NCBI GenBank assembly: GCA_902786245.1
Contig: CADABS010000010.1
Coordinates: 1-49,663, forward strand
Length of the DNA: 49,663 nt
From: an uncultured Erysipelotrichaceae bacterium
GTDB lineage: Bacteria > Bacillota_I > Bacilli_A > Erysipelotrichales > Erysipelotrichaceae
Reading direction: 5' to 3'
Shown here: positions 1 through 49,663 of the stretch, piece after piece
How positions within the stretch are numbered: the first letter of the stretch is position 1
Layout: each line of letters starts with the position of its first letter
The notes under the pieces: model-generated
Databases searched by the model: none
Told to the model about the DNA's origin: nothing
What the model saw: the letters and a program-made list of their open reading frames with translations, nothing else
Made by a program: the position numbers and the translations under genes

Positions 1-21
1 CTTTTACGTAAAAAAAGTCAG

Positions 22-56
22 AAAAAAACACCCATACTGTTTTCAAGTATGAGTGT
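22..56 (-). terminator. Intrinsic terminator after the RNA ligase-like gene
   Basis: On the minus strand an 11-bp stem (arms at 46-56 and 28-38, one G-T pair) closes a 7-nt loop and is followed by a run of T. It lies 57 nt past the stop codon of the gene at 113-634 and probably ends the esterase/ligase transcript. Confidence 0.8.
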
Positions 57-112
57 GTTCGTCATCCGTTCAGCACAAGCTTAACTTAATGACATTGGAT
101 CATGTCCGGTTT

Positions 113-634
113 TTATTGTGCTTCATCAATATCTGTCTGCTCATAATGAACGGCTCCGATTTCGGTATAGACCATATGGTCTCTGTGCCGTTCCGACTTC
201 ATCAGGGAAACCGTATCCGCTTCCATCATGAGATCCGGCACCGGCAGTTCTGCCTCCCCTGCTGTCTTTCTTGCCAGGGTGATATGCGGACGGAAGTTCT
301 TCCGGTCATAAGGAATCCCGTTTTCCGCAAGTGCCCGCCGCAGCCGCCGTACATTGTTTTCCAGAACATCATTTTTTCGGAATGTACAGACCAGAAGATC
401 ATTCCATTTTTCAATGGCTTCCATCTGCAGGCAGACCGGTTCAAAGGAAATCTCTTCCAGTACATCCATGACTGCGTCCGGATTGCCGTATTCTCCGATG
501 AATGACAGTGTCATATGCAGATTGTACGGATCCGTGAATCTGCCCCGGATACCGCTGTGCTGCAGTTCTTCCTGCAGGGATGCAAGTGCCTGCCGCATTT
601 CTTCATCCGGCAGAATGGCTGTAAATATTCTCAT
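113..634 (-). CDS. thpR: 2'-5' RNA ligase / cyclic phosphodiesterase family protein (ThpR-like)
   Basis: This 173-residue protein belongs to the 2H phosphoesterase superfamily. Both catalytic signatures are visible: H-M-T at about residues 40-42 and H-I-T at 117-119. Bacterial ThpR proteins hydrolyse 2',3'-cyclic phosphodiesters and can join tRNA halves in vitro; their role in the cell is unclear. The start at 634 gives the usual family N-terminus (MRIFTAILPDEE). An in-frame ATG at 730 would add 32 residues that do not look like the family. The gene lies 96 nt after the esterase gene on the same strand with no terminator between, so the two are probably co-transcribed. The shared function, if any, is unknown. 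Confidence 0.85.
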   Translation of the reverse strand: MRIFTAILPDEEMRQALASLQEELQHSGIRGRFTDPYNLHMTLSFIGEYGNPDAVMDVLEEISFEPVCLQMEAIEKWNDLLVCTFRKNDVLENNVRRLRRALAENGIPYDRKNFRPHITLARKTAGEAELPVPDLMMEADTVSLMKSERHRDHMVYTEIGAVHYEQTDIDEAQ

Positions 635-730
635 AGACCACACAGACTTTCTTCTTATACTGCCTGTCTGTACCGGCAGTATTTTCATTATGACACAGAA
701 AAGGACGGAATCTGCTCCGCCCTTCTGCAT

Positions 731-2029
731 TTACATCAATGTACGGATAAAGCTTTCCTTGGAATACGGACGCCAGCCATTGCCCGGATCGGCTTTTTTC
801 ATAAAGTCCGTCCACATATCCAGCATCGTCCGGCTGAGAATGAAGTCTCTGCGGTTCATCGGCCGCCAGCTTCTGTCCAGCGTTCCGAACATGTACCAGA
901 GTTCACTGGAATGGAATGCACCGGCTTCATCGCCCGGCAGTCTCTTGGCAAAGTAATACACATACACCGGCTGATCCGAAACCCGTGTACGCATTTCCGC
1001 AAAATCGGCACAGCCTTTATAAAGCGCTGAATTTCTTCCGTCTTCTCCTTCCGGCTTGAAGATATCATCTGCCGTGCATCCGATCATGTACGGAATATCA
1101 TGGATGCGGTCATTCTCCAGAGCGCTGTCGGTTCCTTCTTCCAGCACCCAGTCATCCACAACCGGTTTGAATGCCAGTCCCTGTGTTTCTTTATACAGAT
1201 CCGGCAGGATCTCAACCAGTTTTTCCGCCGGTATATTTCTGAGTTCCCGCAGATATCTGACACCGCACAGTTCCATGATCTTCTTGCCTGTCGCATAGGC
1301 ATCCGGCAGTTCCTGGGCACCGGCAAGACCGTTTTTATAACCGCCGCCGCTCTGCATGATTGCACTGTGGATCATGCCTCTGGTCAGAGGCGATGAAATC
1401 AGTGTCTGTACGCTCATGGCTCCGGCGCTCTGTCCGAATACCGTGATCCTGTCCGGATCGCCGCCGAACGCTTCAATATTCCTGCGCACCCAGCGCAGTG
1501 CGGCAATCTGATCGAGAATACCCCAGTTGCCGGTGGATTTATTCACATCTTCTCTCCGGAGATCTTCCAGAGCAAGGAAGCCGAATACGCCGACCCGGTA
1601 ATTGATCGTCACCAGGATGACGCCTCTTGCGGCATAGGCAGCGCCGTCAAATTCCATCTCGCTGCCGAAGCCATGGTCAAACGCTCCGCCATGGATCCAG
1701 AGAGCGACCGGACAGCCTCCCCTTTTCACTTCGGAAGGTGCCCATATATTCAGATAAAGACAGTCTTCGCTCTGGGCAGGTACCGGATATGCCGGATCGG
1801 TATAGAATTCTTTATCATAGAAGCCATCTTTGATCACGGGCTGCGGGCAGATCGGCGCAAATTCAAGTGCCGGACGGACACCGTCCCAGCTTTCAGCCGG
1901 ACGCGGTGCTTTAAACCGAAGGTCGTTGACGGGAGCCTTTGCATACGGCACACCGCGGAAAATCATATAGCTGCCGGCCAGTTCTCCCTCCAGAATACCC
2001 TGTTCTATCTTGATCTGTTTCGTATTCAC
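731..2029 (-). CDS. Type-B carboxylesterase
   Basis: This is a 432-residue alpha/beta-hydrolase of the carboxylesterase type-B family (COesterase, PnbA-like), which cleaves carboxylic esters. Visible landmarks are the N-terminal FRGVPYAKAP block, the SEDCLYLNIWAP block, the oxyanion region LWIHGGAFDHGFG, the nucleophile elbow FGQSAGA (Ser about 201) and the late His in AFHSSELW (about 372). At 432 residues it is shorter than the usual 480-500. No signal peptide is seen, so it is likely cytoplasmic. The start was set at a GTG at 2029 because a GGGAGG ribosome site sits 7 nt upstream; the ATG at 2044 is itself joined to that site and would add only MGGII. A TATAAT lies at 2076-2081 without a clear -35. 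Confidence 0.87.
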   Translation of the reverse strand: MNTKQIKIEQGILEGELAGSYMIFRGVPYAKAPVNDLRFKAPRPAESWDGVRPALEFAPICPQPVIKDGFYDKEFYTDPAYPVPAQSEDCLYLNIWAPSEVKRGGCPVALWIHGGAFDHGFGSEMEFDGAAYAARGVILVTINYRVGVFGFLALEDLRREDVNKSTGNWGILDQIAALRWVRRNIEAFGGDPDRITVFGQSAGAMSVQTLISSPLTRGMIHSAIMQSGGGYKNGLAGAQELPDAYATGKKIMELCGVRYLRELRNIPAEKLVEILPDLYKETQGLAFKPVVDDWVLEEGTDSALENDRIHDIPYMIGCTADDIFKPEGEDGRNSALYKGCADFAEMRTRVSDQPVYVYYFAKRLPGDEAGAFHSSELWYMFGTLDRSWRPMNRRDFILSRTMLDMWTDFMKKADPGNGWRPYSKESFIRTLM

Positions 2030-2085
2030 AATGATGCCTCCCATACGTATTGAAAGTAATGTATATACAAAAATAATTATACATG

Positions 2086-2114
2086 AAAAAACTGTTCCCT
2101 GATGAGGAAACGGT
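2086..2114 (-). terminator. Intrinsic terminator after the small membrane protein
   Basis: On the minus strand a 9-bp stem with one mismatch (arms 2106-2114 and 2091-2099, loop 2100-2105) is followed by six T. It lies 16 nt past the stop at 2131 and separates that gene from the esterase downstream. Confidence 0.7.
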
Positions 2115-2130
2115 CTCTTTCATGCATGGT

Positions 2131-2559
2131 TCAGAAAAACAGTGCTCTTGTGCTGCCAAGAAGCAGTACAATCAGGATCGCTGTATATGCGGCAGCCTTC
2201 AGCAGCGGGAAGGCATTGATCTTTCCCTTCAGCTTGACGGACACCGAACCGATCGAAAACAATGTAAAGCCCAGCGCTGTCCAGTAGTTCAGCGGACTGC
2301 CTGCTTTCAGAACGGACCAGCTGGTGATGCCCTGGACGATGCCTACGGCAAATGTCACAAAGCCCATCTTTCTGGCAAATCTGTTTCTTTTTTCTGCCGT
2401 ATCCAGTTTTTTCATGAAACTGTCCGAGAGTTCCAGCGGGTTCAGTTCCCGTTTTCCGCTGCTGTAGATCAGACCTGTCACGATACTGAAAATACATAAT
2501 ACGGCATAGAAGATTCCGCACAGGATCAGCGGGATGTTTCCGGCATGTATTGCATTCAT
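2131..2559 (-). CDS. Small integral membrane protein of unknown function
   Basis: The 142-residue product has about four hydrophobic segments (near residues 9-30, 64-82, 90-105 and 118-138) separated by a charged, helical stretch at about 38-62. The layout resembles small DUF3784-type membrane proteins of Firmicutes, but I cannot name a family with confidence. An AAGGAG ribosome site lies 11 nt before the start. The stop of the dipeptidase gene is 48 nt upstream on the same strand with no terminator between, so it is probably the second gene of a pepD transcript. No function can be assigned. Confidence 0.7.
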   Translation of the reverse strand: MNAIHAGNIPLILCGIFYAVLCIFSIVTGLIYSSGKRELNPLELSDSFMKKLDTAEKRNRFARKMGFVTFAVGIVQGITSWSVLKAGSPLNYWTALGFTLFSIGSVSVKLKGKINAFPLLKAAAYTAILIVLLLGSTRALFF

Positions 2560-2607
2560 GGCTGTATGACTCCTTATCTGTATTGATACTGCAGGAATGG
2601 ATGCAGG

Positions 2608-4041
2608 TTATCTGCATTTCTTCAGAACATCGCAGAGAATATCGTAGGATCTGTCAAAAGATGCCAGATCAAGGCGTTCCTGCGGCGTATGTGAATTCTG
2701 GGCAATCGGACCGAAGGTAATAATATCCATCTCCGGTTCAAGGCCTTTGAAAATACCGCATTCCAGACCGCCGTGGGATGCCTTTTTCATCAGGATGCCG
2801 CCATGCTCCGCAACTGCTTCTTCCAGATAATCCCGCATCTGCGACGTTTCGCTGTAAGCCCAGCCGGCATAGCGGTCCGATACTTTCAGTTCGATGCCCA
2901 GCAGGGAGGAAAGCACCTGCAGCTGTTCCAGCATGATATCCGTATGGCTCGCAAGGGCACTGCGCACGAGGTCTTCAATGACGATTTCGTTTTCATCCGT
3001 ACGGATGACTCCGCAGTTGAGCGAAGCGGCTGTCAGGCCTTCGATGGCCATGGACTTATGCCGGAAGCCGTCCGGCATCAGGAAGACAAAATTCAGGAAA
3101 CGGTCAGAAATCTCCTTTGCAATTGCCTGTGAAGCTTCGGCTGTTTCCAGCACTGCCTTGAATCCGGCATCCGAGAATTCCAGTTCTGCTTTGATTTTTT
3201 CGGCAGAAGCAGCCAGACTCTTTTCCAGTTCTTCTTTCGCAGCAGAAGAGACAAAGCATACATCTGCTTCCCGGGGAATGGCATTGTATTTCAGTCCGCC
3301 GCTGAACGATACCAGCGTGATATCCAGACCATACAGCTGTGCCTCTTTGAGAATCCTTGCGGCAATTTTATTGGCATTGCCACGTTCTTTATGAATTTCC
3401 GCACCGGAGTGGCCGCCGAGCAGACCTCTGATTTTCAGTACATATGCCGGCTTTGTGTTTTCCTCAAACTTCAAAGGGCAGTGCATATACGCAGATGCGC
3501 CGCCGGCAGAAGAGACAGTCGTTGCGGTTTCCCCGCCGCCGTCCAGGTTGATCATGCGCTTGCCGTGAACCATATCCTTCGTGATTGCCGAAGCACCGAG
3601 CAGACCGATTTCTTCCATCGTCGTAAAGACGCAGGATACAGGCGGATGGGGAATGTCTTTGGAAGCCAGGATTGCCATCATATAGGCAACGCCCATGCCG
3701 TCATCGGCACCCAGTGTCGTTCCTCTGGCATGGAGCCATCCCTCTTCATCGACATACAGATCCAGGGGATCTTTTGTGAAATCATGATCGGAATCATTGT
3801 TCTTTTCACAGACCATATCCAGGTGTGCCTGCATGATGACACAAGGAGCGTCTTCATAGCCGGGTGTGCCGGGTTTGTCGATGATCACGTTGTATACAGC
3901 ATCCTGTATATACGGCAGTCCCTGCTCTTTCGCAAAGGATACGACATAGTCGGATACAGCTTTTTCATTGCGCGATCCGCGGGGTATTTTTGAAAGTTCA
4001 TTGAAGTAGAAACAATACGGTTTGGTGAGATCGAATTCCAT
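2608..4041 (-). CDS. pepD: Aminoacyl-histidine dipeptidase (PepD-like, peptidase M20C)
   Basis: This 477-residue protein matches the M20C Xaa-His dipeptidases (PepD), two-zinc cytoplasmic enzymes that split dipeptides and some tripeptides. The metal and catalytic motifs appear in order: HLDMVCEKN, GTTLGADDGMGVA, TTMEEIGLLGA, GLLGGHSGAEIHKERGNA and SHGGLECGIF. The length is normal. The ATG at 4041 is preceded by AAGGAG with a 7-nt spacer and gives the expected MEFDLTKP start; the reading frame is open for 17 more codons upstream without a better site. A hairpin terminator lies just 38 nt before the start, so expression needs either a promoter in that gap or read-through. Its position behind a peptidase/transport operon fits use of imported or trimmed peptides. 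Confidence 0.93.
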   Translation of the reverse strand: MEFDLTKPYCFYFNELSKIPRGSRNEKAVSDYVVSFAKEQGLPYIQDAVYNVIIDKPGTPGYEDAPCVIMQAHLDMVCEKNNDSDHDFTKDPLDLYVDEEGWLHARGTTLGADDGMGVAYMMAILASKDIPHPPVSCVFTTMEEIGLLGASAITKDMVHGKRMINLDGGGETATTVSSAGGASAYMHCPLKFEENTKPAYVLKIRGLLGGHSGAEIHKERGNANKIAARILKEAQLYGLDITLVSFSGGLKYNAIPREADVCFVSSAAKEELEKSLAASAEKIKAELEFSDAGFKAVLETAEASQAIAKEISDRFLNFVFLMPDGFRHKSMAIEGLTAASLNCGVIRTDENEIVIEDLVRSALASHTDIMLEQLQVLSSLLGIELKVSDRYAGWAYSETSQMRDYLEEAVAEHGGILMKKASHGGLECGIFKGLEPEMDIITFGPIAQNSHTPQERLDLASFDRSYDILCDVLKKCR

Positions 4042-4071
4042 TGCTTTTCTCCTTACGCTCATCTTATATCT

Positions 4072-4103
4072 GAAAAAAGAACCTGCTGGCACAGGTTCCT
4101 TTT
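4072..4103 (-). terminator. Symmetrical terminator between the pentapeptide gene and pepD
   Basis: A perfect 7-bp stem (4079-4085 with 4092-4098, loop 4086-4091) is flanked by T on both strands, so it can stop transcription either way. On the minus strand it ends the T-box operon 115 nt past the stop at 4213 and sits directly ahead of pepD. The stretch 4104-4212 holds no other clear signal. Confidence 0.75.
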
Positions 4104-4212
4104 TCTTTCTTTTATCGGGAGGGAAAGAAATAACATGTCTTTTTTGACACTGATATCGTACTGAAACCCTGTGTGAATTAAATGTTAGTTTTGTGAAAGA
4201 TTTGTGAAATCG

Positions 4213-4839
4213 TCAATGTCTGATCCGGATACCGAGCAGAACCGCACAGGCAAGTGCCTGTTCTTCATTCATGATCACGCCTTTCAGCGACTCCGGGCTG
4301 ACCGTAAACCCGTCAATGACAGAATCGCTGAAGTCCATTCCTTTCAGACTGGTCAGCGCAAATTCGGCTTTTGTGAAATCGCAGCGGCTGAGCCGGACAT
4401 CATTGAACTTCGATTCAGACAGAGACGCTTCCGTGAATTTAGAATCGGTCAGAGCGCACAGTTTCCATTTCGCTCCGTAGAAGTTGGCATATCCGCAATG
4501 GCAGCTGCTGAATTCCGTATCCTGAAAAGAAGAACGGACCCATTCGGTACCGGTCATGCGGCAGGCTTTGAACTGCACTCTGCGGCAGACGGATTCGCTC
4601 AGATCGATATTGGAAAAATCGCAGTGATCGAAGATGCAGTCTGCGAACAGACATCCGCTCATTCTGCCTCTGAAAGTGATATCGGTAAATGTGCATTCAT
4701 AGAATTCATGTGAAAAAAGAGGCTGCGTGCACTCTTCATCGCTGAAAGCAGCGCTGTCTGTACGCAGTCCTCTTAGATTTTTCAGCTGCAGTGTTTCCGG
4801 TTCCGCATAGAACTGCGGAACGGTGATCATTTTTTTCAT
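4213..4839 (-). CDS. Pentapeptide-repeat protein
   Basis: This 208-residue protein is made largely of pentapeptide repeats of the A(D/N)LXX type. From about residue 45 to 185 one finds phrases such as CTFTD, ITFRG, CLFAD, CIFDH, CDFSN, SKFTE, SKFND and CDFTK, which would stack into a right-handed quadrilateral beta-helix. Known relatives include Qnr and MfpA (DNA-gyrase mimics) and YjbI-like proteins, but most are uncharacterised; nothing here proves a gyrase role. No signal peptide is seen. The start is 12 nt after the M14 peptidase stop and has no strong ribosome site, so translation is probably coupled. It is the last gene of the T-box operon. Confidence 0.85.
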   Translation of the reverse strand: MKKMITVPQFYAEPETLQLKNLRGLRTDSAAFSDEECTQPLFSHEFYECTFTDITFRGRMSGCLFADCIFDHCDFSNIDLSESVCRRVQFKACRMTGTEWVRSSFQDTEFSSCHCGYANFYGAKWKLCALTDSKFTEASLSESKFNDVRLSRCDFTKAEFALTSLKGMDFSDSVIDGFTVSPESLKGVIMNEEQALACAVLLGIRIRH

Positions 4840-4851
4840 ATGACCATTGTA

Positions 4852-6525
4852 CTACAGTTCGATCGTCTTTTCCGCTGTTCCTGCTTTCATGGAGCAGACG
4901 CTGACAGTTACCTTGTCACCCGGCTGTCCCTTGACGATCCAGTGCATCTTTTTCTTTGCCTTGGCATTGGCAAATGTCGTGATATTGCCATAGAAGGCGC
5001 CGGTAACGGTCTGGCTGTAGCCGGCCAGATGGCCGATCTTCTCCGCTGCTTTTCCGGAGACAGGCTCGCAGCCGCAGATCGAAACTTCGACCGGCTTTGC
5101 GACACCCTGTTCAATCGCAGCTTCGGTCAGATTTGTCGGCAGATAGCCTTTATTGGCAATGACGGCAGTGACGGACCAGATTCCGTCTGCTACCTTTTCC
5201 GCGCACAGTGCATCAACCGTTACTTTCGGCATTGCCTTCATGAAGCGGATATTGAACTTCGTATCATGTTCGCATTCATTGCAGAGCATGTTCTCGGGCG
5301 GATTCTGGGCGGTGAACTTGAAGTTGATGCCGCCGATCTCGACCTTGCCGAAGGAAGGATGATCATATTCCGTCCAGTCCAGATAGTACTGGGGAGCGTT
5401 TTCCTTTACCCATTTCACAATGGCATAATACCGTTTCAGGCTGTCCAGCGGTGTTTCCTTTTCACCCCATTTGTGCGGTACGCCCGCCTTGGTGGAGACA
5501 TCCCAGAATTCCATGGTATATGCCGGAATGCCCTGGGCCTGATAGCACCAGTCATCGAACGCACCGGAATCATAATGATCCTGATCGCTGATGAAGGAGT
5601 CAAAGATATTGATCGGGACATAGTCCAGTTCTTCTTTGCCCATATCGGCGATTGCCTTCATGACCTTGATATCATGGGCAGGTGCTGTCTTCTCCGGTCT
5701 TGTTCCGGGCGGATACAGGATGATGCCGCCGCTGGTATGGCCGATCGCCGCACCGCCGATGTTCGGATGGGACAGAACAAAATCTGCCAGTGCCTTGCAT
5801 TCGGGGTTGCTCAGCGGATAATCGCCTGCACCCGGCTGCCGGCATTCCGGATTCCATCCGGTCGGGAAGTTCCGGTTGAAGTCCAGACCCCAGGAAGCTT
5901 TCTTGATCTTCAGGTTTTCATCGCCGTCGAATTCTTCCAGAATGCCTTCCGGATAGATATCGTAGAATTCGCCTTCGTCTTCATCCGGTCCGCGCAGAAC
6001 CATGACCGAAGGATCGTCAGCGTCTTTCTTCCAGGCACCGTACGGTGTCGGGATCCGCATCATCCGGATGACGCCGTCATCATCGAGGTCTTCGTTTTTG
6101 ACGCCGCCTTCTTCCGGCTTGTAATCGCGGTTGGCGGAACGCAGTAAATACGGTGTGGAAAGATATGTCTCCGCGCCGTCCGGTGTCACCCGGGGGATGA
6201 TATACACCGTCATCGTATCCAGGATCTTTGTGACTTCCGGATCGGTTCCGTAGTTGGTCAGCAGGTAGTCCATGGTATGCATGGCAGCCATGCATGCGGT
6301 GACTTCGCCGGCATGGATATTGCCGTCCAGATACCAGCCCGGCTTGCTCAGGGCATCGCCGGTCTTCTTGTTGGTCAGCGTTACGGCATACTGGTTTCTG
6401 CCCTCTGCCGTCACACAGTTGACTTCGACACTGACAAGGTCCGGACAGTTTGCTTCAAAATATTCGATATTGGATTTGATTTCGTCGTATTTGTAGTAAT
6501 GGTCATAACTGAATGTTGTCTTCAT
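4852..6525 (-). CDS. M14-family zinc carboxypeptidase
   Basis: The 557-residue product carries the peptidase M14 fold in its first 350 residues. Zinc and catalytic landmarks are GNIHAGEVTA (H-x-x-E), PRVTPDGAE, RSANRDYKP, GLDFNRNFP, IGHTSGG (third zinc His) and YTMEFWD (general-base Glu). The last 150 residues form an extra domain rich in beta strands. M14 enzymes remove C-terminal residues or cleave peptidoglycan stem peptides. No signal peptide is seen, so a cytoplasmic role in trimming imported peptides is the simplest reading. It lies 14 nt after the ABC ATPase gene, inside the T-box operon, which links peptide degradation with amino-acid uptake. An AAGGG ribosome site lies about 9 nt before the ATG. 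Confidence 0.9.
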   Translation of the reverse strand: MKTTFSYDHYYKYDEIKSNIEYFEANCPDLVSVEVNCVTAEGRNQYAVTLTNKKTGDALSKPGWYLDGNIHAGEVTACMAAMHTMDYLLTNYGTDPEVTKILDTMTVYIIPRVTPDGAETYLSTPYLLRSANRDYKPEEGGVKNEDLDDDGVIRMMRIPTPYGAWKKDADDPSVMVLRGPDEDEGEFYDIYPEGILEEFDGDENLKIKKASWGLDFNRNFPTGWNPECRQPGAGDYPLSNPECKALADFVLSHPNIGGAAIGHTSGGIILYPPGTRPEKTAPAHDIKVMKAIADMGKEELDYVPINIFDSFISDQDHYDSGAFDDWCYQAQGIPAYTMEFWDVSTKAGVPHKWGEKETPLDSLKRYYAIVKWVKENAPQYYLDWTEYDHPSFGKVEIGGINFKFTAQNPPENMLCNECEHDTKFNIRFMKAMPKVTVDALCAEKVADGIWSVTAVIANKGYLPTNLTEAAIEQGVAKPVEVSICGCEPVSGKAAEKIGHLAGYSQTVTGAFYGNITTFANAKAKKKMHWIVKGQPGDKVTVSVCSMKAGTAEKTIEL

Positions 6526-6539
6526 ATCTGTTTTCCCTT

Positions 6540-7283
6540 CTACAATACCTGCGCCAGGAATTCCTGTGTACGCGCAATCTGCGGATGATCGAAGATTTCC
6601 TCCGGTGTTCCGCTTTCCATGATGATGCCTTCATCGATAAACAGGATCCGGTCGGCAATATTTCTTGCAAATCCCATTTCATGGGTGACGATGACACATG
6701 TCATGCCGGATTCAGCGAGTTTCTGAATAACTTCCAGAACGCCCTTGACCATTTCCGGGTCGAGCGCGGATGTCGGTTCATCAAACAGCATGACATCCGG
6801 ATGCATTGCCATGGCTCTGACGATGGCAAGACGCTGTTTCTGGCCGCCGGAGAGCTTTCTGGGATATTCTTTTGCCTTGTCTTCCAGTCCGACCTGTTTC
6901 AGCAGCTGCATGGCCTCTGCTTCGGCCTGGGCCTTGGGTATTTTCTTTTCCAGGGTCGGGGCCAGGGTGATATTGTCCATGACGGTCAGATGCGGGAATA
7001 CATTGAACTGCTGGAAGACCATGCCGATCTTCTGGCGGTGGGCATCGAGGTCGGTGCTCTTTGCGTCGAGAACATCGCCTTCGAAGATGACCTTTCCGCC
7101 GGTCGGTTCTTCGAGCATGTTCAGACAGCGCAGGAAGGTCGATTTGCCGCCGCCGGAAGGACCGATGATGGCAACGACTTCGCCTTTGTATATTTTCTCA
7201 TTGATTCCCTTGAGAACCTTGAGACAGCCGAAGTTCTTCTGCAGATTGACTGTTTCGATCAGTACTTCATTTGTGTTAGTCAC
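6540..7283 (-). CDS. Polar amino-acid ABC transporter, ATP-binding subunit
   Basis: A 247-residue ABC ATPase of the GlnQ/HisP/ArtP group that powers amino-acid import. Walker A is GPSGGGKST (about residue 42), the Q-loop follows, the signature is LSGGQKQR, Walker B is [17 protein letters not shown], and the switch His is in VTHEMGFA. The length and order are standard. Its start overlaps the end of the permease gene by 8 nt, so the two are translationally coupled. The substrate cannot be read from the ATPase; the upstream T-box suggests a leucine-linked response. Confidence 0.95.
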
Positions 7284-7941
7284 TGACGCTCAGCCTCCTT
7301 TCCAGGATCCGTACCAGCCATGACAGGATCAGGGTCAGTACGAGATAGATACCGGCGATGATGAACAGCGGCTGCCAGACAAGGAACTTGTTGGCCAGCA
7401 GTGTTCTCGTATACATCAGTTCATACAGCATGAACGTTCCGGCCAGAGAGGTTTCCTTGATCATGGCAATGTATTCATTTGCCAGTGCCGGCAGGATGTT
7501 CTTGATGGCCTGCGGCAGGATGATCTTTGTCATCGTATGGGAAGCAGTCATGCCCAGCGACCTGGCCGCTTCGGTCTGTCCTCTGTCGACCGAATTGATG
7601 CCGCCTCTGATGATTTCAGATACATAGGCACTGGAGTTGAGGATCAGCGCGATCAGGACATAGACTTCTTTTGTAATGCTGTTCAGTGCGGGAATTGCGA
7701 TCGGGATGAAGAAATATGCGATATACATCTGCACCAGCAGCGGGGTGCCGCGCAGGACGTTGACATAAATCATGCCGATCGCGTTGAGGATCTTATTCTT
7801 AGACAGATTGATCAGGGCGATGAGAGCACCCAGGATGCTGCCTAATGATACAGCGATGAAGGCATATTTCAGCGTACCGACCGTACCTTTCAGGAAGATC
7901 GGCCAGTACTGCAGAAACACATCTATGATACTCGGGCCCAT
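7276..7941 (-). CDS. Polar amino-acid ABC transporter, permease subunit
   Basis: A 221-residue permease of the HisM/GlnP type (His/Glu/Gln/Arg/opine family). It has about five membrane helices, and the conserved EAA loop reads [22 protein letters not shown]. The standard N-terminal [12 protein letters not shown] and [13 protein letters not shown] blocks are present. It follows the binding-protein gene by 12 nt and overlaps the ATPase gene by 8 nt. As the only permease gene here, it probably acts as a homodimer. Confidence 0.95.
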
Positions 7942-7953
7942 CTCAGCTGCTCC

Positions 7954-8967
7954 TTATTCGCCGTCAAAGACCAGGATCTGATCTTCTACATACATCTGCT
8001 GGAGGGAACCTGCCTGGGCAATGATATGCTTGCCGGCAAAGTCTTCGAGCGTCTTGTACTGGTCTGCCTTGTCAGCCGGAACGATCAGTGTGTGGAAGGA
8101 AACATCATCATCGCCTGTATAGCCGACGGAGAGTTCAAATGCATCTGCTCTGTCTGCCTTCCATCCGAATCCGGAAATGCCGAGGTCGACTTTGCCGGTA
8201 TCAACTGCTGTCAGAACTGCGCTGAAGTCCATTGTTTCGATCTTGAGGCTGACACCGAGGCAGTCAGCGATGTACTTCGCCAGCATCATTTCACAGCCCC
8301 ATACTGTTCCGTTGTCATCGATCCATTCATTGGCCGGATAGTCCGGAGAAGTCGCAATGACCAGAACGCCTTTGTCCAGAACGCTCTTGAGAACGCCGTC
8401 TGCGCTGGAGAGATCCAGTTCCGGCTTCTTGAGATCTGCTGTATCCAGCAGATATGCATATGTGTCATCGATGGCTGTTTTCGGTGTGACATCATAGTCG
8501 CCTACAATTGCAATTGCATCTTCGTCTTCTGTCGCAGACTGGATCTTGGCAATTGCCGTCCACCATGTATAGTAGCTGTCTTTATATCCGTCCGGAACGT
8601 TTCCGCTCGGTGTTGTTGTCGCGGTTTCGATGATCTTGTTGACGGCTTCGATCAGAGATGCTTCGCCTTTTTTCGCAGCTGCGACAGTTCCTTCATAATC
8701 GCCGTACATTGTCAGATCGAAGTTGATGCCGGACATTGCGAACTTGCCGTCGGACTGATCGACATAGTTCTGTGCGGTTGTACCGTCCAGAGCAACTGCG
8801 TCGCACTTGTTTGAATTCAGCGCCAGGATTGCCTGGTCAAGACTGGTAACCAGTTCCAGTTCCGTTGCTTTCTTTGTGTCAGCTGTATCGGCTGTGCCGG
8901 AGGAACATGCGGTCATGCTCAGAGCCATCAGAGCTGCCATTGCGGATTTCATCAGTTTGTTTGTCAT
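7954..8967 (-). CDS. Amino-acid-binding lipoprotein with lobes in permuted order
   Basis: This 337-residue protein is the solute-binding subunit (SBP_bac_3 type) of the importer. Residues 1-21 form a lipoprotein signal ending at Cys21 (LSMTAC). The part that is normally C-terminal (TSLDQAILAL, CDAVALDGTTA, AAAKKGEASLIEAVNKII) comes first, at about 36-113. The part that is normally N-terminal (GVLVIATSPDYPANEW, the DFSAVLTAVDTGKVDLGISG block, then LEDFAGKHIIAQAGSLQQMYVEDQ) comes last, at about 199-330. The break falls at the second hinge crossing, and a linker of about 80 residues joins the lobes. So it reads as a circular permutation or a remnant of a tandem duplication. Both lobes look intact. 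An AAGGAG site precedes the ATG. Expression should depend on the T-box upstream. Confidence 0.88.
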   Translation of the reverse strand: MTNKLMKSAMAALMALSMTACSSGTADTADTKKATELELVTSLDQAILALNSNKCDAVALDGTTAQNYVDQSDGKFAMSGINFDLTMYGDYEGTVAAAKKGEASLIEAVNKIIETATTTPSGNVPDGYKDSYYTWWTAIAKIQSATEDEDAIAIVGDYDVTPKTAIDDTYAYLLDTADLKKPELDLSSADGVLKSVLDKGVLVIATSPDYPANEWIDDNGTVWGCEMMLAKYIADCLGVSLKIETMDFSAVLTAVDTGKVDLGISGFGWKADRADAFELSVGYTGDDDVSFHTLIVPADKADQYKTLEDFAGKHIIAQAGSLQQMYVEDQILVFDGE

Positions 8968-9080
8968 TTTCTTTCTCTCCTTTATTTTTCTTTCTGTTTC
9001 ATTGTGATGCCATGTTCTGATTCTGCAGTATTTCTTTGCCAGCTGTTTCTTCGTCGCATTTCATCACCCCCCTGAAACAA

Positions 9081-9304
9081 AAATGCCGTCTCTATCCAGA
9101 GACGACATCAAATCGCGGTACCACACTGGTTGCCTGTATATCTACAGACCTCTCATCCATTAACGCCGGTCAGCGTTCCTTCCTACTGAGTTCAGAAGGA
9201 CTTCTCCCAGATGCGCTTCCTCAGAACCGTTGCCGCTGAACTCCCACTCTGTTTCAGCTCGCTTGTGGACAGGACCGAGTACTCTTCTGTTCATCGAATT
9301 TATG
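9081..9304 (-). promoter_or_regulatory. T-box riboswitch leader, probable leucine (CUC) specifier
   Basis: The minus strand carries the conserved T-box core GTGTGGTACCGCG at 9126-9114, which pairs with the 3' end of uncharged tRNA. It is followed by a terminator hairpin (arms at 9099-9106 and 9085-9092) and a T run. Upstream is a long stem I region starting with GATGAACAGAAGAGTA. In its 3' arm the phrase CTGAA-CTC-AGTAGG puts CTC (9190-9188) where the specifier codon is expected, which would read leucine tRNA. T-boxes let transcription continue when the matching tRNA is uncharged, so the transporter/peptidase operon should switch on under leucine shortage. The core and terminator are clear; the specifier is read by eye from the loop context. 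Confidence 0.88.
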
Positions 9305-9310
9305 GTTAGA

Positions 9311-9339
9311 ATGATACTTGAGTGTTTTCATGATGTCAA
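9311..9339 (-). promoter_or_regulatory. Sigma-A promoter of the T-box operon
   Basis: TTGACA (9339-9334), a 17-nt spacer and TATCAT (9316-9311) form a near-consensus housekeeping promoter on the minus strand. Transcription would begin near 9304, just before the T-box stem I. Confidence 0.85.
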
Positions 9340-9355
9340 CACAATTTTTCAAATA

Positions 9356-9378
9356 AATTTCATGAAAATATTTTCATG
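9356..9378. promoter_or_regulatory. Palindrome upstream of the T-box promoter, CodY-like
   Basis: A perfect 18-bp palindrome, CATGAAAATATTTTCATG, spans 9361-9378, about 22 nt upstream of the -35 box. Overlapping it, 9356-9370 matches 12 of 15 positions of the known CodY box (AATTTTCWGAAAATT). CodY senses branched-chain amino acids, which would agree with a leucine T-box, but no codY gene is in the window. It may equally be an AT-rich upstream element or another repressor's site. The remaining sequence up to 9426 is AT-rich with no gene. Confidence 0.4.
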
Positions 9379-9426
9379 TTTTAAGCATATTGAAAACCTT
9401 TTCATCTTTTACAGCATCCGCCACCT

Positions 9427-9460
9427 AAAAAAAAGACCATATCGCGTGGATATGGTCTTC
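9427..9460 (-). terminator. Intrinsic terminator of the giant surface-protein gene
   Basis: A perfect 11-bp stem (9449-9459 with 9433-9443, loop 9444-9448) followed by eight T lies 18 nt past the stop at 9478. It is the first clear terminator met on the minus strand after the one at 34294-34323, and so marks the end of the long operon. Confidence 0.92.
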
Positions 9461-9477
9461 AGATCTGAATCAGTGAT

Positions 9478-12400
9478 TTATTCCTGTTCCTGCGGCTGAT
9501 CCTCTTCTTCCTGTTTTTCATTGCGCATGCCAACGAAGGCAATAACGAATTCAATGATAGCAAGAATGATCATCAGGATTGTCCAGCGGTCGGTATAGAC
9601 CATCGGACTGCGCATGTCTTCGGTGACCAGGAAGATAATGACTGCGACAAATGCGGTTATGACAGATGCCAACGGCAGAATGACTCTGTGCTTCCTGTCT
9701 TCTTCCTCTTCATCCTGGTCTTCCTGTTCCTCGATCTGCGTTCTTTCTTCGCTTTCTTCTTCCTCTTCGGTCTCCTTCTTTCTGCCGATCAGCCATGCAA
9801 AGATGCACAGGATAACGGCAGCGATGATATCAAGGACAACCGTAACAAGATTCACAAGTGCCCAGTACGAAGCTCTTGCCAGAGGAATCTCTGTATCTTC
9901 GATTTCCGTCAGGGTCACTTCACCGGTTTCTTCATCCACATGGACTTCTGCGGCGGTTTCTTTGGAAGGATCGAGCGGTCTGACTTCCGTACCGGGCTGA
10001 ACGGCCGGTACTGCATCTTCAGGAGCAGGTACTGTTTCCTGATCGCCAGGTACAGGTTCACCCGGTTCTTCCGGTACTGTTTCCTGATCGCCAGGTACAG
10101 GTTCACCCGGTTCTTCCGGTACTGTTTCCTGGTCGCCAGGAGCAGGTTCATCCGGTTCTGCCGGCTGTACGGTAAGCGGCCTGTAGATAATATCGATTGT
10201 CAGGTCGTGCGCCGGCATACCCTTTTCATCGGAACGTACAGAATCATAATCACTCAGCATGCCGGTGATTTCAGGTGCCCGTACAGGTCCGAATGCTTCG
10301 CCTGCAGCGTAGCGTCCGGTATACGGCGGTGCCAGTTCATTGCCGTCCTCATCGACGAAGCGTACGGTCAGCAGATATGTATCCGTGATCGTCAGTCTGC
10401 CGTTTTCGACAATGACCGCGAACTGGTCTGTTACATCTGCACCGGTGAGATCGCTTACCATGGCATCACCGCTGATTTCCGTCGTGTAGATACCCGGATC
10501 AATGCCGGCCGCAAATGCGTTCAGGCCGCTGACGCCGTATGACAGTTCATCGATGACAAAGTCTTCTTTTTCAAATCCTTCGACGCTGTGTTCTTCGCCG
10601 TCAAAGAGTACCTGATCGCTGTTTGCCTGCATCTCAATACGGTAGCGGACATTGCGGCTGTAGACATTCAGTGTGCCTGCTGCTGTCTGGATGATATAGT
10701 TCGCCGCATCTGTATCGGGATTCAGTCTATATGTAAATGTATTTGCGGATGTACCCGGCAGAATGCGTACAGCACCGGTATGATATACCGCGCCTTCACC
10801 GTCTGCCCAGCCGTCGCCGCTGACTGTGATTTCCGCTGCCTGCAGCGGTGTGCCGCTGTATTCAGCCTCCGCAGATGCGCTGGTCAGGATCACGGTGCGC
10901 GGTCTGACTGTCAGGGTTCCGTCTGTGATATGGACAGCGAATTCATCGCTGACATCATTTCCTTCGCTGTCGATGACCGATGCGATACCGCTGAATGTTA
11001 CCGGATAGACACCGGCATTTCTGCCGCTTCCGGATGCGCTGAGACCTCTGATGGTATAGGTGTTTCCGTCAACCGTGAATCTGCTGTTGATCAGACCGCT
11101 GAGCGTATGCGTGCTGCCGTCATAGAGATACTCGCCGCTTCTGGCTGTTACTGTAATTTCGTATTTTACCGTACGCGGAACCACATTGATTTCTCCGAAT
11201 ACGGTTGTGATGTCGTAGTTGTTTTCGTCTGTTCCCTCTTTGAGTGTATAGGTGAATGCGTTGGGGCTGATGCCGCTCAGGCTTCTGCCGCCGGAGAATG
11301 CATAGTCTGCACCTTCATTCTCCGCCCATCCGTCACCGCTGACTTCCACTGTTTCATTGACTGCCTCACGGCCGTTGTATACCGTGCGCACCGATCCGGA
11401 TGTCAGGATGACACTCCGTCTGCGGATATCCATGCGTCCGCTTTCCGTACGGATCAGGAACTGGGCTGTCACATCGTTGCCCTGGCTGTCATATACAGCC
11501 GGTGTTCCGGTGACATTCACCGCATATGTTCCTGCGTCTTTTGCGGAAGCAGATGCCTGCAGACCTCTCAGCGTATAATCTACGCCGTCCGCTTTGATAT
11601 GCAGTACGCCTTCGCTGTCGGCCGGACCGTATACGGTCGAAACGCCTTCTGCGGTATGGGTGCTGCCGTCATATACCCAGCTGCCATTGGCTGCCTTAAC
11701 GGCAATTTCATAGCGGGCCGTATCAGGCCGGCTGTATACTGTCAGGCTGCCGAATTCACTGGCGATATTGTAGTCCTCTGCCCGGGTGCCTTCATTCAGC
11801 GTATATGTGAAGACATTCTCGGAAATGCCCGGCAGGGTCCGTGAACCGCTGACGGAACAGGTGACACCGTCGCCTCTGACGAATCCGTCGCCGCCGATGA
11901 CGATTTCACTGTCGTAGACCGGCATGCCGTTATAGAACGCAGCCGCATCGCGGGACCGCAGCGTGACATTTCTCTTTTCCACTGTCATCGTTCCCGGTAC
12001 CGTCACGATCATGAATTCAGACGTGACATCAATTCCATTGGAATCCCGGACAACCGGTGTTCCGGTGATCAGAACCGGATAGCTGCCGGCATGCACTGCC
12101 GAGGCAAACGCGCTCATGCCGCTGACGGTGTATGTCTCGGAACCGATGCCGAAGCGGGTTGACTTCAGCTGGTTGAGCGTATGTACCGTTCCGTCATAGG
12201 TAAAGGTACCGCCGATAGATTCAAGGCTGATGATATATTTTGCGTCGCGGCTGTGTACCTGCAGTACACCGTCGCTTTCCGTGATGTCGTAGTTGGAAGG
12301 ATCCGTACCTTCATTGAATGTATAGGTGAACGGGTTGGCGCTGATGCCCGGCGCTGTCTGGGTGCCGGTCACCTCGTAGCTGATTCCTTCTTCTGCCGCG

Positions 12401-15400
12401 AATCCGTCGCCGCCGATGATCACTTCCGGCGCTGCCAGCGGACTTCCGTCATACTGCTTTTCCGCGGATGCGGAAACCAGTGAAACAGAACGTCTGAGAA
12501 TCTGCAGCACACCCGGTTCCAGATGAATGACAAATTCCTCTGTCACATCATTGCCTTCTTCATCCAGGATGACAGGCGTTCCGGTGATCGCTGCCGTATA
12601 GGTACCGGCATTGACTGCTTCTGCGGATGCTGTGACATTTGCAATCGTATAGGTATGGCCATTGATGACTGCCGTATCTTCGCACAGACCGCTGACGCTG
12701 TGGGCTGTTCCGTCATAGACTGCTGTGCCGCCGTTGGAGCGGATTGCAATTTCATACTTCGACGTACGTCCGTGTACGGAAAGTACACCATTGCGGACGC
12801 GGAAGATATAGTCGGAAGGATCGGTTCCTTCATTGAGCGTATATGTAAATGTGTTGTCGCTGCTGCCGGTGCGGGTCTGCGTTCCGGTTACGGTGAAGGA
12901 TGCGCCTTCGTTTTCCGCGAATCCGTCGCCGCCGACCGTTACCGTATCCATCGTCAGCGGATCGCCGTCATATTCTTTGTCTGCCGATCCGGACATCAGC
13001 GTGACATCTCTGGCTTTGACTTTCAGGATGCCGGTGACCGTGTTGACGGTAAACTGCTCTGTCACGTCATTGCCGTTTTCATCCTTCACAGCAGGAATGC
13101 CGGTGATCGTGTTGAAATAGGTTCCGGCATGAACTGCAGATGCAGCTGCGGATACGCCTTCAACCGTATAGGTATGGCCTCCGGCTGTGAATTCCGTTGT
13201 TTCAAATCCGGAAACGGAATGTTCACTGCCGTCGCAGAGTACTTCATCCCCATTGGATTTCAGAGTGATCGCATAAGCTTCGGAACGCTTTGAAACATCC
13301 AGTGTTCCATAGACCACAGTGACATCATAATCTGCCGCCGAAGCTGCTCCGGTAAATCTGTAATCGAAGATGTTCTCGCTGGAGCCCGGCAGGATTCTTT
13401 CGCCGCTGACCGTATAGACAGCGCCTTCGCCTTCCGCAAATCCGTCGCCTCCGGCCGTTACTTCCGGTGCCCGCAGCGGATTGCCGTCATATTCTGCCGA
13501 TGCCGAAGCACTGGTCAGGATCAGTTTTCTCTTCGCAATGCGCAGACTGCCGTTTTCACAATGCACCGCAAACTGCGCAGTGACATCGTTTCCTTCACTG
13601 TCTCTGACGGCAGGTGTACCGGTGATGGCGACCGGATAGACACCGGCAGATCTGCCGCTGCCCTGTGCGTTTACGCCTTCAACGGTATATGTGTTTCCAT
13701 CCACCGTGAATTCCGTTGTTTCAAAGCCGGATACCGTATGGACGGTTCCGTCATAGAGAGCACTGCCGCCGGAAGCACGGAGCGTAATTTCATACTTCGC
13801 GCTTCTGTCAATGATTTCCAGACTGCCGTATTCCGTGCGGATATCATAGTTTTCCGCATTTGTATTGGCATACAGCTGATAGGTAAATGTATTCGTGCCT
13901 GTGCCGGCTGCTGTCCGGGTGCCGCTGACGGTATAGACAGCGCCTTCATTTTCAGCCCATCCGTCGCCTCCCACTGTTACAGATGTGTTCCGCAGCGGGA
14001 TGCCGTCATATTCTTTCCGGGCTGAACCCGATACCAGAAGCACGGTGCGTGGCAGTACTGTCAGACTGCCGCTTTCATAATGAATGACAAACTGGGAAGT
14101 GACATCATTGCCCTGATCATCCCTGACCACCGGTGTGCCGGTGATCTTTGCCGCATAGGTGCCGGCACCGGTTCCCTTCGCTTCGGAAACGATGCCCTCG
14201 ACCGTATAGCGGCTGCCGTTGACAGTGAATTCCTCCGTTTCAAATCCGGATACTGTCTTTTCGCTGCCGTCATACATACTGGTCTCCCTGATGCCGCGCA
14301 TTGTCAGTTCGTACTGCTCATCGCGGCTGCTGACACTGAGCGTGCCGAAGACCGTACGGATATTGTAGTTGCCGGCCTTTGTGCCTTCATTCAGTACATA
14401 GCTGAACGCATTGTCGGCAGTTCCCGGGACGGTCTGGCTGCCGCTGACCGTATAGACAGCGCCTTCGCCTTCTGCCCATCCGTCGCCGCTGACCGCAATG
14501 CCGTCATCCGTCAGTGCCGTTCCGTCATACTGTCTGAACGCGGTTGCGGATGTCAGTACGACCGTCCGCGGTTCAACAATCATCCGGCCGCTGCGGATAT
14601 GCACACGGAACTGTTCCGTCACATCATTGCCCTGCGCGTCTCTGACAACCGGTGTACCCTCAACGAATACATCATAGTTTCCGGCATCGCGGGCTTTTCC
14701 TGCCGCCTGCAGTCCTTCGATATGATATGTATTTCCTTCGATCTCGAATGTATCTTCTTCGATTCCGTCCACTGCATGTTCGCTGCCGTCATACAGGAAT
14801 GTGCCGCTGTTTGCGCTGACGGTGATCTCATACAGCGATGCCCGCGGCGCTACCTGCAGTATTCCTGCATTTGCGGTGACTGCGTAGTCAGACGCCAGCG
14901 TATTGTTTCTGAATGTATAGGCAAACGCATTCTGACTGCTGCCGGGGATGCGCTGTACGCCGCTGAATGTATAGTCGGCGCCTTCGTTTTCTGCCCATCC
15001 GTCGCCGCTGACAATGATTTCACTGTTCCGCAGATCCGTTCCGTCATATTCCTTCATGGCAGAGCCGGATGTCAGTACCAGCTGTCTCTGTCCGACCGAC
15101 AGAACACCGTTTTCACAGCGGACGCTGAACTGATCGGTAACATCGTTTCCTTCGCTGTCGCGGATGACAGGCGTGCCTTCAATGATATTTTCATAGTTTC
15201 CGGCATGGACTGCGGATACAGAAGCCTGGATACCTTCCACTGTATACATCTGGGTGCCGGCTCTGAACTGTACTGTCTCAAAGCCGCTGACAGATTTCTT
15301 CGTACCGTCATACAGATATGTTCCGCTGCTGGAACGGACCGTTACCGGATACAGATTCTGGCGGCCGGTGACACTGAGCGTGCCGAACACAGTGCTGATT

Positions 15401-18400
15401 TCATAATCCGCCGGATCGGTATTGCCGTTCAGTGTATAGCTGAAGCTGTTGGGGCTGCTGCCGGCAATGGTCTGGCTGCCGCTGACTGTATAGACAGCGC
15501 CTTCGCCTTCCGCAAAGCCATCGCCGCTGACGGTGACAGAATCATTTTTCAATGCTGTTCCGTCATATTCCTTTGACGCCGATGCACTGGTCAGTACAGC
15601 CTTGCGGCGGCTGACCGTCAGTCTGCCGTTTTCCGTATCGACCATAAACTGCTCTGTGACATCGTTGCCGTTTTCGTCTTCCACCTTCGGGGTTCCTGTA
15701 ATGATATTGTCATAGGTTCCCGCATGCACAGCGGAAACAGAAGCTTCCAGGCCCGTTACTCTGTAGCGGCTGCCGTTGACAGTGAATTCGGTCGTTTCAA
15801 ATCCGGATACTGTCTTTTCACTGCCGTCGTACAGGAATGAACCGCTGTTGGCGCTGACCTGCAGATGCACTGCCTCGGCACGGGAGTCAACCTGCAGGAT
15901 GCCCGGAACCGTCGTGATCTGATAATTGCCTGCTTCGGTATTGCTGTTGAGTGTATACGTAAATGCATTGGCAGAAGAACCAGGGATGGTCTGCGAGCCG
16001 CTGACCGTATAGACAGCGCCTTCGCCTTCCGCAAAGCCATCGCCGCCGACAGTTACAGAATCATCTTTCAGTGCCGTTCCGTCATATTCTCTGGAGGCTG
16101 ATGCGGATGTCAGGATGACCTTTCTCTTTTCGATCACCATTGTTCCGCTTTCTGTCCGCAGACTGAACTGCAGCGTAACGTCATTGCCGTTTTCATCAAT
16201 GACCCGCGGCTTGCCGGTGATGGCATTGACATAGGTGCCCGCACCGCGTCCCTGTACCGATGCTTCCGCATCTCTGACAGAGAACTGTCTGCCGTTGACG
16301 GTATAGGTATCCCGGCGCAGACCGGAAACGCTGTGTTCGCTGCCGTCATAGACAAATGTTCCTCCGGCTGCCTGCAGGGTCAGCTGCAGCGGCTCTGCCC
16401 GGTCTGTCACCGTCAGAGTACCTGCATCGGTACGGATATCATAGTTTTCCGCCTTTGTATTTTCATGAAGTGCATAGGTAAATGTATTGGATACGGTACC
16501 CGGTATTGTACGGGTTCCTTCCACTCTGTAATCAGCGCCCTGACCGGCAGCGAATCCGTCGCCGCTGACCGTGACCGTTTCATCCCGCAGCGGCAGGCCG
16601 TCGTATTCTTTCGCGGCGGTCGCAGATGTCAGGATGACCGTGCGGCGGTTGACCGTCAGGCTGCCCGGTTCGATTTCCACAGCGAACTGATCTGTCACAT
16701 CGGCACCGCTGCTGTCGGTTACCGTCGGGGTTCCTTCGATTGCCGTATCATAGCTGCCCGCATCCGTTCCGCTGACAGAAGCCGCAACGCCGCTGACTTT
16801 GTACTGGGCACCGTTGACGGTGAATGTATCCGTTTCAAAGCCGCTGACCGACTTTTCTGTGCCGTCATACATGAATTCGCCGCTGCGTGCCTGCATGTGC
16901 AGAGGATAGGCCTCTGTTCTGCTGCTGATGCGCAGAGTGCCGGGCTGAACTTCGATATTGTAGTCGGCGGCAGAAGTGTTTTCATTGAGCGTATAGGTAA
17001 AGCTGTTCGGTGCGGAGCCGGGAAGCGTAATGGAACCGCTCACCGCAAAGGACGCACCTTCTCCTTCCGCAAAGCCTTCCGCTGCCACTTCGTCATTCTG
17101 CAGCGGGAGTCCGTCGTATTCCTTCTCATCGGATGCCGATGTCAGGGTGACATTGCGGGGAGCGATCTTCAGCTGGCCGCTGATACAGCTGACAGCAAAT
17201 TCGGCAGTGACGTCATTGCCGTTTTCATCCAGAACCTGCGGTGTGCCGGAAATGACATTGTCATAGGTTCCCGCATGTACTGCCGAGACAGATGCGCTGA
17301 CACCGGCAACCGTATAGTTCTTTCCGTTGACCGTGAATTCAAGCGTATCAAAACCCGACACCGTCTGTTCGCTGCCATCGTATACCGTCTCGCTGCTCTT
17401 TGCCCGCAGGGTAATGCCAAAGGCTGCCTGGCGGCCGGTAACCGTCAGTCTGCCGGTATGCACTGTTACTGCGTAATTATCTTTTTCGGTATTTTCGTTG
17501 AATGTATAGGTGAACACATTGTCTCCGCTGCCGGTGACCGTCTGGGTGCCGGTAACGGTGTAGACCGCTCCTTCACCCGGCGCAAATCCGTCTCCGCCGG
17601 CTGTAACGTCAGCGGAAACCAGCGGTGTGCCGTCATATTCCTTCACTGCGGAAGAAGACGTCAGAACAAGCGAACGTCTGCGGACCGTCAGGGTTCCGCT
17701 GCGCAGCGAGATATCAAAGGCATCGGTCACATCGTTGCCTGCAGAATCGCGGATCACCGGCGTACCTGTGATATCCGCACTGTAGGTTCCGGCATTGCGG
17801 CCGGTCGCAGAAGCACTGATGCCTTCCACCGTATAGCGGTTGTTTCCGATCGTGATTTCCATCGGTTCAATGCCGGATACGGTATGTTCACTGCCGTCAT
17901 ACATATATTCGCCGGACGCTGCCTGCAGCACGACGGGCCATCCCTTTTCACGGCGGCCCACCGTTAACATGCCGGTCTGTCTGGTGATGTCATAGTCGTT
18001 GGCATAGGTACCCGGATGCAGGGTATAGCTGAATGTATTCGGACTCGATCCGACAACCGTCTGGCTGCCTGTCACAACGTAATCCGCACCTTCATTCGCT
18101 GCGAAACCATCGCCGCTGATGCGGATATGATCCTCGGTCAGCGGTGTTCCGTCGTATTCGCGGGAAACCGTGGACGAAGTCATGACCACGCTGCGGCGGC
18201 GGATCGTCAGAGTGCCGTTTTCTCTGGCAACGCTGAACTGTTCCGTCACATCATTGCCTTCGCTGTCGAATACGGATGCTTCGCCGGTGATTCTGGCTGT
18301 ATATACACCGGCCCGGATCTGTTCTTCATTGACCTCGAGACCTTTGATGTAATAGACATGTCCGTCTGCTCCGGCCGTCAGTCCTTTGAGCGTATGAACG

Positions 18401-21400
18401 CCATGCGGCTGTCCGTCATAGAGAACATCGGTGCTGACAGCACTGACCACGGCCGGATACAGAGCGTCATGGGAACGGTTCATGACCGTCAGACTGCCGT
18501 ATTCTGCCGTAATCAGATAGTTATCCGGATCCGTACCCGGATTCAGTGTGTATTCAAATGTATTGCGGACCGTGCCCGGCAGGGTTCTTTCCGCGGTCAG
18601 CCGTACCGATACGCCTTCGTTCTGTACGAATGAGCCGTTTGTTACCGATACGCCGCTGTCCGGATAATTGCCGGTATGCAGAGGACTGCCGTCATAGACT
18701 TTGGACGCATTCATCGATGTAAGCGTCACCCGGCGCGGTTCAATGACCATTGTACCGGGTACTGTATGTACACTGAACTGATCGGATACGTCATTGCCTT
18801 CTTCATCCAGAACGGCAGGTGTACCCTGGACCGTACTGGTATATGTACCGGCATCTGCTGCACTTGCGGATGCCTGCAGTCCATGCACGGTAAAGGTCTT
18901 CGAACTGATCGTGAATGTATCCTGGATCAGTCCGGATACCCGCTGTACTTTGCCGTTATAGACATAATTTCCTCCGGCAGCCTGTACCGTGATTTCATAC
19001 AGCGCACTGCGCGATGTAACGGTCAGTGTACCTTCGAAAGCGGAAATGCTGTAGTTGTCTTTATCTGTATTTTCATTCAGCGACCAGGCAAACGTATTGG
19101 CGGAGCTGCCGGTAATGGTGCGGCTTCCGCTCACCGTATACACGGCGCCTTCGTCTTTGGCCCAGCCGTCTCCGCTGACGGTAACGGTGCTGTCGCTCAG
19201 CGGCAGTCCGTCATATTCCTTTTCCGCCGACGCGGATGTCAGAATGACAGAGCGCTTCGTGATCTTCAGTTCGCCGCTGTACGTATTGATTCTGAACTGC
19301 GATGTGACATCGTTGCCCTTTGCGTCCGTAACCGTCGGTGTTCCCGTGATTGTATTGGGATATACACCGGCATTGCGTCCGGTCGCCGCAGCGGAAAGAC
19401 CGCTCAGCGTATATGTGTTTCCTTCAATCGTGAAGGAAGATGCGCTGATGCCGGAAACCGTATGCGTCTGTCCGTCATAGAGAATTTCTTTTCCTGCCGA
19501 ACGGACAGTGATTTCATATTTGTTTTCCCGGTCAATGATTTCCAGACGTCCGTATACGCAGCCGATGGCATAGTTCGATGCCCTGGTGTTTTCCTGGAGC
19601 ACATAGGTGAATATGTTATCGCTCGAGCCGATGCCGCTCTGGACACCGGTAACGCTGTAATCCGCACCTTCGCCTTCGGCAAATCCTTCGCCGCCGACCA
19701 GGATATCGCTGTTTCTGGCCTCGCTGCCGTCATACTGCATGCGTACCGATCCGGATGTAAGAATGACCTGGCGGGGACGGATGACAAGTGTTCCCGGCTC
19801 TTTTTCGATCCGGAACTGTCCCGTCACATCGTTGCCTTCGCTGTCGCGGATCACCGCTTCGCCGGTGACTTCATTGATCATCCGGCCAGCATCTGTCATC
19901 TCGGCATGGCTGCTGAGGCCTTCGATCCTGTATGTATATCCGTTGTATGCAAATGTATCGCTGACAATACCGGAAACGGATACCGGACTGCCGGTATAGA
20001 CCGCTTCTGCGGAAGAAGCCTGTACCGTCACCGTGTATTTTTCCGCATCGGAACGGCTCAGCACCTGCAGGGTGCCGAACTGTGTTTCAATATCATAGTT
20101 GCCAGCCAGTGTTCCTTCTGCCGCGATCCATGTGAATGTATTGGGAGATCTGCCCGGCAGCGTCTGGGAACCGGCACTGCGGATAATGACGCCTTCGCCT
20201 TCCGCAAAGCTGCCTTCCGCGACCGATACGCCGCTGTTTTCCCAGGCGGCTGTTGTCAGCGGACCGCCGTCATACATCTTGCCTGCATCGGCAGAGCGCA
20301 GCACGATATGGCGGGCGGCAACCGTCAGGACGCCGTCTTCTCTTTCAACCGCAAACTGGGCACTGACATCGTTTCCTTCCGCATCGGTAACGACCGCTGT
20401 TCCCTGGACCGGGATCCGGTATGTGCCGGCATTGGTCTTCGTCAGCGCAGCGCTCATTCCTGCAACCCGGTACGATGCACCGTTGATCGTGAAGACAGTC
20501 TGTTCCAGACCTTCTGCTTTCTGCGGAGCGCCGCTGTAGACCAGCGTATGATCCGCCGCTTTGACAGTGATGGCATATTTTGTTTCACGGTCGGTGACAT
20601 TCAGCGTTCCGAAAACGGTCTCCACGGTGTAATCAGCTGCGTTTGTATCTTCATGGAATGCATAGGTAAATGTATTCCGGCTGGCACCGGCTGCGGTCTG
20701 CGTGCCTGTCACAGTGAAGTCCATGCCTTCCGAACCGGCAAATCCATCGCCGCTGACATAGATATCTTTGTTCACCAGCGGTTGGCCGTCATATTCCTTT
20801 GTCTGGCTGGCACTGGTCAGAATGATCCGGCGCGGTGTCACAGACAGTGTTCCGGACGCAACTGCTGTTTCATAATTCGGGTTTTCCGCTCTGACCGTAT
20901 AGGTCAGGCTTCCGGCATGCAGAAGCTGCGGTGCTTCTTCTGTCCATGTTTCCCCATCTGCTGTATAGGTGAGTTTTGTGCCGGCCGGCATTTCTGCGCT
21001 GACACCGCCGCTGAGCGGCTGGCCGCTGTACATTCTCTGCACGGTAATGGCATTCAGGCTGAGCACTGCAGGGACAATGGTCAGTTCACCGTCCGTCATG
21101 GTTACATGATAGTTGCCCTGTTCTTCCTCTGCCTGTACACGGACCGGATAGGTTCCGGCATCTTCGCCTTCATCGCGGACCAGTTCATAGGCAACGGTAT
21201 CGCTGCCGAAAAGACCCTGTACTTCTGCTTCAAACACAGGATCGGCGCTGCCGTATGTTTTCTGTGCGTTCTTTGCCCTGACAGTCACTTCTGCCGGCAG
21301 TACTTTCAGCACAGCATCCGCATAGACAGTTTCATAATTATCGTTGAGAGCCCGTACACGGACAGTATCTTCTCCTGCATCTCTGCGGGATGGAGCAGTT

Positions 21401-24400
21401 CTGCTCCAGGTTGAACCGCCGTCGGTACTGTATTCAATGACCGTTCCGTCTTTGACCGTTGCGGCTGCCCGTACACGGTGCAGCGTTCCGTCATATGTGC
21501 CTTCCCAGCCATCTGCCTGCAGCGCCATTTCACCGCTCTTTGCGATTGTGAAAACCGCTTCTTTTACGGTGACATCGTAGTTTTCCTGCACTGCCTCGGC
21601 ATTGACGTGAATCGTATATTCCCCGGCATCTTCGCCCGGATCGCGCTGCAGTTCATATTCCAGCGAATCGCCTGAAAGCAGGCCGCTGAAAGACACCCGC
21701 AGCTGCGGATCTTCATCACCATAGTTCTTGGCCATGTTCATCGCTGCGATTTCCGCCGGTATCCGGGTGATCTCCAGAACACCCGCTTCTGCGGCAGTGA
21801 TGATATAGCGTCTGGAAAGGTCTGTCTTTCCGACGGTTCCTTCTGCAAATTCAACCGGATAGGTTCCGGCATTCTTTTCGCTGCGGGATGCGCTGATATT
21901 TTCAAATTCCGCATCCGGAACGGAACATGTAAATCCGCTCACGGTCTGCTGTGCGCCATTGTAGGGCACATGCAGTTCATCAGCCTGCACAGTGACATTC
22001 TTATAGTAGTCAAAACGGATTTCCATACCCGGGCTGCTGATTTCCATTTCCTTGCGGGATACGGAAGGATCCACCGGTGTATAGCCTTCGATTTCAAGCA
22101 GATCGCCGCTGCCGGTTTCAAAGTACCGTACCGAAGCGGTCCGTGAAGGAGCGACCGGAATATCCGTGCCGTTAAGGTAGTATCCGACGGTATAGCTGAC
22201 AAGACGCTTGGTGTAGTATACCCGGATCACATTGTCTGCTTCATTGGCGCTCACCGTCAGAGAAGCAGGTGTTTTTTCACTGAAGGTAAAGCCGGTTCTG
22301 GGCTTGTCCGTATAGGATGTAATAACTGTTCCGATTTCCACCGGTCCGAGTACATCTGTCATTGCCGCATCGGGGATGCCGTCATAGATATATTCAACCC
22401 GGTAGCGGGCATTGACCGGCACATACCGGCCGTAGAATGTCGTATTGGCATTCAGTTCTCCCGTGAAGGAAGCAGCTGCGGTACATGCGGCGTCTTCATA
22501 CCATCCGTCAAAGGCATAGGTAATGCCGTTGACCGTCTTTGACGACGGAACAGCAGAAGAAGACGGCTTTTTGATCGAAGAACGGGCTGTACCGGAAAGG
22601 AATCTCTGTGAATAATCTGTCAGAGACTCATAGGCGGATCCGCCTGCGTTCATGACCGCAAAATTGGCGCTGACAAAGTCTTTTTCATTCAGGACACAGG
22701 TATAGTCGAGATGGAAAGACAGAGCGCTGGCTGTGGGATTGTAATTGTTATAACCGGAATTGGCACCGCTGGCGACGATCGTACGGAACGGCTGCACGGT
22801 GTAGTATCCCTGCATTCCGCTTTCCGCCGATCCCTCCGGTGCGTATTTATATGTCTGGCCGGCATAGGTAATATCCGGATACAGTGCTTTGACTGTTTCC
22901 CCTGTCACATACTCGGATACAGATTTTCCTTTGCCCAGAGAGGACGGACTCTTCGTGCCGTAGATCTTCGTCACGCCGAGACCGAACCACCGCGTATTCG
23001 CATCGCTTGTCTGGATATTGGCATCTGCACCGGGAATCAGGGCATAGTGATACAGATTGTATCCGGTGAATGTCACGGTGACCTGTGCCTGATCGCTGTA
23101 TACATTTCCATAGAGCTCATCTTCTTCCGGCGATACAGAAGCCGTAATGACTGCCGTACCCTGGCCGCGGGCGGTAACGATACCGTTTTCAACGGTTACC
23201 ACAGAGGTATCAGAAGATGTCCAGATAATCGTATTTTCAGCGCTGATGGCTGTCAGTGACGCTCTCAGCTGCGCTGTCGCACCGATTTCTCCGAGTGATA
23301 CAGAGCCCGGTGTGACAGATATTGCCGGTTCCTGTACCGGATCAGTAATGATGATTGTATATGTTCCGACGGTTTCGTACGATGAAAACCAGCCGCTCCT
23401 GTTGAGAACCTGCAGCGTGATTTCTGCTGTGCCGGCTCTGCGGGCAGTAACGGTTCCGCTGGTCGAAACCGAAGCGGTATTCGAATTCGAACTGGACCAT
23501 TTGCATGTCTTACCCGTATATGCCGCAGGAACAGGGATCGTAAACGACTCCCCGGTCGTCATTGTATAGGTGCTGCTTTCCGGCGTGGAAGCAGTCGAAG
23601 CAACCGCATACTGCGAAAAGTGATCCGTCGTAAAACCGACCGCATCGCCGTTCTGGCTCTGCCCCATTTTCTGCGCTTCTCCGCTCTCCTCAATATGGTA
23701 TACGGATGTTTCTTCGCCGGCATTTACGCCGCTGAGTCCGATTGACACAAAGACCGGGAAAGAAGGTTCGATTTCCGCTCCGGTTGCGTCATGGATCGTA
23801 ATATCATAAACGACCAGGTCTACCAGTTCTCTGCCCGGTTCGATCATGTTTTCCACTGTGCTCTGCGCATGCGCCGATGATACGACAACAGCGTTCACAT
23901 ATGTCCCCTCCGGGAATGCGCCGCCTTCTGCCTGTACATATACATAGGCGCCGTCGCTGGCAGTTGTATACAGTTCCGTTACCGTCAGTGCCGGCTTCTC
24001 CTCTGCCGGTTCAGTCGGTGTTTCTGCAGGTGTTTCCGGTTCAGTCGGTGTTTCTGCAGGAGTCTCCGGTTCGGAAGGTGTTACTGCAGGTATTTCCGGT
24101 TCCGCCGGTGTTTCTGTGGGAGTTTCCGGTTCGGACGGTGTCTCTGCGGGAGTCTCCGGTTCCGTCGGTGTTACTGCAGGGGTCTCCGGTTCCGCCGGTG
24201 TTACTGCGGGTGTTTCCGGTTCAGTCGGTGTCTCTGCAGGGGTCTCCGGTTCAGTCGGTGTCTCTTCCGGCGTCTCCGGTTCAGTCGGTGTCTCCGCAGG
24301 CGTTTCCGGTTCAGTCGGTGTCTCTTCCGGTGTATCCGTCTCGGAAGGTGTTTCTTCCGGCGTTTCCGTCTCAGACGGCGTCTCTTCCGGTTCATCGACC

Positions 24401-24657
24401 GTTATTTCTTCCGGTGTTTCTTCAACCGGCTGTTCACTGGTTTCAGTGACATCTTCAGCCGGTATTTCCAGTTCTACGGTTTCCTGATCAGCTGCCTGTT
24501 CTTCCGGCATTTCCGCATATACTTCCGTATCATCGGGGAGCTCTGTAGCTCTCAGCATACGGTCTGTGCCGCCGAAAAGGCTGTAAGTGATGACCAGCAC
24601 TGCGGCCAGCATTCCCAGCAGGATCCTCTTCATAAGTCTGCGAACACTTTTCTTCAT
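9478..24657 (-). CDS. Giant 5059-residue repeat surface protein (MBG-like repeats, membrane-anchored)
   Basis: Parts in order: basic N-terminus and hydrophobic signal/anchor (about 10-30); a Pro/Thr/Glu stalk of 10-residue repeats (about 84-220); a beta-rich domain (222-356); two Big_2 Ig-like domains (about 360-535); a unique domain (540-700); an InlB-type B-repeat (about 705-740) and MucBP-like stretches to 860; several MBG/YDG-like modules (865-1275); twenty two-part units averaging 174 residues (about 1275-4760); a MucBP-like domain (VRFVDEDGNEL) to about 4830; a Pro/Glu repeat; the phrase EIPLARASYWALVNL; and three membrane helices split by acidic tails. Such proteins act as adhesins or wall stalks; that role is inferred. 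There is no LPXTG motif, so the C-terminal helices probably anchor it. The start overlaps the previous stop (ATGA). The frame is open throughout, with no sign of decay. Confidence 0.93.
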   Translation of the reverse strand: MKKSVRRLMKRILLGMLAAVLVITYSLFGGTDRMLRATELPDDTEVYAEMPEEQAADQETVELEIPAEDVTETSEQPVEETPEEITVDEPEETPSETETPEETPSETDTPEETPTEPETPAETPTEPETPEETPTEPETPAETPTEPETPAVTPAEPETPAVTPTEPETPAETPSEPETPTETPAEPEIPAVTPSEPETPAETPTEPETPAETPTEPAEEKPALTVTELYTTASDGAYVYVQAEGGAFPEGTYVNAVVVSSAHAQSTVENMIEPGRELVDLVVYDITIHDATGAEIEPSFPVFVSIGLSGVNAGEETSVYHIEESGEAQKMGQSQNGDAVGFTTDHFSQYAVASTASTPESSTYTMTTGESFTIPVPAAYTGKTCKWSSSNSNTASVSTSGTVTARRAGTAEITLQVLNRSGWFSSYETVGTYTIIITDPVQEPAISVTPGSVSLGEIGATAQLRASLTAISAENTIIWTSSDTSVVTVENGIVTARGQGTAVITASVSPEEDELYGNVYSDQAQVTVTFTGYNLYHYALIPGADANIQTSDANTRWFGLGVTKIYGTKSPSSLGKGKSVSEYVTGETVKALYPDITYAGQTYKYAPEGSAESGMQGYYTVQPFRTIVASGANSGYNNYNPTASALSFHLDYTCVLNEKDFVSANFAVMNAGGSAYESLTDYSQRFLSGTARSSIKKPSSSAVPSSKTVNGITYAFDGWYEDAACTAAASFTGELNANTTFYGRYVPVNARYRVEYIYDGIPDAAMTDVLGPVEIGTVITSYTDKPRTGFTFSEKTPASLTVSANEADNVIRVYYTKRLVSYTVGYYLNGTDIPVAPSRTASVRYFETGSGDLLEIEGYTPVDPSVSRKEMEISSPGMEIRFDYYKNVTVQADELHVPYNGAQQTVSGFTCSVPDAEFENISASRSEKNAGTYPVEFAEGTVGKTDLSRRYIITAAEAGVLEITRIPAEIAAMNMAKNYGDEDPQLRVSFSGLLSGDSLEYELQRDPGEDAGEYTIHVNAEAVQENYDVTVKEAVFTIAKSGEMALQADGWEGTYDGTLHRVRAAATVKDGTVIEYSTDGGSTWSRTAPSRRDAGEDTVRVRALNDNYETVYADAVLKVLPAEVTVRAKNAQKTYGSADPVFEAEVQGLFGSDTVAYELVRDEGEDAGTYPVRVQAEEEQGNYHVTMTDGELTIVPAVLSLNAITVQRMYSGQPLSGGVSAEMPAGTKLTYTADGETWTEEAPQLLHAGSLTYTVRAENPNYETAVASGTLSVTPRRIILTSASQTKEYDGQPLVNKDIYVSGDGFAGSEGMDFTVTGTQTAAGASRNTFTYAFHEDTNAADYTVETVFGTLNVTDRETKYAITVKAADHTLVYSGAPQKAEGLEQTVFTINGASYRVAGMSAALTKTNAGTYRIPVQGTAVVTDAEGNDVSAQFAVEREDGVLTVAARHIVLRSADAGKMYDGGPLTTAAWENSGVSVAEGSFAEGEGVIIRSAGSQTLPGRSPNTFTWIAAEGTLAGNYDIETQFGTLQVLSRSDAEKYTVTVQASSAEAVYTGSPVSVSGIVSDTFAYNGYTYRIEGLSSHAEMTDAGRMINEVTGEAVIRDSEGNDVTGQFRIEKEPGTLVIRPRQVILTSGSVRMQYDGSEARNSDILVGGEGFAEGEGADYSVTGVQSGIGSSDNIFTYVLQENTRASNYAIGCVYGRLEIIDRENKYEITVRSAGKEILYDGQTHTVSGISASSFTIEGNTYTLSGLSAAATGRNAGVYPNTITGTPTVTDAKGNDVTSQFRINTYSGELKITKRSVILTSASAEKEYDGLPLSDSTVTVSGDGWAKDEGAVYTVSGSRTITGSSANTFAWSLNENTDKDNYSISAFEGTLTVTSRSALYEITVQAAGGNYVYNGKVQRVSGLIQDTFTISSKTFTVHGLQASASAADAGTYTSTVQGTPAVLDEEGNDVSDQFSVHTVPGTMVIEPRRVTLTSMNASKVYDGSPLHTGNYPDSGVSVTNGSFVQNEGVSVRLTAERTLPGTVRNTFEYTLNPGTDPDNYLITAEYGSLTVMNRSHDALYPAVVSAVSTDVLYDGQPHGVHTLKGLTAGADGHVYYIKGLEVNEEQIRAGVYTARITGEASVFDSEGNDVTEQFSVARENGTLTIRRRSVVMTSSTVSREYDGTPLTEDHIRISGDGFAANEGADYVVTGSQTVVGSSPNTFSYTLHPGTYANDYDITRQTGMLTVGRREKGWPVVLQAASGEYMYDGSEHTVSGIEPMEITIGNNRYTVEGISASATGRNAGTYSADITGTPVIRDSAGNDVTDAFDISLRSGTLTVRRRSLVLTSSSAVKEYDGTPLVSADVTAGGDGFAPGEGAVYTVTGTQTVTGSGDNVFTYTFNENTEKDNYAVTVHTGRLTVTGRQAAFGITLRAKSSETVYDGSEQTVSGFDTLEFTVNGKNYTVAGVSASVSAVHAGTYDNVISGTPQVLDENGNDVTAEFAVSCISGQLKIAPRNVTLTSASDEKEYDGLPLQNDEVAAEGFAEGEGASFAVSGSITLPGSAPNSFTYTLNENTSAADYNIEVQPGTLRISSRTEAYPLHMQARSGEFMYDGTEKSVSGFETDTFTVNGAQYKVSGVAASVSGTDAGSYDTAIEGTPTVTDSSGADVTDQFAVEIEPGSLTVNRRTVILTSATAAKEYDGLPLRDETVTVSGDGFAAGQGADYRVEGTRTIPGTVSNTFTYALHENTKAENYDIRTDAGTLTVTDRAEPLQLTLQAAGGTFVYDGSEHSVSGLRRDTYTVNGRQFSVRDAEASVQGRGAGTYVNAITGKPRVIDENGNDVTLQFSLRTESGTMVIEKRKVILTSASASREYDGTALKDDSVTVGGDGFAEGEGAVYTVSGSQTIPGSSANAFTYTLNSNTEAGNYQITTVPGILQVDSRAEAVHLQVSANSGSFLYDGSEKTVSGFETTEFTVNGSRYRVTGLEASVSAVHAGTYDNIITGTPKVEDENGNDVTEQFMVDTENGRLTVSRRKAVLTSASASKEYDGTALKNDSVTVSGDGFAEGEGAVYTVSGSQTIAGSSPNSFSYTLNGNTDPADYEISTVFGTLSVTGRQNLYPVTVRSSSGTYLYDGTKKSVSGFETVQFRAGTQMYTVEGIQASVSAVHAGNYENIIEGTPVIRDSEGNDVTDQFSVRCENGVLSVGQRQLVLTSGSAMKEYDGTDLRNSEIIVSGDGWAENEGADYTFSGVQRIPGSSQNAFAYTFRNNTLASDYAVTANAGILQVAPRASLYEITVSANSGTFLYDGSEHAVDGIEEDTFEIEGNTYHIEGLQAAGKARDAGNYDVFVEGTPVVRDAQGNDVTEQFRVHIRSGRMIVEPRTVVLTSATAFRQYDGTALTDDGIAVSGDGWAEGEGAVYTVSGSQTVPGTADNAFSYVLNEGTKAGNYNIRTVFGTLSVSSRDEQYELTMRGIRETSMYDGSEKTVSGFETEEFTVNGSRYTVEGIVSEAKGTGAGTYAAKITGTPVVRDDQGNDVTSQFVIHYESGSLTVLPRTVLLVSGSARKEYDGIPLRNTSVTVGGDGWAENEGAVYTVSGTRTAAGTGTNTFTYQLYANTNAENYDIRTEYGSLEIIDRSAKYEITLRASGGSALYDGTVHTVSGFETTEFTVDGNTYTVEGVNAQGSGRSAGVYPVAITGTPAVRDSEGNDVTAQFAVHCENGSLRIAKRKLILTSASASAEYDGNPLRAPEVTAGGDGFAEGEGAVYTVSGERILPGSSENIFDYRFTGAASAADYDVTVVYGTLDVSKRSEAYAITLKSNGDEVLCDGSEHSVSGFETTEFTAGGHTYTVEGVSAAASAVHAGTYFNTITGIPAVKDENGNDVTEQFTVNTVTGILKVKARDVTLMSGSADKEYDGDPLTMDTVTVGGDGFAENEGASFTVTGTQTRTGSSDNTFTYTLNEGTDPSDYIFRVRNGVLSVHGRTSKYEIAIRSNGGTAVYDGTAHSVSGLCEDTAVINGHTYTIANVTASAEAVNAGTYTAAITGTPVILDEEGNDVTEEFVIHLEPGVLQILRRSVSLVSASAEKQYDGSPLAAPEVIIGGDGFAAEEGISYEVTGTQTAPGISANPFTYTFNEGTDPSNYDITESDGVLQVHSRDAKYIISLESIGGTFTYDGTVHTLNQLKSTRFGIGSETYTVSGMSAFASAVHAGSYPVLITGTPVVRDSNGIDVTSEFMIVTVPGTMTVEKRNVTLRSRDAAAFYNGMPVYDSEIVIGGDGFVRGDGVTCSVSGSRTLPGISENVFTYTLNEGTRAEDYNIASEFGSLTVYSRPDTARYEIAVKAANGSWVYDGSTHTAEGVSTVYGPADSEGVLHIKADGVDYTLRGLQASASAKDAGTYAVNVTGTPAVYDSQGNDVTAQFLIRTESGRMDIRRRSVILTSGSVRTVYNGREAVNETVEVSGDGWAENEGADYAFSGGRSLSGISPNAFTYTLKEGTDENNYDITTVFGEINVVPRTVKYEITVTARSGEYLYDGSTHTLSGLINSRFTVDGNTYTIRGLSASGSGRNAGVYPVTFSGIASVIDSEGNDVSDEFAVHITDGTLTVRPRTVILTSASAEAEYSGTPLQAAEITVSGDGWADGEGAVYHTGAVRILPGTSANTFTYRLNPDTDAANYIIQTAAGTLNVYSRNVRYRIEMQANSDQVLFDGEEHSVEGFEKEDFVIDELSYGVSGLNAFAAGIDPGIYTTEISGDAMVSDLTGADVTDQFAVIVENGRLTITDTYLLTVRFVDEDGNELAPPYTGRYAAGEAFGPVRAPEITGMLSDYDSVRSDEKGMPAHDLTIDIIYRPLTVQPAEPDEPAPGDQETVPEEPGEPVPGDQETVPEEPGEPVPGDQETVPAPEDAVPAVQPGTEVRPLDPSKETAAEVHVDEETGEVTLTEIEDTEIPLARASYWALVNLVTVVLDIIAAVILCIFAWLIGRKKETEEEEESEERTQIEEQEDQDEEEEDRKHRVILPLASVITAFVAVIIFLVTEDMRSPMVYTDRWTILMIILAIIEFVIAFVGMRNEKQEEEDQPQEQE
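10028..10162 (-). repeat. Three 45-bp direct repeats in the giant gene
   Basis: Three adjacent 45-bp units (10028-10072, 10073-10117, 10118-10162) encode the repeat EPGEPVPGDQETVPE. The first two are nearly identical and the third differs at several bases. Such short, near-exact repeats can change number by slippage. They form a proline-rich spacer before the membrane anchor. Confidence 0.85.
10378..20834 (-). repeat. Twenty tandem A+B repeat units of about 520 bp
   Basis: Each unit averages about 174 residues. Part A follows the pattern LTSASxxKEYDGxPL, a central (S/G)GDGFAEGEGAxYTVSGSQT, then FTYTLNxxTxxxNY. Part B follows YEITVxAxSGxxxYDGSxHTVSGF, then YTVEG, AGTY and ITGTPxVxDxxGNDVTxQF. 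The YDG-like core of part A occurs near 20788, 20267, 19730, 19210, 18690, 18151, 17632, 17114, 16600, 16080, 15562, 15042, 14525, 14010, 13490, 12965, 12448, 11930, 11371 and 10846. Protein identity between units is moderate and the DNA has diverged, so the array is old rather than a recent expansion. The pattern resembles MBG/YDG immunoglobulin-like modules. Confidence 0.9.
24008..24395 (-). repeat. 30-bp repeats encoding a Pro/Thr/Glu stalk
   Basis: About thirteen imperfect 30-bp units encode TEPETPAETP and close variants. The segment follows the signal region and would form an extended, acidic, wall-spanning or spacer stalk. Some neighbouring units are almost identical in DNA, so copy number may vary between strains. 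Confidence 0.85.
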
Positions 24658-24815
24658 ATCTGTTCCCTGCTTTCTAAGTACTCCGCAAAATCTCTGTATG
24701 TCTGTTCAAGTTCTTTTTCTTCTTTGCGATACTGACGCTGCCGGATCAGAAACAGAACCGCCAGCGCTGCCATGAAGCACACCGGAATGATATCCAGCAG
24801 ATCAGGCATTCTCAT
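24654..24815 (-). CDS. Small single-pass membrane protein (53 residues)
   Basis: The product starts MRMPDLLDIIP, has one membrane helix at about residues 9-24 and a charged, helical C-terminal tail. An AAGGA site lies 7 nt before the ATG at 24815. The stop overlaps the start of the giant gene as ATGA, and the start lies inside the end of the gene before it, so translation is probably coupled on both sides. No family is recognised. A role in assembly or membrane handling of the giant protein is only a guess from position. Confidence 0.7.
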   Translation of the reverse strand: MRMPDLLDIIPVCFMAALAVLFLIRQRQYRKEEKELEQTYRDFAEYLESREQI

Positions 24816-24957
24816 AGGCTGTTCCTTCTTTCTCTTCAAATCTTTTCCGCAGCGTTTTTTTCTGTCTGCTTTTTCTGAATAAACGGTATATCTCAAAAAC
24901 CGCGAAAACGGCAAAAGATGCCGCCATCAGCGCAATGGCCGCAATTTCTCTGTTCAT
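24802..24957 (-). CDS. Small single-pass membrane protein (51 residues)
   Basis: This reading frame, short enough to be missed by usual length cut-offs, encodes MNREIAAIALMAASFAVFAV followed by a strongly basic segment (RLFRKSRQKKTLRKRF) and a short acidic end. One membrane helix (about 5-21) is expected with the basic tail inside the cell. Its ATG overlaps the stop of the gene upstream (ATGA), a GGGGAAAAG ribosome site lies just before it, and its end overlaps the next gene by 14 nt. This tight packing supports it as a real gene. Function unknown. Confidence 0.65.
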   Translation of the reverse strand: MNREIAAIALMAASFAVFAVFEIYRLFRKSRQKKTLRKRFEEKEGTAYENA

Positions 24958-25334
24958 GTCTTTTCCCCGCTTTCCCGGTTCCGGAATTCTTCTTCCGCTT
25001 CCACTGCTTTCATCCGCAGTGCATCGATCTGTTTTTCCCGTTCCAGGCAGTACACCGCATACGCGCAGGAGGAGACAAACATCATGCCGGCAAGAACCAG
25101 ATGCCGGGTTTCTCCGCGGCCCTGATCCGGAAAACCGGCCAGCGGTATTTCCGCTTCTTCGATTTCTTCTGCCGCGATTTCCTCAACAACGGTGATTTCA
25201 ATGGTTTCCTCTTCTGTTTCTTCCTCTTCATCCGCATAGACATGCATGTTCAGAACAGCTGCGGTAAAAAGCAGTATCAGCAGAAACAGGAAACGCATCC
25301 GATGCATTATTTTTTTCGGATTGATCTGATTCAT
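24954..25334 (-). CDS. Small exported protein with acidic domain and sortase-like C-terminal signal
   Basis: The 126-residue product has a basic start and hydrophobic signal (about 13-34, ending near VYADEE), a Glu-rich stretch (about 35-60), the phrase AEIPLAGFPDQG (about 61-72), a second membrane helix (about 79-95) and a long charged tail. The phrase matches the common Firmicute order IPLA-x-LPxTG with FPDQG in place of LPxTG, and the IPLA part recurs in the giant protein. So it may be a variant sorting signal or a simple membrane anchor; the 30-residue tail is long for a sortase substrate. An AAGGGGGG site precedes the ATG and the gap to the upstream gene is 9 nt. Function unknown. Confidence 0.75.
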   Translation of the reverse strand: MNQINPKKIMHRMRFLFLLILLFTAAVLNMHVYADEEEETEEETIEITVVEEIAAEEIEEAEIPLAGFPDQGRGETRHLVLAGMMFVSSCAYAVYCLEREKQIDALRMKAVEAEEEFRNRESGEKT

Positions 25335-25343
25335 AGGCCCCCC

Positions 25344-26567
25344 TTATCCCTTTTTCAGGGTCATGGCCAGGTGCAGTGTATTGCCGATATGATCGGGTAT
25401 ATAAACATCAAGATTCTCTTTCGGGCGCCCGAAAACGATTTCCCCGCTTTCTTCTTCCCAGCGCAGCGGCAGGATCTTTTCTCCCGCCGGATTCAGGGCA
25501 TAGACACCTCTGAAACGCACGCCTATTCCTTCATCCTCCACATGCAGAACAACTTCCTGCGCAGTGACTTTGCTGTCGAGAAGACGCGGTGCGCTGCAGT
25601 CGGCTTCGGTCACTGTCTGCACGGTGCTGACAGACTGCCGGTTGATCAGTTCCACCTCGATCTTCATTTCGCCATTGCGTACCGGCTCAACGGTAAATGT
25701 CCTTGCCGAGGCTTCATATACCGGCAGAGCGGATTTTCCCATAAACGCCCTGACGCTCCGCAGCGGCAGAAGCGACCGCACATCGATCGTATATTCAGGG
25801 AGTCCCCGGGTTCCGCCGGAAGCAGCAGATACGGAATACTCCGGCAGAAAAAACAACAGCGGCAGAGCGGCAAACAGAATCATCAGTACGGTCAGTACCG
25901 ATCTCTGCATGGAAAAGCGTTCTTTGCGGTATACGGTATAGGAAGCCAGGGCTTCCAGAGGCACCTTGTTCTCCTTGGCGCCGCAGGCACGGAACACATC
26001 TTCAAGGATCACCGCCGCATCCGTTGCCTTCATGCGGGCATCCGTGCGGCTGATCTTCTCAATGTTTCCTGCCGGCAGACCGCATCCGCCTTCCCGGTGC
26101 AGATGGCTGATGCCGTGTTTCAGACACCGCTTCACCATGGAAACCGGGATATTCAGATGGCCGGATATCTCCGAATCCGGATAGTCCTGGGCATAATGCA
26201 TGAAGAGCACCTGCGACTGCAGCACCGGCAGATTCATGATCTGCATGACTGTACAGGTACTGTTCTGTACCTGTACCGGGGTGCCGCTGTCCGGCACGCA
26301 CAGATCTGCGTCCATGCATTTCTGCACGCATATACGGTATGCCCATGGCATGAAAAGGTCCTTGTTCTGCAGATACGGCAGATGTTCATGGATTTCGGTC
26401 CATATCTCCCGCATCATCCGCAGCGACATTTCCCTGTCCTGTGCCATGGCGAAAACATATGTATACATGCGGGATGATGCCGCAGCGTACAGTTCTGCAA
26501 AAAAATCGCTGTTTCCGCAGGCCCGCACTGCAAGATCATTCAGATATGCCTGATCCAGTTTTTCCAT
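25344..26567 (-). CDS. ECF-sigma-like protein fused to a membrane helix and extracytoplasmic domain
   Basis: The first 160 of 407 residues look like an ECF sigma factor: region 2 at about 12-80 (FFAELYAAASSRMYTYVFAM, then FMPWAYRICVQKCMD) and region 4 at about 101-155 (LPVLQSQVLFMHYAQDYPDSEISGHLNIP, the helix-turn-helix, split here as LPVLQSQVLF and DSEISGHLNIP). A linker leads to one membrane helix (about 223-241) and an outer beta-rich domain ending in YIPDHIGNTLHLAMTLKKG. Normally sigma factor and membrane anti-sigma are separate proteins; here sensor and DNA-binding parts are in one chain. Activation by cleavage or by direct membrane tethering are both possible. The ATG at 26567 was chosen over a GTG at 26591; its ribosome site (GGGTAAAT) is weak. 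Target promoters are unknown. Confidence 0.8.
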   Translation of the reverse strand: MEKLDQAYLNDLAVRACGNSDFFAELYAAASSRMYTYVFAMAQDREMSLRMMREIWTEIHEHLPYLQNKDLFMPWAYRICVQKCMDADLCVPDSGTPVQVQNSTCTVMQIMNLPVLQSQVLFMHYAQDYPDSEISGHLNIPVSMVKRCLKHGISHLHREGGCGLPAGNIEKISRTDARMKATDAAVILEDVFRACGAKENKVPLEALASYTVYRKERFSMQRSVLTVLMILFAALPLLFFLPEYSVSAASGGTRGLPEYTIDVRSLLPLRSVRAFMGKSALPVYEASARTFTVEPVRNGEMKIEVELINRQSVSTVQTVTEADCSAPRLLDSKVTAQEVVLHVEDEGIGVRFRGVYALNPAGEKILPLRWEEESGEIVFGRPKENLDVYIPDHIGNTLHLAMTLKKG

Positions 26568-26591
26568 ATTTACCCGATTTCTATATATCAC

Positions 26592-26624
26592 AGGCGGAAT
26601 GAAGACACCATTGCTTCACCGCCT
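26592..26624 (-). other. Hairpin in the gap before the sigma-like gene
   Basis: The 74-nt gap between the GGDEF-type gene and the sigma-like gene, the longest in this operon, holds a stem of 6 + 5 bp (AGGCGG with CCGCCT, then TGAAG with CTTCA, two-base bulge, 9-nt loop). No T run follows, so it is not a terminator. It may be an RNA-processing or stability element, or control translation of the sigma-like gene. Confidence 0.4.
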
Positions 26625-26641
26625 TAACTTTCAAACTTGAT

Positions 26642-27343
26642 TTATTCTTTGATTATCATTCCGGAATGTGCCCGCCGGTCGGACAGAGCGACCAGTTCCG
26701 TCAGGGTATGCGCTTCTTCACCTTCCTGAAAAGCTCTTCCCGCCTGCCAGCGCAGAATCATATCCGGATGGCTCTGATTCCACTGGTCCGTGTTTTCTTC
26801 CATCATCGCAATCAGTCTGTTCAGCTTCTGCTCGGTGCATTTTTCAATGATCACCAGGAATTTGTTTCCGCCGTTGCGGCCGATAAATCCGTTTCCGTCA
26901 AAGGAGCGCTGCAGAATATCGGAAAAAGCCCTGATCGCGGTATCGCCGCCGGTATGTCCGTGTCTGGCATTGATTTCGCCCAGGCACGTCAGATCGATCG
27001 TCAGACAGCCCATCTCCCGGTTCAAAGGACGGTTTAAGTGGCGGCTGAGATAGACATCCGCACTGTAGCGGTTGGCAATCCCGGTCAGAGGATCGGACCA
27101 GACAGCGTTGTCCAGTTCAATATTCTCTCTGCGCAGTGCTGTATAGGAATTGAAATCATAGAACAGAAATGCCAGAGAGATGCCGGTCAGAATCCACAGC
27201 AGCAGACAGAGAAAACGGACATGGCTGTCTGCCGCAATCATCGCATACAGTTCGCCGTCGCTGAAAATGACCGTCAGCGCCGCTGCGGCAATCAGTATGA
27301 TCAGAACCATCTGTATGGTTTTTACAATGTCAAACCGCTTCAT
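26642..27343 (-). CDS. Membrane protein with degenerate GGDEF domain
   Basis: The 233-residue product has two membrane helices (about 10-28 and 43-62), a short coiled linker and a GGDEF-type domain from about residue 83 (DPLTGIANR). The signature motif reads GGNKF at 158-162 instead of GGDEF, which lacks the acidic residues needed for metal binding and catalysis. So diguanylate cyclase activity is unlikely; the domain more likely binds a nucleotide or a partner protein. The start overlaps the signal peptidase stop by 4 nt (ATGA). It sits with a second decayed GGDEF-like domain (gene at 28369) in the same operon. Confidence 0.85.
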   Translation of the reverse strand: MKRFDIVKTIQMVLIILIAAAALTVIFSDGELYAMIAADSHVRFLCLLLWILTGISLAFLFYDFNSYTALRRENIELDNAVWSDPLTGIANRYSADVYLSRHLNRPLNREMGCLTIDLTCLGEINARHGHTGGDTAIRAFSDILQRSFDGNGFIGRNGGNKFLVIIEKCTEQKLNRLIAMMEENTDQWNQSHPDMILRWQAGRAFQEGEEAHTLTELVALSDRRAHSGMIIKE

Positions 27344-27867
27344 GAGCCTGTCCCCGTTTCAAAATGCATGATGATTTTCCCTTTGATCTGTCTGCGGTTC
27401 ACTTCTCCGAATGTCCGTGAATCCATGGATACCTGCCGGTTGTCACCGAGCACAAAGACATTTCCTTCCCGGACGGTATACGGAAATATGACTGCCGATG
27501 TCTGTTCTTCCGTCACGCCGGAAGCATTTTCATCCGCAATGTCAGCGCCGTTGACCAGAACACTTCCGTCCCTGATGTCAACCGTATCGCCGCCCACGGC
27601 AATCACCCGCTTGACATAGTAGTCCCCGGCCGGCACCCGCATCGATACAACATCGCCCGGCATATATTCCGGAACAATGCGCAGATAGACAACGATGTCG
27701 CCGCTGTGAAAAGACGGCTTCATGGAGTCTCCGCCGATGATTGAGATACCGATGACGAACCGGAAGAGAACGAAAACAAGAACTGTCAGGATGATAAAAT
27801 GCATGGAATCATGAAGCCATTCCAGTTTTGACCCGTTGTATTTTTCCAGAATCCTTTTCTTTGCCAT
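27340..27867 (-). CDS. lepB: Signal peptidase I
   Basis: This 175-residue S26A peptidase cuts signal peptides from exported proteins. It has one N-terminal membrane helix (about 23-44), the nucleophile Ser48 in GGDSMKPS, the general-base Lys86 in YYVKRVIAVGGD, and the box E motif GDNRQVSMDSRTFG. This is the usual Gram-positive single-helix form. Placed inside a pilus/surface-protein operon, it may be dedicated to proteins made by that operon, as seen for signal peptidases beside sortase-pilus loci, but here no sortase is present. The gene follows the 155-aa protein by 24 nt and overlaps the GGDEF-type gene by 4 nt. Confidence 0.95.
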   Translation of the reverse strand: MAKKRILEKYNGSKLEWLHDSMHFIILTVLVFVLFRFVIGISIIGGDSMKPSFHSGDIVVYLRIVPEYMPGDVVSMRVPAGDYYVKRVIAVGGDTVDIRDGSVLVNGADIADENASGVTEEQTSAVIFPYTVREGNVFVLGDNRQVSMDSRTFGEVNRRQIKGKIIMHFETGTGS

Positions 27868-27891
27868 ATTCTCATCCTGTCTGAATGCAGA

Positions 27892-28359
27892 TTACTGCCA
27901 GTCTGTCGTCTTGTCTTTGTCTTCCTTGTACTGTTCCATCGCGCTGTCGATCAGCTTCATCATTTCCCAGGCTGAGCGGAAATTCATGGTCTTGTCCTCA
28001 TCGACCCACGTAATTCTTCCCTGCCAGCTGCTGTTCTGACGGTGCTGCACACGAATGATAAAAGTACCCAGTTCTCCGTGTTTTTCCAATAATTCCTGAT
28101 CGCTCATAACCTGCTTCCTTTCTTCTTTTACGGGAGTATGAAACTGCTGTGTAAACAGTCTCGGATTGGTTCCTGAAAACGGGAACCGGAGTTCATCGAA
28201 CAGGTCTTCCAGCTGGAACAGAAGCTGTTCCTCGGAAGAGACCCGGACTCCGATCCGCGAGAATTTATGATAGAACGTACAGTCAAATCTGCCGACGCCG
28301 ACACTGTCGACGCACAGTATGACACCGTTCAGCATGCCGATATATTTCTGTGTTGCCAT
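27892..28359 (-). CDS. Conserved protein of unknown function, partner of the BTAD-type regulator
   Basis: The 155-residue product has two recognisable halves: KYIGMLNGVILCVDSV with YHKFSRIGVRVSSEEQLLFQLEDLFD (quoted in parts: YHKFSRIGV, EEQLLFQLEDLFDEL) and, after about residue 85, FIIRVQHRQNSSWQGRITW followed by FRSAWEMMKLIDSA. From memory, similar proteins with the RQNSSWQG phrase recur in Firmicutes next to SARP/BTAD regulators, but no function is known to me. No signal peptide or membrane helix is seen. It follows the regulator gene by 9 nt, so a direct partner or accessory role in regulation is plausible but unproven. Confidence 0.75.
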   Translation of the reverse strand: MATQKYIGMLNGVILCVDSVGVGRFDCTFYHKFSRIGVRVSSEEQLLFQLEDLFDELRFPFSGTNPRLFTQQFHTPVKEERKQVMSDQELLEKHGELGTFIIRVQHRQNSSWQGRITWVDEDKTMNFRSAWEMMKLIDSAMEQYKEDKDKTTDWQ

Positions 28360-28368
28360 AGCTGACTC

Positions 28369-29595
28369 CTAGCGCATCAGTCCCTGTGCATCCGTATCAT
28401 GTCCGTAGATGACACTGTTGACATGATACTGCACACCGGTGCGCTGACGGCCGATGACAAAGTGCTCATTGATACGCTTCTGCACGATCCGGCAGTTTTC
28501 CAGCGTCGTATTGGCCAGCAGGACCAGATACTGTCCCTTGGAATAGCGGTTGATGACATCGGTGCGGCGCACAGATCTGTGAATAGCATCGTTCAGCCGC
28601 TCGGACAGTTCATCCCGGCGCGGTGAATCGCGCATCGGATTGCCCTTGGAATCGACGATCGTGCACAGCATCAGATATACGGACTGACCGCCTCTTTCCA
28701 GCATTCTTTCAATGACCTGATAGATACCCATGAAGACCGGATAGGAACAGATATAGCCGCCGGCTTCATCGCTTTTCTCGGAAAGATTGTACTGGATCTC
28801 ATCCAGAACTTCATACTGATGATCGATCTGCGCTCCCAGCTGCGAAAGCATTTCAAACATTCTGTCGCTCGGCCGCATGCCCTGTTCCTGCATGTAGTAG
28901 TCGACCGTATCCTCATACAGCTTCATCGCATCTTCATATCTGCCGGTGGCGACGATGGCCTCCATCGTGACGGTTTCCCAGTCGGACAGGGGCTGGATCA
29001 CACTGGCATAGCTGCCGAGTTCTTCCATCCGGGCAAATTCGCCGTTTTCCCGCAGCAGCGCTGCTGTCTCATCGACCAGTTCGATAAACAGGTTGCGGTA
29101 TTTGCGCGCTTCTTTCGCCACCCATACCTGGCTGATCTGCTGTTCCATAAACTCTCCGGTATACTGATGGATCGCATCCCAGCACATTTCCAGCTTCTTT
29201 GCCTTGTCTGTTTCCTTCCGGATCTCCATGGCCATCTGCTCAAATACATCCGCATCTTCACAGACTTCGATTTCATCCGTCCAGTAGAACATGCCTTCTT
29301 TCTGAATGATATAGTTCACATCCGGCAGTCCGAGTGCCTTCAGTTTTTTCTTGGCATTATAGACGACTGACTGCGCGGCATGATGAACATTGGTCAGATC
29401 CTTATTGCGGAAGAGCGTTTCTTCCAGCAAATCGCGGCTGACTCCCTTCTGTCCGTAATGAAGCAGTATCTGCATCAGATACACAAACTGCGATTCACTG
29501 GATTTGGACTTCCCGGTAATCAGCTTGCCGTTATACCGCATGGAAAATACACCGAATGTTTTTACATACAGAACATCTCTGCGTTCCGTTTCCAT
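28369..29595 (-). CDS. SARP/BTAD-type transcriptional regulator with C-terminal GGDEF-like domain
   Basis: The 408-residue protein starts with a winged-helix DNA-binding domain (about 8-105; YVKTFGVFSMRYNGKLI, then SRDLLEETLF and AAQSVVYNAKKKLKALG), followed by a bacterial transcriptional activator (BTAD) helical-repeat domain (about 110-245). The last 140 residues resemble a GGDEF fold: the usual RYGGDEFLVLL position reads RYSKGQYLVLL at about 350-360, so no cyclase activity is expected. This suggests a regulator whose output domain is tied to a nucleotide- or partner-sensing pseudo-enzyme. It lies 18 nt after pilT and is the likely local regulator of the operon. Confidence 0.85.
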   Translation of the reverse strand: METERRDVLYVKTFGVFSMRYNGKLITGKSKSSESQFVYLMQILLHYGQKGVSRDLLEETLFRNKDLTNVHHAAQSVVYNAKKKLKALGLPDVNYIIQKEGMFYWTDEIEVCEDADVFEQMAMEIRKETDKAKKLEMCWDAIHQYTGEFMEQQISQVWVAKEARKYRNLFIELVDETAALLRENGEFARMEELGSYASVIQPLSDWETVTMEAIVATGRYEDAMKLYEDTVDYYMQEQGMRPSDRMFEMLSQLGAQIDHQYEVLDEIQYNLSEKSDEAGGYICSYPVFMGIYQVIERMLERGGQSVYLMLCTIVDSKGNPMRDSPRRDELSERLNDAIHRSVRRTDVINRYSKGQYLVLLANTTLENCRIVQKRINEHFVIGRQRTGVQYHVNSVIYGHDTDAQGLMR

Positions 29596-29613
29596 ATCCG
29601 TTTCTCCTTTCCG

Positions 29614-30666
29614 TCAGATGCGCTTGACGATATTTTCATAATGCACGCAGTAGCCCAGAACTGTTTCTTTTGTGATTCTGCCTTCCTTATACAGTTTCAG
29701 CAGACTCCCGTCCATTGTATACATGCCCTGGTCCGCACCTGACTGCATTGCTGAATCAAGCTGATGAAGCTTTCCTTCCCGGATCATATTCTGAATGGCA
29801 GGTGTCATCTTGAGCACTTCGAATACCGGAATCTGTTTTCCTTCCTTATCCGGCACCAGCTGCTGGCAGACAATTCCCCGCAGGATCTGCGCCAGCTGGA
29901 TCTTGATCTGCTGCTGCTGCGAAGCCGGAAAGACATCAATGATCCGGTTGATGGTATTGGCTGCGCTGCTTGTATGCAGCGTACTGAACAGCAGAACGCC
30001 TGTTTCCGCTGCGGTGATCGCCGAAGAAATCGTGTCATAGTCCCGCATCTCACCCAGCAGAATTACATCCGGGCTTTCCCGCAGAGCCGAGCGCAGAGAT
30101 TCAAGATAGCCCGGTGTATCGATAAAGATTTCCCGCTGCGAGACGATCGATCTGTCATGGCGGTGGATATACTCAATCGGATCTTCCATCGTGATGATAT
30201 GGCAGGAACGGGTCCGGTTGATCCGGTCGATCATGCATGCCAGCGTCGTCGACTTGCCGGTCCCCGCTGCCCCGGTCACCAGCAGAAGTCCTTTATTGTT
30301 GTCCGCCAGAGACAGAACGCTTTCGGGAATGCCGAGCTTTTCAGGATCGGGCAGACCGAAATGAATGACCCGGATGACTGCCGCAAGCGAACCGCGCTGA
30401 CGGAAAATATTCACCCGGAAGCGGCCGAGCTCATAGATTGAAAACGAAAAGTCATCATCCGACCCGCTCTGAATGGCATCATCCTGGCGTCTGGCCAGGG
30501 AATAGATTCCATTGATCAGCACCTGGATGGAATCCGGCTTGAGAATATCGGATTCCAGACGGTTCTGCCGGCCTCTGCATTTGAGCGTCACCGGCAGCCC
30601 GGCAATCAGAAATATATCCGACGCGTCTTCATCAATTGCTTTTTTCAGTATTTCTTCAATCGTCAT
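29614..30666 (-). CDS. pilT: PilT-family pilus ATPase
   Basis: This 350-residue hexameric ATPase belongs to the type II/IV secretion family, PilT branch. Visible motifs are Walker A GAAGTGKST (about 132-140), the Asp box (IEYIHRHDRSIVSQREI), Walker B DVILLGEMRD (about 200-209), the His box TLHTSSAANTINRIIDVFP and the PilT-specific signature AIQNMIREGKLHQLDSAMQS. PilT normally powers pilus retraction while PilB powers extension. No PilB is encoded in the window, so this single ATPase may serve both directions or work with a partner elsewhere. It is flanked by pseudopilin-like genes (9 nt gap) and the BTAD regulator. Confidence 0.95.
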   Translation of the reverse strand: MTIEEILKKAIDEDASDIFLIAGLPVTLKCRGRQNRLESDILKPDSIQVLINGIYSLARRQDDAIQSGSDDDFSFSIYELGRFRVNIFRQRGSLAAVIRVIHFGLPDPEKLGIPESVLSLADNNKGLLLVTGAAGTGKSTTLACMIDRINRTRSCHIITMEDPIEYIHRHDRSIVSQREIFIDTPGYLESLRSALRESPDVILLGEMRDYDTISSAITAAETGVLLFSTLHTSSAANTINRIIDVFPASQQQQIKIQLAQILRGIVCQQLVPDKEGKQIPVFEVLKMTPAIQNMIREGKLHQLDSAMQSGADQGMYTMDGSLLKLYKEGRITKETVLGYCVHYENIVKRI

Positions 30667-30675
30667 ACAGTTACC

Positions 30676-31035
30676 TCACTGTCCCGGCCAAAGTCCTTCG
30701 ATGTGTTCATCCTGGACCCATTCCCGGGTAATTTTCCATTTTCTGACCGTATAGGAACCATCTTCGGTTCCCGCCTCTATTTCCAGACGGTATCCGTCCT
30801 TTTCAAATTCTTTTTCGATCGTTCCGCTGTAGCCTTCCGCCAGTCTCTGGCTGACATAGCTGCGCCCTTCTTTTTCCAGTTCATAGCGCACGGCCACGGC
30901 ATCCGCGAAACGCTGGGCCAGCGCAAGATCTGCTTTTGCGGTGGAGTATGTCAGGATCGCAAACGTCGACAGACAGATTGAAATCACTGTCAGGACCAGT
31001 GCCAGCGGTCCGAGTCTGACTGTTTTCCCGTTCAT
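30676..31035 (-). CDS. Pseudopilin-like membrane protein A
   Basis: The 119-residue product has one N-terminal membrane helix (about 10-31) followed by a soluble domain with a helical start (TAKADLALAQRFADAVAVRYE) and beta-rich end. That layout matches minor pilins or pseudopilins, but no Gly-Phe-x4-Glu prepilin peptidase site is seen, so it may be an uncleaved, pilus-associated protein. Its start overlaps the end of the preceding gene by 4 nt and pilT begins 9 nt after its stop. Exact family not recognised. Confidence 0.7.
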   Translation of the reverse strand: MNGKTVRLGPLALVLTVISICLSTFAILTYSTAKADLALAQRFADAVAVRYELEKEGRSYVSQRLAEGYSGTIEKEFEKDGYRLEIEAGTEDGSYTVRKWKITREWVQDEHIEGLWPGQ

Positions 31036-31454
31036 TGGCCCCCTCCTGTGATCCGTCCTGTTTCCAGACGGTATATTTCTTTCTCTGATGCGTATACGGT
31101 GATTTCTCCGGCACAGAATCTGTTTTCCTCCTGCCAGGTGATGCGCACCTGCAGATCGCCGCCGGCAGCCGGACGCATGTCCCAGTCATATGTACAGATG
31201 ACCGCATGGTCTTCCGTATATGCGTTGCCGTTTTCATTCAGCACTGCCAGCAGTTCTTCTTCTGTCTCCGTGCCGGCAAATGCTTCTGCGCTTTTTTCCG
31301 CCAGAATGACGGCGGAGGTCAGCGTTTCCGCTTTCTCGCTTTCCTGTCTGGAACCCGTGAAGGTGACAGCCAGGATCTGGATGACAAGGAAGAATACAAT
31401 TGCCAGAACAACCGTTTCCATATAGAAAACCGTATGATTTCTTTCCGGACTCAT
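31032..31454 (-). CDS. Pseudopilin-like membrane protein B
   Basis: The 140-residue product has a membrane helix at about 13-32 starting VFYMETVVLAIVFFLVIQIL, where the Glu lies at the position expected for the conserved pilin Glu5. A Gly or Ala cleavage residue is missing. A helix (SEKAETLTSAVILAEKSAEAF) and a beta-rich C-terminal domain follow, as in minor pilins. Both ends overlap neighbouring genes by 4 nt, so expression is coupled. It is probably a structural part of the pilus-like fibre or its base. Confidence 0.72.
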   Translation of the reverse strand: MSPERNHTVFYMETVVLAIVFFLVIQILAVTFTGSRQESEKAETLTSAVILAEKSAEAFAGTETEEELLAVLNENGNAYTEDHAVICTYDWDMRPAAGGDLQVRITWQEENRFCAGEITVYASEKEIYRLETGRITGGGQ

Positions 31455-31900
31455 TGGCTGCCTCCCCGGAAGAGAAGCATACTGCCGGCATCCGTTGTAA
31501 TGCGGTACAGCCGTTCTCCTTCTTCCTCGATCGTAAATATTTCCGTTTCGCCGATTTCACTGGCATTCGCCGGATCCGGCACCGGTGCATCTGTGATCTT
31601 TGTATATTCTTCCAGCAGTCTGCCGTCCCTGGCATAGATCATCAGACCGTAACCGGTATCGCCGTCCGCAATCATCAGAATATCACTGCCGGACTTTGTG
31701 ATCGTACCGTCCCGGCCCGAACCCGCACTGGTGACCAGATACGACAGCAGCTGACGGTTCATATTATTGCTTTCCTGCACGGCAACCGCGCTGCGGTAGC
31801 TCATCGCTCCGAAGACGACCAAAAGCAGAAAGCCCGTCAGAAAGAACGCAGCGATCGCAATTGTATAGACTCCCAGCAGCGACTTTCTCTTTTTTTCCAT
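31451..31900 (-). CDS. Pseudopilin-like protein C (DUF4860-type)
   Basis: The 149-residue product has a basic start, a membrane helix at about 9-31 (VYTIAIAAFFLTGFLLLVVF) and a soluble domain with MNRQLLSYLVTSAGSG and LMIYARDGRLLEEYTKI. It resembles the DUF4860 family, which in Firmicutes occurs next to GspF and pilus ATPase genes and is thought to be pseudopilin-like; the match is from memory. It overlaps the next gene by 4 nt and follows the previous one by 12 nt. Confidence 0.72.
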   Translation of the reverse strand: MEKKRKSLLGVYTIAIAAFFLTGFLLLVVFGAMSYRSAVAVQESNNMNRQLLSYLVTSAGSGRDGTITKSGSDILMIADGDTGYGLMIYARDGRLLEEYTKITDAPVPDPANASEIGETEIFTIEEEGERLYRITTDAGSMLLFRGGSQ

Positions 31901-31912
31901 GCCGTCTCCTTT

Positions 31913-32227
31913 CTATTCGTATCTGTATCTCACTCTTACTTCCGGCAGAAGATTCTGCGCAAACGCATCATAGGAAATGTAAAAATCTTTCGTGTTGACA
32001 TGCAGTCCGTAGTTTTCCTGCAGATATTTCAGATCCGGCGGATAGACACCTTCCACCACATAGCACTGGCGGGCAGCCTGCAGCACTGCGGTTTTCACCG
32101 CGGTCAGGGATTCTTCGCTGATATCATTCTTCAGTGCCGAAGAACGCAGCATGGAAACCAGGGCAGCCGCGCAGATGCAGAGCAGAAGAATGCCGGGCCA
32201 GCGCTTCTTTCTTTTCTCCGTATACAT
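31913..32227 (-). CDS. Pseudopilin-like small membrane protein D
   Basis: The 104-residue product has a membrane helix at about 11-27, then a helix with AVKTAVLQAARQCYVVEGVYPPDLKYLQENYG, quoted in parts as LQAARQCYVVEG and YPPDLKYLQENYG. The second phrase is typical of pseudopilins of the GspG/ComGC sort, in which such a segment follows the N-terminal helix. The gene lies 9 nt after the GspF-type gene and 12 nt before the DUF4860-type gene. A clear prepilin cleavage site is not seen. Confidence 0.7.
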   Translation of the reverse strand: MYTEKRKKRWPGILLLCICAAALVSMLRSSALKNDISEESLTAVKTAVLQAARQCYVVEGVYPPDLKYLQENYGLHVNTKDFYISYDAFAQNLLPEVRVRYRYE

Positions 32228-32236
32228 TCTCTCTCC

Positions 32237-33280
32237 TTATCCGATCGACCCCATCATGCCGATCAGCGGCAGCATGACACTGAGCAGCGTCATCGCAATC
32301 GTCACCATCAGAATTCCCGACAGCAGCGGTTCCACCGTATTGACCACCTGATCGACCTGACCCATGCATGATTCCTTCAGCAGCGAAGTCAGACGCTTCA
32401 GCACGGATTCCATATGTCCGCTTCTTTCGCCCGGCAGCAGCATTCTTCCATAGATCGGTTCATACAGTTCCTCATCATAGGCGGCCTGGGCAAAGCCGAT
32501 GCCTTCTTCCATCCGGGCTGCGCATCTTTTCAGTTTTTCTTCAACTCTGGGGCTGTCGGTCATCGCAATGGAATCCAGAACGGCATTGTCCTGCATTTCG
32601 CCGCTGGCCAGATACATTTCCAGGGCACTGGTAAATCTGAACATTGCCATTTTTTCCAGGATCGAAGCCGACGCCGGAAACTTCCACAGGAACTCTTCGA
32701 CCTGTTTCCGCTTTCCGCTGTTCCACAGCAGCAGTCCGGCTGTCATTGCGATGGCAAGAATGACCATGACAGCCAGGGCGATCCGGCAGAATGCATATGA
32801 CATATTGATATAGCGGTAGGAGGAAACGGAAAGACTGCCGGTCAGCCGTTCATAGACAGACGTAAAGGTCGGCAGGACCATGACCAGAAGCACCGCCAGG
32901 ACAACGATGATCATGGCGATCATCGACGCCGGATAGATCACGGCTCCACGGATCCTGTCAGCAATCGTTTTCTGATCGCGGTAATAATCGGAAAGCTGGA
33001 ACAGAACATCTTCCAGACGGCCGGTCGATTCTCCTGCTTCGATCATCTTCAGCGCATATTCCGGGAAGATGCCTGTGGCTTCCGCTGCTTCTTTCAGCGT
33101 CCGGCCTTCTCCCACCATCGACGCCATCTGATCCAACGCTTCCCCAAGCGGACCGGTCTGATGTTCCCCCTGGCGCAGCAGCGTGATTGCCTCATCGGTC
33201 TGTATGCCGGAGCGTACCATCATGCCCATGCTTTCGCAGAATGCGCTGACACCCAGCTGATCTAATTCCTTCTTTTTCAT
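32237..33280 (-). CDS. Type II secretion / type IV pilus platform protein (GspF/PilC family)
   Basis: This 347-residue inner-membrane platform protein has two T2SSF domains, about 10-130 (MGMMVRSGIQTDEAI, EAGESTGRLEDVL) and 210-335 (FTSALEMYLASGEM, LLPGERSGHMESVL), with membrane helices near 115-140, 165-190 and 315-340. Such proteins link the cytoplasmic ATPase to the growing pilin fibre. It is the only platform gene of the locus. The start is 9 nt past the transglutaminase-like gene and an AGGAGACGCTT-type ribosome site precedes the ATG. Confidence 0.93.
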   Translation of the reverse strand: MKKKELDQLGVSAFCESMGMMVRSGIQTDEAITLLRQGEHQTGPLGEALDQMASMVGEGRTLKEAAEATGIFPEYALKMIEAGESTGRLEDVLFQLSDYYRDQKTIADRIRGAVIYPASMIAMIIVVLAVLLVMVLPTFTSVYERLTGSLSVSSYRYINMSYAFCRIALAVMVILAIAMTAGLLLWNSGKRKQVEEFLWKFPASASILEKMAMFRFTSALEMYLASGEMQDNAVLDSIAMTDSPRVEEKLKRCAARMEEGIGFAQAAYDEELYEPIYGRMLLPGERSGHMESVLKRLTSLLKESCMGQVDQVVNTVEPLLSGILMVTIAMTLLSVMLPLIGMMGSIG

Positions 33281-33289
33281 AAGCGTCTC

Positions 33290-34246
33290 CTAATACTCAT
33301 ATACATCGGCGTAATTGTCGCCGTTGCCGATAAATCTGTTGTTGGCTCCGTTGGCGGAAAAAGTCAGATCCAGTCTTGTCCATGTTTTTCCGTCAGCTTT
33401 CAGTTCTACGGTTACCCAGCCGGTTTTCTCTGTATAAAACATATTCCATGCATGATAAATGTCATTGGGTGAGACATAGCCGAAGATTACTTTTGTCGGT
33501 ATGCCCTGGCTGCGCATCATGCTGGCGGCAAGCGAAGCATAGTCGAAGCAGATGCCCATGCCGGTTTCCATCGTTTCATCCGGCACCGGCATATAGCCGG
33601 ACTGGATGTTCTCCGCTTTTTCATCATCGTATTTCACGGTATCGCAGATAAACGTATAGACGCTGGCAATAAAATCGCTTTCATCCTTCGCTGCGTCTGC
33701 CATCTCTTTTGCCTTCTGCACGCATTCGGATTTTTCGGTATAGCTGACATAGTCGCTGGGCCGGATAAACGGCTGAAACTCATCGATCAGTTTTACCTGT
33801 GCTTCTTCCCGGTACAGCTCCGCATATTTGGAATCAACAATGTTTTTCATGACCCGGAACAGATATGTTCCGTCGCCTGACTGCAGCGGAAAGAATGCCG
33901 GTGTACCGTCATTATCAACGTTATATGTATAGGTCTGATCATCTTTGATGACCATCAGCTTGATCCTTGCGTCTTCGACGACCGAAACGGCAATGTAGCC
34001 TTCTTCGGTATGGGACAGATCGAGATGAATGTTTTCCGTGCCGCTGCTGGCCGCTTCGTCATAGACGCTGTCCTCAAACGGATCCGGCTCAAATCTGCTT
34101 CTGGCTTCTGCCGGCACAGCTGTCTTTTCCGCCGGCTCTGTCATGGCCGCGGCCTCGCCGCTGCAGGCAGTCAGAAAAACACTGCACAGCAGAAACAGTG
34201 CACCTCTACGGTTTCTTCTTTTATGCCTGGCGGAAAACGGTTTCAT
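33290..34246 (-). CDS. Transglutaminase-like lipoprotein
   Basis: The 318-residue product begins with a basic segment and a lipoprotein signal ending LTAC. The C-terminal half is a transglutaminase-like fold with the triad visible: Cys in MGICFDYASLAA, His in DIYHAWNMFY and Asp in WTRLDLTFSA. The family includes proteases and cross-linking enzymes acting on surface proteins. Here it is exported and lipid-anchored, so it might process or cross-link the giant surface protein or the pilus; that is inferred from position only. The ATG at 34246 was chosen over a TTG at 34297 because the extended -10 at 34264-34256 lies between them. No ribosome site is seen, which fits a nearly leaderless message. 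Confidence 0.88.
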   Translation of the reverse strand: MKPFSARHKRRNRRGALFLLCSVFLTACSGEAAAMTEPAEKTAVPAEARSRFEPDPFEDSVYDEAASSGTENIHLDLSHTEEGYIAVSVVEDARIKLMVIKDDQTYTYNVDNDGTPAFFPLQSGDGTYLFRVMKNIVDSKYAELYREEAQVKLIDEFQPFIRPSDYVSYTEKSECVQKAKEMADAAKDESDFIASVYTFICDTVKYDDEKAENIQSGYMPVPDETMETGMGICFDYASLAASMMRSQGIPTKVIFGYVSPNDIYHAWNMFYTEKTGWVTVELKADGKTWTRLDLTFSANGANNRFIGNGDNYADVYEY

Positions 34247-34255
34247 ACTGGTTTC

Positions 34256-34264
34256 ATTATAGCA
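34256..34264 (-). promoter_or_regulatory. Extended -10 promoter at the head of the surface/pilus operon
   Basis: TGCTATAAT on the minus strand is a perfect extended -10 element, which can work without a -35 box; none is obvious at the right distance. It ends 9 nt before the ATG at 34246, so the transcript would have a leader of only a few bases. It is the only good promoter I see upstream of the 16-gene run. Confidence 0.6.
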
Positions 34265-34293
34265 TCCGCCGCCCTTGCTTATATATAGAGCTT

Positions 34294-34323
34294 TCAAAAA
34301 AAGAACGGCTTTTACCGTTCTTT
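34294..34323 (-). terminator. Intrinsic terminator after the MFS transporter gene
   Basis: A 9-bp perfect stem (34315-34323 with 34300-34308, loop 34309-34314) is followed by seven T on the minus strand. It ends the MFS gene (stop at 34355) and isolates the surface/pilus operon from upstream transcription. Confidence 0.9.
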
Positions 34324-34354
34324 CAGCAGTTTATTGTCTATATTATATATCCTG

Positions 34355-35563
34355 TTATTTCTCCATACGGGAAATGCCGATGAACATCAGGACCGCTCCG
34401 AGCACAGAAGCCGCTGCACCGATCATCAGAACGTTCGACGTGCTCATCGCCTGGTAAAGCTGACCGCCGACGGAACTGGCAAGCAGGCCGCCGATCGTCA
34501 TCGTAACGCCCATGACAGCCTGTCCCTTGTTGCGGTCCTGCGGACTGACGGCTTCATTGGCAAAGTAAACCGATCCCGGTACCAGTACCGCATATCCCAG
34601 CATCTGCAGAACCATGACACCGTACAGCATGACCGTACTGCCGCACATCCAGGTCAGTATGTGCTTGACGGCAAACATCACTGCCGCAAAGATCATCAGT
34701 CTGTTGATGGAAACCTTCTGCAGGATCTGTGAGAACAGGAACATCGTCGGCAGTTCAACCATTGCCTGGATGAACAGTGCTGTTCCCTGAATGCTTTCAA
34801 CCGCGCCGCTGACCGCAGCCGCCTCTTCGCCGATGATATTGGAGATGACCTTGGCGATATAGGTATTGATCAGCATATGTCCGAAATACAGAAGGACCAT
34901 GGACACGACGATGAGAATGATCTGCCTGTATTTGCGGAAAAATTCGCCGTATGACATATTGGAGGATGTTTTTTCCTCCGCTTCCGGAACATCAGCTGCC
35001 GGACCCTCCGGCACCGGCATCAGTCTGACCAGAAAGAATGTCAGCAGAGCAAACACTGCCACATAATACGGCAGGACTGTTTTTCCCTGCCATCCCCACA
35101 GCTGGCCAAGCAGAGAAGAACCGACCGCATACGCAGCTGAACCGACCCCGCGGCCCAGACCGTAATTGATTTTCTGTCCGTCTTTTTCATAGATGAACGC
35201 CATGGAGTTAAAAAACGGAAGACCGATCGCAGCCGCCGTAAATGCAAGAATGACGACCGGAATCATCAGGAAAGACCCGGAAGGAATAAACGCCATGATC
35301 AGTGCAAGCGCAACCGTTACCAGCATGGCGCCGGAAATGAAGGTCTTCTCATCGATCTTTTCGGAATTATCGATCAGTGAGCCGGATAAAGTCTGTCCGA
35401 CCAGACCGCAGAGGGAGATCATCGTGATGATGATTCCGACGGTGCCGTCCGCAAATCCGCTCTGCGAAAGAAAGTTATAGGCATAGCCTGCTGTTGCACA
35501 GACAAGCATCATGAATGTCGCATTGATCAGCGCATATTTGAGATTCAGATTCCTGTATTTCAT
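34355..35563 (-). CDS. MFS transporter
   Basis: This 402-residue protein has about twelve hydrophobic segments with a charged central loop (near 190-215), as in the major facilitator superfamily. Phrases such as GLVGQTLSGSLIDNSEK and YGLGRGVGSAAYAVGSSLLG recall the MFS_1-like / LacY-type group of sugar or nucleoside proton symporters, but the substrate cannot be read. The ATG at 35563 has a GGGAGGG site 9 nt upstream; an upstream in-frame start would add a poor N-terminus. It is divergent from the aminotransferase gene and shares a 147-nt control region with it, so the two may respond to the same signal. Confidence 0.88.
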   Translation of the reverse strand: MKYRNLNLKYALINATFMMLVCATAGYAYNFLSQSGFADGTVGIIITMISLCGLVGQTLSGSLIDNSEKIDEKTFISGAMLVTVALALIMAFIPSGSFLMIPVVILAFTAAAIGLPFFNSMAFIYEKDGQKINYGLGRGVGSAAYAVGSSLLGQLWGWQGKTVLPYYVAVFALLTFFLVRLMPVPEGPAADVPEAEEKTSSNMSYGEFFRKYRQIILIVVSMVLLYFGHMLINTYIAKVISNIIGEEAAAVSGAVESIQGTALFIQAMVELPTMFLFSQILQKVSINRLMIFAAVMFAVKHILTWMCGSTVMLYGVMVLQMLGYAVLVPGSVYFANEAVSPQDRNKGQAVMGVTMTIGGLLASSVGGQLYQAMSTSNVLMIGAAASVLGAVLMFIGISRMEK

Positions 35564-35592
35564 ATATTGATACCCTCCCGAGCACTGCAATA

Positions 35593-35673
35593 ATCATATC
35601 ATGCATGCAGCAGACATAGTACTCTTTCGCAGTCAGGGACTTTATTGACTCTGTCACTGCAAAGTACTAAACT
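35593..35673. promoter_or_regulatory. Divergent promoters and dyad operator between MFS and aminotransferase genes
   Basis: For the plus strand, TTGACT (35645-35650), a 17-nt spacer and TAAACT (35668-35673) form a promoter for the aminotransferase. For the minus strand, TGATATGAT (35601-35593) is an extended -10 for the MFS gene. Between and overlapping the plus promoter lies an imperfect dyad with outer arms AGTACT at 35618-35623 and 35663-35668 and inner TT(C)GCAGT / ACTGCAA arms. A regulator bound there could control both genes. Confidence 0.55.
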
Positions 35674-35710
35674 GATTTCATTGAACGGCATCAGTCCGGG
35701 AGGCACTATT

Positions 35711-36901
35711 ATGATCAATAACACAATGAAAAATTATGGCAATAACCGCTCCGTCATCCGCGATCTGTTCGAATTCGGAAACCAGAGAAAAGCCATTGTC
35801 GGCGCGGACAATGTATTCGATTTCAGTCTCGGCAACCCGAATGTGGCAGCTCCCAAAGAAGTCAATGAAACGATCATGGAACTGCTGCAGACAAAGAATG
35901 ATATTTATGTCCACGGCTATACATCCGCCCAGGGCGACGCAGCCTGCCGGCAGGCAATCGCGGAAGACCTGAACAGACGTTTCGGCACTTCCTTCCGGAA
36001 AGAAAATCTGTATATCACCTGCGGCGCCGCCGCATCGCTGAAGATCACCATGACCGCGCTGTATGCGCCTGAGGATGAGGTTGTTGTCTTTACTCCGTAT
36101 TTCCCGGAATACCGGGTATTTGCGGAAACCTCCGGCTATACCGTCAGAGAAGCTGCCTGCGATCCGGATACCCTGCAGATCGATTTCAATACCCTGACAC
36201 AGGCATTGAATGAGCATACAAAAGCAGTCATCGTCAATTCGCCCAACAACCCTTCCGGCGTTGTCTATACAGAAGAAAGCATTGCCGCACTCGGAAAGCT
36301 GCTGGAAGAAAAATCAGATGAATACGGCCATCCCGTCTATCTGATCACCGATGAACCGTACCGGGAACTGGTCTATGACGGAATCACCGTTCCGTTTGTC
36401 ACAAAGCATTACCGCGATACGGTTGTCTGCTACTCCTATTCCAAGTCGCTCGCCCTTCCCGGCGAAAGAATCGGATACATCCTGGTACCGGATGAAATCG
36501 CAGACAGCACGGATATCTACGCAGCAGTCTGCGGTGCCGGCCGGGCACTGGGCTATGTATGCGCACCGAGCATGATGCAGCATGTCATCGAAAAATGCAC
36601 CGGGCTTGTTTCCGATATCAATGAATACAGAGAAAAGAGAGATCTGCTGTACAATGCTCTGACCGGTATGGGATTCAGCTGCGTCCATCCTGACGGAGCG
36701 TTCTATCTGTTTGTAAAATCACCGGTCGATGACGCAAAGGCATTCAGCGAGAAAGCAAAGGAATATGATCTTCTGATCGTTCCGGCGGATTCCTTCGGCA
36801 CACCCGGCTATGTCCGGATCGCCTACTGCGTCGCAACGGACATGATCCAGAGATCCCTGCCTGCTTTTGAAAAACTGGCAGAGCACTATCATCTGAAATA
36901 A
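35711..36901 (+). CDS. Class I/II pyridoxal-phosphate aminotransferase
   Basis: The 396-residue product is a fold-type I aminotransferase. Landmarks are the N-terminal FSLGNPNVAAP, VHGYTSAQGD, the VNSPNNPSGVVY block, the ITDEPYRELVYDG block (Asp and Tyr contacting the cofactor) and the Schiff-base lysine in YSYSKSLALPGERIGY. It exchanges amino groups between an amino acid and a keto acid; the specificity cannot be told from sequence alone. The ATG at 35711 has GGAGG 7 nt upstream. It stands alone on the plus strand between its own promoter and terminator. Confidence 0.93.
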   Translation: MINNTMKNYGNNRSVIRDLFEFGNQRKAIVGADNVFDFSLGNPNVAAPKEVNETIMELLQTKNDIYVHGYTSAQGDAACRQAIAEDLNRRFGTSFRKENLYITCGAAASLKITMTALYAPEDEVVVFTPYFPEYRVFAETSGYTVREAACDPDTLQIDFNTLTQALNEHTKAVIVNSPNNPSGVVYTEESIAALGKLLEEKSDEYGHPVYLITDEPYRELVYDGITVPFVTKHYRDTVVCYSYSKSLALPGERIGYILVPDEIADSTDIYAAVCGAGRALGYVCAPSMMQHVIEKCTGLVSDINEYREKRDLLYNALTGMGFSCVHPDGAFYLFVKSPVDDAKAFSEKAKEYDLLIVPADSFGTPGYVRIAYCVATDMIQRSLPAFEKLAEHYHLK

Positions 36902-36908
36902 ACAATGC

Positions 36909-36930
36909 GGGCGGAAATTTCCGCCCTTTC
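36909..36930 (+). terminator. Terminator of the aminotransferase gene
   Basis: GGGCGG at 36909-36914 pairs with CCGCCC at 36921-36926 around an AAATTT loop, followed by TTTC. It begins 7 nt past the stop codon. The T tract is short. Confidence 0.7.
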
Positions 36931-36935
36931 ATCTG

Positions 36936-36968
36936 AAAAAAAGCAGGAGTGCTCCATACACTTCTGCT
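36936..36968 (-). terminator. Terminator of the lactonase-type gene
   Basis: On the minus strand a 10-bp stem with one mismatch (36959-36968 with 36942-36951) is followed by seven T. It starts directly after the stop codon at 36969-36971. Confidence 0.85.
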
Positions 36969-38072
36969 TTACAGGAACCTGATATTGGCAGGTCTGCTGC
37001 AGGGAATCTCCCTGCTTTTTTTCAATGTGCCGTCCGGCTGTATTCTGAATACCGCAATGACATCGCTTTCGGTATTGCATACATACAGGAATCTTCCGTC
37101 TCTGGACAGATTGATGCCTCTGGCATTCTTTCCGCCTGCGTCAATTGTACCGATCAGATGGGGCATGCCCTTCTCATCGGCAGAACAGACAGAGATGACA
37201 TCAGCCATCCGCAGTGCCGTATACAGATACTTCCCGTCTGCCGTGATAACGGTGTCCGATGCCATCGCGATCAGCGGCTGATCCATCAGCTGCGTTTCCC
37301 CGATCAGCTTCAGCTTTCCCGTACGCTTATTGAAGCGGACCGTATAGAGCACGGACCTCTGTTCATTATTGGCATAGAACAGCGGCAGAACCGGATGAAA
37401 CGCTCCGTATCTGGGATCGGATCCTTCCGGCAGAGACAGTGTATCTTTCAGTACCAGTTTTCCTCTGCGGACGGCATATGTATAAATGCAGTCCAGACCT
37501 TTGTCGCAGATCAGCAGCAGACCGCTGTCCGGCACATTGTATATACTGTGCAGATGCGACTGTCTGCCTTCTTTTTCATGGAAGACCGCATCCGCTGCCT
37601 CCCCGATCGTTCCGTCTGCGTGCAGTTCAAACAGAACGGCCGCAGCGTCATCATGGACCACTTCACTGATGATCCTGCCGTTTTCTTTTCTGATCTTTGT
37701 GGCGCAATTGCGGGATGAACCGTGATGCACGGCGATCAGATACCTGCCGGTACTGTCGACAGTACAGTACGATGGATTGACAGCCAGGGACGGACGCTGT
37801 GAAATAATCTCGATTTCTCCTTGACTGCTGACCTCTGCGGCATACAGGTATCCTCCCCCGCCGTTTGCGTTTCCCTTCAGCGTTTTCTGTTCATCGGTGA
37901 AATAAATGATATTGTCCCGGACAGCTGCAGTGCATCCGGATTTCACATCCGGCACATAGTTCCTGAACCGGCTGAGATTGCCGGTCTTTTCATTGACGGC
38001 AGCGGTGTTCACGCCTTTGACGGTATCGGTTCCGTCCCAGTCCCAGCTGCCGATGATCGCATATTTTTTCAT
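36969..38072 (-). CDS. Lactonase-family beta-propeller (6-phosphogluconolactonase-type)
   Basis: This 367-residue protein resembles the YkgB/Pgl family of seven-bladed beta-propellers. Repeated blade phrases are seen: YCTVDSTGRYLIAVHHGSS, DPRYGAFHPVLPLFYANNE, TADGKYLYTALRMADVISV and LSRDGRFLYVCNTESDVIAVF. Some members hydrolyse 6-phosphogluconolactone in the pentose phosphate pathway; others have no known substrate. The ATG at 38072 begins MKKYAIIGSWDWDG; its ribosome site (AGGGA, 11 nt) is weak. A terminator separates it from the glycosidase gene upstream, so it has its own promoter, not clearly seen. Confidence 0.85.
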   Translation of the reverse strand: MKKYAIIGSWDWDGTDTVKGVNTAAVNEKTGNLSRFRNYVPDVKSGCTAAVRDNIIYFTDEQKTLKGNANGGGGYLYAAEVSSQGEIEIISQRPSLAVNPSYCTVDSTGRYLIAVHHGSSRNCATKIRKENGRIISEVVHDDAAAVLFELHADGTIGEAADAVFHEKEGRQSHLHSIYNVPDSGLLLICDKGLDCIYTYAVRRGKLVLKDTLSLPEGSDPRYGAFHPVLPLFYANNEQRSVLYTVRFNKRTGKLKLIGETQLMDQPLIAMASDTVITADGKYLYTALRMADVISVCSADEKGMPHLIGTIDAGGKNARGINLSRDGRFLYVCNTESDVIAVFRIQPDGTLKKSREIPCSRPANIRFL

Positions 38073-38092
38073 ATAGTTAAATTCCCTGTTGA

Positions 38093-38117
38093 AAAGACCG
38101 TCTGAAGCAGACGGTCT
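38093..38117 (-). terminator. Terminator of the 6-phospho-beta-glucosidase gene
   Basis: A perfect 10-bp stem, AGACCGTCTG with CAGACGGTCT and a 3-nt loop (38095-38117), is followed by TTTT on the minus strand, 6 nt past the stop at 38124. Confidence 0.88.
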
Positions 38118-38123
38118 CATAAA

Positions 38124-39569
<1,446 letters not shown>

Positions 39570-39572
39570 TTA

Positions 39573-40763
39573 TTATCCGGGTTCATTCCCGTTTTCGCAA
39601 CTGAATGCAGGCATGTTTTTGAGCAGTCTTTCGATTTCTTCTTTCGATGCGGAAACGCTTCCCTGCACCATTTCCGCACTGCCGCCGCCTCTGCCGTTGC
39701 ACTGGCTGCTGAGCTGCGCTGCCACCGGCCTCAGATCGGCCGCATGGGAAATGATGAAGTAATTCCAGCGTTCATTCTCAAAAGAGAATACCGCAGCTGC
39801 CAGGGCATTGCATTCCTCCAGCAGAGCATTGCCGTATTTCCGCATTGCCGTACGGTCCAGTGCTTCTTCAAAGGCACAGACCAGAGGCACATCATGGGGC
39901 AGTTCCCTGATCTTGTACAGCAGGTGCGTCAGGGTCTTTTCCTGAATGATCTGCTGTTTTTCGCCATTGTCCTTCAGCAGCCGCTCCACTGCCGCAAAGG
40001 TATCATCCAGCGGTGCCGACAGGGCTTCCGATACGGCATGGTTTTCATCCATGATCTTCGCGATGATCCGGAATGCCCGCATACCGGATACGATTTCAAT
40101 GCGTACGCCTTTTTTGTGTTTCTGATGGCGCAGAACCTTGACCATGCCGATTTCCCCTGTCTTTCTGACATGGGTGCCGCAGCAGGCGCACACATCGGCA
40201 TTTTCGATCCGGACGATGCGCACCTTCCCTTCCAGTTCTTTTTTGGAACGGTAGTCGATATCCGCAAGTTCCCGGGCGGAGGGATACAGTTCTTCGACCG
40301 GTATGTCTTTCTGGATGATGCGGTTGGCTTCCAGTTCCACCTGCCGGATCTGCTGTGCATTCAGGGGTCCGTCAAAGTCGATCTGGATGATACCGCCCAT
40401 ATGGAAGCCGACATTCTCATAGCCGAACATGCGGTGGACGATACCGGAAAAGATATGTTCGCCGCTGTGATTCTGCATGAAATCAAACCGTCTGTCCCAG
40501 TCGATCTTTCCATGGACTGTTTCTCCCGGGCAAAGCGGCTGATTGGTGATATGGACGATCTGTTCCCCGCGGTACTGTACATCTGTAACTTCTGTATCAT
40601 TCAGGAAGCCGTGATCAGCCGGCTGGCCCCCTCCTTCCGGATAGAAAGCAGTCCTTTTCAATACGGTTTCATAGCCGTTCTTTCCTTCCGTGCAGGAAAC
40701 GACTTCACTGTCAAATTCATTGATATAGGCATCTTCATAAAACAATGCATTCCAATCAGGCAT
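39573..40763 (-). CDS. Alanyl-tRNA editing protein AlaX (long form)
   Basis: The 396-residue product matches AlaX-L proteins, free-standing copies of the alanyl-tRNA synthetase editing domain that hydrolyse Ser-tRNA(Ala) or Gly-tRNA(Ala). The zinc ligands are visible as HSGEH (about residue 100) and CCGTHVRKTGEIG (Cys and His, about 205). A DHHA1-like C-terminal domain follows, with GRGGGSAEMVQGS near the end. The ATG at 40763 has AAGGAG 10 nt upstream; 13 upstream in-frame codons lack a better site. It protects translation accuracy and acts in the cytoplasm. Confidence 0.93.
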   Translation of the reverse strand: MPDWNALFYEDAYINEFDSEVVSCTEGKNGYETVLKRTAFYPEGGGQPADHGFLNDTEVTDVQYRGEQIVHITNQPLCPGETVHGKIDWDRRFDFMQNHSGEHIFSGIVHRMFGYENVGFHMGGIIQIDFDGPLNAQQIRQVELEANRIIQKDIPVEELYPSARELADIDYRSKKELEGKVRIVRIENADVCACCGTHVRKTGEIGMVKVLRHQKHKKGVRIEIVSGMRAFRIIAKIMDENHAVSEALSAPLDDTFAAVERLLKDNGEKQQIIQEKTLTHLLYKIRELPHDVPLVCAFEEALDRTAMRKYGNALLEECNALAAAVFSFENERWNYFIISHAADLRPVAAQLSSQCNGRGGGSAEMVQGSVSASKEEIERLLKNMPAFSCENGNEPG

Positions 40764-40800
40764 ATTGTCTTTCTCCTTCTGTGCTGCACCGTCATTGTAC

Positions 40801-40824
40801 AAAAAAACGGTGCATCCTGCACCG
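40801..40824 (-). terminator. Terminator of the GNAT gene
   Basis: A perfect 7-bp stem (40818-40824 with 40808-40814, 3-nt loop) is followed by seven T on the minus strand, 5 nt past the stop at 40830. Confidence 0.9.
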
Positions 40825-40829
40825 CCTTG

Positions 40830-41360
40830 TTAGCCCTTGGTATAGCTGCAGATGATTTTATCATGCTTTATGCCATTGATTTCAAGTCCGTCTTTCTCCG
40901 TCAAAACCTGCCGCATGCCTGCTTTCCGCATGGCCTTCAGACTTCCGGTATTCTCGGCAGTGCACCAGGCAGTCACGGTCTGTATGCCTTCCTGTTCACA
41001 AAGATAGTCCAGCACGCACCGCAGTGCCTCTGACGCAAAGCCGTTTTCCCAGGAAGCGCGCTCAATGCTGAATCCCGTTTCGATCGTGCTGTGTACACTG
41101 TCATAATCATACGCACCGGCCGTTCCGATCAGCCGTCCCTGATATTCGATGGCCCAGCCATAGAAATCATTCTCCTGATAACTGTCAATAAACCTCTGTA
41201 CGGTTTCCTCTGCCATTTCCATTGTTGCGTACGGATTCCATCCGGACCATGCATACATCTGCGGATCGCAGCCGAAGTTTTTATACAGAACAGCGGCGTC
41301 TTCGATGCGGTGACGGCGCAGTTTCAGTCTCTCAGTTGTCAGTTCAGACGTTCCTCTCAT
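40830..41360 (-). CDS. GNAT-family N-acetyltransferase (RimJ/RimL type)
   Basis: The 176-residue product has the order of RimJ/RimL acetyltransferases: TERLKLRRHRIEDAAVLY at the start, IGTAGAYDYDS, the acetyl-CoA-binding region around ERASWENGFASEALRCVLDYL, and TAWCTAENTGSLKAMRKAGM. Such enzymes transfer acetyl groups to protein N-termini or small molecules; the target is unknown. The ATG at 41360 has GGAG 9 nt upstream, whereas the ATG at 41375 has none. A TATAAT lies about 20 nt further upstream. Confidence 0.9.
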   Translation of the reverse strand: MRGTSELTTERLKLRRHRIEDAAVLYKNFGCDPQMYAWSGWNPYATMEMAEETVQRFIDSYQENDFYGWAIEYQGRLIGTAGAYDYDSVHSTIETGFSIERASWENGFASEALRCVLDYLCEQEGIQTVTAWCTAENTGSLKAMRKAGMRQVLTEKDGLEINGIKHDKIICSYTKG

Positions 41361-41400
41361 AGTCTCATTCTCCATTCGCCATTATACGGTCTTCTGTTAT

Positions 41401-41426
41401 AAAAAGGATACCCTTGCAGGTATCCG
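41401..41426 (-). terminator. Terminator of the purine permease gene
   Basis: GGATACC pairs with GGTATCC (41406-41425) on the minus strand and is followed by TTTTTATA. It lies 9 nt past the stop at 41435. Confidence 0.88.
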
Positions 41427-41434
41427 TGTCCATG

Positions 41435-42811
41435 TCAGATCATCAGATATTTCAGTATGAACAGCACAGCAAGTACATACATCAGTTTTGACATGCCTTC
41501 TGTTTTTCCGGTCAGTACATGCAGGATGACGTAGCTGATGATACCGAAGGAGATGCCTTCGGAAATGGAATAGGCAAAGCCCATCATGGTCATGGCAAGG
41601 AAGCAGGGAATTGCTTCTGTGAGATCATTCCAGTCGATGGCTGTGACCTGCTGCATCATCAGGAAGCCGACGACGATCAGTGCCGGTGCTGTCGCAAATG
41701 CCGGAATCGTCAGGAACAGCGGCGACAGGAACAGCGAGATCAGGAACAGGAAACCGGTCGTTACAGCGGTCAGACCGGTTCTGCCGCCTTCCGCAATACC
41801 GGATGAAGATTCAACGAACGTCGTAATGGTCGATGTGCCCAGACATGCGCCGACCGTTGTGCCGACTGCGTCTGCCAGCAGGACGCCGCGGATCTCCGGC
41901 AGCTTGCCGTCATCGTCCAGCATATCCGCTTTGGAAGCACAGCCGATGACCGTTCCGAGCGTATCGAATACATCAACGAACATGAATGCGAATACGACGA
42001 TCGCAAAATCCAGGAAATGCGAACCGATGAAACCGAAATCAAACTGGAAGAACATATTGACCGATCTGTCCGGCAGAGCGAAAATCTGCGTCGGCAGAAC
42101 GGAGTAGAAACCAAGAGAAGGATCCGGAATATAGACACCGGCCAGCTCGCAGACAATGCCGAGCAGCCAGGTGATCAGAATTCCATACAGCATATAGCCC
42201 TTAACGCCCCTGATCAGCAGCCATGCGGTAATGACAACACCGACCAGTGCGAGCAGAACGGTAATGCCTTCGGTAAAGAACATGTGATTCTCGATCGATG
42301 CCCGCAGCGAATACAGACCGACAAGCGTTGATGAATCAACGATGACATGCGCATTCTGCAGACCGATGAATGTAATAAAGAAACCGATACCCACGGATAC
42401 AGCCGTCTTGAGCTGCCGGGGAATGGAATTGAAGATTGCTTCACGCACATTGGTCAGAGACATGACAATGAAAATCAGGCCTTCGACGAATACCGCGGTC
42501 AGCGCAACCTGCCAGGAATAGCCCATGCCGATGCATACCGTATAGGCAAAGTATGCATTCAGACCGAGTCCGGCCGACAGACAGAACGGCTTGTTGGCAA
42601 ATGCGGCCATGCAGAAGCAGGCAATGGCAGAAGAGACAGCGGTTGCCAGAAGAATCGATCCGCCGGCATTTTCCAGTCCCGGTGCAGCGCACAGAATGGA
42701 CGGGTTCAGTGCGAGAATGTATACCATGGTCATGAATGTCGTTACACCGGCCATGATCTCCGTTTTCACATTGGTTCCGTTTTCTTTCAGTTTGAACAGT
42801 TTTTCAATCAT
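41435..42811 (-). CDS. NCS2-family purine permease (AzgA/PbuG type)
   Basis: This 458-residue membrane protein has about 12-14 helices and the signature of the AzgA-like branch: KTEIMAGVTTFMTMVYILALNP near the start (in parts: AGVTTFMTMVYILALNP), ACFCMAAFANKPF, GLGLNAYFAYTV, FVDVFDTLGTVIG and TFVESSSGIAEGGRTGLTAV. Members are proton symporters for adenine, guanine and hypoxanthine. An AAAGGGGG site lies 5 nt before the ATG. No purine riboswitch is seen in the 80-nt leader region; the promoter at 42850-42877 drives it. Confidence 0.94.
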   Translation of the reverse strand: MIEKLFKLKENGTNVKTEIMAGVTTFMTMVYILALNPSILCAAPGLENAGGSILLATAVSSAIACFCMAAFANKPFCLSAGLGLNAYFAYTVCIGMGYSWQVALTAVFVEGLIFIVMSLTNVREAIFNSIPRQLKTAVSVGIGFFITFIGLQNAHVIVDSSTLVGLYSLRASIENHMFFTEGITVLLALVGVVITAWLLIRGVKGYMLYGILITWLLGIVCELAGVYIPDPSLGFYSVLPTQIFALPDRSVNMFFQFDFGFIGSHFLDFAIVVFAFMFVDVFDTLGTVIGCASKADMLDDDGKLPEIRGVLLADAVGTTVGACLGTSTITTFVESSSGIAEGGRTGLTAVTTGFLFLISLFLSPLFLTIPAFATAPALIVVGFLMMQQVTAIDWNDLTEAIPCFLAMTMMGFAYSISEGISFGIISYVILHVLTGKTEGMSKLMYVLAVLFILKYLMI

Positions 42812-42849
42812 ATGATCCCCCTTTGATCATTCAGAAGAAATACTATGTC

Positions 42850-42877
42850 ATCATATTCCAACAGCAGAAATTGTCCA
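42850..42877 (-). promoter_or_regulatory. Promoter of the purine permease gene
   Basis: TGGACA (42877-42872), a 16-nt spacer and TATGAT (42855-42850) lie on the minus strand about 38 nt before the start codon. The leader is too short for a purine riboswitch. Confidence 0.7.
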
Positions 42878-42891
42878 CTGTTTTTTTTCTG

Positions 42892-44175
42892 TCAGCGCAG
42901 AAACGGATCCAGTGCCGCATCGACATCTTTCCGTCTTGCATACTTCGGATGATTGATAATCTTTCCTTGGGCGATGACCATTTCCACATTCCGCAGGGCT
43001 GTAAGATCCTCCAGCGGGTTTCCGGACGTCACGATCATCTCGGCTTTCTTACCGGCTTCGATCGTTCCGGTGATGTTTTCCAGACCGGCCAGACGGGCAT
43101 TGACTTCGGTAGCGGTATGCAGTGCAAACGCATTGGATACGCCGCAGTATTTCGTGAAGTAAACCAGTTCGCGCCAGAAGTCATACTGCGATACATACGG
43201 GCAGCCGACATCATTGCCCAGACCCACCGGGATATCATTCTTCAGTGCTTCCATGGCACAGTCGCGGATGCCTTCAAATACGATATTGCCGTTATAGCGT
43301 TCCACTTCCGATGCATTTGTCAGCTTCGGATCGAGCATTGCATACGGCAGTGCCGGTGAGAGCGTACAGATCAGGAAGGCGTTCTTTTCTTTGAACAGGC
43401 GGATCGTTTCCGCATCCGGCTTAGCGCCGTGTTCAATGGAATCGACGCCGTTTTCCAGAGCGATGCGCACTCCCTGCGGCGATTCCACATGGGCAGCGGT
43501 ATACAGTCCGAGGCGGTGCGCTTCATCGCAGATCGCCCTGACCATTTCCGGTGCCATCTTGACTTCACCGGGTACGCCTTTTTCCTTTGCGTCGAGTACG
43601 CCGCCGGTGATCATGAGCTTGACGAAATCGGCATTCTGTTCCTTTGCCTTATGTACCAGCTGCACTGCTTCATCGATGGAAGAAGCCGCAGCGGCAACCG
43701 AACCGGCCATATGTCCGCCGGGAACGGAAATGCCTTCATTGGAACAGATGATCCGCGGTCCCGTCTTCTTTCCGGCATTGATCTCATCGCGGATCAGCGA
43801 ATCGTAATTGCGCAGACCGCCGACCGTACGGATCGTCGTGACGCCGCTGAGCAGTTCAAGTTTTGCATAATGGGAAACCAGTTCATAGGCAGCCCGGGCG
43901 GATACCGGATTGGAAAACAGCATATTGACCAGCTTTGTATTGTCTCTCTGCTTTTTCTGCGGTTTTCCGTTGCCGGCAAGATGTACATGCATATTGATCA
44001 GACCGGGCATGATGTATCTCCCGTTCAGATCGATTGCTTTGAATCCGGCGGTGCTGATGGAACTGGCGGCAATGCCGATGATCGTATCGCCGTCCGTGAA
44101 AACGGTTTTATTGTCCTGTACGGACATATCTTCTTTTCCGTTCAGGATCCTGCCGTTGATAAATGCATATTTCAT
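42892..44175 (-). CDS. Amidohydrolase-superfamily enzyme (imidazolonepropionase/prolidase-like)
   Basis: The 427-residue product has the metal-binding pattern of amidohydrolases: INMHVHLAG, a Lys in DFVKLMITGG, His in AAHVESPQG, His in SIEHGAKPD and the late Asp in GLGNDVGCPY. The GGVLDAKEKG and LLSGVTTIRTVGG phrases place it near the Xaa-Pro dipeptidase / imidazolonepropionase-like group (COG1228). The substrate is not known. It is probably cytoplasmic. The ATG at 44175 has AAGGAG 8 nt upstream. Only 80 nt separate it from the purine permease gene; that gene has its own promoter. Confidence 0.9.
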   Translation of the reverse strand: MKYAFINGRILNGKEDMSVQDNKTVFTDGDTIIGIAASSISTAGFKAIDLNGRYIMPGLINMHVHLAGNGKPQKKQRDNTKLVNMLFSNPVSARAAYELVSHYAKLELLSGVTTIRTVGGLRNYDSLIRDEINAGKKTGPRIICSNEGISVPGGHMAGSVAAAASSIDEAVQLVHKAKEQNADFVKLMITGGVLDAKEKGVPGEVKMAPEMVRAICDEAHRLGLYTAAHVESPQGVRIALENGVDSIEHGAKPDAETIRLFKEKNAFLICTLSPALPYAMLDPKLTNASEVERYNGNIVFEGIRDCAMEALKNDIPVGLGNDVGCPYVSQYDFWRELVYFTKYCGVSNAFALHTATEVNARLAGLENITGTIEAGKKAEMIVTSGNPLEDLTALRNVEMVIAQGKIINHPKYARRKDVDAALDPFLR

Positions 44176-44222
44176 ACTGAAAACTCCTTAATCACCATGC
44201 AATTATTGTAACGCCGCTGTCA

Positions 44223-44254
44223 GAAAAAAGAGCAGATCATAATCGATCCGCTCT
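44223..44254 (-). terminator. Terminator of the TetR-led operon
   Basis: A 10-bp stem with one G-T or mismatch pair (44245-44254 with 44229-44238) followed by six T overlaps the last codons of the gene at 44237. It ends the five-gene operon starting at 48012. Confidence 0.85.
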
Positions 44255-44857
44255 GTATTTCCATTCAAAGGATTCCATTCCGCCTCTGTGCAGACAGACT
44301 GCACCGGCCAGAAACAGAAGCATGCCGGCAGTATTGACCGTTTCGCCGATCCAGTTCATGGCCGGATCCGTAAAGTCGCGCGAAGACAGGTATCCCATTG
44401 CCATCATGCATGCAAAGGAGAAGGCAAACAGCAATGCTGTCTTCTTCTTTTTCATGCGCAGTGCGACATCTGCCAGACTTCCCCAGAGACCTGCCGTGCC
44501 CAGGACCATGAGAATGACGAACGGCATGGACGATGCATATACCGGTACGATGGCATATGCAGCTTTCTGATGAAAGAACATCAGTCCGGCCATGCCCAGG
44601 GCAGCCAGAATGAATCCGGTCGTCTGCATCGGAAAGAAAGCGTTGTTGAGAACCGTGAAATCGCAGATATTCAATGCATACAGCAGCTTCCACAGTGCTT
44701 TGTAGAAACCGGCTGCGCAGACGGTGATCAGTCCTGCCGAGAGCAGTGCAAATGCGCCTTTGGACATCATATGGTACAGATCATGCATGAGCACCATCGA
44801 AGCTGCCGTAAACAGCAGTACCGGCAGAAGATCCATCAGCGCCATCGGAACGCTCAT
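44237..44857 (-). CDS. Integral membrane protein of unknown function
   Basis: The 206-residue product has about six membrane helices with short loops and a basic loop (RMKKKK) near residue 135. I do not recognise the family. The start overlaps the stop of the DUF1295-type gene by 1 nt (TGATG), so translation is coupled. It is the last gene of the TetR operon; with its neighbours it may take part in modification or transport of a small hydrophobic molecule, but this is only inferred. Confidence 0.72.
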   Translation of the reverse strand: MSVPMALMDLLPVLLFTAASMVLMHDLYHMMSKGAFALLSAGLITVCAAGFYKALWKLLYALNICDFTVLNNAFFPMQTTGFILAALGMAGLMFFHQKAAYAIVPVYASSMPFVILMVLGTAGLWGSLADVALRMKKKKTALLFAFSFACMMAMGYLSSRDFTDPAMNWIGETVNTAGMLLFLAGAVCLHRGGMESFEWKYRADRL

Positions 44858-45642
44858 CAGTCTTTCTCCTTTGCCAGATGATAGATCGGCACTAACGGCA
44901 GGATGATCGGCGTCTTCGCACAGTAGGCGTTATATTCCGGATCGTCGCCGTAGCGCTTCTTCTGCCGTGTTTCCAGACGCTTCGCCCCGTCGAACATGAT
45001 AATGCATATCGCAATCAGCGCAATCACTGCCATCAGCCACTGGCCGGCTCCCCGGTATGCGCTCAGGCCGCCGATGAACACACCCAGCCACATCAGCAGC
45101 TCGCCGAAGTAATTCGGACAGCGGCAGATCTTAAACAGACCTTCCATTGCGACTTTGGAGGGATCTTTCTTTTTCTGGGCGCTTTTCTGGGCATCCGCCA
45201 ATGCTTCGATCACGGCACCGGCCAGTGCAAGCAGCGTACCGCACAGCGGCACAAAGGTATCGGTGCAGCCGTTGTACAGGCGGTAGAATACAGGCGATAC
45301 CTGCATCGTATACAGCACTCCCATGAACAGCCACATCACGATCATCACCGGCAGCGGAACCGTCGCGTCGGCGACGCCTTTCATCGCATCCCGGTAGCTC
45401 TTGGAGCCCAGTTCTCTTTTCAGCAGGAAGATGCCGAGTCTGAGGCCGTAGAAAATCAGCACCGCGCACTGGAAGACAGACAGAAATGTCAGGTTTCTGC
45501 GGAAGATGAGAAGGATCGCAAGGCCGCCTGCCGCAATGCCCAGGCCATATCCGACCGACATGAACCAGACGAATTTTCTGAATCCGACCGCACAGGCAGC
45601 CAGACAGAACGCAAATACGATCCAGAGAAGATTCCATCCCAT
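44857..45642 (-). CDS. DUF1295 / steroid 5-alpha-reductase-like membrane protein
   Basis: The 261-residue product has about seven helices and the C-terminal signature of the DUF1295 and isoprenylcysteine methyltransferase-like group: GLFKICRCPNYFGELLMWLG, then RLETRQKKRYGDDPEYNAYC and a short TPIILPLVP end. Relatives reduce or methylate lipids; the reaction here is unknown. The ATG at 45642 lies 1 nt past the stop of the reductase gene, so translation is coupled. An in-frame extension upstream to 45708 lacks a ribosome site and overlaps the preceding gene. Confidence 0.85.
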   Translation of the reverse strand: MGWNLLWIVFAFCLAACAVGFRKFVWFMSVGYGLGIAAGGLAILLIFRRNLTFLSVFQCAVLIFYGLRLGIFLLKRELGSKSYRDAMKGVADATVPLPVMIVMWLFMGVLYTMQVSPVFYRLYNGCTDTFVPLCGTLLALAGAVIEALADAQKSAQKKKDPSKVAMEGLFKICRCPNYFGELLMWLGVFIGGLSAYRGAGQWLMAVIALIAICIIMFDGAKRLETRQKKRYGDDPEYNAYCAKTPIILPLVPIYHLAKEKD

Positions 45643-45643
45643 A

Positions 45644-46504
45644 TCAGGCACCGGTCTTTCCGTTTTCCTCGATGTATTTTTTGAAGGAAAGCTTGCCGTA
45701 GTGTACATCTGCGACCATCGATTCGCTCAGAGTCCATTTGGAGAACCGGATCAGACCTTCTTTGCCGGTCTTTCTGACTTTCTGCACCCATGCCAGAACA
45801 TCGAACAGCCATACCGGTGCCCTGGAAATATTGGGCTCTTTGCCGTTGACCGCAAACATCATCTTTGCGATTTCTTCATAGGTATAGGTTTCCGTGCCGC
45901 CGATATTGTAGGTTTTGTTTTCATCGCACATATGCTCAACGATGAAATCCGCCAGATCCGTCGTATCAATGACGTTGCAGGAAACCTGATCCTTGCCGAG
46001 CAGCGTGACCTTGCCTTTTTCGATCATCGGCTTGAACACCTTGACGATGTCATAGAAATAGCCGGTCGGCCGGTAGATGACATACTGCAGACCGCTCTTC
46101 TTCAGTTCTTTTTCGAGCATGGCTTTGGCATCCAGCATCGGAATATTCTTCGCTCTGGGATCGTCTGCCTTGAGAACGGATACATAATCGAAATAACGGA
46201 CCCCTGCTCTTTTCGCTTCCTGCAGCAGATTCAGGTTGCCCTGGTAGTCAATGTCATAGTTGGTCACATTGACCCCGCCTCTTGTCAGACCGACGGTAGT
46301 GATCAGTGCTTCTCTGCCGTCGCAGATTCCCCTGACCTGATCCGGCTTTGTGACATCGACGATCTTCTTTTCGTATTTTCCTTCGATACCTTCAATGTCC
46401 CTGACGGCCATGTCCACTGCCAGTACATCATGTCCTTCTCTGACCAGTGTCTTCAGAATATCGGTGCCCAGTTTCCCGAAGGCACCTGCAAGTATGACTT
46501 TCAT
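45644..46504 (-). CDS. NAD(P)-binding SDR/NmrA-like oxidoreductase
   Basis: The 286-residue product starts MKVILAGAFGKLGTDILK, a Rossmann-fold glycine-rich loop, with Asp near residue 30 (VLAVDMAVRDIE) at the end of strand 2. It resembles atypical extended short-chain dehydrogenases of the NmrA/YbjT kind (COG0702), including DYVSVLKADDPRAKNIPMLDAK in short phrases DYVSVL and MLDAKAMLEKELK. The Ser-Tyr-Lys triad is not obvious, as usual in this subgroup. It may reduce a substrate or sense NAD(P). The ATG at 46504 has AGGGGG about 8 nt upstream. It is third in the TetR operon. Confidence 0.88.
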   Translation of the reverse strand: MKVILAGAFGKLGTDILKTLVREGHDVLAVDMAVRDIEGIEGKYEKKIVDVTKPDQVRGICDGREALITTVGLTRGGVNVTNYDIDYQGNLNLLQEAKRAGVRYFDYVSVLKADDPRAKNIPMLDAKAMLEKELKKSGLQYVIYRPTGYFYDIVKVFKPMIEKGKVTLLGKDQVSCNVIDTTDLADFIVEHMCDENKTYNIGGTETYTYEEIAKMMFAVNGKEPNISRAPVWLFDVLAWVQKVRKTGKEGLIRFSKWTLSESMVADVHYGKLSFKKYIEENGKTGA

Positions 46505-46521
46505 TTTCTTTTCCCCCTGTA

Positions 46522-47460
46522 TTACTTTTTGTTCTTTTCTTTGTTCCGCTTGTCGTTGATGATCTGCATTTCTTTTTCCGTGATCGTATCCACGCCGTTT
46601 TCCTTTGCCCATTTGATGCATCCCTTCAGCACCGTAGGAAGGAAGATGCGCGGCACATTGACGATCATAGCGCAGGCTTCATCCGTAAAACGGACGGAAG
46701 GATCGATCCGGTCAGCCGCATAGCGCACCGACTGCACCGTTGTCTGACGCATCGGCAGAAGCTCCGGAATCATCCTCCTGTGCTTGTGATACCAGAAGTT
46801 TTTGGAATCGCGGTAGCCGTAGTCGACCGGACAGGGCGGAAAGTCCCTGGCCGTAACGCCGTTGATGATTGCGTTGTAGTATTTTTCCTTCATCAGGATC
46901 TTATCGACCCGCAGGACAAAATGGGCGCCGTATGGAGATGTAATCCCGTTGAAATCGTTGTAATGATCCTGCTCATAGTGATCTTCACCTTCTTTCAGAG
47001 GCTGAGTATCCTGGCAGTTCTCCAGATTGTCCATCCATGTGCATTCCATCGCCTGGAATGCTTCTTTGATGACTTTCGGATAGATATGGTCCGTATCCTC
47101 TCTGGCCATCAGCCCTTCTTCCAGGGTGAAGCGGAAATCCTTCATCTTTTCCGCCGGCGTATCACCGGGCCAGCCCAGACGCACTGTTTCCCTGAATGTT
47201 TTCCTGTCATCGGGCAGGAAGTTGAGAACGCATTTCTTGTGCTTGATCAGATTCTGTGCAGTATTGCTTGAGTTGCGGCAGCACAGCATCATCGCGTAGT
47301 AGTCTTTTCCGGCAATGTAAAACGGCTGAACAAGTGAATACGGTCCGCAGGTTGTCTTTCCATCATCTGTCAGCGTACTGATCAGTACGACAGGCATGGG
47401 AAAGAACAGCGATGTCTGATAGAAGTTATCGACGATCCGCAGATCTTTGAAATCCGACAT
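46522..47460 (-). CDS. Flavin reductase-like FMN-binding protein
   Basis: The N-terminal 170 of 312 residues resemble the flavin-reductase-like split barrel that binds FMN: FFPMPVVLISTLTDDGKTTCGPYSLVQPF, given in parts as MPVVLISTL and GPYSLVQPF, then LCCRNSSNTAQNLIKHKKCVLNF as NTAQNLIKHKKCVLNFL. A longer than usual C-terminal part contains a helical segment like that of small proto-chlorophyllide-reductase-type domains (DEACAMIVNVPRIFLPTVLKG, in part IVNVPRIFLPTVL). With the SDR and DUF1295 proteins it probably forms a redox pathway under TetR control. The gap to the regulator gene is 24 nt. Confidence 0.83.
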   Translation of the reverse strand: MSDFKDLRIVDNFYQTSLFFPMPVVLISTLTDDGKTTCGPYSLVQPFYIAGKDYYAMMLCCRNSSNTAQNLIKHKKCVLNFLPDDRKTFRETVRLGWPGDTPAEKMKDFRFTLEEGLMAREDTDHIYPKVIKEAFQAMECTWMDNLENCQDTQPLKEGEDHYEQDHYNDFNGITSPYGAHFVLRVDKILMKEKYYNAIINGVTARDFPPCPVDYGYRDSKNFWYHKHRRMIPELLPMRQTTVQSVRYAADRIDPSVRFTDEACAMIVNVPRIFLPTVLKGCIKWAKENGVDTITEKEMQIINDKRNKEKNKK

Positions 47461-47484
47461 GATAAAACTCTCCTTTCGTGTCAG

Positions 47485-48012
47485 CTATGCGGCGATGTAT
47501 CTGCAGAAACGCAGAAGTTCATCGCATGTAATGTCTTTTCTTGTGGCGGCGATCATGATCATTTCACTCAGCAGCCGGCTTGTATCTTCGCTTCCCGGCG
47601 CAAAGCGCTGCAGCAGCGTGACGGCATGGCTCTGGATCTGTCCGATCAGTTCACGGTGGCGCCAGTTGTGTACGCTCATGTAATTCCCGCTGTTGCTGTA
47701 GTTTCTCCATATTCCTTCATAGATGCGGATAAACTCAGTGATCGCATTGTAGATTTCCCGGATGCCGGCCGTGAAACTAATCGCTTCTTTTGTGCAGCTT
47801 TCGATTTTCTTCAATGCCGTATGCCAGTCATCGATCATAATGGATGCGATCAATGCGTCCTTATCCGGAAAGTGATTGTAGATCGTACCTGCGGAAACAC
47901 CTGCTTCCGCAGCGATTGCCCGCATGGAAAAGGCATCATTGCCGCTCTCAAACAGCTGTTTTCTGACTGCAGCCTGAATCTTCTCGCGTGTTCCCTTCGC
48001 TACTCTTGCCAT
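47485..48012 (-). CDS. TetR-family transcriptional regulator
   Basis: The 175-residue product has the TetR N-terminal helix-turn-helix: FSMRAIAAEAGVSAGTIYNHF at about 28-48 (key part AAEAGVSAGTIYNHFPDKDAL) and a helical ligand-binding C-terminal domain. It is probably the repressor of its own operon and of the divergent esterase. The ATG at 48012 has GGAGGAGG upstream; 10 earlier in-frame codons lack a site. A perfect palindrome lies about 47 bp upstream of the start. Confidence 0.92.
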   Translation of the reverse strand: MARVAKGTREKIQAAVRKQLFESGNDAFSMRAIAAEAGVSAGTIYNHFPDKDALIASIMIDDWHTALKKIESCTKEAISFTAGIREIYNAITEFIRIYEGIWRNYSNSGNYMSVHNWRHRELIGQIQSHAVTLLQRFAPGSEDTSRLLSEMIMIAATRKDITCDELLRFCRYIAA

Positions 48013-48058
48013 ATTTCCTCCTCCCGTAAAAAAACAATCCATTGCATATACAGCTGAT

Positions 48059-48076
48059 AACTGAACATGTTCAGTT
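48059..48076. promoter_or_regulatory. 18-bp palindromic operator, likely TetR site
   Basis: AACTGAACATGTTCAGTT is a perfect palindrome of the kind bound by TetR-family repressors (TGAAC-N2-GTTCA). It lies just downstream of the -10 box of the tetR promoter and at the -35 position for a divergent TATAAT (48092-48097), so one bound dimer could block both directions. Confidence 0.75.
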
Positions 48077-48089
48077 TCTTTCTTCTACG

Positions 48090-48117
48090 ATTATAATATT
48101 TATTTCACAAATTACAA
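48090..48117 (-). promoter_or_regulatory. Promoter of the TetR operon
   Basis: TTGTAA (48117-48112), a 16-nt spacer and TATAAT (48095-48090) lie on the minus strand. The -10 overlaps a plus-strand TATAAT (48092-48097) that could serve the esterase gene. Confidence 0.6.
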
Positions 48118-48192
48118 GAATTTCCGGCTTCGGTTCAGACCGCTTTCTTGTCTGTGCCGGAGGATTGTTTTATCATAACTGCGGAGAACACT

Positions 48193-48963
48193 ATGGTAAT
48201 CAGACAGGACTTTTACTATCCGCCCAATGACGGAAACAGGCAGCTGCATATCTGGCTGCCGGATGAATATGAAACCAGCGGTGAGCGCTATCCGGTCATG
48301 TATATGTTTGACGGACACAATCTTTTCTATGATGACTGTGCAACCTTCGGCAGAGCCTGGCGCTTTGCGTCATTCATGGAACGCTGGGAAAAGAAAATGA
48401 TCATTGTCGGCATGGAATGTTCCCATGAAGGAAATCAGAGACTCAGCGAATACAGTCCGTATGATAAACGATGGCAGCGGGGAAGAATCCCCGGCATCGG
48501 CGAGCAGACATTCCAGTGGATCATCCATTCCGTCAAGCCCTGGATCGATTCGCATCTGCGTACATACGGCCACCGTGAAGCGACGGCCATCGGCGGCTCT
48601 TCCATGGGCGGACTGATGAGCATTTACGGCGTGATCCGGCATAATGATGTATTCTCGAAGGCAGCCTGCGTATCGCCTGGTATCTTCTGGAATCTTTCCT
48701 CCCTGCGCAGAGACCTGTATTCTGTTTCCCTGCATCCGGATACCCGCATCTATATGTCCTGGGGTGAAATCGAAGCCGGCAGGGCCGCCCATCACGGCAA
48801 TCCTGCCTTTGATACAAGGGAAGCCAGGTCGGTGCGGAAGTTCGAAAAGGAACTGCAGTCATGCGGTGCGGATACATATCTTTTCTTCCAGCACGGCGGC
48901 AGGCACTGCGAAGAGGACTGGGAAAAACAGATTCCCGTATTCATGCACTATCTCTGGTTCTGA
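48193..48963 (+). CDS. Putative serine esterase (esterase D / Fes-like)
   Basis: The 256-residue product is an alpha/beta-hydrolase of the putative-esterase family (COG2819-like). The start resembles relatives (LHIWLPDEYETSGERYPVMYMFDGHNLF, in parts HIWLPDEY and YPVMYMFDGHNLF), the nucleophile elbow is GGSSMGG, and the late His is in HGGRHCEEDW. No signal peptide is seen. Relatives hydrolyse acyl esters, including sugar acetates and siderophores; the substrate here is unknown. The ATG at 48193 has GGAG 6 nt upstream. It is divergent from the TetR gene and probably shares its operator. Confidence 0.88.
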   Translation: MVIRQDFYYPPNDGNRQLHIWLPDEYETSGERYPVMYMFDGHNLFYDDCATFGRAWRFASFMERWEKKMIIVGMECSHEGNQRLSEYSPYDKRWQRGRIPGIGEQTFQWIIHSVKPWIDSHLRTYGHREATAIGGSSMGGLMSIYGVIRHNDVFSKAACVSPGIFWNLSSLRRDLYSVSLHPDTRIYMSWGEIEAGRAAHHGNPAFDTREARSVRKFEKELQSCGADTYLFFQHGGRHCEEDWEKQIPVFMHYLWF

Positions 48964-49037
48964 ACTTTTCTTGCCTTATCTTCCGTTGATGGCACATAAT
49001 GAATACAGAAGCATCCGTATACGGAAGAAGGTGAATT

Positions 49038-49514
49038 ATGGATCTGAAACAATATGATCTGCAGTATGTCAGGATCATCGATTCCTTCGGCAATGTCATC
49101 GACGGACTCGCCAGACATGACTCGGCAGATTACAATTTTCATGAACTCGGCAGAGATGAGGAATGTCTGAACATATGCAACTGGCTGTTTTTTGAAGATG
49201 ACATCGCACAGATATCCGTTCTGGAAGACCAGGGTCCTCCCTACGGCCATTTCCGCGATGCGTACGGACGGCTGGAAGAAATGTTCTTTGAATCGGGATT
49301 CGATATGGTTGAAAATATGCTTGATTTCGAAGATCCCGAGACCGCCCTGCGGATGATCCGTTTCCTGGATCATTGCCCGGAGTCAAAGAAAGAAGCGCTT
49401 CTGGAAATGCGCGGTGAACTGCTTGATAAACTGCAGGAACTGATCGGCTACTGCGATGACAGTACAGTCGTTCAGGAAGCAGAGCAGCTGAAAGAGAAAC
49501 TCGGAAAACTCTGA
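49038..49514 (+). CDS. Acidic hypothetical protein
   Basis: The 158-residue product is acidic and without membrane segments. The first half (YVRIIDSFGNVIDGLARHD, NFHELGRDEECLNICNWLFF in short pieces) looks like a beta-rich domain, and the last 60 residues form a long helix-turn-helix or coiled pair (KKEALLEMRGELLDKLQELIG). I do not recognise a family. A GAAGGTG ribosome site lies 5 nt before the ATG. It follows the esterase gene by 74 nt and is closed by a terminator. Confidence 0.72.
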   Translation: MDLKQYDLQYVRIIDSFGNVIDGLARHDSADYNFHELGRDEECLNICNWLFFEDDIAQISVLEDQGPPYGHFRDAYGRLEEMFFESGFDMVENMLDFEDPETALRMIRFLDHCPESKKEALLEMRGELLDKLQELIGYCDDSTVVQEAEQLKEKLGKL

Positions 49515-49520
49515 ATGCAT

Positions 49521-49556
49521 ACAGAAAACAGCCGGCAGCGGCTGTTTCTGTTTTTT
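49521..49556 (+). terminator. Terminator of the acidic hypothetical gene
   Basis: AAACAGCCG pairs with CGGCTGTTT around a GCAG loop (49526-49547), extended by ACAG/CTGT, and is followed by six T. It lies 7 nt past the stop codon. Confidence 0.9.
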
Positions 49557-49663
49557 ACGGGTATAATAATCATCCACCAGCTAAGCTGGTGGTTTTTCAC
49601 AATACGGGCTGTTAGCCCTCATATTGCTGGCTGCGCCAAGAGGCGCATGTGCGGTCCGCCACA
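49557..49663. mobile_element. Possible IS200/IS605-type element end, cut by the window edge
   Basis: Just past the terminator, four short hairpins follow each other in 90 nt: CCACCAGC-TAA-GCTGGTGG (49574-49592), GGGCT-GTT-AGCCC (49606-49618), TGCGCC-AAGA-GGCGCA (49632-49647) and GCGG-T-CCGC (49651-49659). IS200/IS605 elements carry such subterminal hairpins instead of inverted repeats, and similar clusters occur at their ends in Clostridia (from memory). No transposase frame is inside the window. A structured RNA or a different repeat is possible. Confidence 0.45.

Follow-up and report, generated by a model that had tools for sequence, protein, structure and literature searches.

The locus examined here raises the question of whether an amino acid-binding lipoprotein can have had its parts exchanged along the chain and still be a working member of its transporter. 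The ORF concerned lies at positions 7954–8967 (minus strand) of the window, the whole 49,663-nt stretch of Erysipelotrichaceae DNA analysed. It begins with ATG and encodes 337 aa, including a signal peptide and lipobox (SMTAC-SSG) evident in the sequence itself (MTNKLMKSAMAALMALSMTAC; 8905–8967, minus strand), with Cys21 as the predicted lipidated residue. Judged by its ORF, Pfam, profile, and BLASTP matches, the product is clearly homologous to the family-3 substrate-binding proteins (SBPs; SBP_bac_3, PF00497), and is a circularly permuted variant of this family rather than an ordinary member.

Order of the segments

A short spacer follows Cys21 and leads into the segment that ends ordinary family-3 proteins (TELELVTSLDQAILAL...CDAVALDG...); a joining region connects this to the segment with which those proteins begin. 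The old C-terminal part (residues 35–148; 8524–8865, minus strand) matches residues 188–295 of L041, an unpermuted relative used as the reference for segment comparison, and residues 139–237 of the solved structure 4H5F. It comprises the second part of lobe 2, the return hinge strand, and the C-terminal helices that pack on lobe 1, and carries the conserved Asp of CDAVALDG. The old N-terminal part (residues 167–335; 7963–8469, minus strand), now last, reads YAYLLDTADLKKPELDL...VLVIATSPDYP...KADRADAFELS...IIAQAGSLQQMYVEDQ and matches L041 20–188 and 4H5F 5–141. It is made up of an extension (TYAYLLDTADLKKPELDL), lobe 1, the first hinge strand, and the first strand-helix of lobe 2, and carries the conserved Arg of KADRADAFELS. 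Between the two, in the gap left by the BLASTP matches, is a new joining sequence with no counterpart in unpermuted relatives (residues 149–166; 8470–8523, minus strand).

The similarity in swapped order is far beyond chance. In BLASTP comparisons, residues 147–315 of the mature protein match L041 20–188 at 68% identity (2e-85) and residues 10–128 match L041 188–295 at 58% identity (3e-38), the two matches being in swapped order and abutting at the same residue. An HMM of the permuted family aligned with 4H5F in the same manner, profile positions 159–296 corresponding to chain residues 5–141 and 6–108 to 139–237. Against PF00497, the native protein scores 63.9 bits (curated cut-off 26.4) over profile positions 1–84 only; restoring the normal order extends the coverage to 1–117, compared with 1–122 for L041. 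The old C-terminal part alone, too short or too diverged for that model, had no match in Pfam. Proteins unpermuted in silico align with naturally unpermuted ones without a break at the join, the loop differing by a few residues at most. The canonical, collinear N-to-C order of SBP_bac_3 is not the one found: both segments are homologous to a single relative, swapped and abutting, with no part of the core missing, as in a circular permutation. The order originally described from the sequence (C-part, linker, N-part) is borne out by the BLASTP, HMM, and Pfam comparisons, and the alternative of an unpermuted, collinear alignment over the whole length is not what the L041 and 4H5F matches gave.

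Position of the cut and the join

The details of the rearrangement differ from the original prediction, which had two lobes in swapped order and an N-part ending right at the hinge. In a model of L041, with lobe boundaries assigned as is established for binding proteins of type II, residues 145–150 form the first hinge strand and 167–187 a lobe-2 strand-helix; then come the cut at ~190, the next lobe-2 strand at 194–198, and the return hinge strand at 252–257. The N-part therefore runs ~40 residues past the hinge, through the first lobe-2 strand and helix (HIIAQAGSLQQMYVEDQ), and the cut falls in a short loop before the strand TELELV, inside lobe 2. The lobes have not been exchanged whole; it is lobe 2, not lobe 1, that becomes the discontinuous domain, split between the two chain ends, and the lipid anchor shifts from lobe 1 to lobe 2. 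The linker, put earlier at about 80 residues, is present as a region, but consists mostly of the former C-terminal helix and N-terminal extension, with only ~18 residues that are new. When the joining sequences of the window and of the consensus were compared with the unpermuted loci by tblastn, only chance-level matches were obtained for these 18 residues (best E 0.11).

Predicted fold

AlphaFold2, supplied with 35 orthologues, gave a bilobed model of the permuted protein (pLDDT 84.5, pTM 0.73). The model of unpermuted L041 scored higher (pLDDT 87.5, pTM 0.84), and two of the five models of the permuted protein reached only ~60 pLDDT. The prediction is a confident one of a single bilobed protein, and not one in which the halves fail to form one bilobed site, the outcome named beforehand as speaking against a permutation.

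Structure comparisons that depend on sequence order gave the half-matches expected of a permutant. The permuted model aligned with 6ggv over its second half only (172–315, Z 11.2) and with 4h5f over 142 residues (Z 9.7), arginine-binding proteins being matched by the second half alone, whereas the unpermuted L041 model aligned with 4h5f over 235 residues (Z 27.8). With OpuAC the permuted model was collinear across both halves (11–292; 209–212 residues, Z 8.9, rmsd ~5.4). The permuted family may thus have the same topology as OpuAC, apparently reached independently, but because the Z-score is middling the likeness is suggestive only.

Distribution and origin

In metagenome-assembled genomes, 37 permuted loci were found, two of them truncated, nearly all from ruminant gut and mostly labelled Erysipelotrichaceae or Solobacterium. 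Among 272 genomes of the window's own family, the permuted form is full length in 32 and truncated in two, within three genera only. Among 315 genomes of the order, no permuted copies turned up outside the family, nor did any in even samples of 395 class and 392 phylum genomes; this wider comparison was limited to matches at E <= 1e-60, overlaps the family, and excludes little. In the window's genus the permuted form is present in some species, and a close orthologue without the permutation in others, sister species among them; among the matches listed, no genome has both.

The loci with titles shown are all from metagenome-assembled genomes, where faulty assembly or binning might be suspected, or a dead gene that has been rearranged. 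Either has a negligible probability here: the same order, a point on which the original prediction invited comparison of orthologues, recurs in 34 genomes of three genera, assembled in several projects from different ruminant hosts, and the reading frames, signal peptides, and flanks are intact. Both parts are, from codon comparisons, under purifying selection, which argues against a dead gene; dN/dS is mostly 0.02–0.25 in each, with values of 0.3 in two near-identical pairs that have few changes.

In a maximum likelihood tree of 73 proteins (36 permuted, 37 unpermuted), the permuted ones form one clade (bootstrap/SH-aLRT 100/99) nested among the unpermuted, and a single change of order was obtained in 100% of 200 bootstrap trees. 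Because of this nesting, the permuted form most likely arose once. In a tree of the permeases, permuted and unpermuted operons are largely separate.

In an ancestor of this group of Erysipelotrichaceae, an ordinary family-3 binding protein would have been permuted once, without leaving its operon. The ~18 extra residues would have joined its former C- and N-termini, which both lie on lobe 1; new termini would have been opened in a lobe-2 loop, with the new N-terminus now behind the signal peptide and lipobox. Two routes would be simplest: in one, the gene is duplicated and fused and then sheds its first N-part and last C-part; in the other, a further C-part enters behind the signal peptide and the gene is truncated afterwards. 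None of the loci retrieved holds an intermediate. At L108 (2974–5314, plus strand), in the same genus, two unpermuted family-3 SBP genes lie in tandem ahead of a single permease gene; a permutation could begin from such an arrangement.

By the textbook route, circular permutation follows from a duplication that then loses sequence at each end, and a tandem ancestor may once have existed. The gene could then be a deletion product of a tandem SBP-SBP protein whose relatives still have two whole fused domains, and the adjacent, separate SBP genes at some loci (L108, L111) might be taken in its favor. This is very improbable. No tandem fusion of whole domains was seen at the related loci examined, and no gene of any retrieved locus has an extra copy of either part; all orthologues share one clean order, their nearest relatives are single unpermuted domains, and where a second SBP lies adjacent, it falls in a divergent clade that is not sister to the permuted one. 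The shared order, the lack of a tandem double domain, and the confident bilobed prediction together support the original proposal of a true circular permutation that would still fold.

Operon and probable role in transport

The gene is followed on the same strand by those for an amino-acid ABC importer permease with a single subunit, probably homodimeric (7276–7941; BPD_transp_1 and HEQRo_perm_3TM), a GlnQ-like amino-acid ABC importer ATPase conserved across loci (6540–7283), and an M14 zinc carboxypeptidase (4852–6525; PF00246, E 5e-41), the last conserved gene of the operon and found downstream in most loci. This SBP-permease-ATPase-M14 operon is common to permuted and unpermuted loci, and places the permuted gene beside a polar amino-acid permease and ATPase, as is usual for SBP_bac_3. 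The M14 carboxypeptidase, which lacks an obvious signal peptide, also closes the operon in relatives with the labels Lachnospiraceae and Oscillospiraceae. Its role may be to trim C-terminal residues off peptides that are either imported or internal. Upstream of the operon, at 9478–24657 (minus strand), is an ORF for a repetitive surface protein of 5059 aa that carries Big_2 and MBG_2 repeats and, at its C-terminal end, a membrane region.

At two loci (L003/L112 and L008/L111), the permuted SBP and a divergent unpermuted one are arranged around one shared permease/ATPase pair, which the two genes flank or precede (L111 3626–5603 and L112 3811–7258, both minus strand). The arrangement suggests that both SBPs deliver to the same permease.

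With another SBP available to the transporter at these loci, and the tether point moved, the permuted protein might fold and yet not deliver ligand to the permease, acting instead as a scavenger, a sensor, or a partner of another protein. This reading is very improbable, as in most genomes, the window's included, the permuted gene is the sole SBP next to the permease and ATPase, and the window's genome encodes just one other PF00497 protein, at a different locus. The protein is, with a high degree of confidence, a working natural circular permutant: the SBP lipoprotein of a type-I amino-acid ABC importer, arisen once and in place, predicted to fold as a bilobed protein, and probably binding L-arginine.

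Putative regulation and ligand

A T-box leader (RF00230; 9095–9303, minus strand) precedes the operon, with a cmscan score of 114.9 bits (gathering threshold 93) and a specifier region, GAAG-CGC-A, read as arginine. Such leaders are found upstream of most of the relatives' genes, permuted and unpermuted. Aligned, the specifier regions of both forms read GAA-N-CGC-A, with N varying, or GAA-CGU/CGC. The specifier is therefore probably arginine (CGC/CGU), in a frame that assumes free variation of the base between GAA and CGC. Ala, Thr, and Pro specifiers were rejected; the first base after GAA varies among orthologues and CGC is constant. Two specifier types, GAA-CGU-G and GAA-N-CGC-A, are present among the orthologous genes, one set being L001, L016, L020, L028, L034, and L036; the pattern would fit an exchange of leaders inside the clade.

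Most of the closest solved structures are of arginine binders (TmArgBP, an ancestral ArgBP, LAO, STM4351, and 4H5F). In family-3 binding proteins, an Arg and an Asp hold the amino-acid backbone, as established for LAO/HisJ. With orthologues of the permuted protein aligned from the corresponding lipobox Cys, the R of KADR and the D of ALDG are invariant in 35 of them, at positions aligned to 4H5F. Because the T-box specifier reads as arginine and the nearest structures are mostly arginine-binding, uptake of arginine is the favored guess, with L-arginine the most likely substrate and its capture for import under arginine shortage the most likely function.

In the working protein proposed here, each lobe would fold as before, lobe 1 from one continuous piece and lobe 2 from both chain ends, with the two hinge crossings kept. 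The conserved Arg, which has come to lie in the final segment, and the conserved Asp, now in the opening one, would hold the carboxylate and amino groups of the ligand. The loaded protein, tethered by lobe 2 rather than lobe 1, would dock on the homodimeric permease as usual, and uncharged tRNA-Arg would turn the operon on through the T-box.

Comparison with other binding proteins

The canonical family-3 proteins (type II, cluster F), such as 4H5F of S. pneumoniae, T. maritima ArgBP, and LAO, have the same two segments, ligand Arg and Asp positions, and operon type, but in the protein described here the chain is cut in lobe 2, the old termini are joined on lobe 1, and the anchor is on lobe 2. 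A natural permutant is known among type I proteins: TpMglB-2 (Tp0684) is a circularly permuted lipoprotein that binds glucose and closes on it (PMC4990184). It too is a natural, conserved permutation in an anchored ABC-importer binding protein, but differs in its type I fold, sugar ligand, cut in the N lobe, and extra hinge crossing, and is only 13–26% identical to EcMglB (PMC4990184), compared with the 58–68% found here to unpermuted kin. The glycine betaine-binding protein OpuAC is related by circular permutation to other betaine- and molybdate-binding proteins (PMC2395249). It has the type II fold predicted for the permuted protein, and it is collinear over both halves of the model; it differs in family and ligand, at ~12% identity, and the divergence is ancient.

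No report of a natural permuted PF00497 (family 3) protein was found in the literature searched, coverage of which leaves out most subscription journals. The case may well be the first natural permutation reported in family-3 binding proteins, and on balance probably is: a recent, single event, in place, that would give the OpuAC topology and put the anchor on lobe 2 instead of lobe 1 while leaving transport intact, with unpermuted kin ~60–70% identical in the same genus. Permuted binding proteins as such were already known, and the interest here is in the recency of the event and its close bracketing by unpermuted kin.

Many natural circular permutants are too diverged from their unpermuted kin for easy study of the event. 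Here the permuted and unpermuted orthologues (58–68% identity) have an operon, a riboswitch, and probably a ligand in common and are found in sister species, making a clean natural experiment on how a permutation becomes fixed, on the role of the anchor-bearing lobe in docking on a homodimeric permease, and on changes in hinge motion and affinity. The protein also adds a further case of natural permutation in binding proteins, and supplies a ready cut site for amino-acid sensors that are made from permuted ones. Since close relatives still have unpermuted sister forms in this operon, the case is unusually recent among natural ones, and suits the study of such rewiring and of its survival.

Follow-up and report, generated by a model that had tools for sequence, protein, structure and literature searches.

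A putative type IV filament-like cassette joined to a giant surface-protein module in an uncultured Erysipelotrichaceae bacterium

Introduction

Whether a pilus-like gene set and a giant surface protein encoded in one run of genes also work as one system is the question raised by the locus described here. An earlier note on this DNA proposed that building the machine, processing exported proteins and displaying the giant belong to one programme, for which no described system with this gene set was known. The latter statement agrees with searches of the open-access literature, in which nothing relevant was found for DUF4860, FILTED or this gene set.

Organization of the run

The window, i.e., the whole stretch of 49,663 bases that was analysed, is a MAG contig, and the u155/S26 join discussed below is taken as assembled. 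Window ORFs and their translations confirmed 16 minus-strand genes in one run, from 34246 down to 9478 (Table 1). The program-made ORF list holds 15 of them, and the sixteenth is a 51-aa membrane ORF overlapping both neighbours, with counterparts at the equivalent position in the relatives G031 and G217. The successive gaps are 9, 9, 12, -4, -4, 9, 18, 9, 24, -4, 74, 9, -4, -14 and -4 nt, that of 74 nt lying between the GGDEF and sigma-like genes. The strong terminator previously placed at 9427 was borne out by a hairpin (9460-9432) followed by T's, and a second terminator-like hairpin was located at about 34315-34300, just upstream of the run. The proposed extended -10, TGCTATAAT, is present at 34264-34256, yet just 9 nt lie between its end and the ATG, and this first gene has no visible Shine-Dalgarno sequence, so the mRNA would be almost leaderless; as the element is also not clearly conserved upstream of the transglutaminase-like gene in relatives, it stays a candidate promoter. 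The run may be co-transcribed.

Nearly all of the original gene calls hold, including T2SSF, TIGR01420 PilT, BTAD, signal peptidase I, GGDEF, sigma region 4, the transglutaminase core and Big_2/MBG. The reading of two GGDEF-like proteins as pseudo-enzymes was likewise right: GGN replaces the diguanylate cyclase active site GG[D/E]EF in 6/6 module-B homologues, and the C-terminus of the BTAD protein is degenerate.

Table 1. Features of the run and the evidence for each (positions within the window)
Feature	Position	Strand	Evidence
TGase, transglutaminase-like cysteine-enzyme lipoprotein	33290..34246	-	PF01841 79.7 bits; lipobox LTAC
GspF/PilC platform protein	32237..33280	-	PF00482 130 bits
pp1, pilin-like, EGxYP motif	31913..32227	-	AF2 model and structural comparison
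pp2, DUF4860 protein, predicted GspJ-type minor-pseudopilin fold	31451..31900	-	PF16152; AF2 pLDDT 77.8
pp3, pilin-like, E5-like invariant Glu	31032..31454	-	Glu 59/59 in alignment column
pp4, pilin-like, Gly before hydrophobic helix	30676..31035	-	Gly 60/61 in alignment column
PilT-family ATPase, the locus's only type IV filament ATPase	29614..30666	-	TIGR01420 410 bits, cut-off 319
BTAD regulator, degenerate GGDEF-like C-terminus	28369..29595	-	PF03704 41.1 bits, cut-off 22.1
u155, small protein, no family assigned, travels with BTAD	27892..28359	-	follows BTAD in relatives
Seam module A/module B	27868..27891	.	relatives carry A and B separately, split exactly there
Signal peptidase I (S26), P-type, Ser/Lys dyad	27340..27867	-	TIGR02227 118 bits
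Membrane GGDEF-fold pseudo-enzyme (GGNKF)	26642..27343	-	PF00990 71 bits
Sigma-like cytoplasmic part, TM and conserved extracellular domain	25344..26567	-	PF08281 27 bits
u126, secreted/membrane protein	24954..25334	-	homologues at equivalent position in G031, G063, G217
51-aa membrane protein, 16th gene	24802..24957	-	counterparts in G031, G217
53-aa membrane protein	24654..24815	-	
Giant surface protein, 5059 aa	9478..24657	-	FILTED model and repeats
FILTED tail of the giant (PLA..YWALVNL..FLVTEDM..DRWTILM)	9481..9903	-	NF052597; alignment A10
Intrinsic terminator at run end	9432..9460	-	12-pair hairpin, then T's

Two modules and their border

Comparison with relatives indicates that two recurrent modules, elsewhere kept apart, are joined in this run. 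Module A comprises the transglutaminase-like lipoprotein, GspF, four pilin-like proteins, PilT, the BTAD regulator and u155, and module B comprises signal peptidase I, the pseudo-GGDEF protein, the sigma-like membrane protein, three small membrane proteins and the giant. Module A lies on contig C103 of G031 and the S26-GGDEF-sigma-giant genes on its contig C59; in G063, the start of module B (S26-GGDEF-sigma-u126) is on a contig other than that of the cassette; G217 has the whole of module B with no module A, and G026 has module A with no sigma gene. The pilus genes and the giant gene are thus separate in relatives, against the single-system view, and one ancestral operon was rejected, the split falling at 27.87-27.89 kb. 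A module border at 26.4-26.6 kb was rejected as well, since none of the six genomes examined separates the GGDEF gene from the sigma gene. Two further genomes show the modules joined in the reverse order, with GGDEF and sigma directly upstream of the cassette (GGDEF-sigma in G009; S26-GGDEF-sigma in G182, where S26 is also upstream). The G+C content of modules A and B (0.517 and 0.514) neither proves nor excludes a chimeric join.

Within module B, the Ser and Lys dyad motifs of the signal peptidase were found in 5/5 homologues. The sigma-like protein only just passes the region 4 model (27 bits, cut-off 25.7) and all ECF models are below cut-off; G009 and G182 lack region 4 and retain the outer domain. 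The giant runs from a signal peptide through a Pro/Glu/Thr region, Big_2, and InlB-like and MBG repeats to a C-terminal FILTED membrane tail.

A type IV filament-like cassette

The core order TGase-GspF-pp1-pp2-pp3-pp4-PilT is invariant at 64 loci of one taxonomic order, with the full set at 53 of them, and the cassette is present in 31/73 genera. By gene content and order, this core appears to be an undescribed type IV filament-like cassette. The Cys/His/Asp triad motifs of the TGase (GICFDYA, YHAW, DPTF) are conserved across 54 homologues.

Fold predictions among the four pilin-like proteins cover pp1 and pp2. The pp1 model matched the type IV pilins 6xxd, 4noa and 4d40 (VIA-align Z 7.5, 6.3 and 6.1; next row 2.8), and its sequence profile gave only weak pilin matches in the PDB (2hi2, 8uhf). 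DUF4860 (PF16152) was detected in 26/26 pp2 homologues, and the pp2 model reached Z 9.4-8.3 against EpsJ/XcpW/GspJ and a further pilin-like protein, the next unrelated row being 4.3; the best GspJ-type match (Z 9.4, rmsd 3.4, 108 residues) points to a GspJ-type minor-pseudopilin fold. The pp3 profile found a weak pilin match to PilA5, a Pfam scan of its members gave nothing consistent, the pp4 profile had no match in the PDB, and comparison of the two profiles revealed no convincing relation.

The 62 cassette PilTs form one clade (support 100/99) apart from the PilTs adjoining PilB, with bit scores of 466-666 vs at most 393 for others. BTAD accompanies 38 of the 64 cassettes and none of 20 ordinary pilT loci taken as controls (p = 7e-7); it adjoins 36/64 cassettes, lying directly downstream of 25 and just upstream of 11. 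BTAD is followed by u155 in G026 and G031 and at eight other loci (L034-L041). No extension ATPase (PilB) was found at the locus, and cassette loci carry PilT alone. Across the whole genome, the PilT model matched nothing besides the cassette PilT except a short ComGA-like ATPase on contig C20. As the locus itself has no extension ATPase, assembly may need that ComGA from elsewhere.

An ordinary retractile type IV pilus for adhesion or twitching would use the cassette as platform, retraction motor and tip pilins, and draw the major pilin, prepilin peptidase and ComGA/PilB from other loci. In line with this, the cassette PilT is canonical in type, having the Walker A, Asp box and His box motifs, the genome contains one PF01478 (Peptidase_A24) match, on contig C4, and a comG-like locus elsewhere encodes an ATPase, GspF and GFTLLEM pilins; a PF01478 gene occurs in 58/60 relatives, cassette-bearing or not. 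An ordinary PilT is also carried by 28 of the 59 cassette genomes, but is missing from the other 31. Moreover, the prepilin site (A/G)x4(D/E) with a hydrophobic helix was detected in only 5/241 cassette pilin-like proteins; pp3 keeps the Glu and pp4 the Gly, and both hardly ever occur together. The cassette also has its own platform and a PilT of a separate clade, and no PilM, PilN or PilO gene lies within the 16-gene run, which makes an ordinary pilus a somewhat unlikely account. Far less probable is a relative of competence pili that assists DNA uptake: the superfamily is the same and the genome has a separate comG-like locus, but no competence genes are found at the locus, its neighbours are surface proteins and BTAD, and the ComGA model NF041000 stays below cut-off (126 bits vs 300).

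Association with FILTED-tail proteins

The giant's tail resembles those of FILTED-domain surface proteins, scoring 102.9 bits with NF052597, above the curated cut-off of 40. The tail profile A10 built in this work was set aside as biased because most of its seeds were proteins encoded next to cassettes, and the survey was rerun with the independent NCBIfam model NF052597. FILTED-tail proteins occurred in 26/59 cassette genomes vs 6/176 others (p = 5e-13), whereas no link to ordinary pilT emerged (9/45 with, 23/190 without; p = 0.22); the genomes are related by descent, and these p-values overstate independence. Of 73 genera, 31 have the cassette, and these include all 14 with FILTED proteins; in six genomes a FILTED protein lies at most 10 kb from the cassette, with 0.5 expected by size. 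The overlap is incomplete: six FILTED genomes have no cassette, including G217; FILTED proteins are missing from several genomes that carry the cassette, most notably in family f2, whose cassettes have SpaA/TasA-type proteins as neighbours instead; and in genus g1 the two coincide in only 2/6.

An alternative is that A and B are two unrelated surface systems in surface-gene islands, joined here by accident and co-occurring through lifestyle and shared ancestry. Their separability in G031, G063, G217 and G026 fits this, as does the occurrence of BTAD/u155 in TasA/SipW/SpaA clusters without a cassette. The modules are nevertheless linked in at least two arrangements (the window; G182 and G009), and the strong association with FILTED proteins holds for the cassette PilT and not for the ordinary one, so that an accidental join is considered unlikely. 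The idea of one programme accordingly fails as one ancestral operon and is partly supported as a looser functional link, through the G182/G009 joins, BTAD and the co-occurrence of FILTED with the cassette but not with ordinary PilT.

Comparison with known systems

Like the type IVa pili of monoderm bacteria (PMC6916266), the cassette, whose hosts are presumed monoderm, has a GspF/PilC platform, a PilT ATPase and several pilin-like proteins. It differs from them in the lack of an extension ATPase, PilM, PilN, PilO and prepilin peptidase at the locus and of a conserved class III signal peptide, in the TGase-like lipoprotein within the cassette and in its separate PilT clade. The predicted GspJ fold of pp2 recalls the type II secretion pseudopilus (GspG-K) and the set of four small pilin-like proteins its H-I-J-K tip, the analogy of pp3/pp4 to GspI/K being drawn from residue patterns alone. 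Unlike in type II secretion, the ATPase is of the PilT and not the GspE type (GspE model 113 bits, cut-off 630), and no GspE, GspC, L, M or secretin gene was found at the locus. A single ATPase is shared with Tad (type IVc) pili and their two-way CpaF (PMC12019362), from which the cassette is distinguished by a PilT clade that is not TadA/CpaF, one platform gene vs TadB/TadC and no Flp pilin.

The LapA/LapD/LapG system of proteobacteria brings together a giant adhesin, a GGDEF-fold pseudo-enzyme and a transglutaminase-like cysteine enzyme. By analogy only, the run pairs the same three kinds of protein; it has no LapD EAL domain and no known retention module, and its LapG model match is far below cut-off.

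Proposed working

The reading preferred here, put forward tentatively, is that the cassette may be a pseudopilus driven by PilT and serving the display or processing of very large surface proteins. Module A would be a minimal type IV filament-like machine with a GspF platform, PilT as the only motor at the locus and four pilin-like proteins resembling a pilus tip (GspJ-like, pilin-like, E5-like Glu, fixed Gly), of which the surface transglutaminase-like Cys-His-Asp enzyme would form part and which BTAD/u155 would regulate. Module B would make the giant wall-spanning protein, held by its multi-pass FILTED tail, and supply its own signal peptidase and membrane regulators. Driven by PilT, a short pseudopilus rooted in the membrane might then move in cycles into the thick wall and back, and so help very large surface proteins to be threaded, seated or repositioned; the TGase-like lipoprotein could subsequently cut or cross-link these proteins or the pseudopilus itself. 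Filament assembly, motor direction, substrate and the TGase reaction are all conjectural in this scheme. In one known pilus, PilT can promote not only retraction but also extension (PMC9815625); CpaF, the ATPase of Tad pili, drives both (PMC12019362).

A bolder and rather improbable version takes the cassette as a dedicated monoderm surface-display machine, a type IV filament with only a PilT-clade motor that does without the classical prepilin site, whose clients are marked by FILTED-type tails. If true, proteins would be sorted by a system of the same general kind as sortase or T2SS-linked sorting. The open-access literature yielded no paper describing the FILTED tail or tying it to a pilus-like machine, and no explanation of how FILTED-tail giants reach the surface; the cassette is put forward here as a first partner for them. 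A PilT-only filament machine without a conserved prepilin site would also directly test PilT-driven assembly, a question raised by work on the MSHA pilus, and DUF4860 gains a predicted fold.

The PilT cassette

Profile searches across 235 genomes of the order separated PilT into two distinct groups, one scoring 466-666 bits (59 genomes) and the other at most 393 bits (45 genomes), with both kinds together in 28 genomes. In the fetched loci, the high-scoring PilT sits in a cassette and the low-scoring one mostly adjoins a second, PilB-type ATPase gene. The 62 cassette PilTs form one clade in a maximum-likelihood tree (support 100/99). BTAD searches and neighbourhoods revealed that the genes for a transglutaminase-like lipoprotein (TGase), GspF, four pilin-like proteins (pp1-pp4) and PilT, in that order and often with the BTAD regulator and u155, are inherited as a single block. 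TGase, GspF, pp2, pp3, pp4 and PilT are found at 53 of 64 cassette loci, where missing genes are partly an effect of contig ends; many genomes are draft assemblies with loci often cut in this way, and absence there is weak evidence. A search of 392 genomes sampled from the phylum detected DUF4860, the family of pp2, in 14, all of them cassette genomes of the window's order. Library scans of the window returned a transglutaminase core, T2SSF, a BTAD protein ending in a degenerate GGDEF-like stretch, signal peptidase I, GGDEF, sigma region 4 and PilT (TIGR01420, 410 bits), and catalytic motifs are present in PilT and TGase.

pp2 is predicted to fold into one 59-residue helix and a seven-strand sheet (pLDDT 77.8 from an alignment of three sequences), with the GspJ-type minor pseudopilins EpsJ, XcpW and GspJ and a Thermus pilin-like protein as best structural matches (Z 9.4-8.3; unrelated rows begin at Z 4.3). 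Since Foldseek gave only E 0.096, the GspJ-type assignment depends on the second aligner. Three type IV pilins match the pp1 model (pLDDT 68.9), with Z 7.5-6.1; the next row is at 2.8. An invariant Glu occupies the pilin E5 position in pp3 and a nearly invariant Gly precedes the helix in pp4, yet among the 241 proteins in the four families just 5 have the (A/G)x4(D/E) processing motif. As the comG-like pilins of the same genome carry the canonical motif, the difference between cassette and ComG pilins is real within one cell.

Judged by membership features from a monoderm pilus review (PMC6916266) and a superfamily survey (PMC6668835), the cassette shares superfamily parts with type IVa pili, type II secretion and Com but belongs to none of them. 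An ordinary retractile pilus is a less probable reading than the one proposed below. Pil, tad and com operons are treated in a survey of type IV pili in Gram-positive bacteria from 2011, whose consulted passages make no mention of a PilT-only cassette (PMC3244431), and a search confined to open-access journal papers found no description of the cassette, FILTED biology or DUF4860 function.

The best explanation, offered tentatively, is a pseudopilus driven by PilT and GspF that aids very large surface or pilin proteins. PilT and GspF would power a short pseudopilus built from the four pilin-like proteins, which would help such proteins to cross the thick wall or settle in it; their cross-linking or processing may fall to the TGase-like lipoprotein, with timing set by BTAD and u155. 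Composition, order, monophyly, two predicted folds, the catalytic motifs and associations are the observations from which we infer this working. That a PilT-type ATPase could be the only motor is conceivable, because MSHA pilus extension requires PilT (PMC9815625) and CpaF is reported to act in both directions (PMC12019362). ComGA could also act in trans for the cassette.

Two modules and their seam

The genome of the window (2.75 Mb over 102 contigs) contributes one entire contig of 49,663 bases, G000:C10, on which the sixteen minus-strand genes of the earlier note were recovered as 15 listed ORFs plus a 51-aa ORF, together with the strong terminator at the end of the run. Successive gaps measure 9, 9, 12, -4, -4, 9, 18, 9, 24, -4, 74, 9, -4, -14 and -4 nt. 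A further terminator-like hairpin lies immediately upstream. The proposed extended -10 is present, although it is not clearly conserved and, if used, would yield a nearly leaderless TGase mRNA; no Shine-Dalgarno sequence precedes the TGase ATG at 34246.

Features of the window and of related loci (window positions unless a genome and contig, G:C, or a fetched locus, L, is named)
Feature	Position	Strand	Remark
16-gene run	34246-9478	-	
51-aa membrane ORF (16th gene)	24802-24957	-	overlaps both neighbours; same-place counterparts in G031 and G217
Strong terminator ending the run	9460-9432	-	
Extended -10	34256-34264		
T-box leader (RF00230, 114.9 bits)	9095-9303	-	directly past the operon terminator; upstream of ABC solute-binding protein gene 7954-8967
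comG-like locus, own genome	G000:C20:21845-24400 (L084)		short ATPase, GspF, pilins with canonical GFTLLEM prepilin motifs
Sigma-like proteins without sigma region 4 (G009 and G182)	L083:1061-2137, L116:13987-14958		membrane and outer domains retained
Second FILTED-tail protein, own genome	G000:C82:585-905		different contig from the window
Lone ORFs of the u155 C-terminal half	L039:11722-11931, L116:18098-18280		also in G041, L049, L052

The second block consists of S26 (signal peptidase I), GGDEF, sigma-like, u126, u51, u53 and giant genes, and the seam is the 24-nt gap separating u155 from S26. The single system proposed earlier is partly supported. The blocks are joined in the window's contig as assembled, and in two further genomes, where S26-GGDEF-sigma (G182) or GGDEF-sigma (G009) stands immediately upstream of the cassette, the reverse of the window's order. 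They are separable in four others: the second block is complete and separate from the cassette in G031, complete with the giant clipped by a contig end in G217, where no cassette was found, and partial with the cassette on a different contig in G063, while G026 has the cassette and lacks the sigma gene. In G031 (C59; L081/L082) the block is flanked by ftsA/ftsZ and an rluB-like gene.

The GGDEF protein of the second block carries GGN in place of its motif in all six homologues and is thus a conserved pseudo-enzyme, as had been supposed. The Ser/Lys motifs of the signal peptidase are intact in the five homologues found. The outer domain of the sigma-like protein is kept in all homologues and region 4 is lost in G009 and G182, which makes a sigma function there doubtful; their sequences suggest a one-time sigma factor that became a membrane regulator. 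Library scans assigned the repeats of the giant to Big_2, MBG and InlB-like types, and its multi-pass tail is the NCBIfam FILTED domain, which scores 102.9 bits (cut-off 40).

Association with surface proteins

BTAD accompanies 38 of 64 cassettes against 0 of 20 ordinary pilT loci, those outside the cassette (Fisher 7e-7); named surface-protein families, labelled with profiles built here from few seeds, accompany 18 of 64 against 0 of 20 (Fisher 0.005), and signal peptidases 8 of 64 against 0 of 20. Of the 59 cassette genomes, 26 have a FILTED protein above the NCBIfam cut-off, as do 6 of the 176 remaining genomes (odds ratio 22, p 5e-13); ordinary pilT put to this test yields 9 of 45 against 23 of 190 (p 0.22). 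Every one of the 14 FILTED genera belongs to the cassette genera, which number 31 of 73 (hypergeometric p 7e-7). In 6 genomes a FILTED protein is no more than 10 kb away from the cassette, against about 0.5 expected. Common ancestry raises the apparent significance of all these p-values. The link is weak in one genus, g1 (cassette in 2 of 6 FILTED genomes), and in family f2 cassettes adjoin SpaA/TasA-type proteins and FILTED proteins are few. That the genes are accidental neighbours is rated slightly less probable still than a retractile pilus.

The BTAD and u155 pair also occurs with no PilT cassette in view at five loci (L034, L035, L039, L040 and L051; u155 partial in L040), beside TasA/CalY-like proteins, SipW or S26-type peptidases and SpaA-type or large surface-protein clusters, which suggests that this pair of regulators serves surface structures of two types. 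Some loci have a small independent ORF for the C-terminal half of u155 (..QNxxWQGxVTWVxExKxxxFRSALELLKLID..), arranged in tandem with a copy of u155.

Follow-up and report, generated by a model that had tools for sequence, protein, structure and literature searches.

Strictly alternating pairs of MBG/YDG-like domains form the probable stalk of a giant surface protein in an uncultured Erysipelotrichaceae bacterium

The longest open reading frame in the 49,663-nucleotide stretch of DNA analysed here (hereafter, the window) encodes a giant protein of 5059 amino acids in which two kinds of domain, A and B, strictly alternate over 20 units. We consider it highly probable that this array is the stalk of a surface protein, that A and B are divergent MBG/YDG subfamilies multiplied as a pair, and that the N-terminal head is held off the cell.

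The array occupies positions 10375-20832 on the minus strand, within a single open frame at 9478-24657, the units being numbered from the high end (unit 1) to the low end (unit 20). Cuts placed at the YDG motifs delimited 20 parts of each kind, with no exception, and one unit used as a protein query against the whole genome matched 20 times in the giant ORF and once, weakly, on another contig, so that the twenty strict alternations of the original prediction are borne out. The span given there, 10378-20834 with no strand, is right in location but corresponds to the array and not to the whole gene, which extends 3.8 kb further upstream and 0.9 kb downstream. The expected unit length of about 174 residues also holds, with 173 aa in 15 of the 20 units and 171, 175, 180, 180 and 185 aa in the remaining five. 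The A parts, mostly 84 aa long, are on average 48% identical between copies, the B parts, mostly 89 aa, 43%, and the whole units 46%. The GNDVT phrase that had been noted in nearly every B part is present as G-x-D-V-[TS] in all 20 and as GNDV[TS] in 17, but in its exact form in just 14.

As had been proposed, the DNA of the units has diverged (mean pairwise identity 53%, maximum 65%) while their length was kept. The identity between units at codon positions 1, 2 and 3 is 59, 62 and 39%, respectively, against 31, 25 and 27% expected from composition; therefore, the protein is what is conserved. The accompanying idea of selection for a long rod is upheld insofar as unit length and one invariant joint (see below) are conserved, but not as selection on rod length as such.

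Read from the sequence and from profile matches, the layout of the protein looks like the head, stalk and anchor of a surface protein (all features on the minus strand). A signal-peptide-like start with a T-, P- and E-rich stretch, recognised by eye (24004-24657), is followed by a domain at residues 220-360 (23578-24000) common to 17 locus ORFs, duplicate loci included, by Big_2 domains (23068-23520; 45.3 bits, cut-off 22.8) and by a candidate head, the X domain (22558-23055), which is conserved in relatives and has a poorly predicted start. Next come beta-grasp-type repeats, Flg_new-like under the cut-off and supported by profile and structure matches (22048-22560), and a shorter stalk that precedes the array (20833-21996), with two MBG_2 domains over the cut-off (21079-21288 and 21547-21750), other beta domains between them, and MBG_3-like similarity under the cut-off. 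The array is followed by a MucBP-like stretch that falls just under its cut-off (10168-10374; 22.3 bits versus 23) and by a FILTED domain, the C-terminal membrane anchor (9502-9864; NF052597, 105 bits, cut-off 40). The plan of a fibrillar adhesin is present, comprising the stalk array, FILTED and Big_2 over their cut-offs and the signal peptide by eye.

The X domain has no Pfam or NCBIfam match, and neither collection recognises a known adhesive domain in the N-terminal part. The model of X, built on an alignment of five sequences (pLDDT 72, below 50 for the first 31 residues), gives no indication of its fold; the beta-grasp repeats structurally match YwfG, SHIRT and the InlB B-repeats. X is conserved at 55-57% identity in three relatives and to a lesser degree in L047, and a genome search with it yielded one clear homologue, in the same-genus genome G031, the other matches mainly covering the beta-grasp end. 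The C-termini of 57 relative ORFs whose 3' end is complete, L048 and L057 among them, were screened with simple patterns that are coarse and overlook variants recognisable by eye: 8 have a FILTED motif, 4 a strict LPxTG and 15 no match, and the others carry an LPxTG-like pattern, an xPLA motif or a hydrophobic stretch alone.

No window copy, among 20 A and 20 B, reaches the cut-off of MBG or YDG. The best matches (E 0.0011 for A with MBG_2 and 0.0042 for B with MBG, from 20 copies each) lie below the Pfam cut-offs, E 0.0036 being equivalent to 18.3 bits where 25 are required; for longer pieces, just AgI_II_C2 exceeded its cut-off, by summing short, partial matches over the whole protein. Broad sets with one domain per locus comprised 60 A domains (the first 60 of 70 loci minus L075, plus one window copy) and 58 B domains (all 57 loci plus one window copy). 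At E<=0.01, MBG_2 matched 40/60 and YDG 24/60 of the A set, and MBG matched 14/58 and MBG_2 5/58 of the B set. Profile comparison of the broad alignments with hhalign gave 98.3% for A-YDG, 97.3% for A-B, 96.0% for A-MBG_2 and 95.1% for B-MBG_2, and at this level a B-YDG link is absent (32.7%); with columns shuffled, the highest value among 40 controls per pair was 21.5% for A-YDG and no more than 2.3% for the other pairs. With the window copies alone, the values were 95.9 (A-YDG), 90.2 (A-B), 56.0 (A-MBG_2), 87.1 (B-MBG_2) and 1.7 (B-YDG). The YDG sequences over the cut-off in L120, L122 and L127 look like A, and A-YDG still reaches 93.5% when they are left out. From these profile links, we place A and B in the MBG/YDG superfamily of stalk domains, as two divergent subfamilies that probably share an origin.

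The predicted structure is consistent with such kinship. AlphaFold2 modelled units 10-11 (A-B-A-B) as a confident all-beta chain (pLDDT 94.6, pTM 0.69), for which 4ng0, a domain of Lar_0958 (CmbA), is the top structural match, at Z 4.7 (rmsd 3.0 over 81 residues), a value that the tool's own standard rates as low and that cohesins equal. A fragment of 4ng0 scores 48.5 bits with Pfam MBG, and 4ng0 is also the best PDB profile match of B, without significance (E 0.53); PDB sequence searches gave nothing significant. Foldseek returned GhpA stalk fragments and cadherins at TM near 0.2, a measure that is scarcely informative for bead-like chains. In a library of viral structures, Ig-like phage proteins matched the model. 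Two of the checks that the original prediction had proposed, separate A and B profiles and a model of an A-B-A-B segment, have been carried out, the former with 95-98% for A-YDG, A-MBG_2 and B-MBG_2. Its claim of a distinct repeat family survives in the fixed pairing and in the failure of Pfam and NCBIfam to recognise the copies, but not in the separation from MBG. Neither full MBG membership nor a catalogued alternation was found: the window copies stay under the cut-offs, and no description of the A-B pairing was found in the literature searched, the Periscope study (PMC8201768) being the only relevant one among the matches listed.

The A-B alternation occurs widely among Bacillota and Coriobacteriia of the gut, and is weaker at lower thresholds. 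A scan of the collection with one peptide pattern gave 498 stretches and 153 relatives, with 73 loci kept. As labelled, the relatives are mostly gut Bacillota and Coriobacteriia, among them Kandleria vitulina, Olsenella sp. An270, Enterorhabdus sp. P55, Gordonibacter pamelaeae, Adlercreutzia faecimuris and Lachnospiraceae bacterium XBD2001, and include four bins labelled Bacteroidales or Paludibacteraceae. A-B repeats were detected in 18 of 60 whole genomes of relatives (E<=0.001) and in 12 of 392 genomes of a phylum sample that includes the organism's own genome (E<=1e-10). Alternation in the relatives was scored with un-iterated A and B profiles; iterated profiles, by which A absorbed B and just 20 of 71 ORFs alternated, were dropped, the fault being judged to lie in the alignment of mixed domains. 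At 30, 20 and 12 bits, respectively, 97, 86 and 85% of adjacent domains are of different kind, where 47-48% would be expected at random, and the ORFs with at least four domains that never have two equal neighbours number, in the same order, 55 of 62, 43 of 63 and 40 of 65. A-A neighbours occur at every threshold (19 at 30 bits, 92 at 20, 112 at 12), and some relatives therefore hold A-A runs. In L041, L049, L050 and L082, A recurs every 84-89 residues with B undetected at 30 bits; their second domain may be of another type.

The two joints between the domains differ. Counted from one fixed motif to the next, B-to-A joints have 20 residues throughout the window (19 of 19) and, with a single exception, in relatives (228 of 229); the A-to-B spacing is 24 residues in 17 and 26 in 3 of the 20 window joints, and 24 in 183 of 278 joints of relatives. 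These counts cover neighbours scoring above 20 bits and at most 25 residues apart in which both motifs were found, L048 and L057 being excluded as similar to or overlapping other loci. In the model of units 10-11, one residue separates the B and A strands, such that the last B strand passes almost directly into the first A strand, and five residues, a short linker, separate A from B. Given the fixed B-to-A spacing versus the variable A-to-B linker, the rod is most likely a polar chain in which the B-A blocks are stiff and the A-B joints between them looser.

Comparison with relatives bears on the history of the array. The array in G031, which represents another species and not another strain, has 10 units versus 20 in the window, and the reciprocal best units are 1-1, 2-2, 14-4, 16-6, 18-8, 19-9 and 20-10 (window-G031). 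Unit order is kept in all seven of these pairs (p 0.0002) and in six of seven with L043 (p 0.007); it is not significant against the other six of the eight partners (L023, L022, L024, L030, L034 and L017). Identity between relatives is 48-57% for reciprocal best units and about 45% for all pairs. In the unit tree, where half of the inner forks are open and bootstrap is unsettled, window unit 1 groups with G031 unit 1 (100/96), window unit 19 with G031 unit 9 and L043 unit 11 (98/92), and window unit 20 with the final units from three relatives (97/94). Most simply read, this is an old array whose ends stayed fixed while its middle grew. The between-unit identities of the A and B parts are correlated (r 0.39, versus 0.33 for the shifted pairing of each B with the following A); the pair is therefore the duplicated unit, and with values this close either frame may apply.

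The proposed role can be set out as a series of steps. The A and B domains would have been locked together and then multiplied as a unit; the protein would be exported and held at the cell by the C-terminal FILTED anchor; and the rod would carry the N-terminal head region (Big_2, the X domain and the beta-grasp repeats) away from the cell. Assuming that each domain spans the typical few nanometres, its reach would be of the order of 100-200 nm. By analogy with CmbA, to which the domains appear akin, adhesion to mucus, fibre or other cells present in the gut is a likely function.

The repeats could themselves be the binding part of a multivalent adhesin and not chiefly a spacer, which we regard as rather unlikely. 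The nearest solved domain does belong to a repeat-bearing mucus adhesin, CmbA, and stalk domains are described as not clearly separable from adhesive ones (PMC9210967); however, the structural match to 4ng0 is weak, and the head region (X plus beta-grasp) is 55-57% identical between relatives, above the values for the corresponding units. The doubled unit number relative to G031, together with the origin of the YDG and MBG_2 Pfam families in the Periscope study (PMC8201768), would fit a Periscope protein, whose near-identical repeats vary in number between strains and so change its reach. This is improbable given the low DNA identity of the window units, the positional correspondence of end units in two relatives, and the arrays at large: among 30, none has a mean DNA identity of at least 80%, and only one contains any pair at 90% or more. 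That the repeats form a wholly new family unrelated to MBG would agree with the sub-threshold window copies and the non-significant PDB sequence match, but is the least credible of these alternatives and very improbable, because the profile-profile links and the Pfam matches of relatives tie A and B to MBG/YDG. The stalk of divergent MBG/YDG domains multiplied as a pair accordingly remains our preferred reading.

Upstream of the giant gene, also on the minus strand, lie genes for a sigma-70 region 4 protein (25344-26591) with a transmembrane stretch and C-terminal ectodomain read by eye, a GGDEF-family protein with the changed signature GGNKF (26642-27343) and an S26 signal peptidase (27340-27867). 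In a survey of 42 giants with the 5' end in the locus, 32 of them with at least 2.5 kb upstream, the trio precedes the giants in the same order in L023, L030, L036 and L049; L071 has all three, rearranged, and L022 and L024, with about 2 kb or less of upstream sequence, have the sigma-like gene. Order and spacing suggest that the giant gene and its three upstream neighbours form an operon. The GGDEF signature reads GGN[KT]F in 6/6 homologues, which makes catalysis doubtful. Tentatively, and with less confidence than we place in the stalk itself, one may picture a polar rod with stiff, invariant B-A and tunable A-B joints that grows mid-array between fixed ends and is served by a dedicated upstream set: the signal peptidase, the GGDEF-like protein with its changed signature and a sigma-like protein bound to the membrane, with an ectodomain that could act as a sensor of the cell surface.

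Taken together, these results describe stalk domains of a known kind in a paired variant, for which a rod is well supported and adhesion plausible. Long surface proteins of gut Bacillota and Coriobacteriia are poorly annotated, their stalk units falling below current profiles; A and B profiles would annotate 73 loci and reveal where the heads start. The one-sided constraint on joint length also offers an idea on how stiff rods can be built from folded beads.

Several known systems resemble this array in part. The DUF11/DUF7507 (CLIPPER) stalks, as described in PMC12617251, likewise often alternate two families in one stalk, but are interpreted there as isopeptide-bonded; for such a bond, A and B lack a well conserved lysine, as no B column has lysine in at least 8 of 20 copies and a single A column has it in 12 of 20. 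The domains resemble YDG (PF18657) and MBG_2 (PF18676) in profile kinship, length and tandem use in surface proteins, and differ in that the window copies stay under the cut-offs and two subfamilies alternate fixedly. The MBG domain (PF17883) of CmbA, represented by 4ng0, is the best structural match. CmbA/Lar_0958 is described as a mucin-binding adhesin (PMC5039594) with 8 or 11 copies of about 290 bp that are identical at the DNA level (PMC13339910), whereas here two kinds alternate and all copies have diverged. Finally, Periscope proteins, in the account of PMC8201768, share the long tandem array of folded domains and the N-terminal head; the diverged units of the present array, with ends conserved by position in two relatives, contrast with their near-identical units.

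The gene set upstream of the giant, the 5059-aa surface protein with alternating A and B stalk domains, comprises an S26 signal peptidase, a GGDEF-like protein and a sigma-like membrane protein (25344-27867, minus strand), and its gene order is the same in four loci from relatives (L023, L030, L036 and L049). The GGDEF-like protein carries the signature GGN[KT]F in all six of six homologues. Small membrane-type ORFs lie between the giant and the sigma-like gene (24660-25334, minus strand); an EIPLA motif followed by a hydrophobic stretch is present both in the first of these ORFs and at the C terminus of the giant.

A BTAD activator and a small protein are encoded at 27892-29595 (minus strand). 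Homologues of both are found a short distance upstream of an A-B giant in L047, and a BTAD homologue is located a short way upstream of the giant in L060 and L065. The Type II/IV secretion-like cluster (T2SSE, T2SSF), together with a transglutaminase-like gene, occupies 29614-34297 on the same strand, and homologues are close to A-B giants in six Coriobacteriia loci (L045, L046, L053, L063, L068 and L070).

A 4473-aa ORF from another family of the order (L111, 2914-16332, minus strand) contains a run of many consecutive A-like domains, with few B domains detected. In a 3150-aa ORF of genome G103 (contig C2, 113298-118712; loci L118, L125, L139 and others), from the same family as the giant, YDG and MBG_2 domains alternate for the most part, and this near-alternation of catalogued Pfam stalk domains parallels the A-B alternation in the giant.

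Follow-up and report, generated by a model that had tools for sequence, protein, structure and literature searches.

The window analysed here, a stretch of 49,663 nucleotides from an uncultured Erysipelotrichaceae genome, contains a gene whose product joins a sigma factor-like N-terminal part to a membrane helix and an outside domain in a single chain. The question raised by this locus is whether such a chain still initiates transcription or has become something else. The features of the gene, its product and the surrounding locus are collected in Table 1, and residue numbers refer to the 407-aa form of the protein unless stated otherwise.

Table 1. Coordinates of the fused gene, the parts of its product and the neighbouring genes in the window.
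Feature	Position	Strand	Basis or remark
Single-chain sigma/anti-sigma-like membrane protein	25344..26567	(-)	407 aa; ORF, Pfam, NCBIfam, hydropathy
Sigma region 2-like helices, eroded	26304..26552	(-)	residues 6-88; region 2.2 has R..R for D..Q; Sigma70_r2 not matched in Pfam
Shortened sigma2-sigma4 linker	26250..26303	(-)	W-to-EI[AS] spacing 58 vs 76-86 in comparison set
Sigma region 4-like helix-turn-helix	26091..26249	(-)	residues 107-159; Sigma70_r4_2 27.0 bits
Anti-sigma-like cytoplasmic helix	25932..26030	(-)	residues 180-212; homologous to N-terminal part of split-pair partner; model helix 181-196
Membrane helix	25845..25901	(-)	residues 223-241; hydropathy
Ectodomain, tandem Ig-like beta domains	25347..25844	(-)	AlphaFold model and Foldseek
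Membrane GGDEF-domain protein, degenerate GGNKF	26642..27343	(-)	constant upstream neighbour of fused gene
Signal peptidase I (Peptidase_S26)	27340..27867	(-)	Pfam and NCBIfam
BTAD (SARP-type) regulator, pilus gene row	28369-29595	(-)	degenerate GGDEF-like stretch at the C-terminus (PF00990 E 0.0027, below cut-off)
PilT-type pilus ATPase, adjoining type IV pilus genes	29614..30666	(-)	TIGR01420 over cut-off
PilC/T2SSF pilus assembly protein	32237..33280	(-)	profile match
Small exported-type protein, N- and C-terminal hydrophobic segments	24954..25334	(-)	constant in three full fusions
Small single-helix membrane protein	24654..24914	(-)	start uncertain
Giant surface protein, 5059 aa	9478..24657	(-)	downstream of module

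Architecture of the protein

The gene was read from an ATG at 26567 to a stop at 25344, with an alternative GTG start at 26591 yielding a 415-aa form, and the same protein is not encoded on the plus strand of 25344-26567. Pfam profile searches identified Sigma70_r4_2 at residues 118-163 of the 415-aa form with a score of 27.0 bits (curated cut-off 25.7, E 3.6e-6) and returned no Sigma70_r2 match at E<=1. The ECF models of NCBIfam matched regions 2 and 4 with a best E of 2.6e-10, all far below their curated cut-offs; the best stretches were 26-95 in one model and 115-166 in another, and region 2 was aligned weakly. The first-pass annotation had placed ECF regions 2 and 4 in the first ~160 residues, which holds for region 4 but is much weaker for region 2. 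Hydropathy analysis gave one strong hydrophobic segment, and this helix is predicted to be oriented N-in/C-out because the sequence YRKERFSMQR precedes it (positive-inside rule), as the annotated topology would have it.

An AlphaFold model, calculated from a 3-row alignment with a mean pLDDT of 58 and usable mainly for the ectodomain, displayed helices spanning residues 6-158 and 181-234, followed by strands between 243 and 402. The pLDDT was about 62-77 in sigma4 and mostly 62-84 as block means in the ectodomain, and fell below 50 for residues 1-94, the sigma2 fold being only poorly modelled. Searching the model with Foldseek returned tandem Ig-like domains (the SiiE adhesin 2yn3, filamin C and LdtMt2) with low TM-scores of 0.34 or less, which indicate the fold type only; at this level the ectodomain resembles tandem Ig-like modules. 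Profiles, hydropathy and model thus agree with the earlier description of a sigma-like part, one membrane helix and an outside beta domain in a single chain.

Such a chain had been considered unusual in the first-pass annotation, a view that does not survive the precedents. IutY of Pseudomonas putida (ECF243) is described as a sigma and anti-sigma in one polypeptide (PMC5411451, PMC8999054), the fused groups named are IutY, ECF36, ECF48, ECF52 and ECF53 (PMC8999054), and SCO4117, an example of the ECF48/ECF52/ECF53 type, is a single-chain sigma (PMC5826349). According to these papers, IutY resembles the present protein in that an ECF sigma domain inside the cytoplasm is joined to an extracytoplasmic anti-sigma part within one membrane protein, and the ECF48, ECF52 and ECF53 proteins resemble it as single-chain sigmas with one or more C-terminal membrane helices and an outside region (PMC8999054, PMC5826349). 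However, IutY is there described with a functional sigma domain, an outer-membrane receptor and activation by Prc and RseP, and the ECF48, ECF52 and ECF53 groups as actinobacterial, with zinc-finger (ZAS-type) and other outside domains and a working sigma, whereas the present protein has an eroded sigma half and an Ig-like ectodomain. Searches of the literature on ECF sigma factors and on Erysipelotrichaceae listed no paper describing this system, which does not prove that there is none, and such proteins may belong to an already published group. Single-chain sigma factors (IutY, ECF52/53) are known already; what is added here is a decay series and an expanded set of intact relatives.

Probable origin from an overlapping gene pair

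Sequence search found two full-length relatives, in genomes G204 (49% identical) and G232 (43%), besides shorter ones. A split relative was found in a goat-rectum MAG (L006, 33% identity in the best segment), where sigma factor and membrane partner are encoded by two genes that overlap, at the same locus and again preceded by the GGDEF neighbour. The TGA stop of the sigma frame (8004-8534) overlaps the GTG start of the membrane gene (GTGA), and this GTG stands six bases after GGAAGGAGG, a strong ribosome-binding-site-like sequence. The split is seen on one MAG contig, and a simple sequencing frameshift was rejected as its source on account of the position of the GTG behind the ribosome-binding-site-like sequence and of the overlapping stop. 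No internal ribosome-binding-site-like sequence was seen by eye at the junction in the window gene, G204 or G232.

The C-terminal halves of the seven members (profile A2) were aligned with the partner genes of four split pairs (profile A3) using hhalign, giving a probability of 98.4 and an E of 7.2e-15 over nearly the whole length, cytoplasmic helix included. Because the C-terminal half is homologous to separate partners and L006 has the two halves split, the protein is, by sequence comparison, a fusion of a sigma gene with that of a membrane anti-sigma-like partner, which would be the sigma factor's own; gene order and architecture suggest that the split-pair partner is an anti-sigma factor. 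The split pairs L054 and L056-L058 share with the window protein this nearly full-length homology and a Peptidase_S26 gene nearby (E 3.2e-33 in L057), and differ from it in consisting of two genes with an intact sigma. They lie divergent to DivIVA-like and signal peptidase I-like genes; in L057, the only one profiled, the DivIVA match was weak (E 4e-4, under cut-off).

Among 395 genomes drawn from the whole class, profile A2 at E<=1e-8 matched the window genome and one split-pair genome only; in a draw from the order, 15 of 315 genomes were matched at E<=1e-4, six of them at E<1e-80 and nine more weakly. The fused frames are open and free of stops in six genomes. Two further candidates, L004/G228 and L038, were rejected as relatives, since they match in the sigma part alone, have another C-terminus and lack a membrane segment. 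Both L038 and L004 combine an ECF-like sigma region with a long C-terminal domain, alike in two genera.

Erosion of the sigma half

The D..Q residues of region 2.2 are a core-binding contact of ECF sigma factors, and the linker between sigma2 and sigma4 threads the polymerase cleft. The former are replaced and the latter is shortened in the window protein (Table 1). Scored against 15 region 2 consensus positions, defined as those shared by 70% or more of the 67 comparison sequences, the window protein matches 7, the comparison set having a median of 13, a tenth percentile of 11 and a minimum of 5; the relatives keep 9 (G204), 8 (G232), 9 (L006), 2 (G202), 7 (G244) and 7 (G259), and the count alone is not decisive because the lowest comparison rows overlap the window clade. 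Of 16 region 4 consensus positions, 10, 9, 8 and 8 are kept in the window protein, G204, G232 and L006, against a comparison median of 14, a tenth percentile of 12 and a minimum of 6.

The cleanest evidence of erosion is the spacing, measured on the alignment, between the region 2.3 W and the sigma4 E-I-A, which is 46 in G204, 52 in G232 and 64 in L006, and which lies within the range given in Table 1 for all 71 comparison sequences, not all of them independent. The window protein falls below the shortest of these by 18 residues and its relatives by 12-30, and a hand count on the alignment with SigW (5wuq) gives 85 for the same spacing. The comparison set comprised 65 fused sequences, from 66 sigma matches with one 114-aa frame omitted, and 6 others, of which two fused ones (G107, G128) repeat rows of the 65 or share genomes with them; the region 2.3 W was placed by pattern in 67 of the 71 rows. 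These loci were picked for long frames, and the 64 of 66 with a membrane segment do not represent a genome-wide rate. Erosion may have begun before fusion, since the linker of L006, still split, is also shortened.

Pfam scores for Sigma70_r2/Sigma70_r4_2 were 42.6/50.8 and 31.3/51.2 bits in the standalone sigma factors L013 and L028, and 49.1/38.7, 51.3/30.3, 51.4/44.4 and 34.1/54.4 in the intact fusions L034, L035, L029 and L040. The corresponding values were 15.9/25.0 in L006, 13.1/34.0 in G232, none/27.0 in the window protein, none/18.1 in G204 and none/none in G202, G244 and G259. In these last three syntenic relatives sigma4 is absent by Pfam and a sigma2 remnant is kept. The G244 and G259 proteins, whose genomes are 74% and 62% complete, match the N-terminal part of profile A1, in which neither is included, with E 2.1e-14 and 6.8e-14, and are therefore sigma2 relatives without sigma4.

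The first-pass annotation had held that missing key residues of regions 2.4/4.2 would make the protein a sigma-like relic or a different membrane regulator; this now largely applies, as the region 2.2/2.4 consensus residues are missing. Since these residues are missing, the spacing is short and sigma4 is absent in three syntenic relatives, a working initiation factor appears unlikely from the sequence. The same three points count against a working membrane-tethered ECF sigma factor that is freed by cleavage of the ectodomain and then of the membrane helix, as in IutY, and activates its own adhesin or pilus genes. An IutY-like architecture (PMC5411451), the sigma4 score over the Pfam cut-off and the intact single-chain relatives of G128, which adjoin surface proteins and share an ECF-like promoter (see below), favour this alternative, but no exact copy of that promoter, TGAAC-N17-CGACTA, was found across the whole window, and it is regarded as unlikely. 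Allowing up to 2 mismatches and a spacing of 16-18, 21 sites were found on the minus strand and 9 on the plus strand; the sole site with 1 mismatch has a 17-bp spacing and is found on the minus strand at 28925, within a coding frame, and the other matches have 2 mismatches.

Membrane one-component regulators such as ToxR and CadC offer a second comparison, in which the sigma4 helix-turn-helix would bind DNA with the protein still membrane-bound and would not serve as a sigma subunit. The helix-turn-helix is indeed recognisable in four of the seven members (window, G204, G232, L006). However, G202, G244 and G259 have lost it and kept the rest together with the GGDEF neighbour, and the recognition-helix residues vary among the window protein, G204 and G232, leaving this possibility rather improbable.

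Identities between the window protein and G204/G232 are 46/39% in sigma2, 38/37% in sigma4 and 58/48% in the ectodomain. The lower conservation of the sigma regions would fit plain decay, in which a useful ectodomain carries along a sigma half without function. Against this stand the stop-free frames in six genomes and the comparison of G244 with G259, in which conservation is highest in the sigma2 remnant (83%, against 63% for membrane helix and ectodomain), and plain decay is accordingly given little credence; dS was saturated, and dN/dS was not decisive.

In PhyR a sigma-like domain serves as an anti-sigma decoy and is no longer used for initiation. A sigma mimic of similar logic, binding the anti-sigma of another sigma factor and freeing the latter, would account for a sigma-like domain kept under constraint in G244 and G259 without the promoter-binding parts, and other ECF matches do exist in the window genome (14 Sigma70_r4_2 matches). 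Yet no second partner of the required type was found in this genome, its single A2 match being the window gene itself. Furthermore, PhyR is a soluble response regulator without membrane helix or ectodomain, whereas no response-regulator part, and specifically no receiver domain, was among the Pfam matches of the window protein; the mimic is thus considered a distant prospect.

Locus and degenerate GGDEF partner

In the window, the same-strand row runs from the pilus genes through the BTAD protein, signal peptidase I, the GGDEF protein and the fused gene to two small membrane proteins and the 5059-aa surface protein, in keeping with the operon-like setting annotated earlier. G204 and G232 repeat the order of sigma-membrane fusion, two small proteins and large surface protein, with signal peptidase I and GGDEF genes before it, and no pilus genes were seen by eye in the ORF listing of their 20 kb stretches. 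In G202, G244 and G259 the fused gene is followed by another gene and then by frames identified by eye as PilC-, pilin- and PilT-like; the intervening gene is Transglut_core in L012, the one profiled. Altogether, pilus genes adjoin the fused gene in four of six genomes. An E[IV]PLA-type motif precedes a membrane helix in both the small exported-type protein and the giant surface protein of the window, and [IV]PLA is present in the small proteins of G204 and G232 too.

The signature of the GGDEF neighbour is GGNKF, GGNNF or GGNRY, with GGN invariant in all seven members. At E<1e-90 this partner was found in the same six of 70 genus genomes as the fused gene and at that level in none of the other 64, six co-occurrences that are not independent events, as the block shares ancestry. 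Two further genus genomes gave weak generic GGDEF matches (E 1e-27 and 4e-26).

Proposed function

The window protein is probably not an initiation factor, and may instead be a membrane sensor or docking protein of an adhesin module. The reading as a whole, that of a fused sigma descendant which has lost initiation and serves cytoplasmic docking and surface sensing, is assigned a probability of about 0.6. The sigma half of the window clade would no longer be able to recognise promoters, a loss supported, if not proven, by the missing region 2.2 residues, by a linker that has lost part of its length and, in three relatives, by the complete disappearance of sigma4, with the sigma2-type helices retained. 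These helices, together with the juxtamembrane helix, would form a cytoplasmic docking module whose target is probably the always-adjacent degenerate GGDEF membrane protein. The Ig-like ectodomain would read or hold a surface partner, either the adhesin or, where present, the pilus, and the state of surface assembly would be relayed to the cytoplasm with no sigma factor being released. A fuller scenario, in which linker and core-binding residues were lost around the time of fusion, sigma4 was lost in some lineages, and a constrained sigma2-type dock with the degenerate GGDEF protein couples the Ig-type sensor to the adhesin or pilus machine as a non-transcriptional membrane component, is put forward tentatively, at somewhat less than even odds. 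Both the sigma4 score over the Pfam cut-off, with a helix-turn-helix still recognisable in more than half of the members, and the lower conservation of the sigma regions relative to the ectodomain speak against the preferred reading.

Two overlapping genes, a fused chain and a fused chain without sigma4 constitute a stepwise series that would show how a transcription factor can become a membrane component; intermediates of this kind are rarely caught.

Intact single-chain sigma factors in related genomes

The search of 315 genomes of the order returned many sigma matches in long frames, among them unexpectedly many intact single-chain membrane sigma factors, mostly paired with surface proteins and often with one promoter type. 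In a count over 12 genomes, G128 had 76 Sigma70_r4_2 matches; among the 57 listed, 50 belonged to frames of 426-490 aa and the remaining 7 to shorter frames (hand count), and at least 50 single-chain ECF-membrane-ectodomain genes are present in this genome (L086-L088, L094-L126). A membrane segment follows residue 180 in 49 of 50 fused genes. The next same-strand gene product carries an N-terminal hydrophobic segment in 45 of the 50 and both N- and C-terminal segments in 41, compared with 47 and 14 of the 129 remaining neighbour pairs from these loci, and leucine-rich repeats were matched in the two surface proteins examined. The motif TGAAC-N17-CGACTA, derived from the same 50 sequences in which it was counted, stands upstream of 23 fused genes exactly and of 34 with up to 1 mismatch, always with a spacing of 17, as against 1 and 7 of 251 other genes and 0.0 and 0.7 in shuffled sequences. 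These G128-type chains have the appearance of functional membrane sigma factors that regulate themselves.

In G050, 11 fused genes were identified in the fetched stretches, 10 of them followed within a gap of up to 600 by a gene whose product has a hydrophobic segment at its N-terminus. In this group no clear ECF promoter was found, either ahead of the sigma genes or in the interval separating sigma from surface gene, where a weak TGAACC lead was present in 4 of 11. The chains of G128, G107 and G050 have the same order of parts as the window protein but, unlike it, an intact sigma2 and sigma4. The window-clade C-terminal half was matched to those of G107/G128 (94%, E 1.1e-7) over the last ~112 residues only; their link to the window protein is one of ectodomain homology, and the fusion may be independent. 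If a culturable relative is found, the assignment of one sigma factor to one surface protein becomes testable. In a genome of the same genus as the window (G226, L093), tandem genes, several copies lying adjacent to one another, were observed to encode proteins of ~800-1363 aa whose N-terminus is ECF-like and which have a membrane segment near residue 320.
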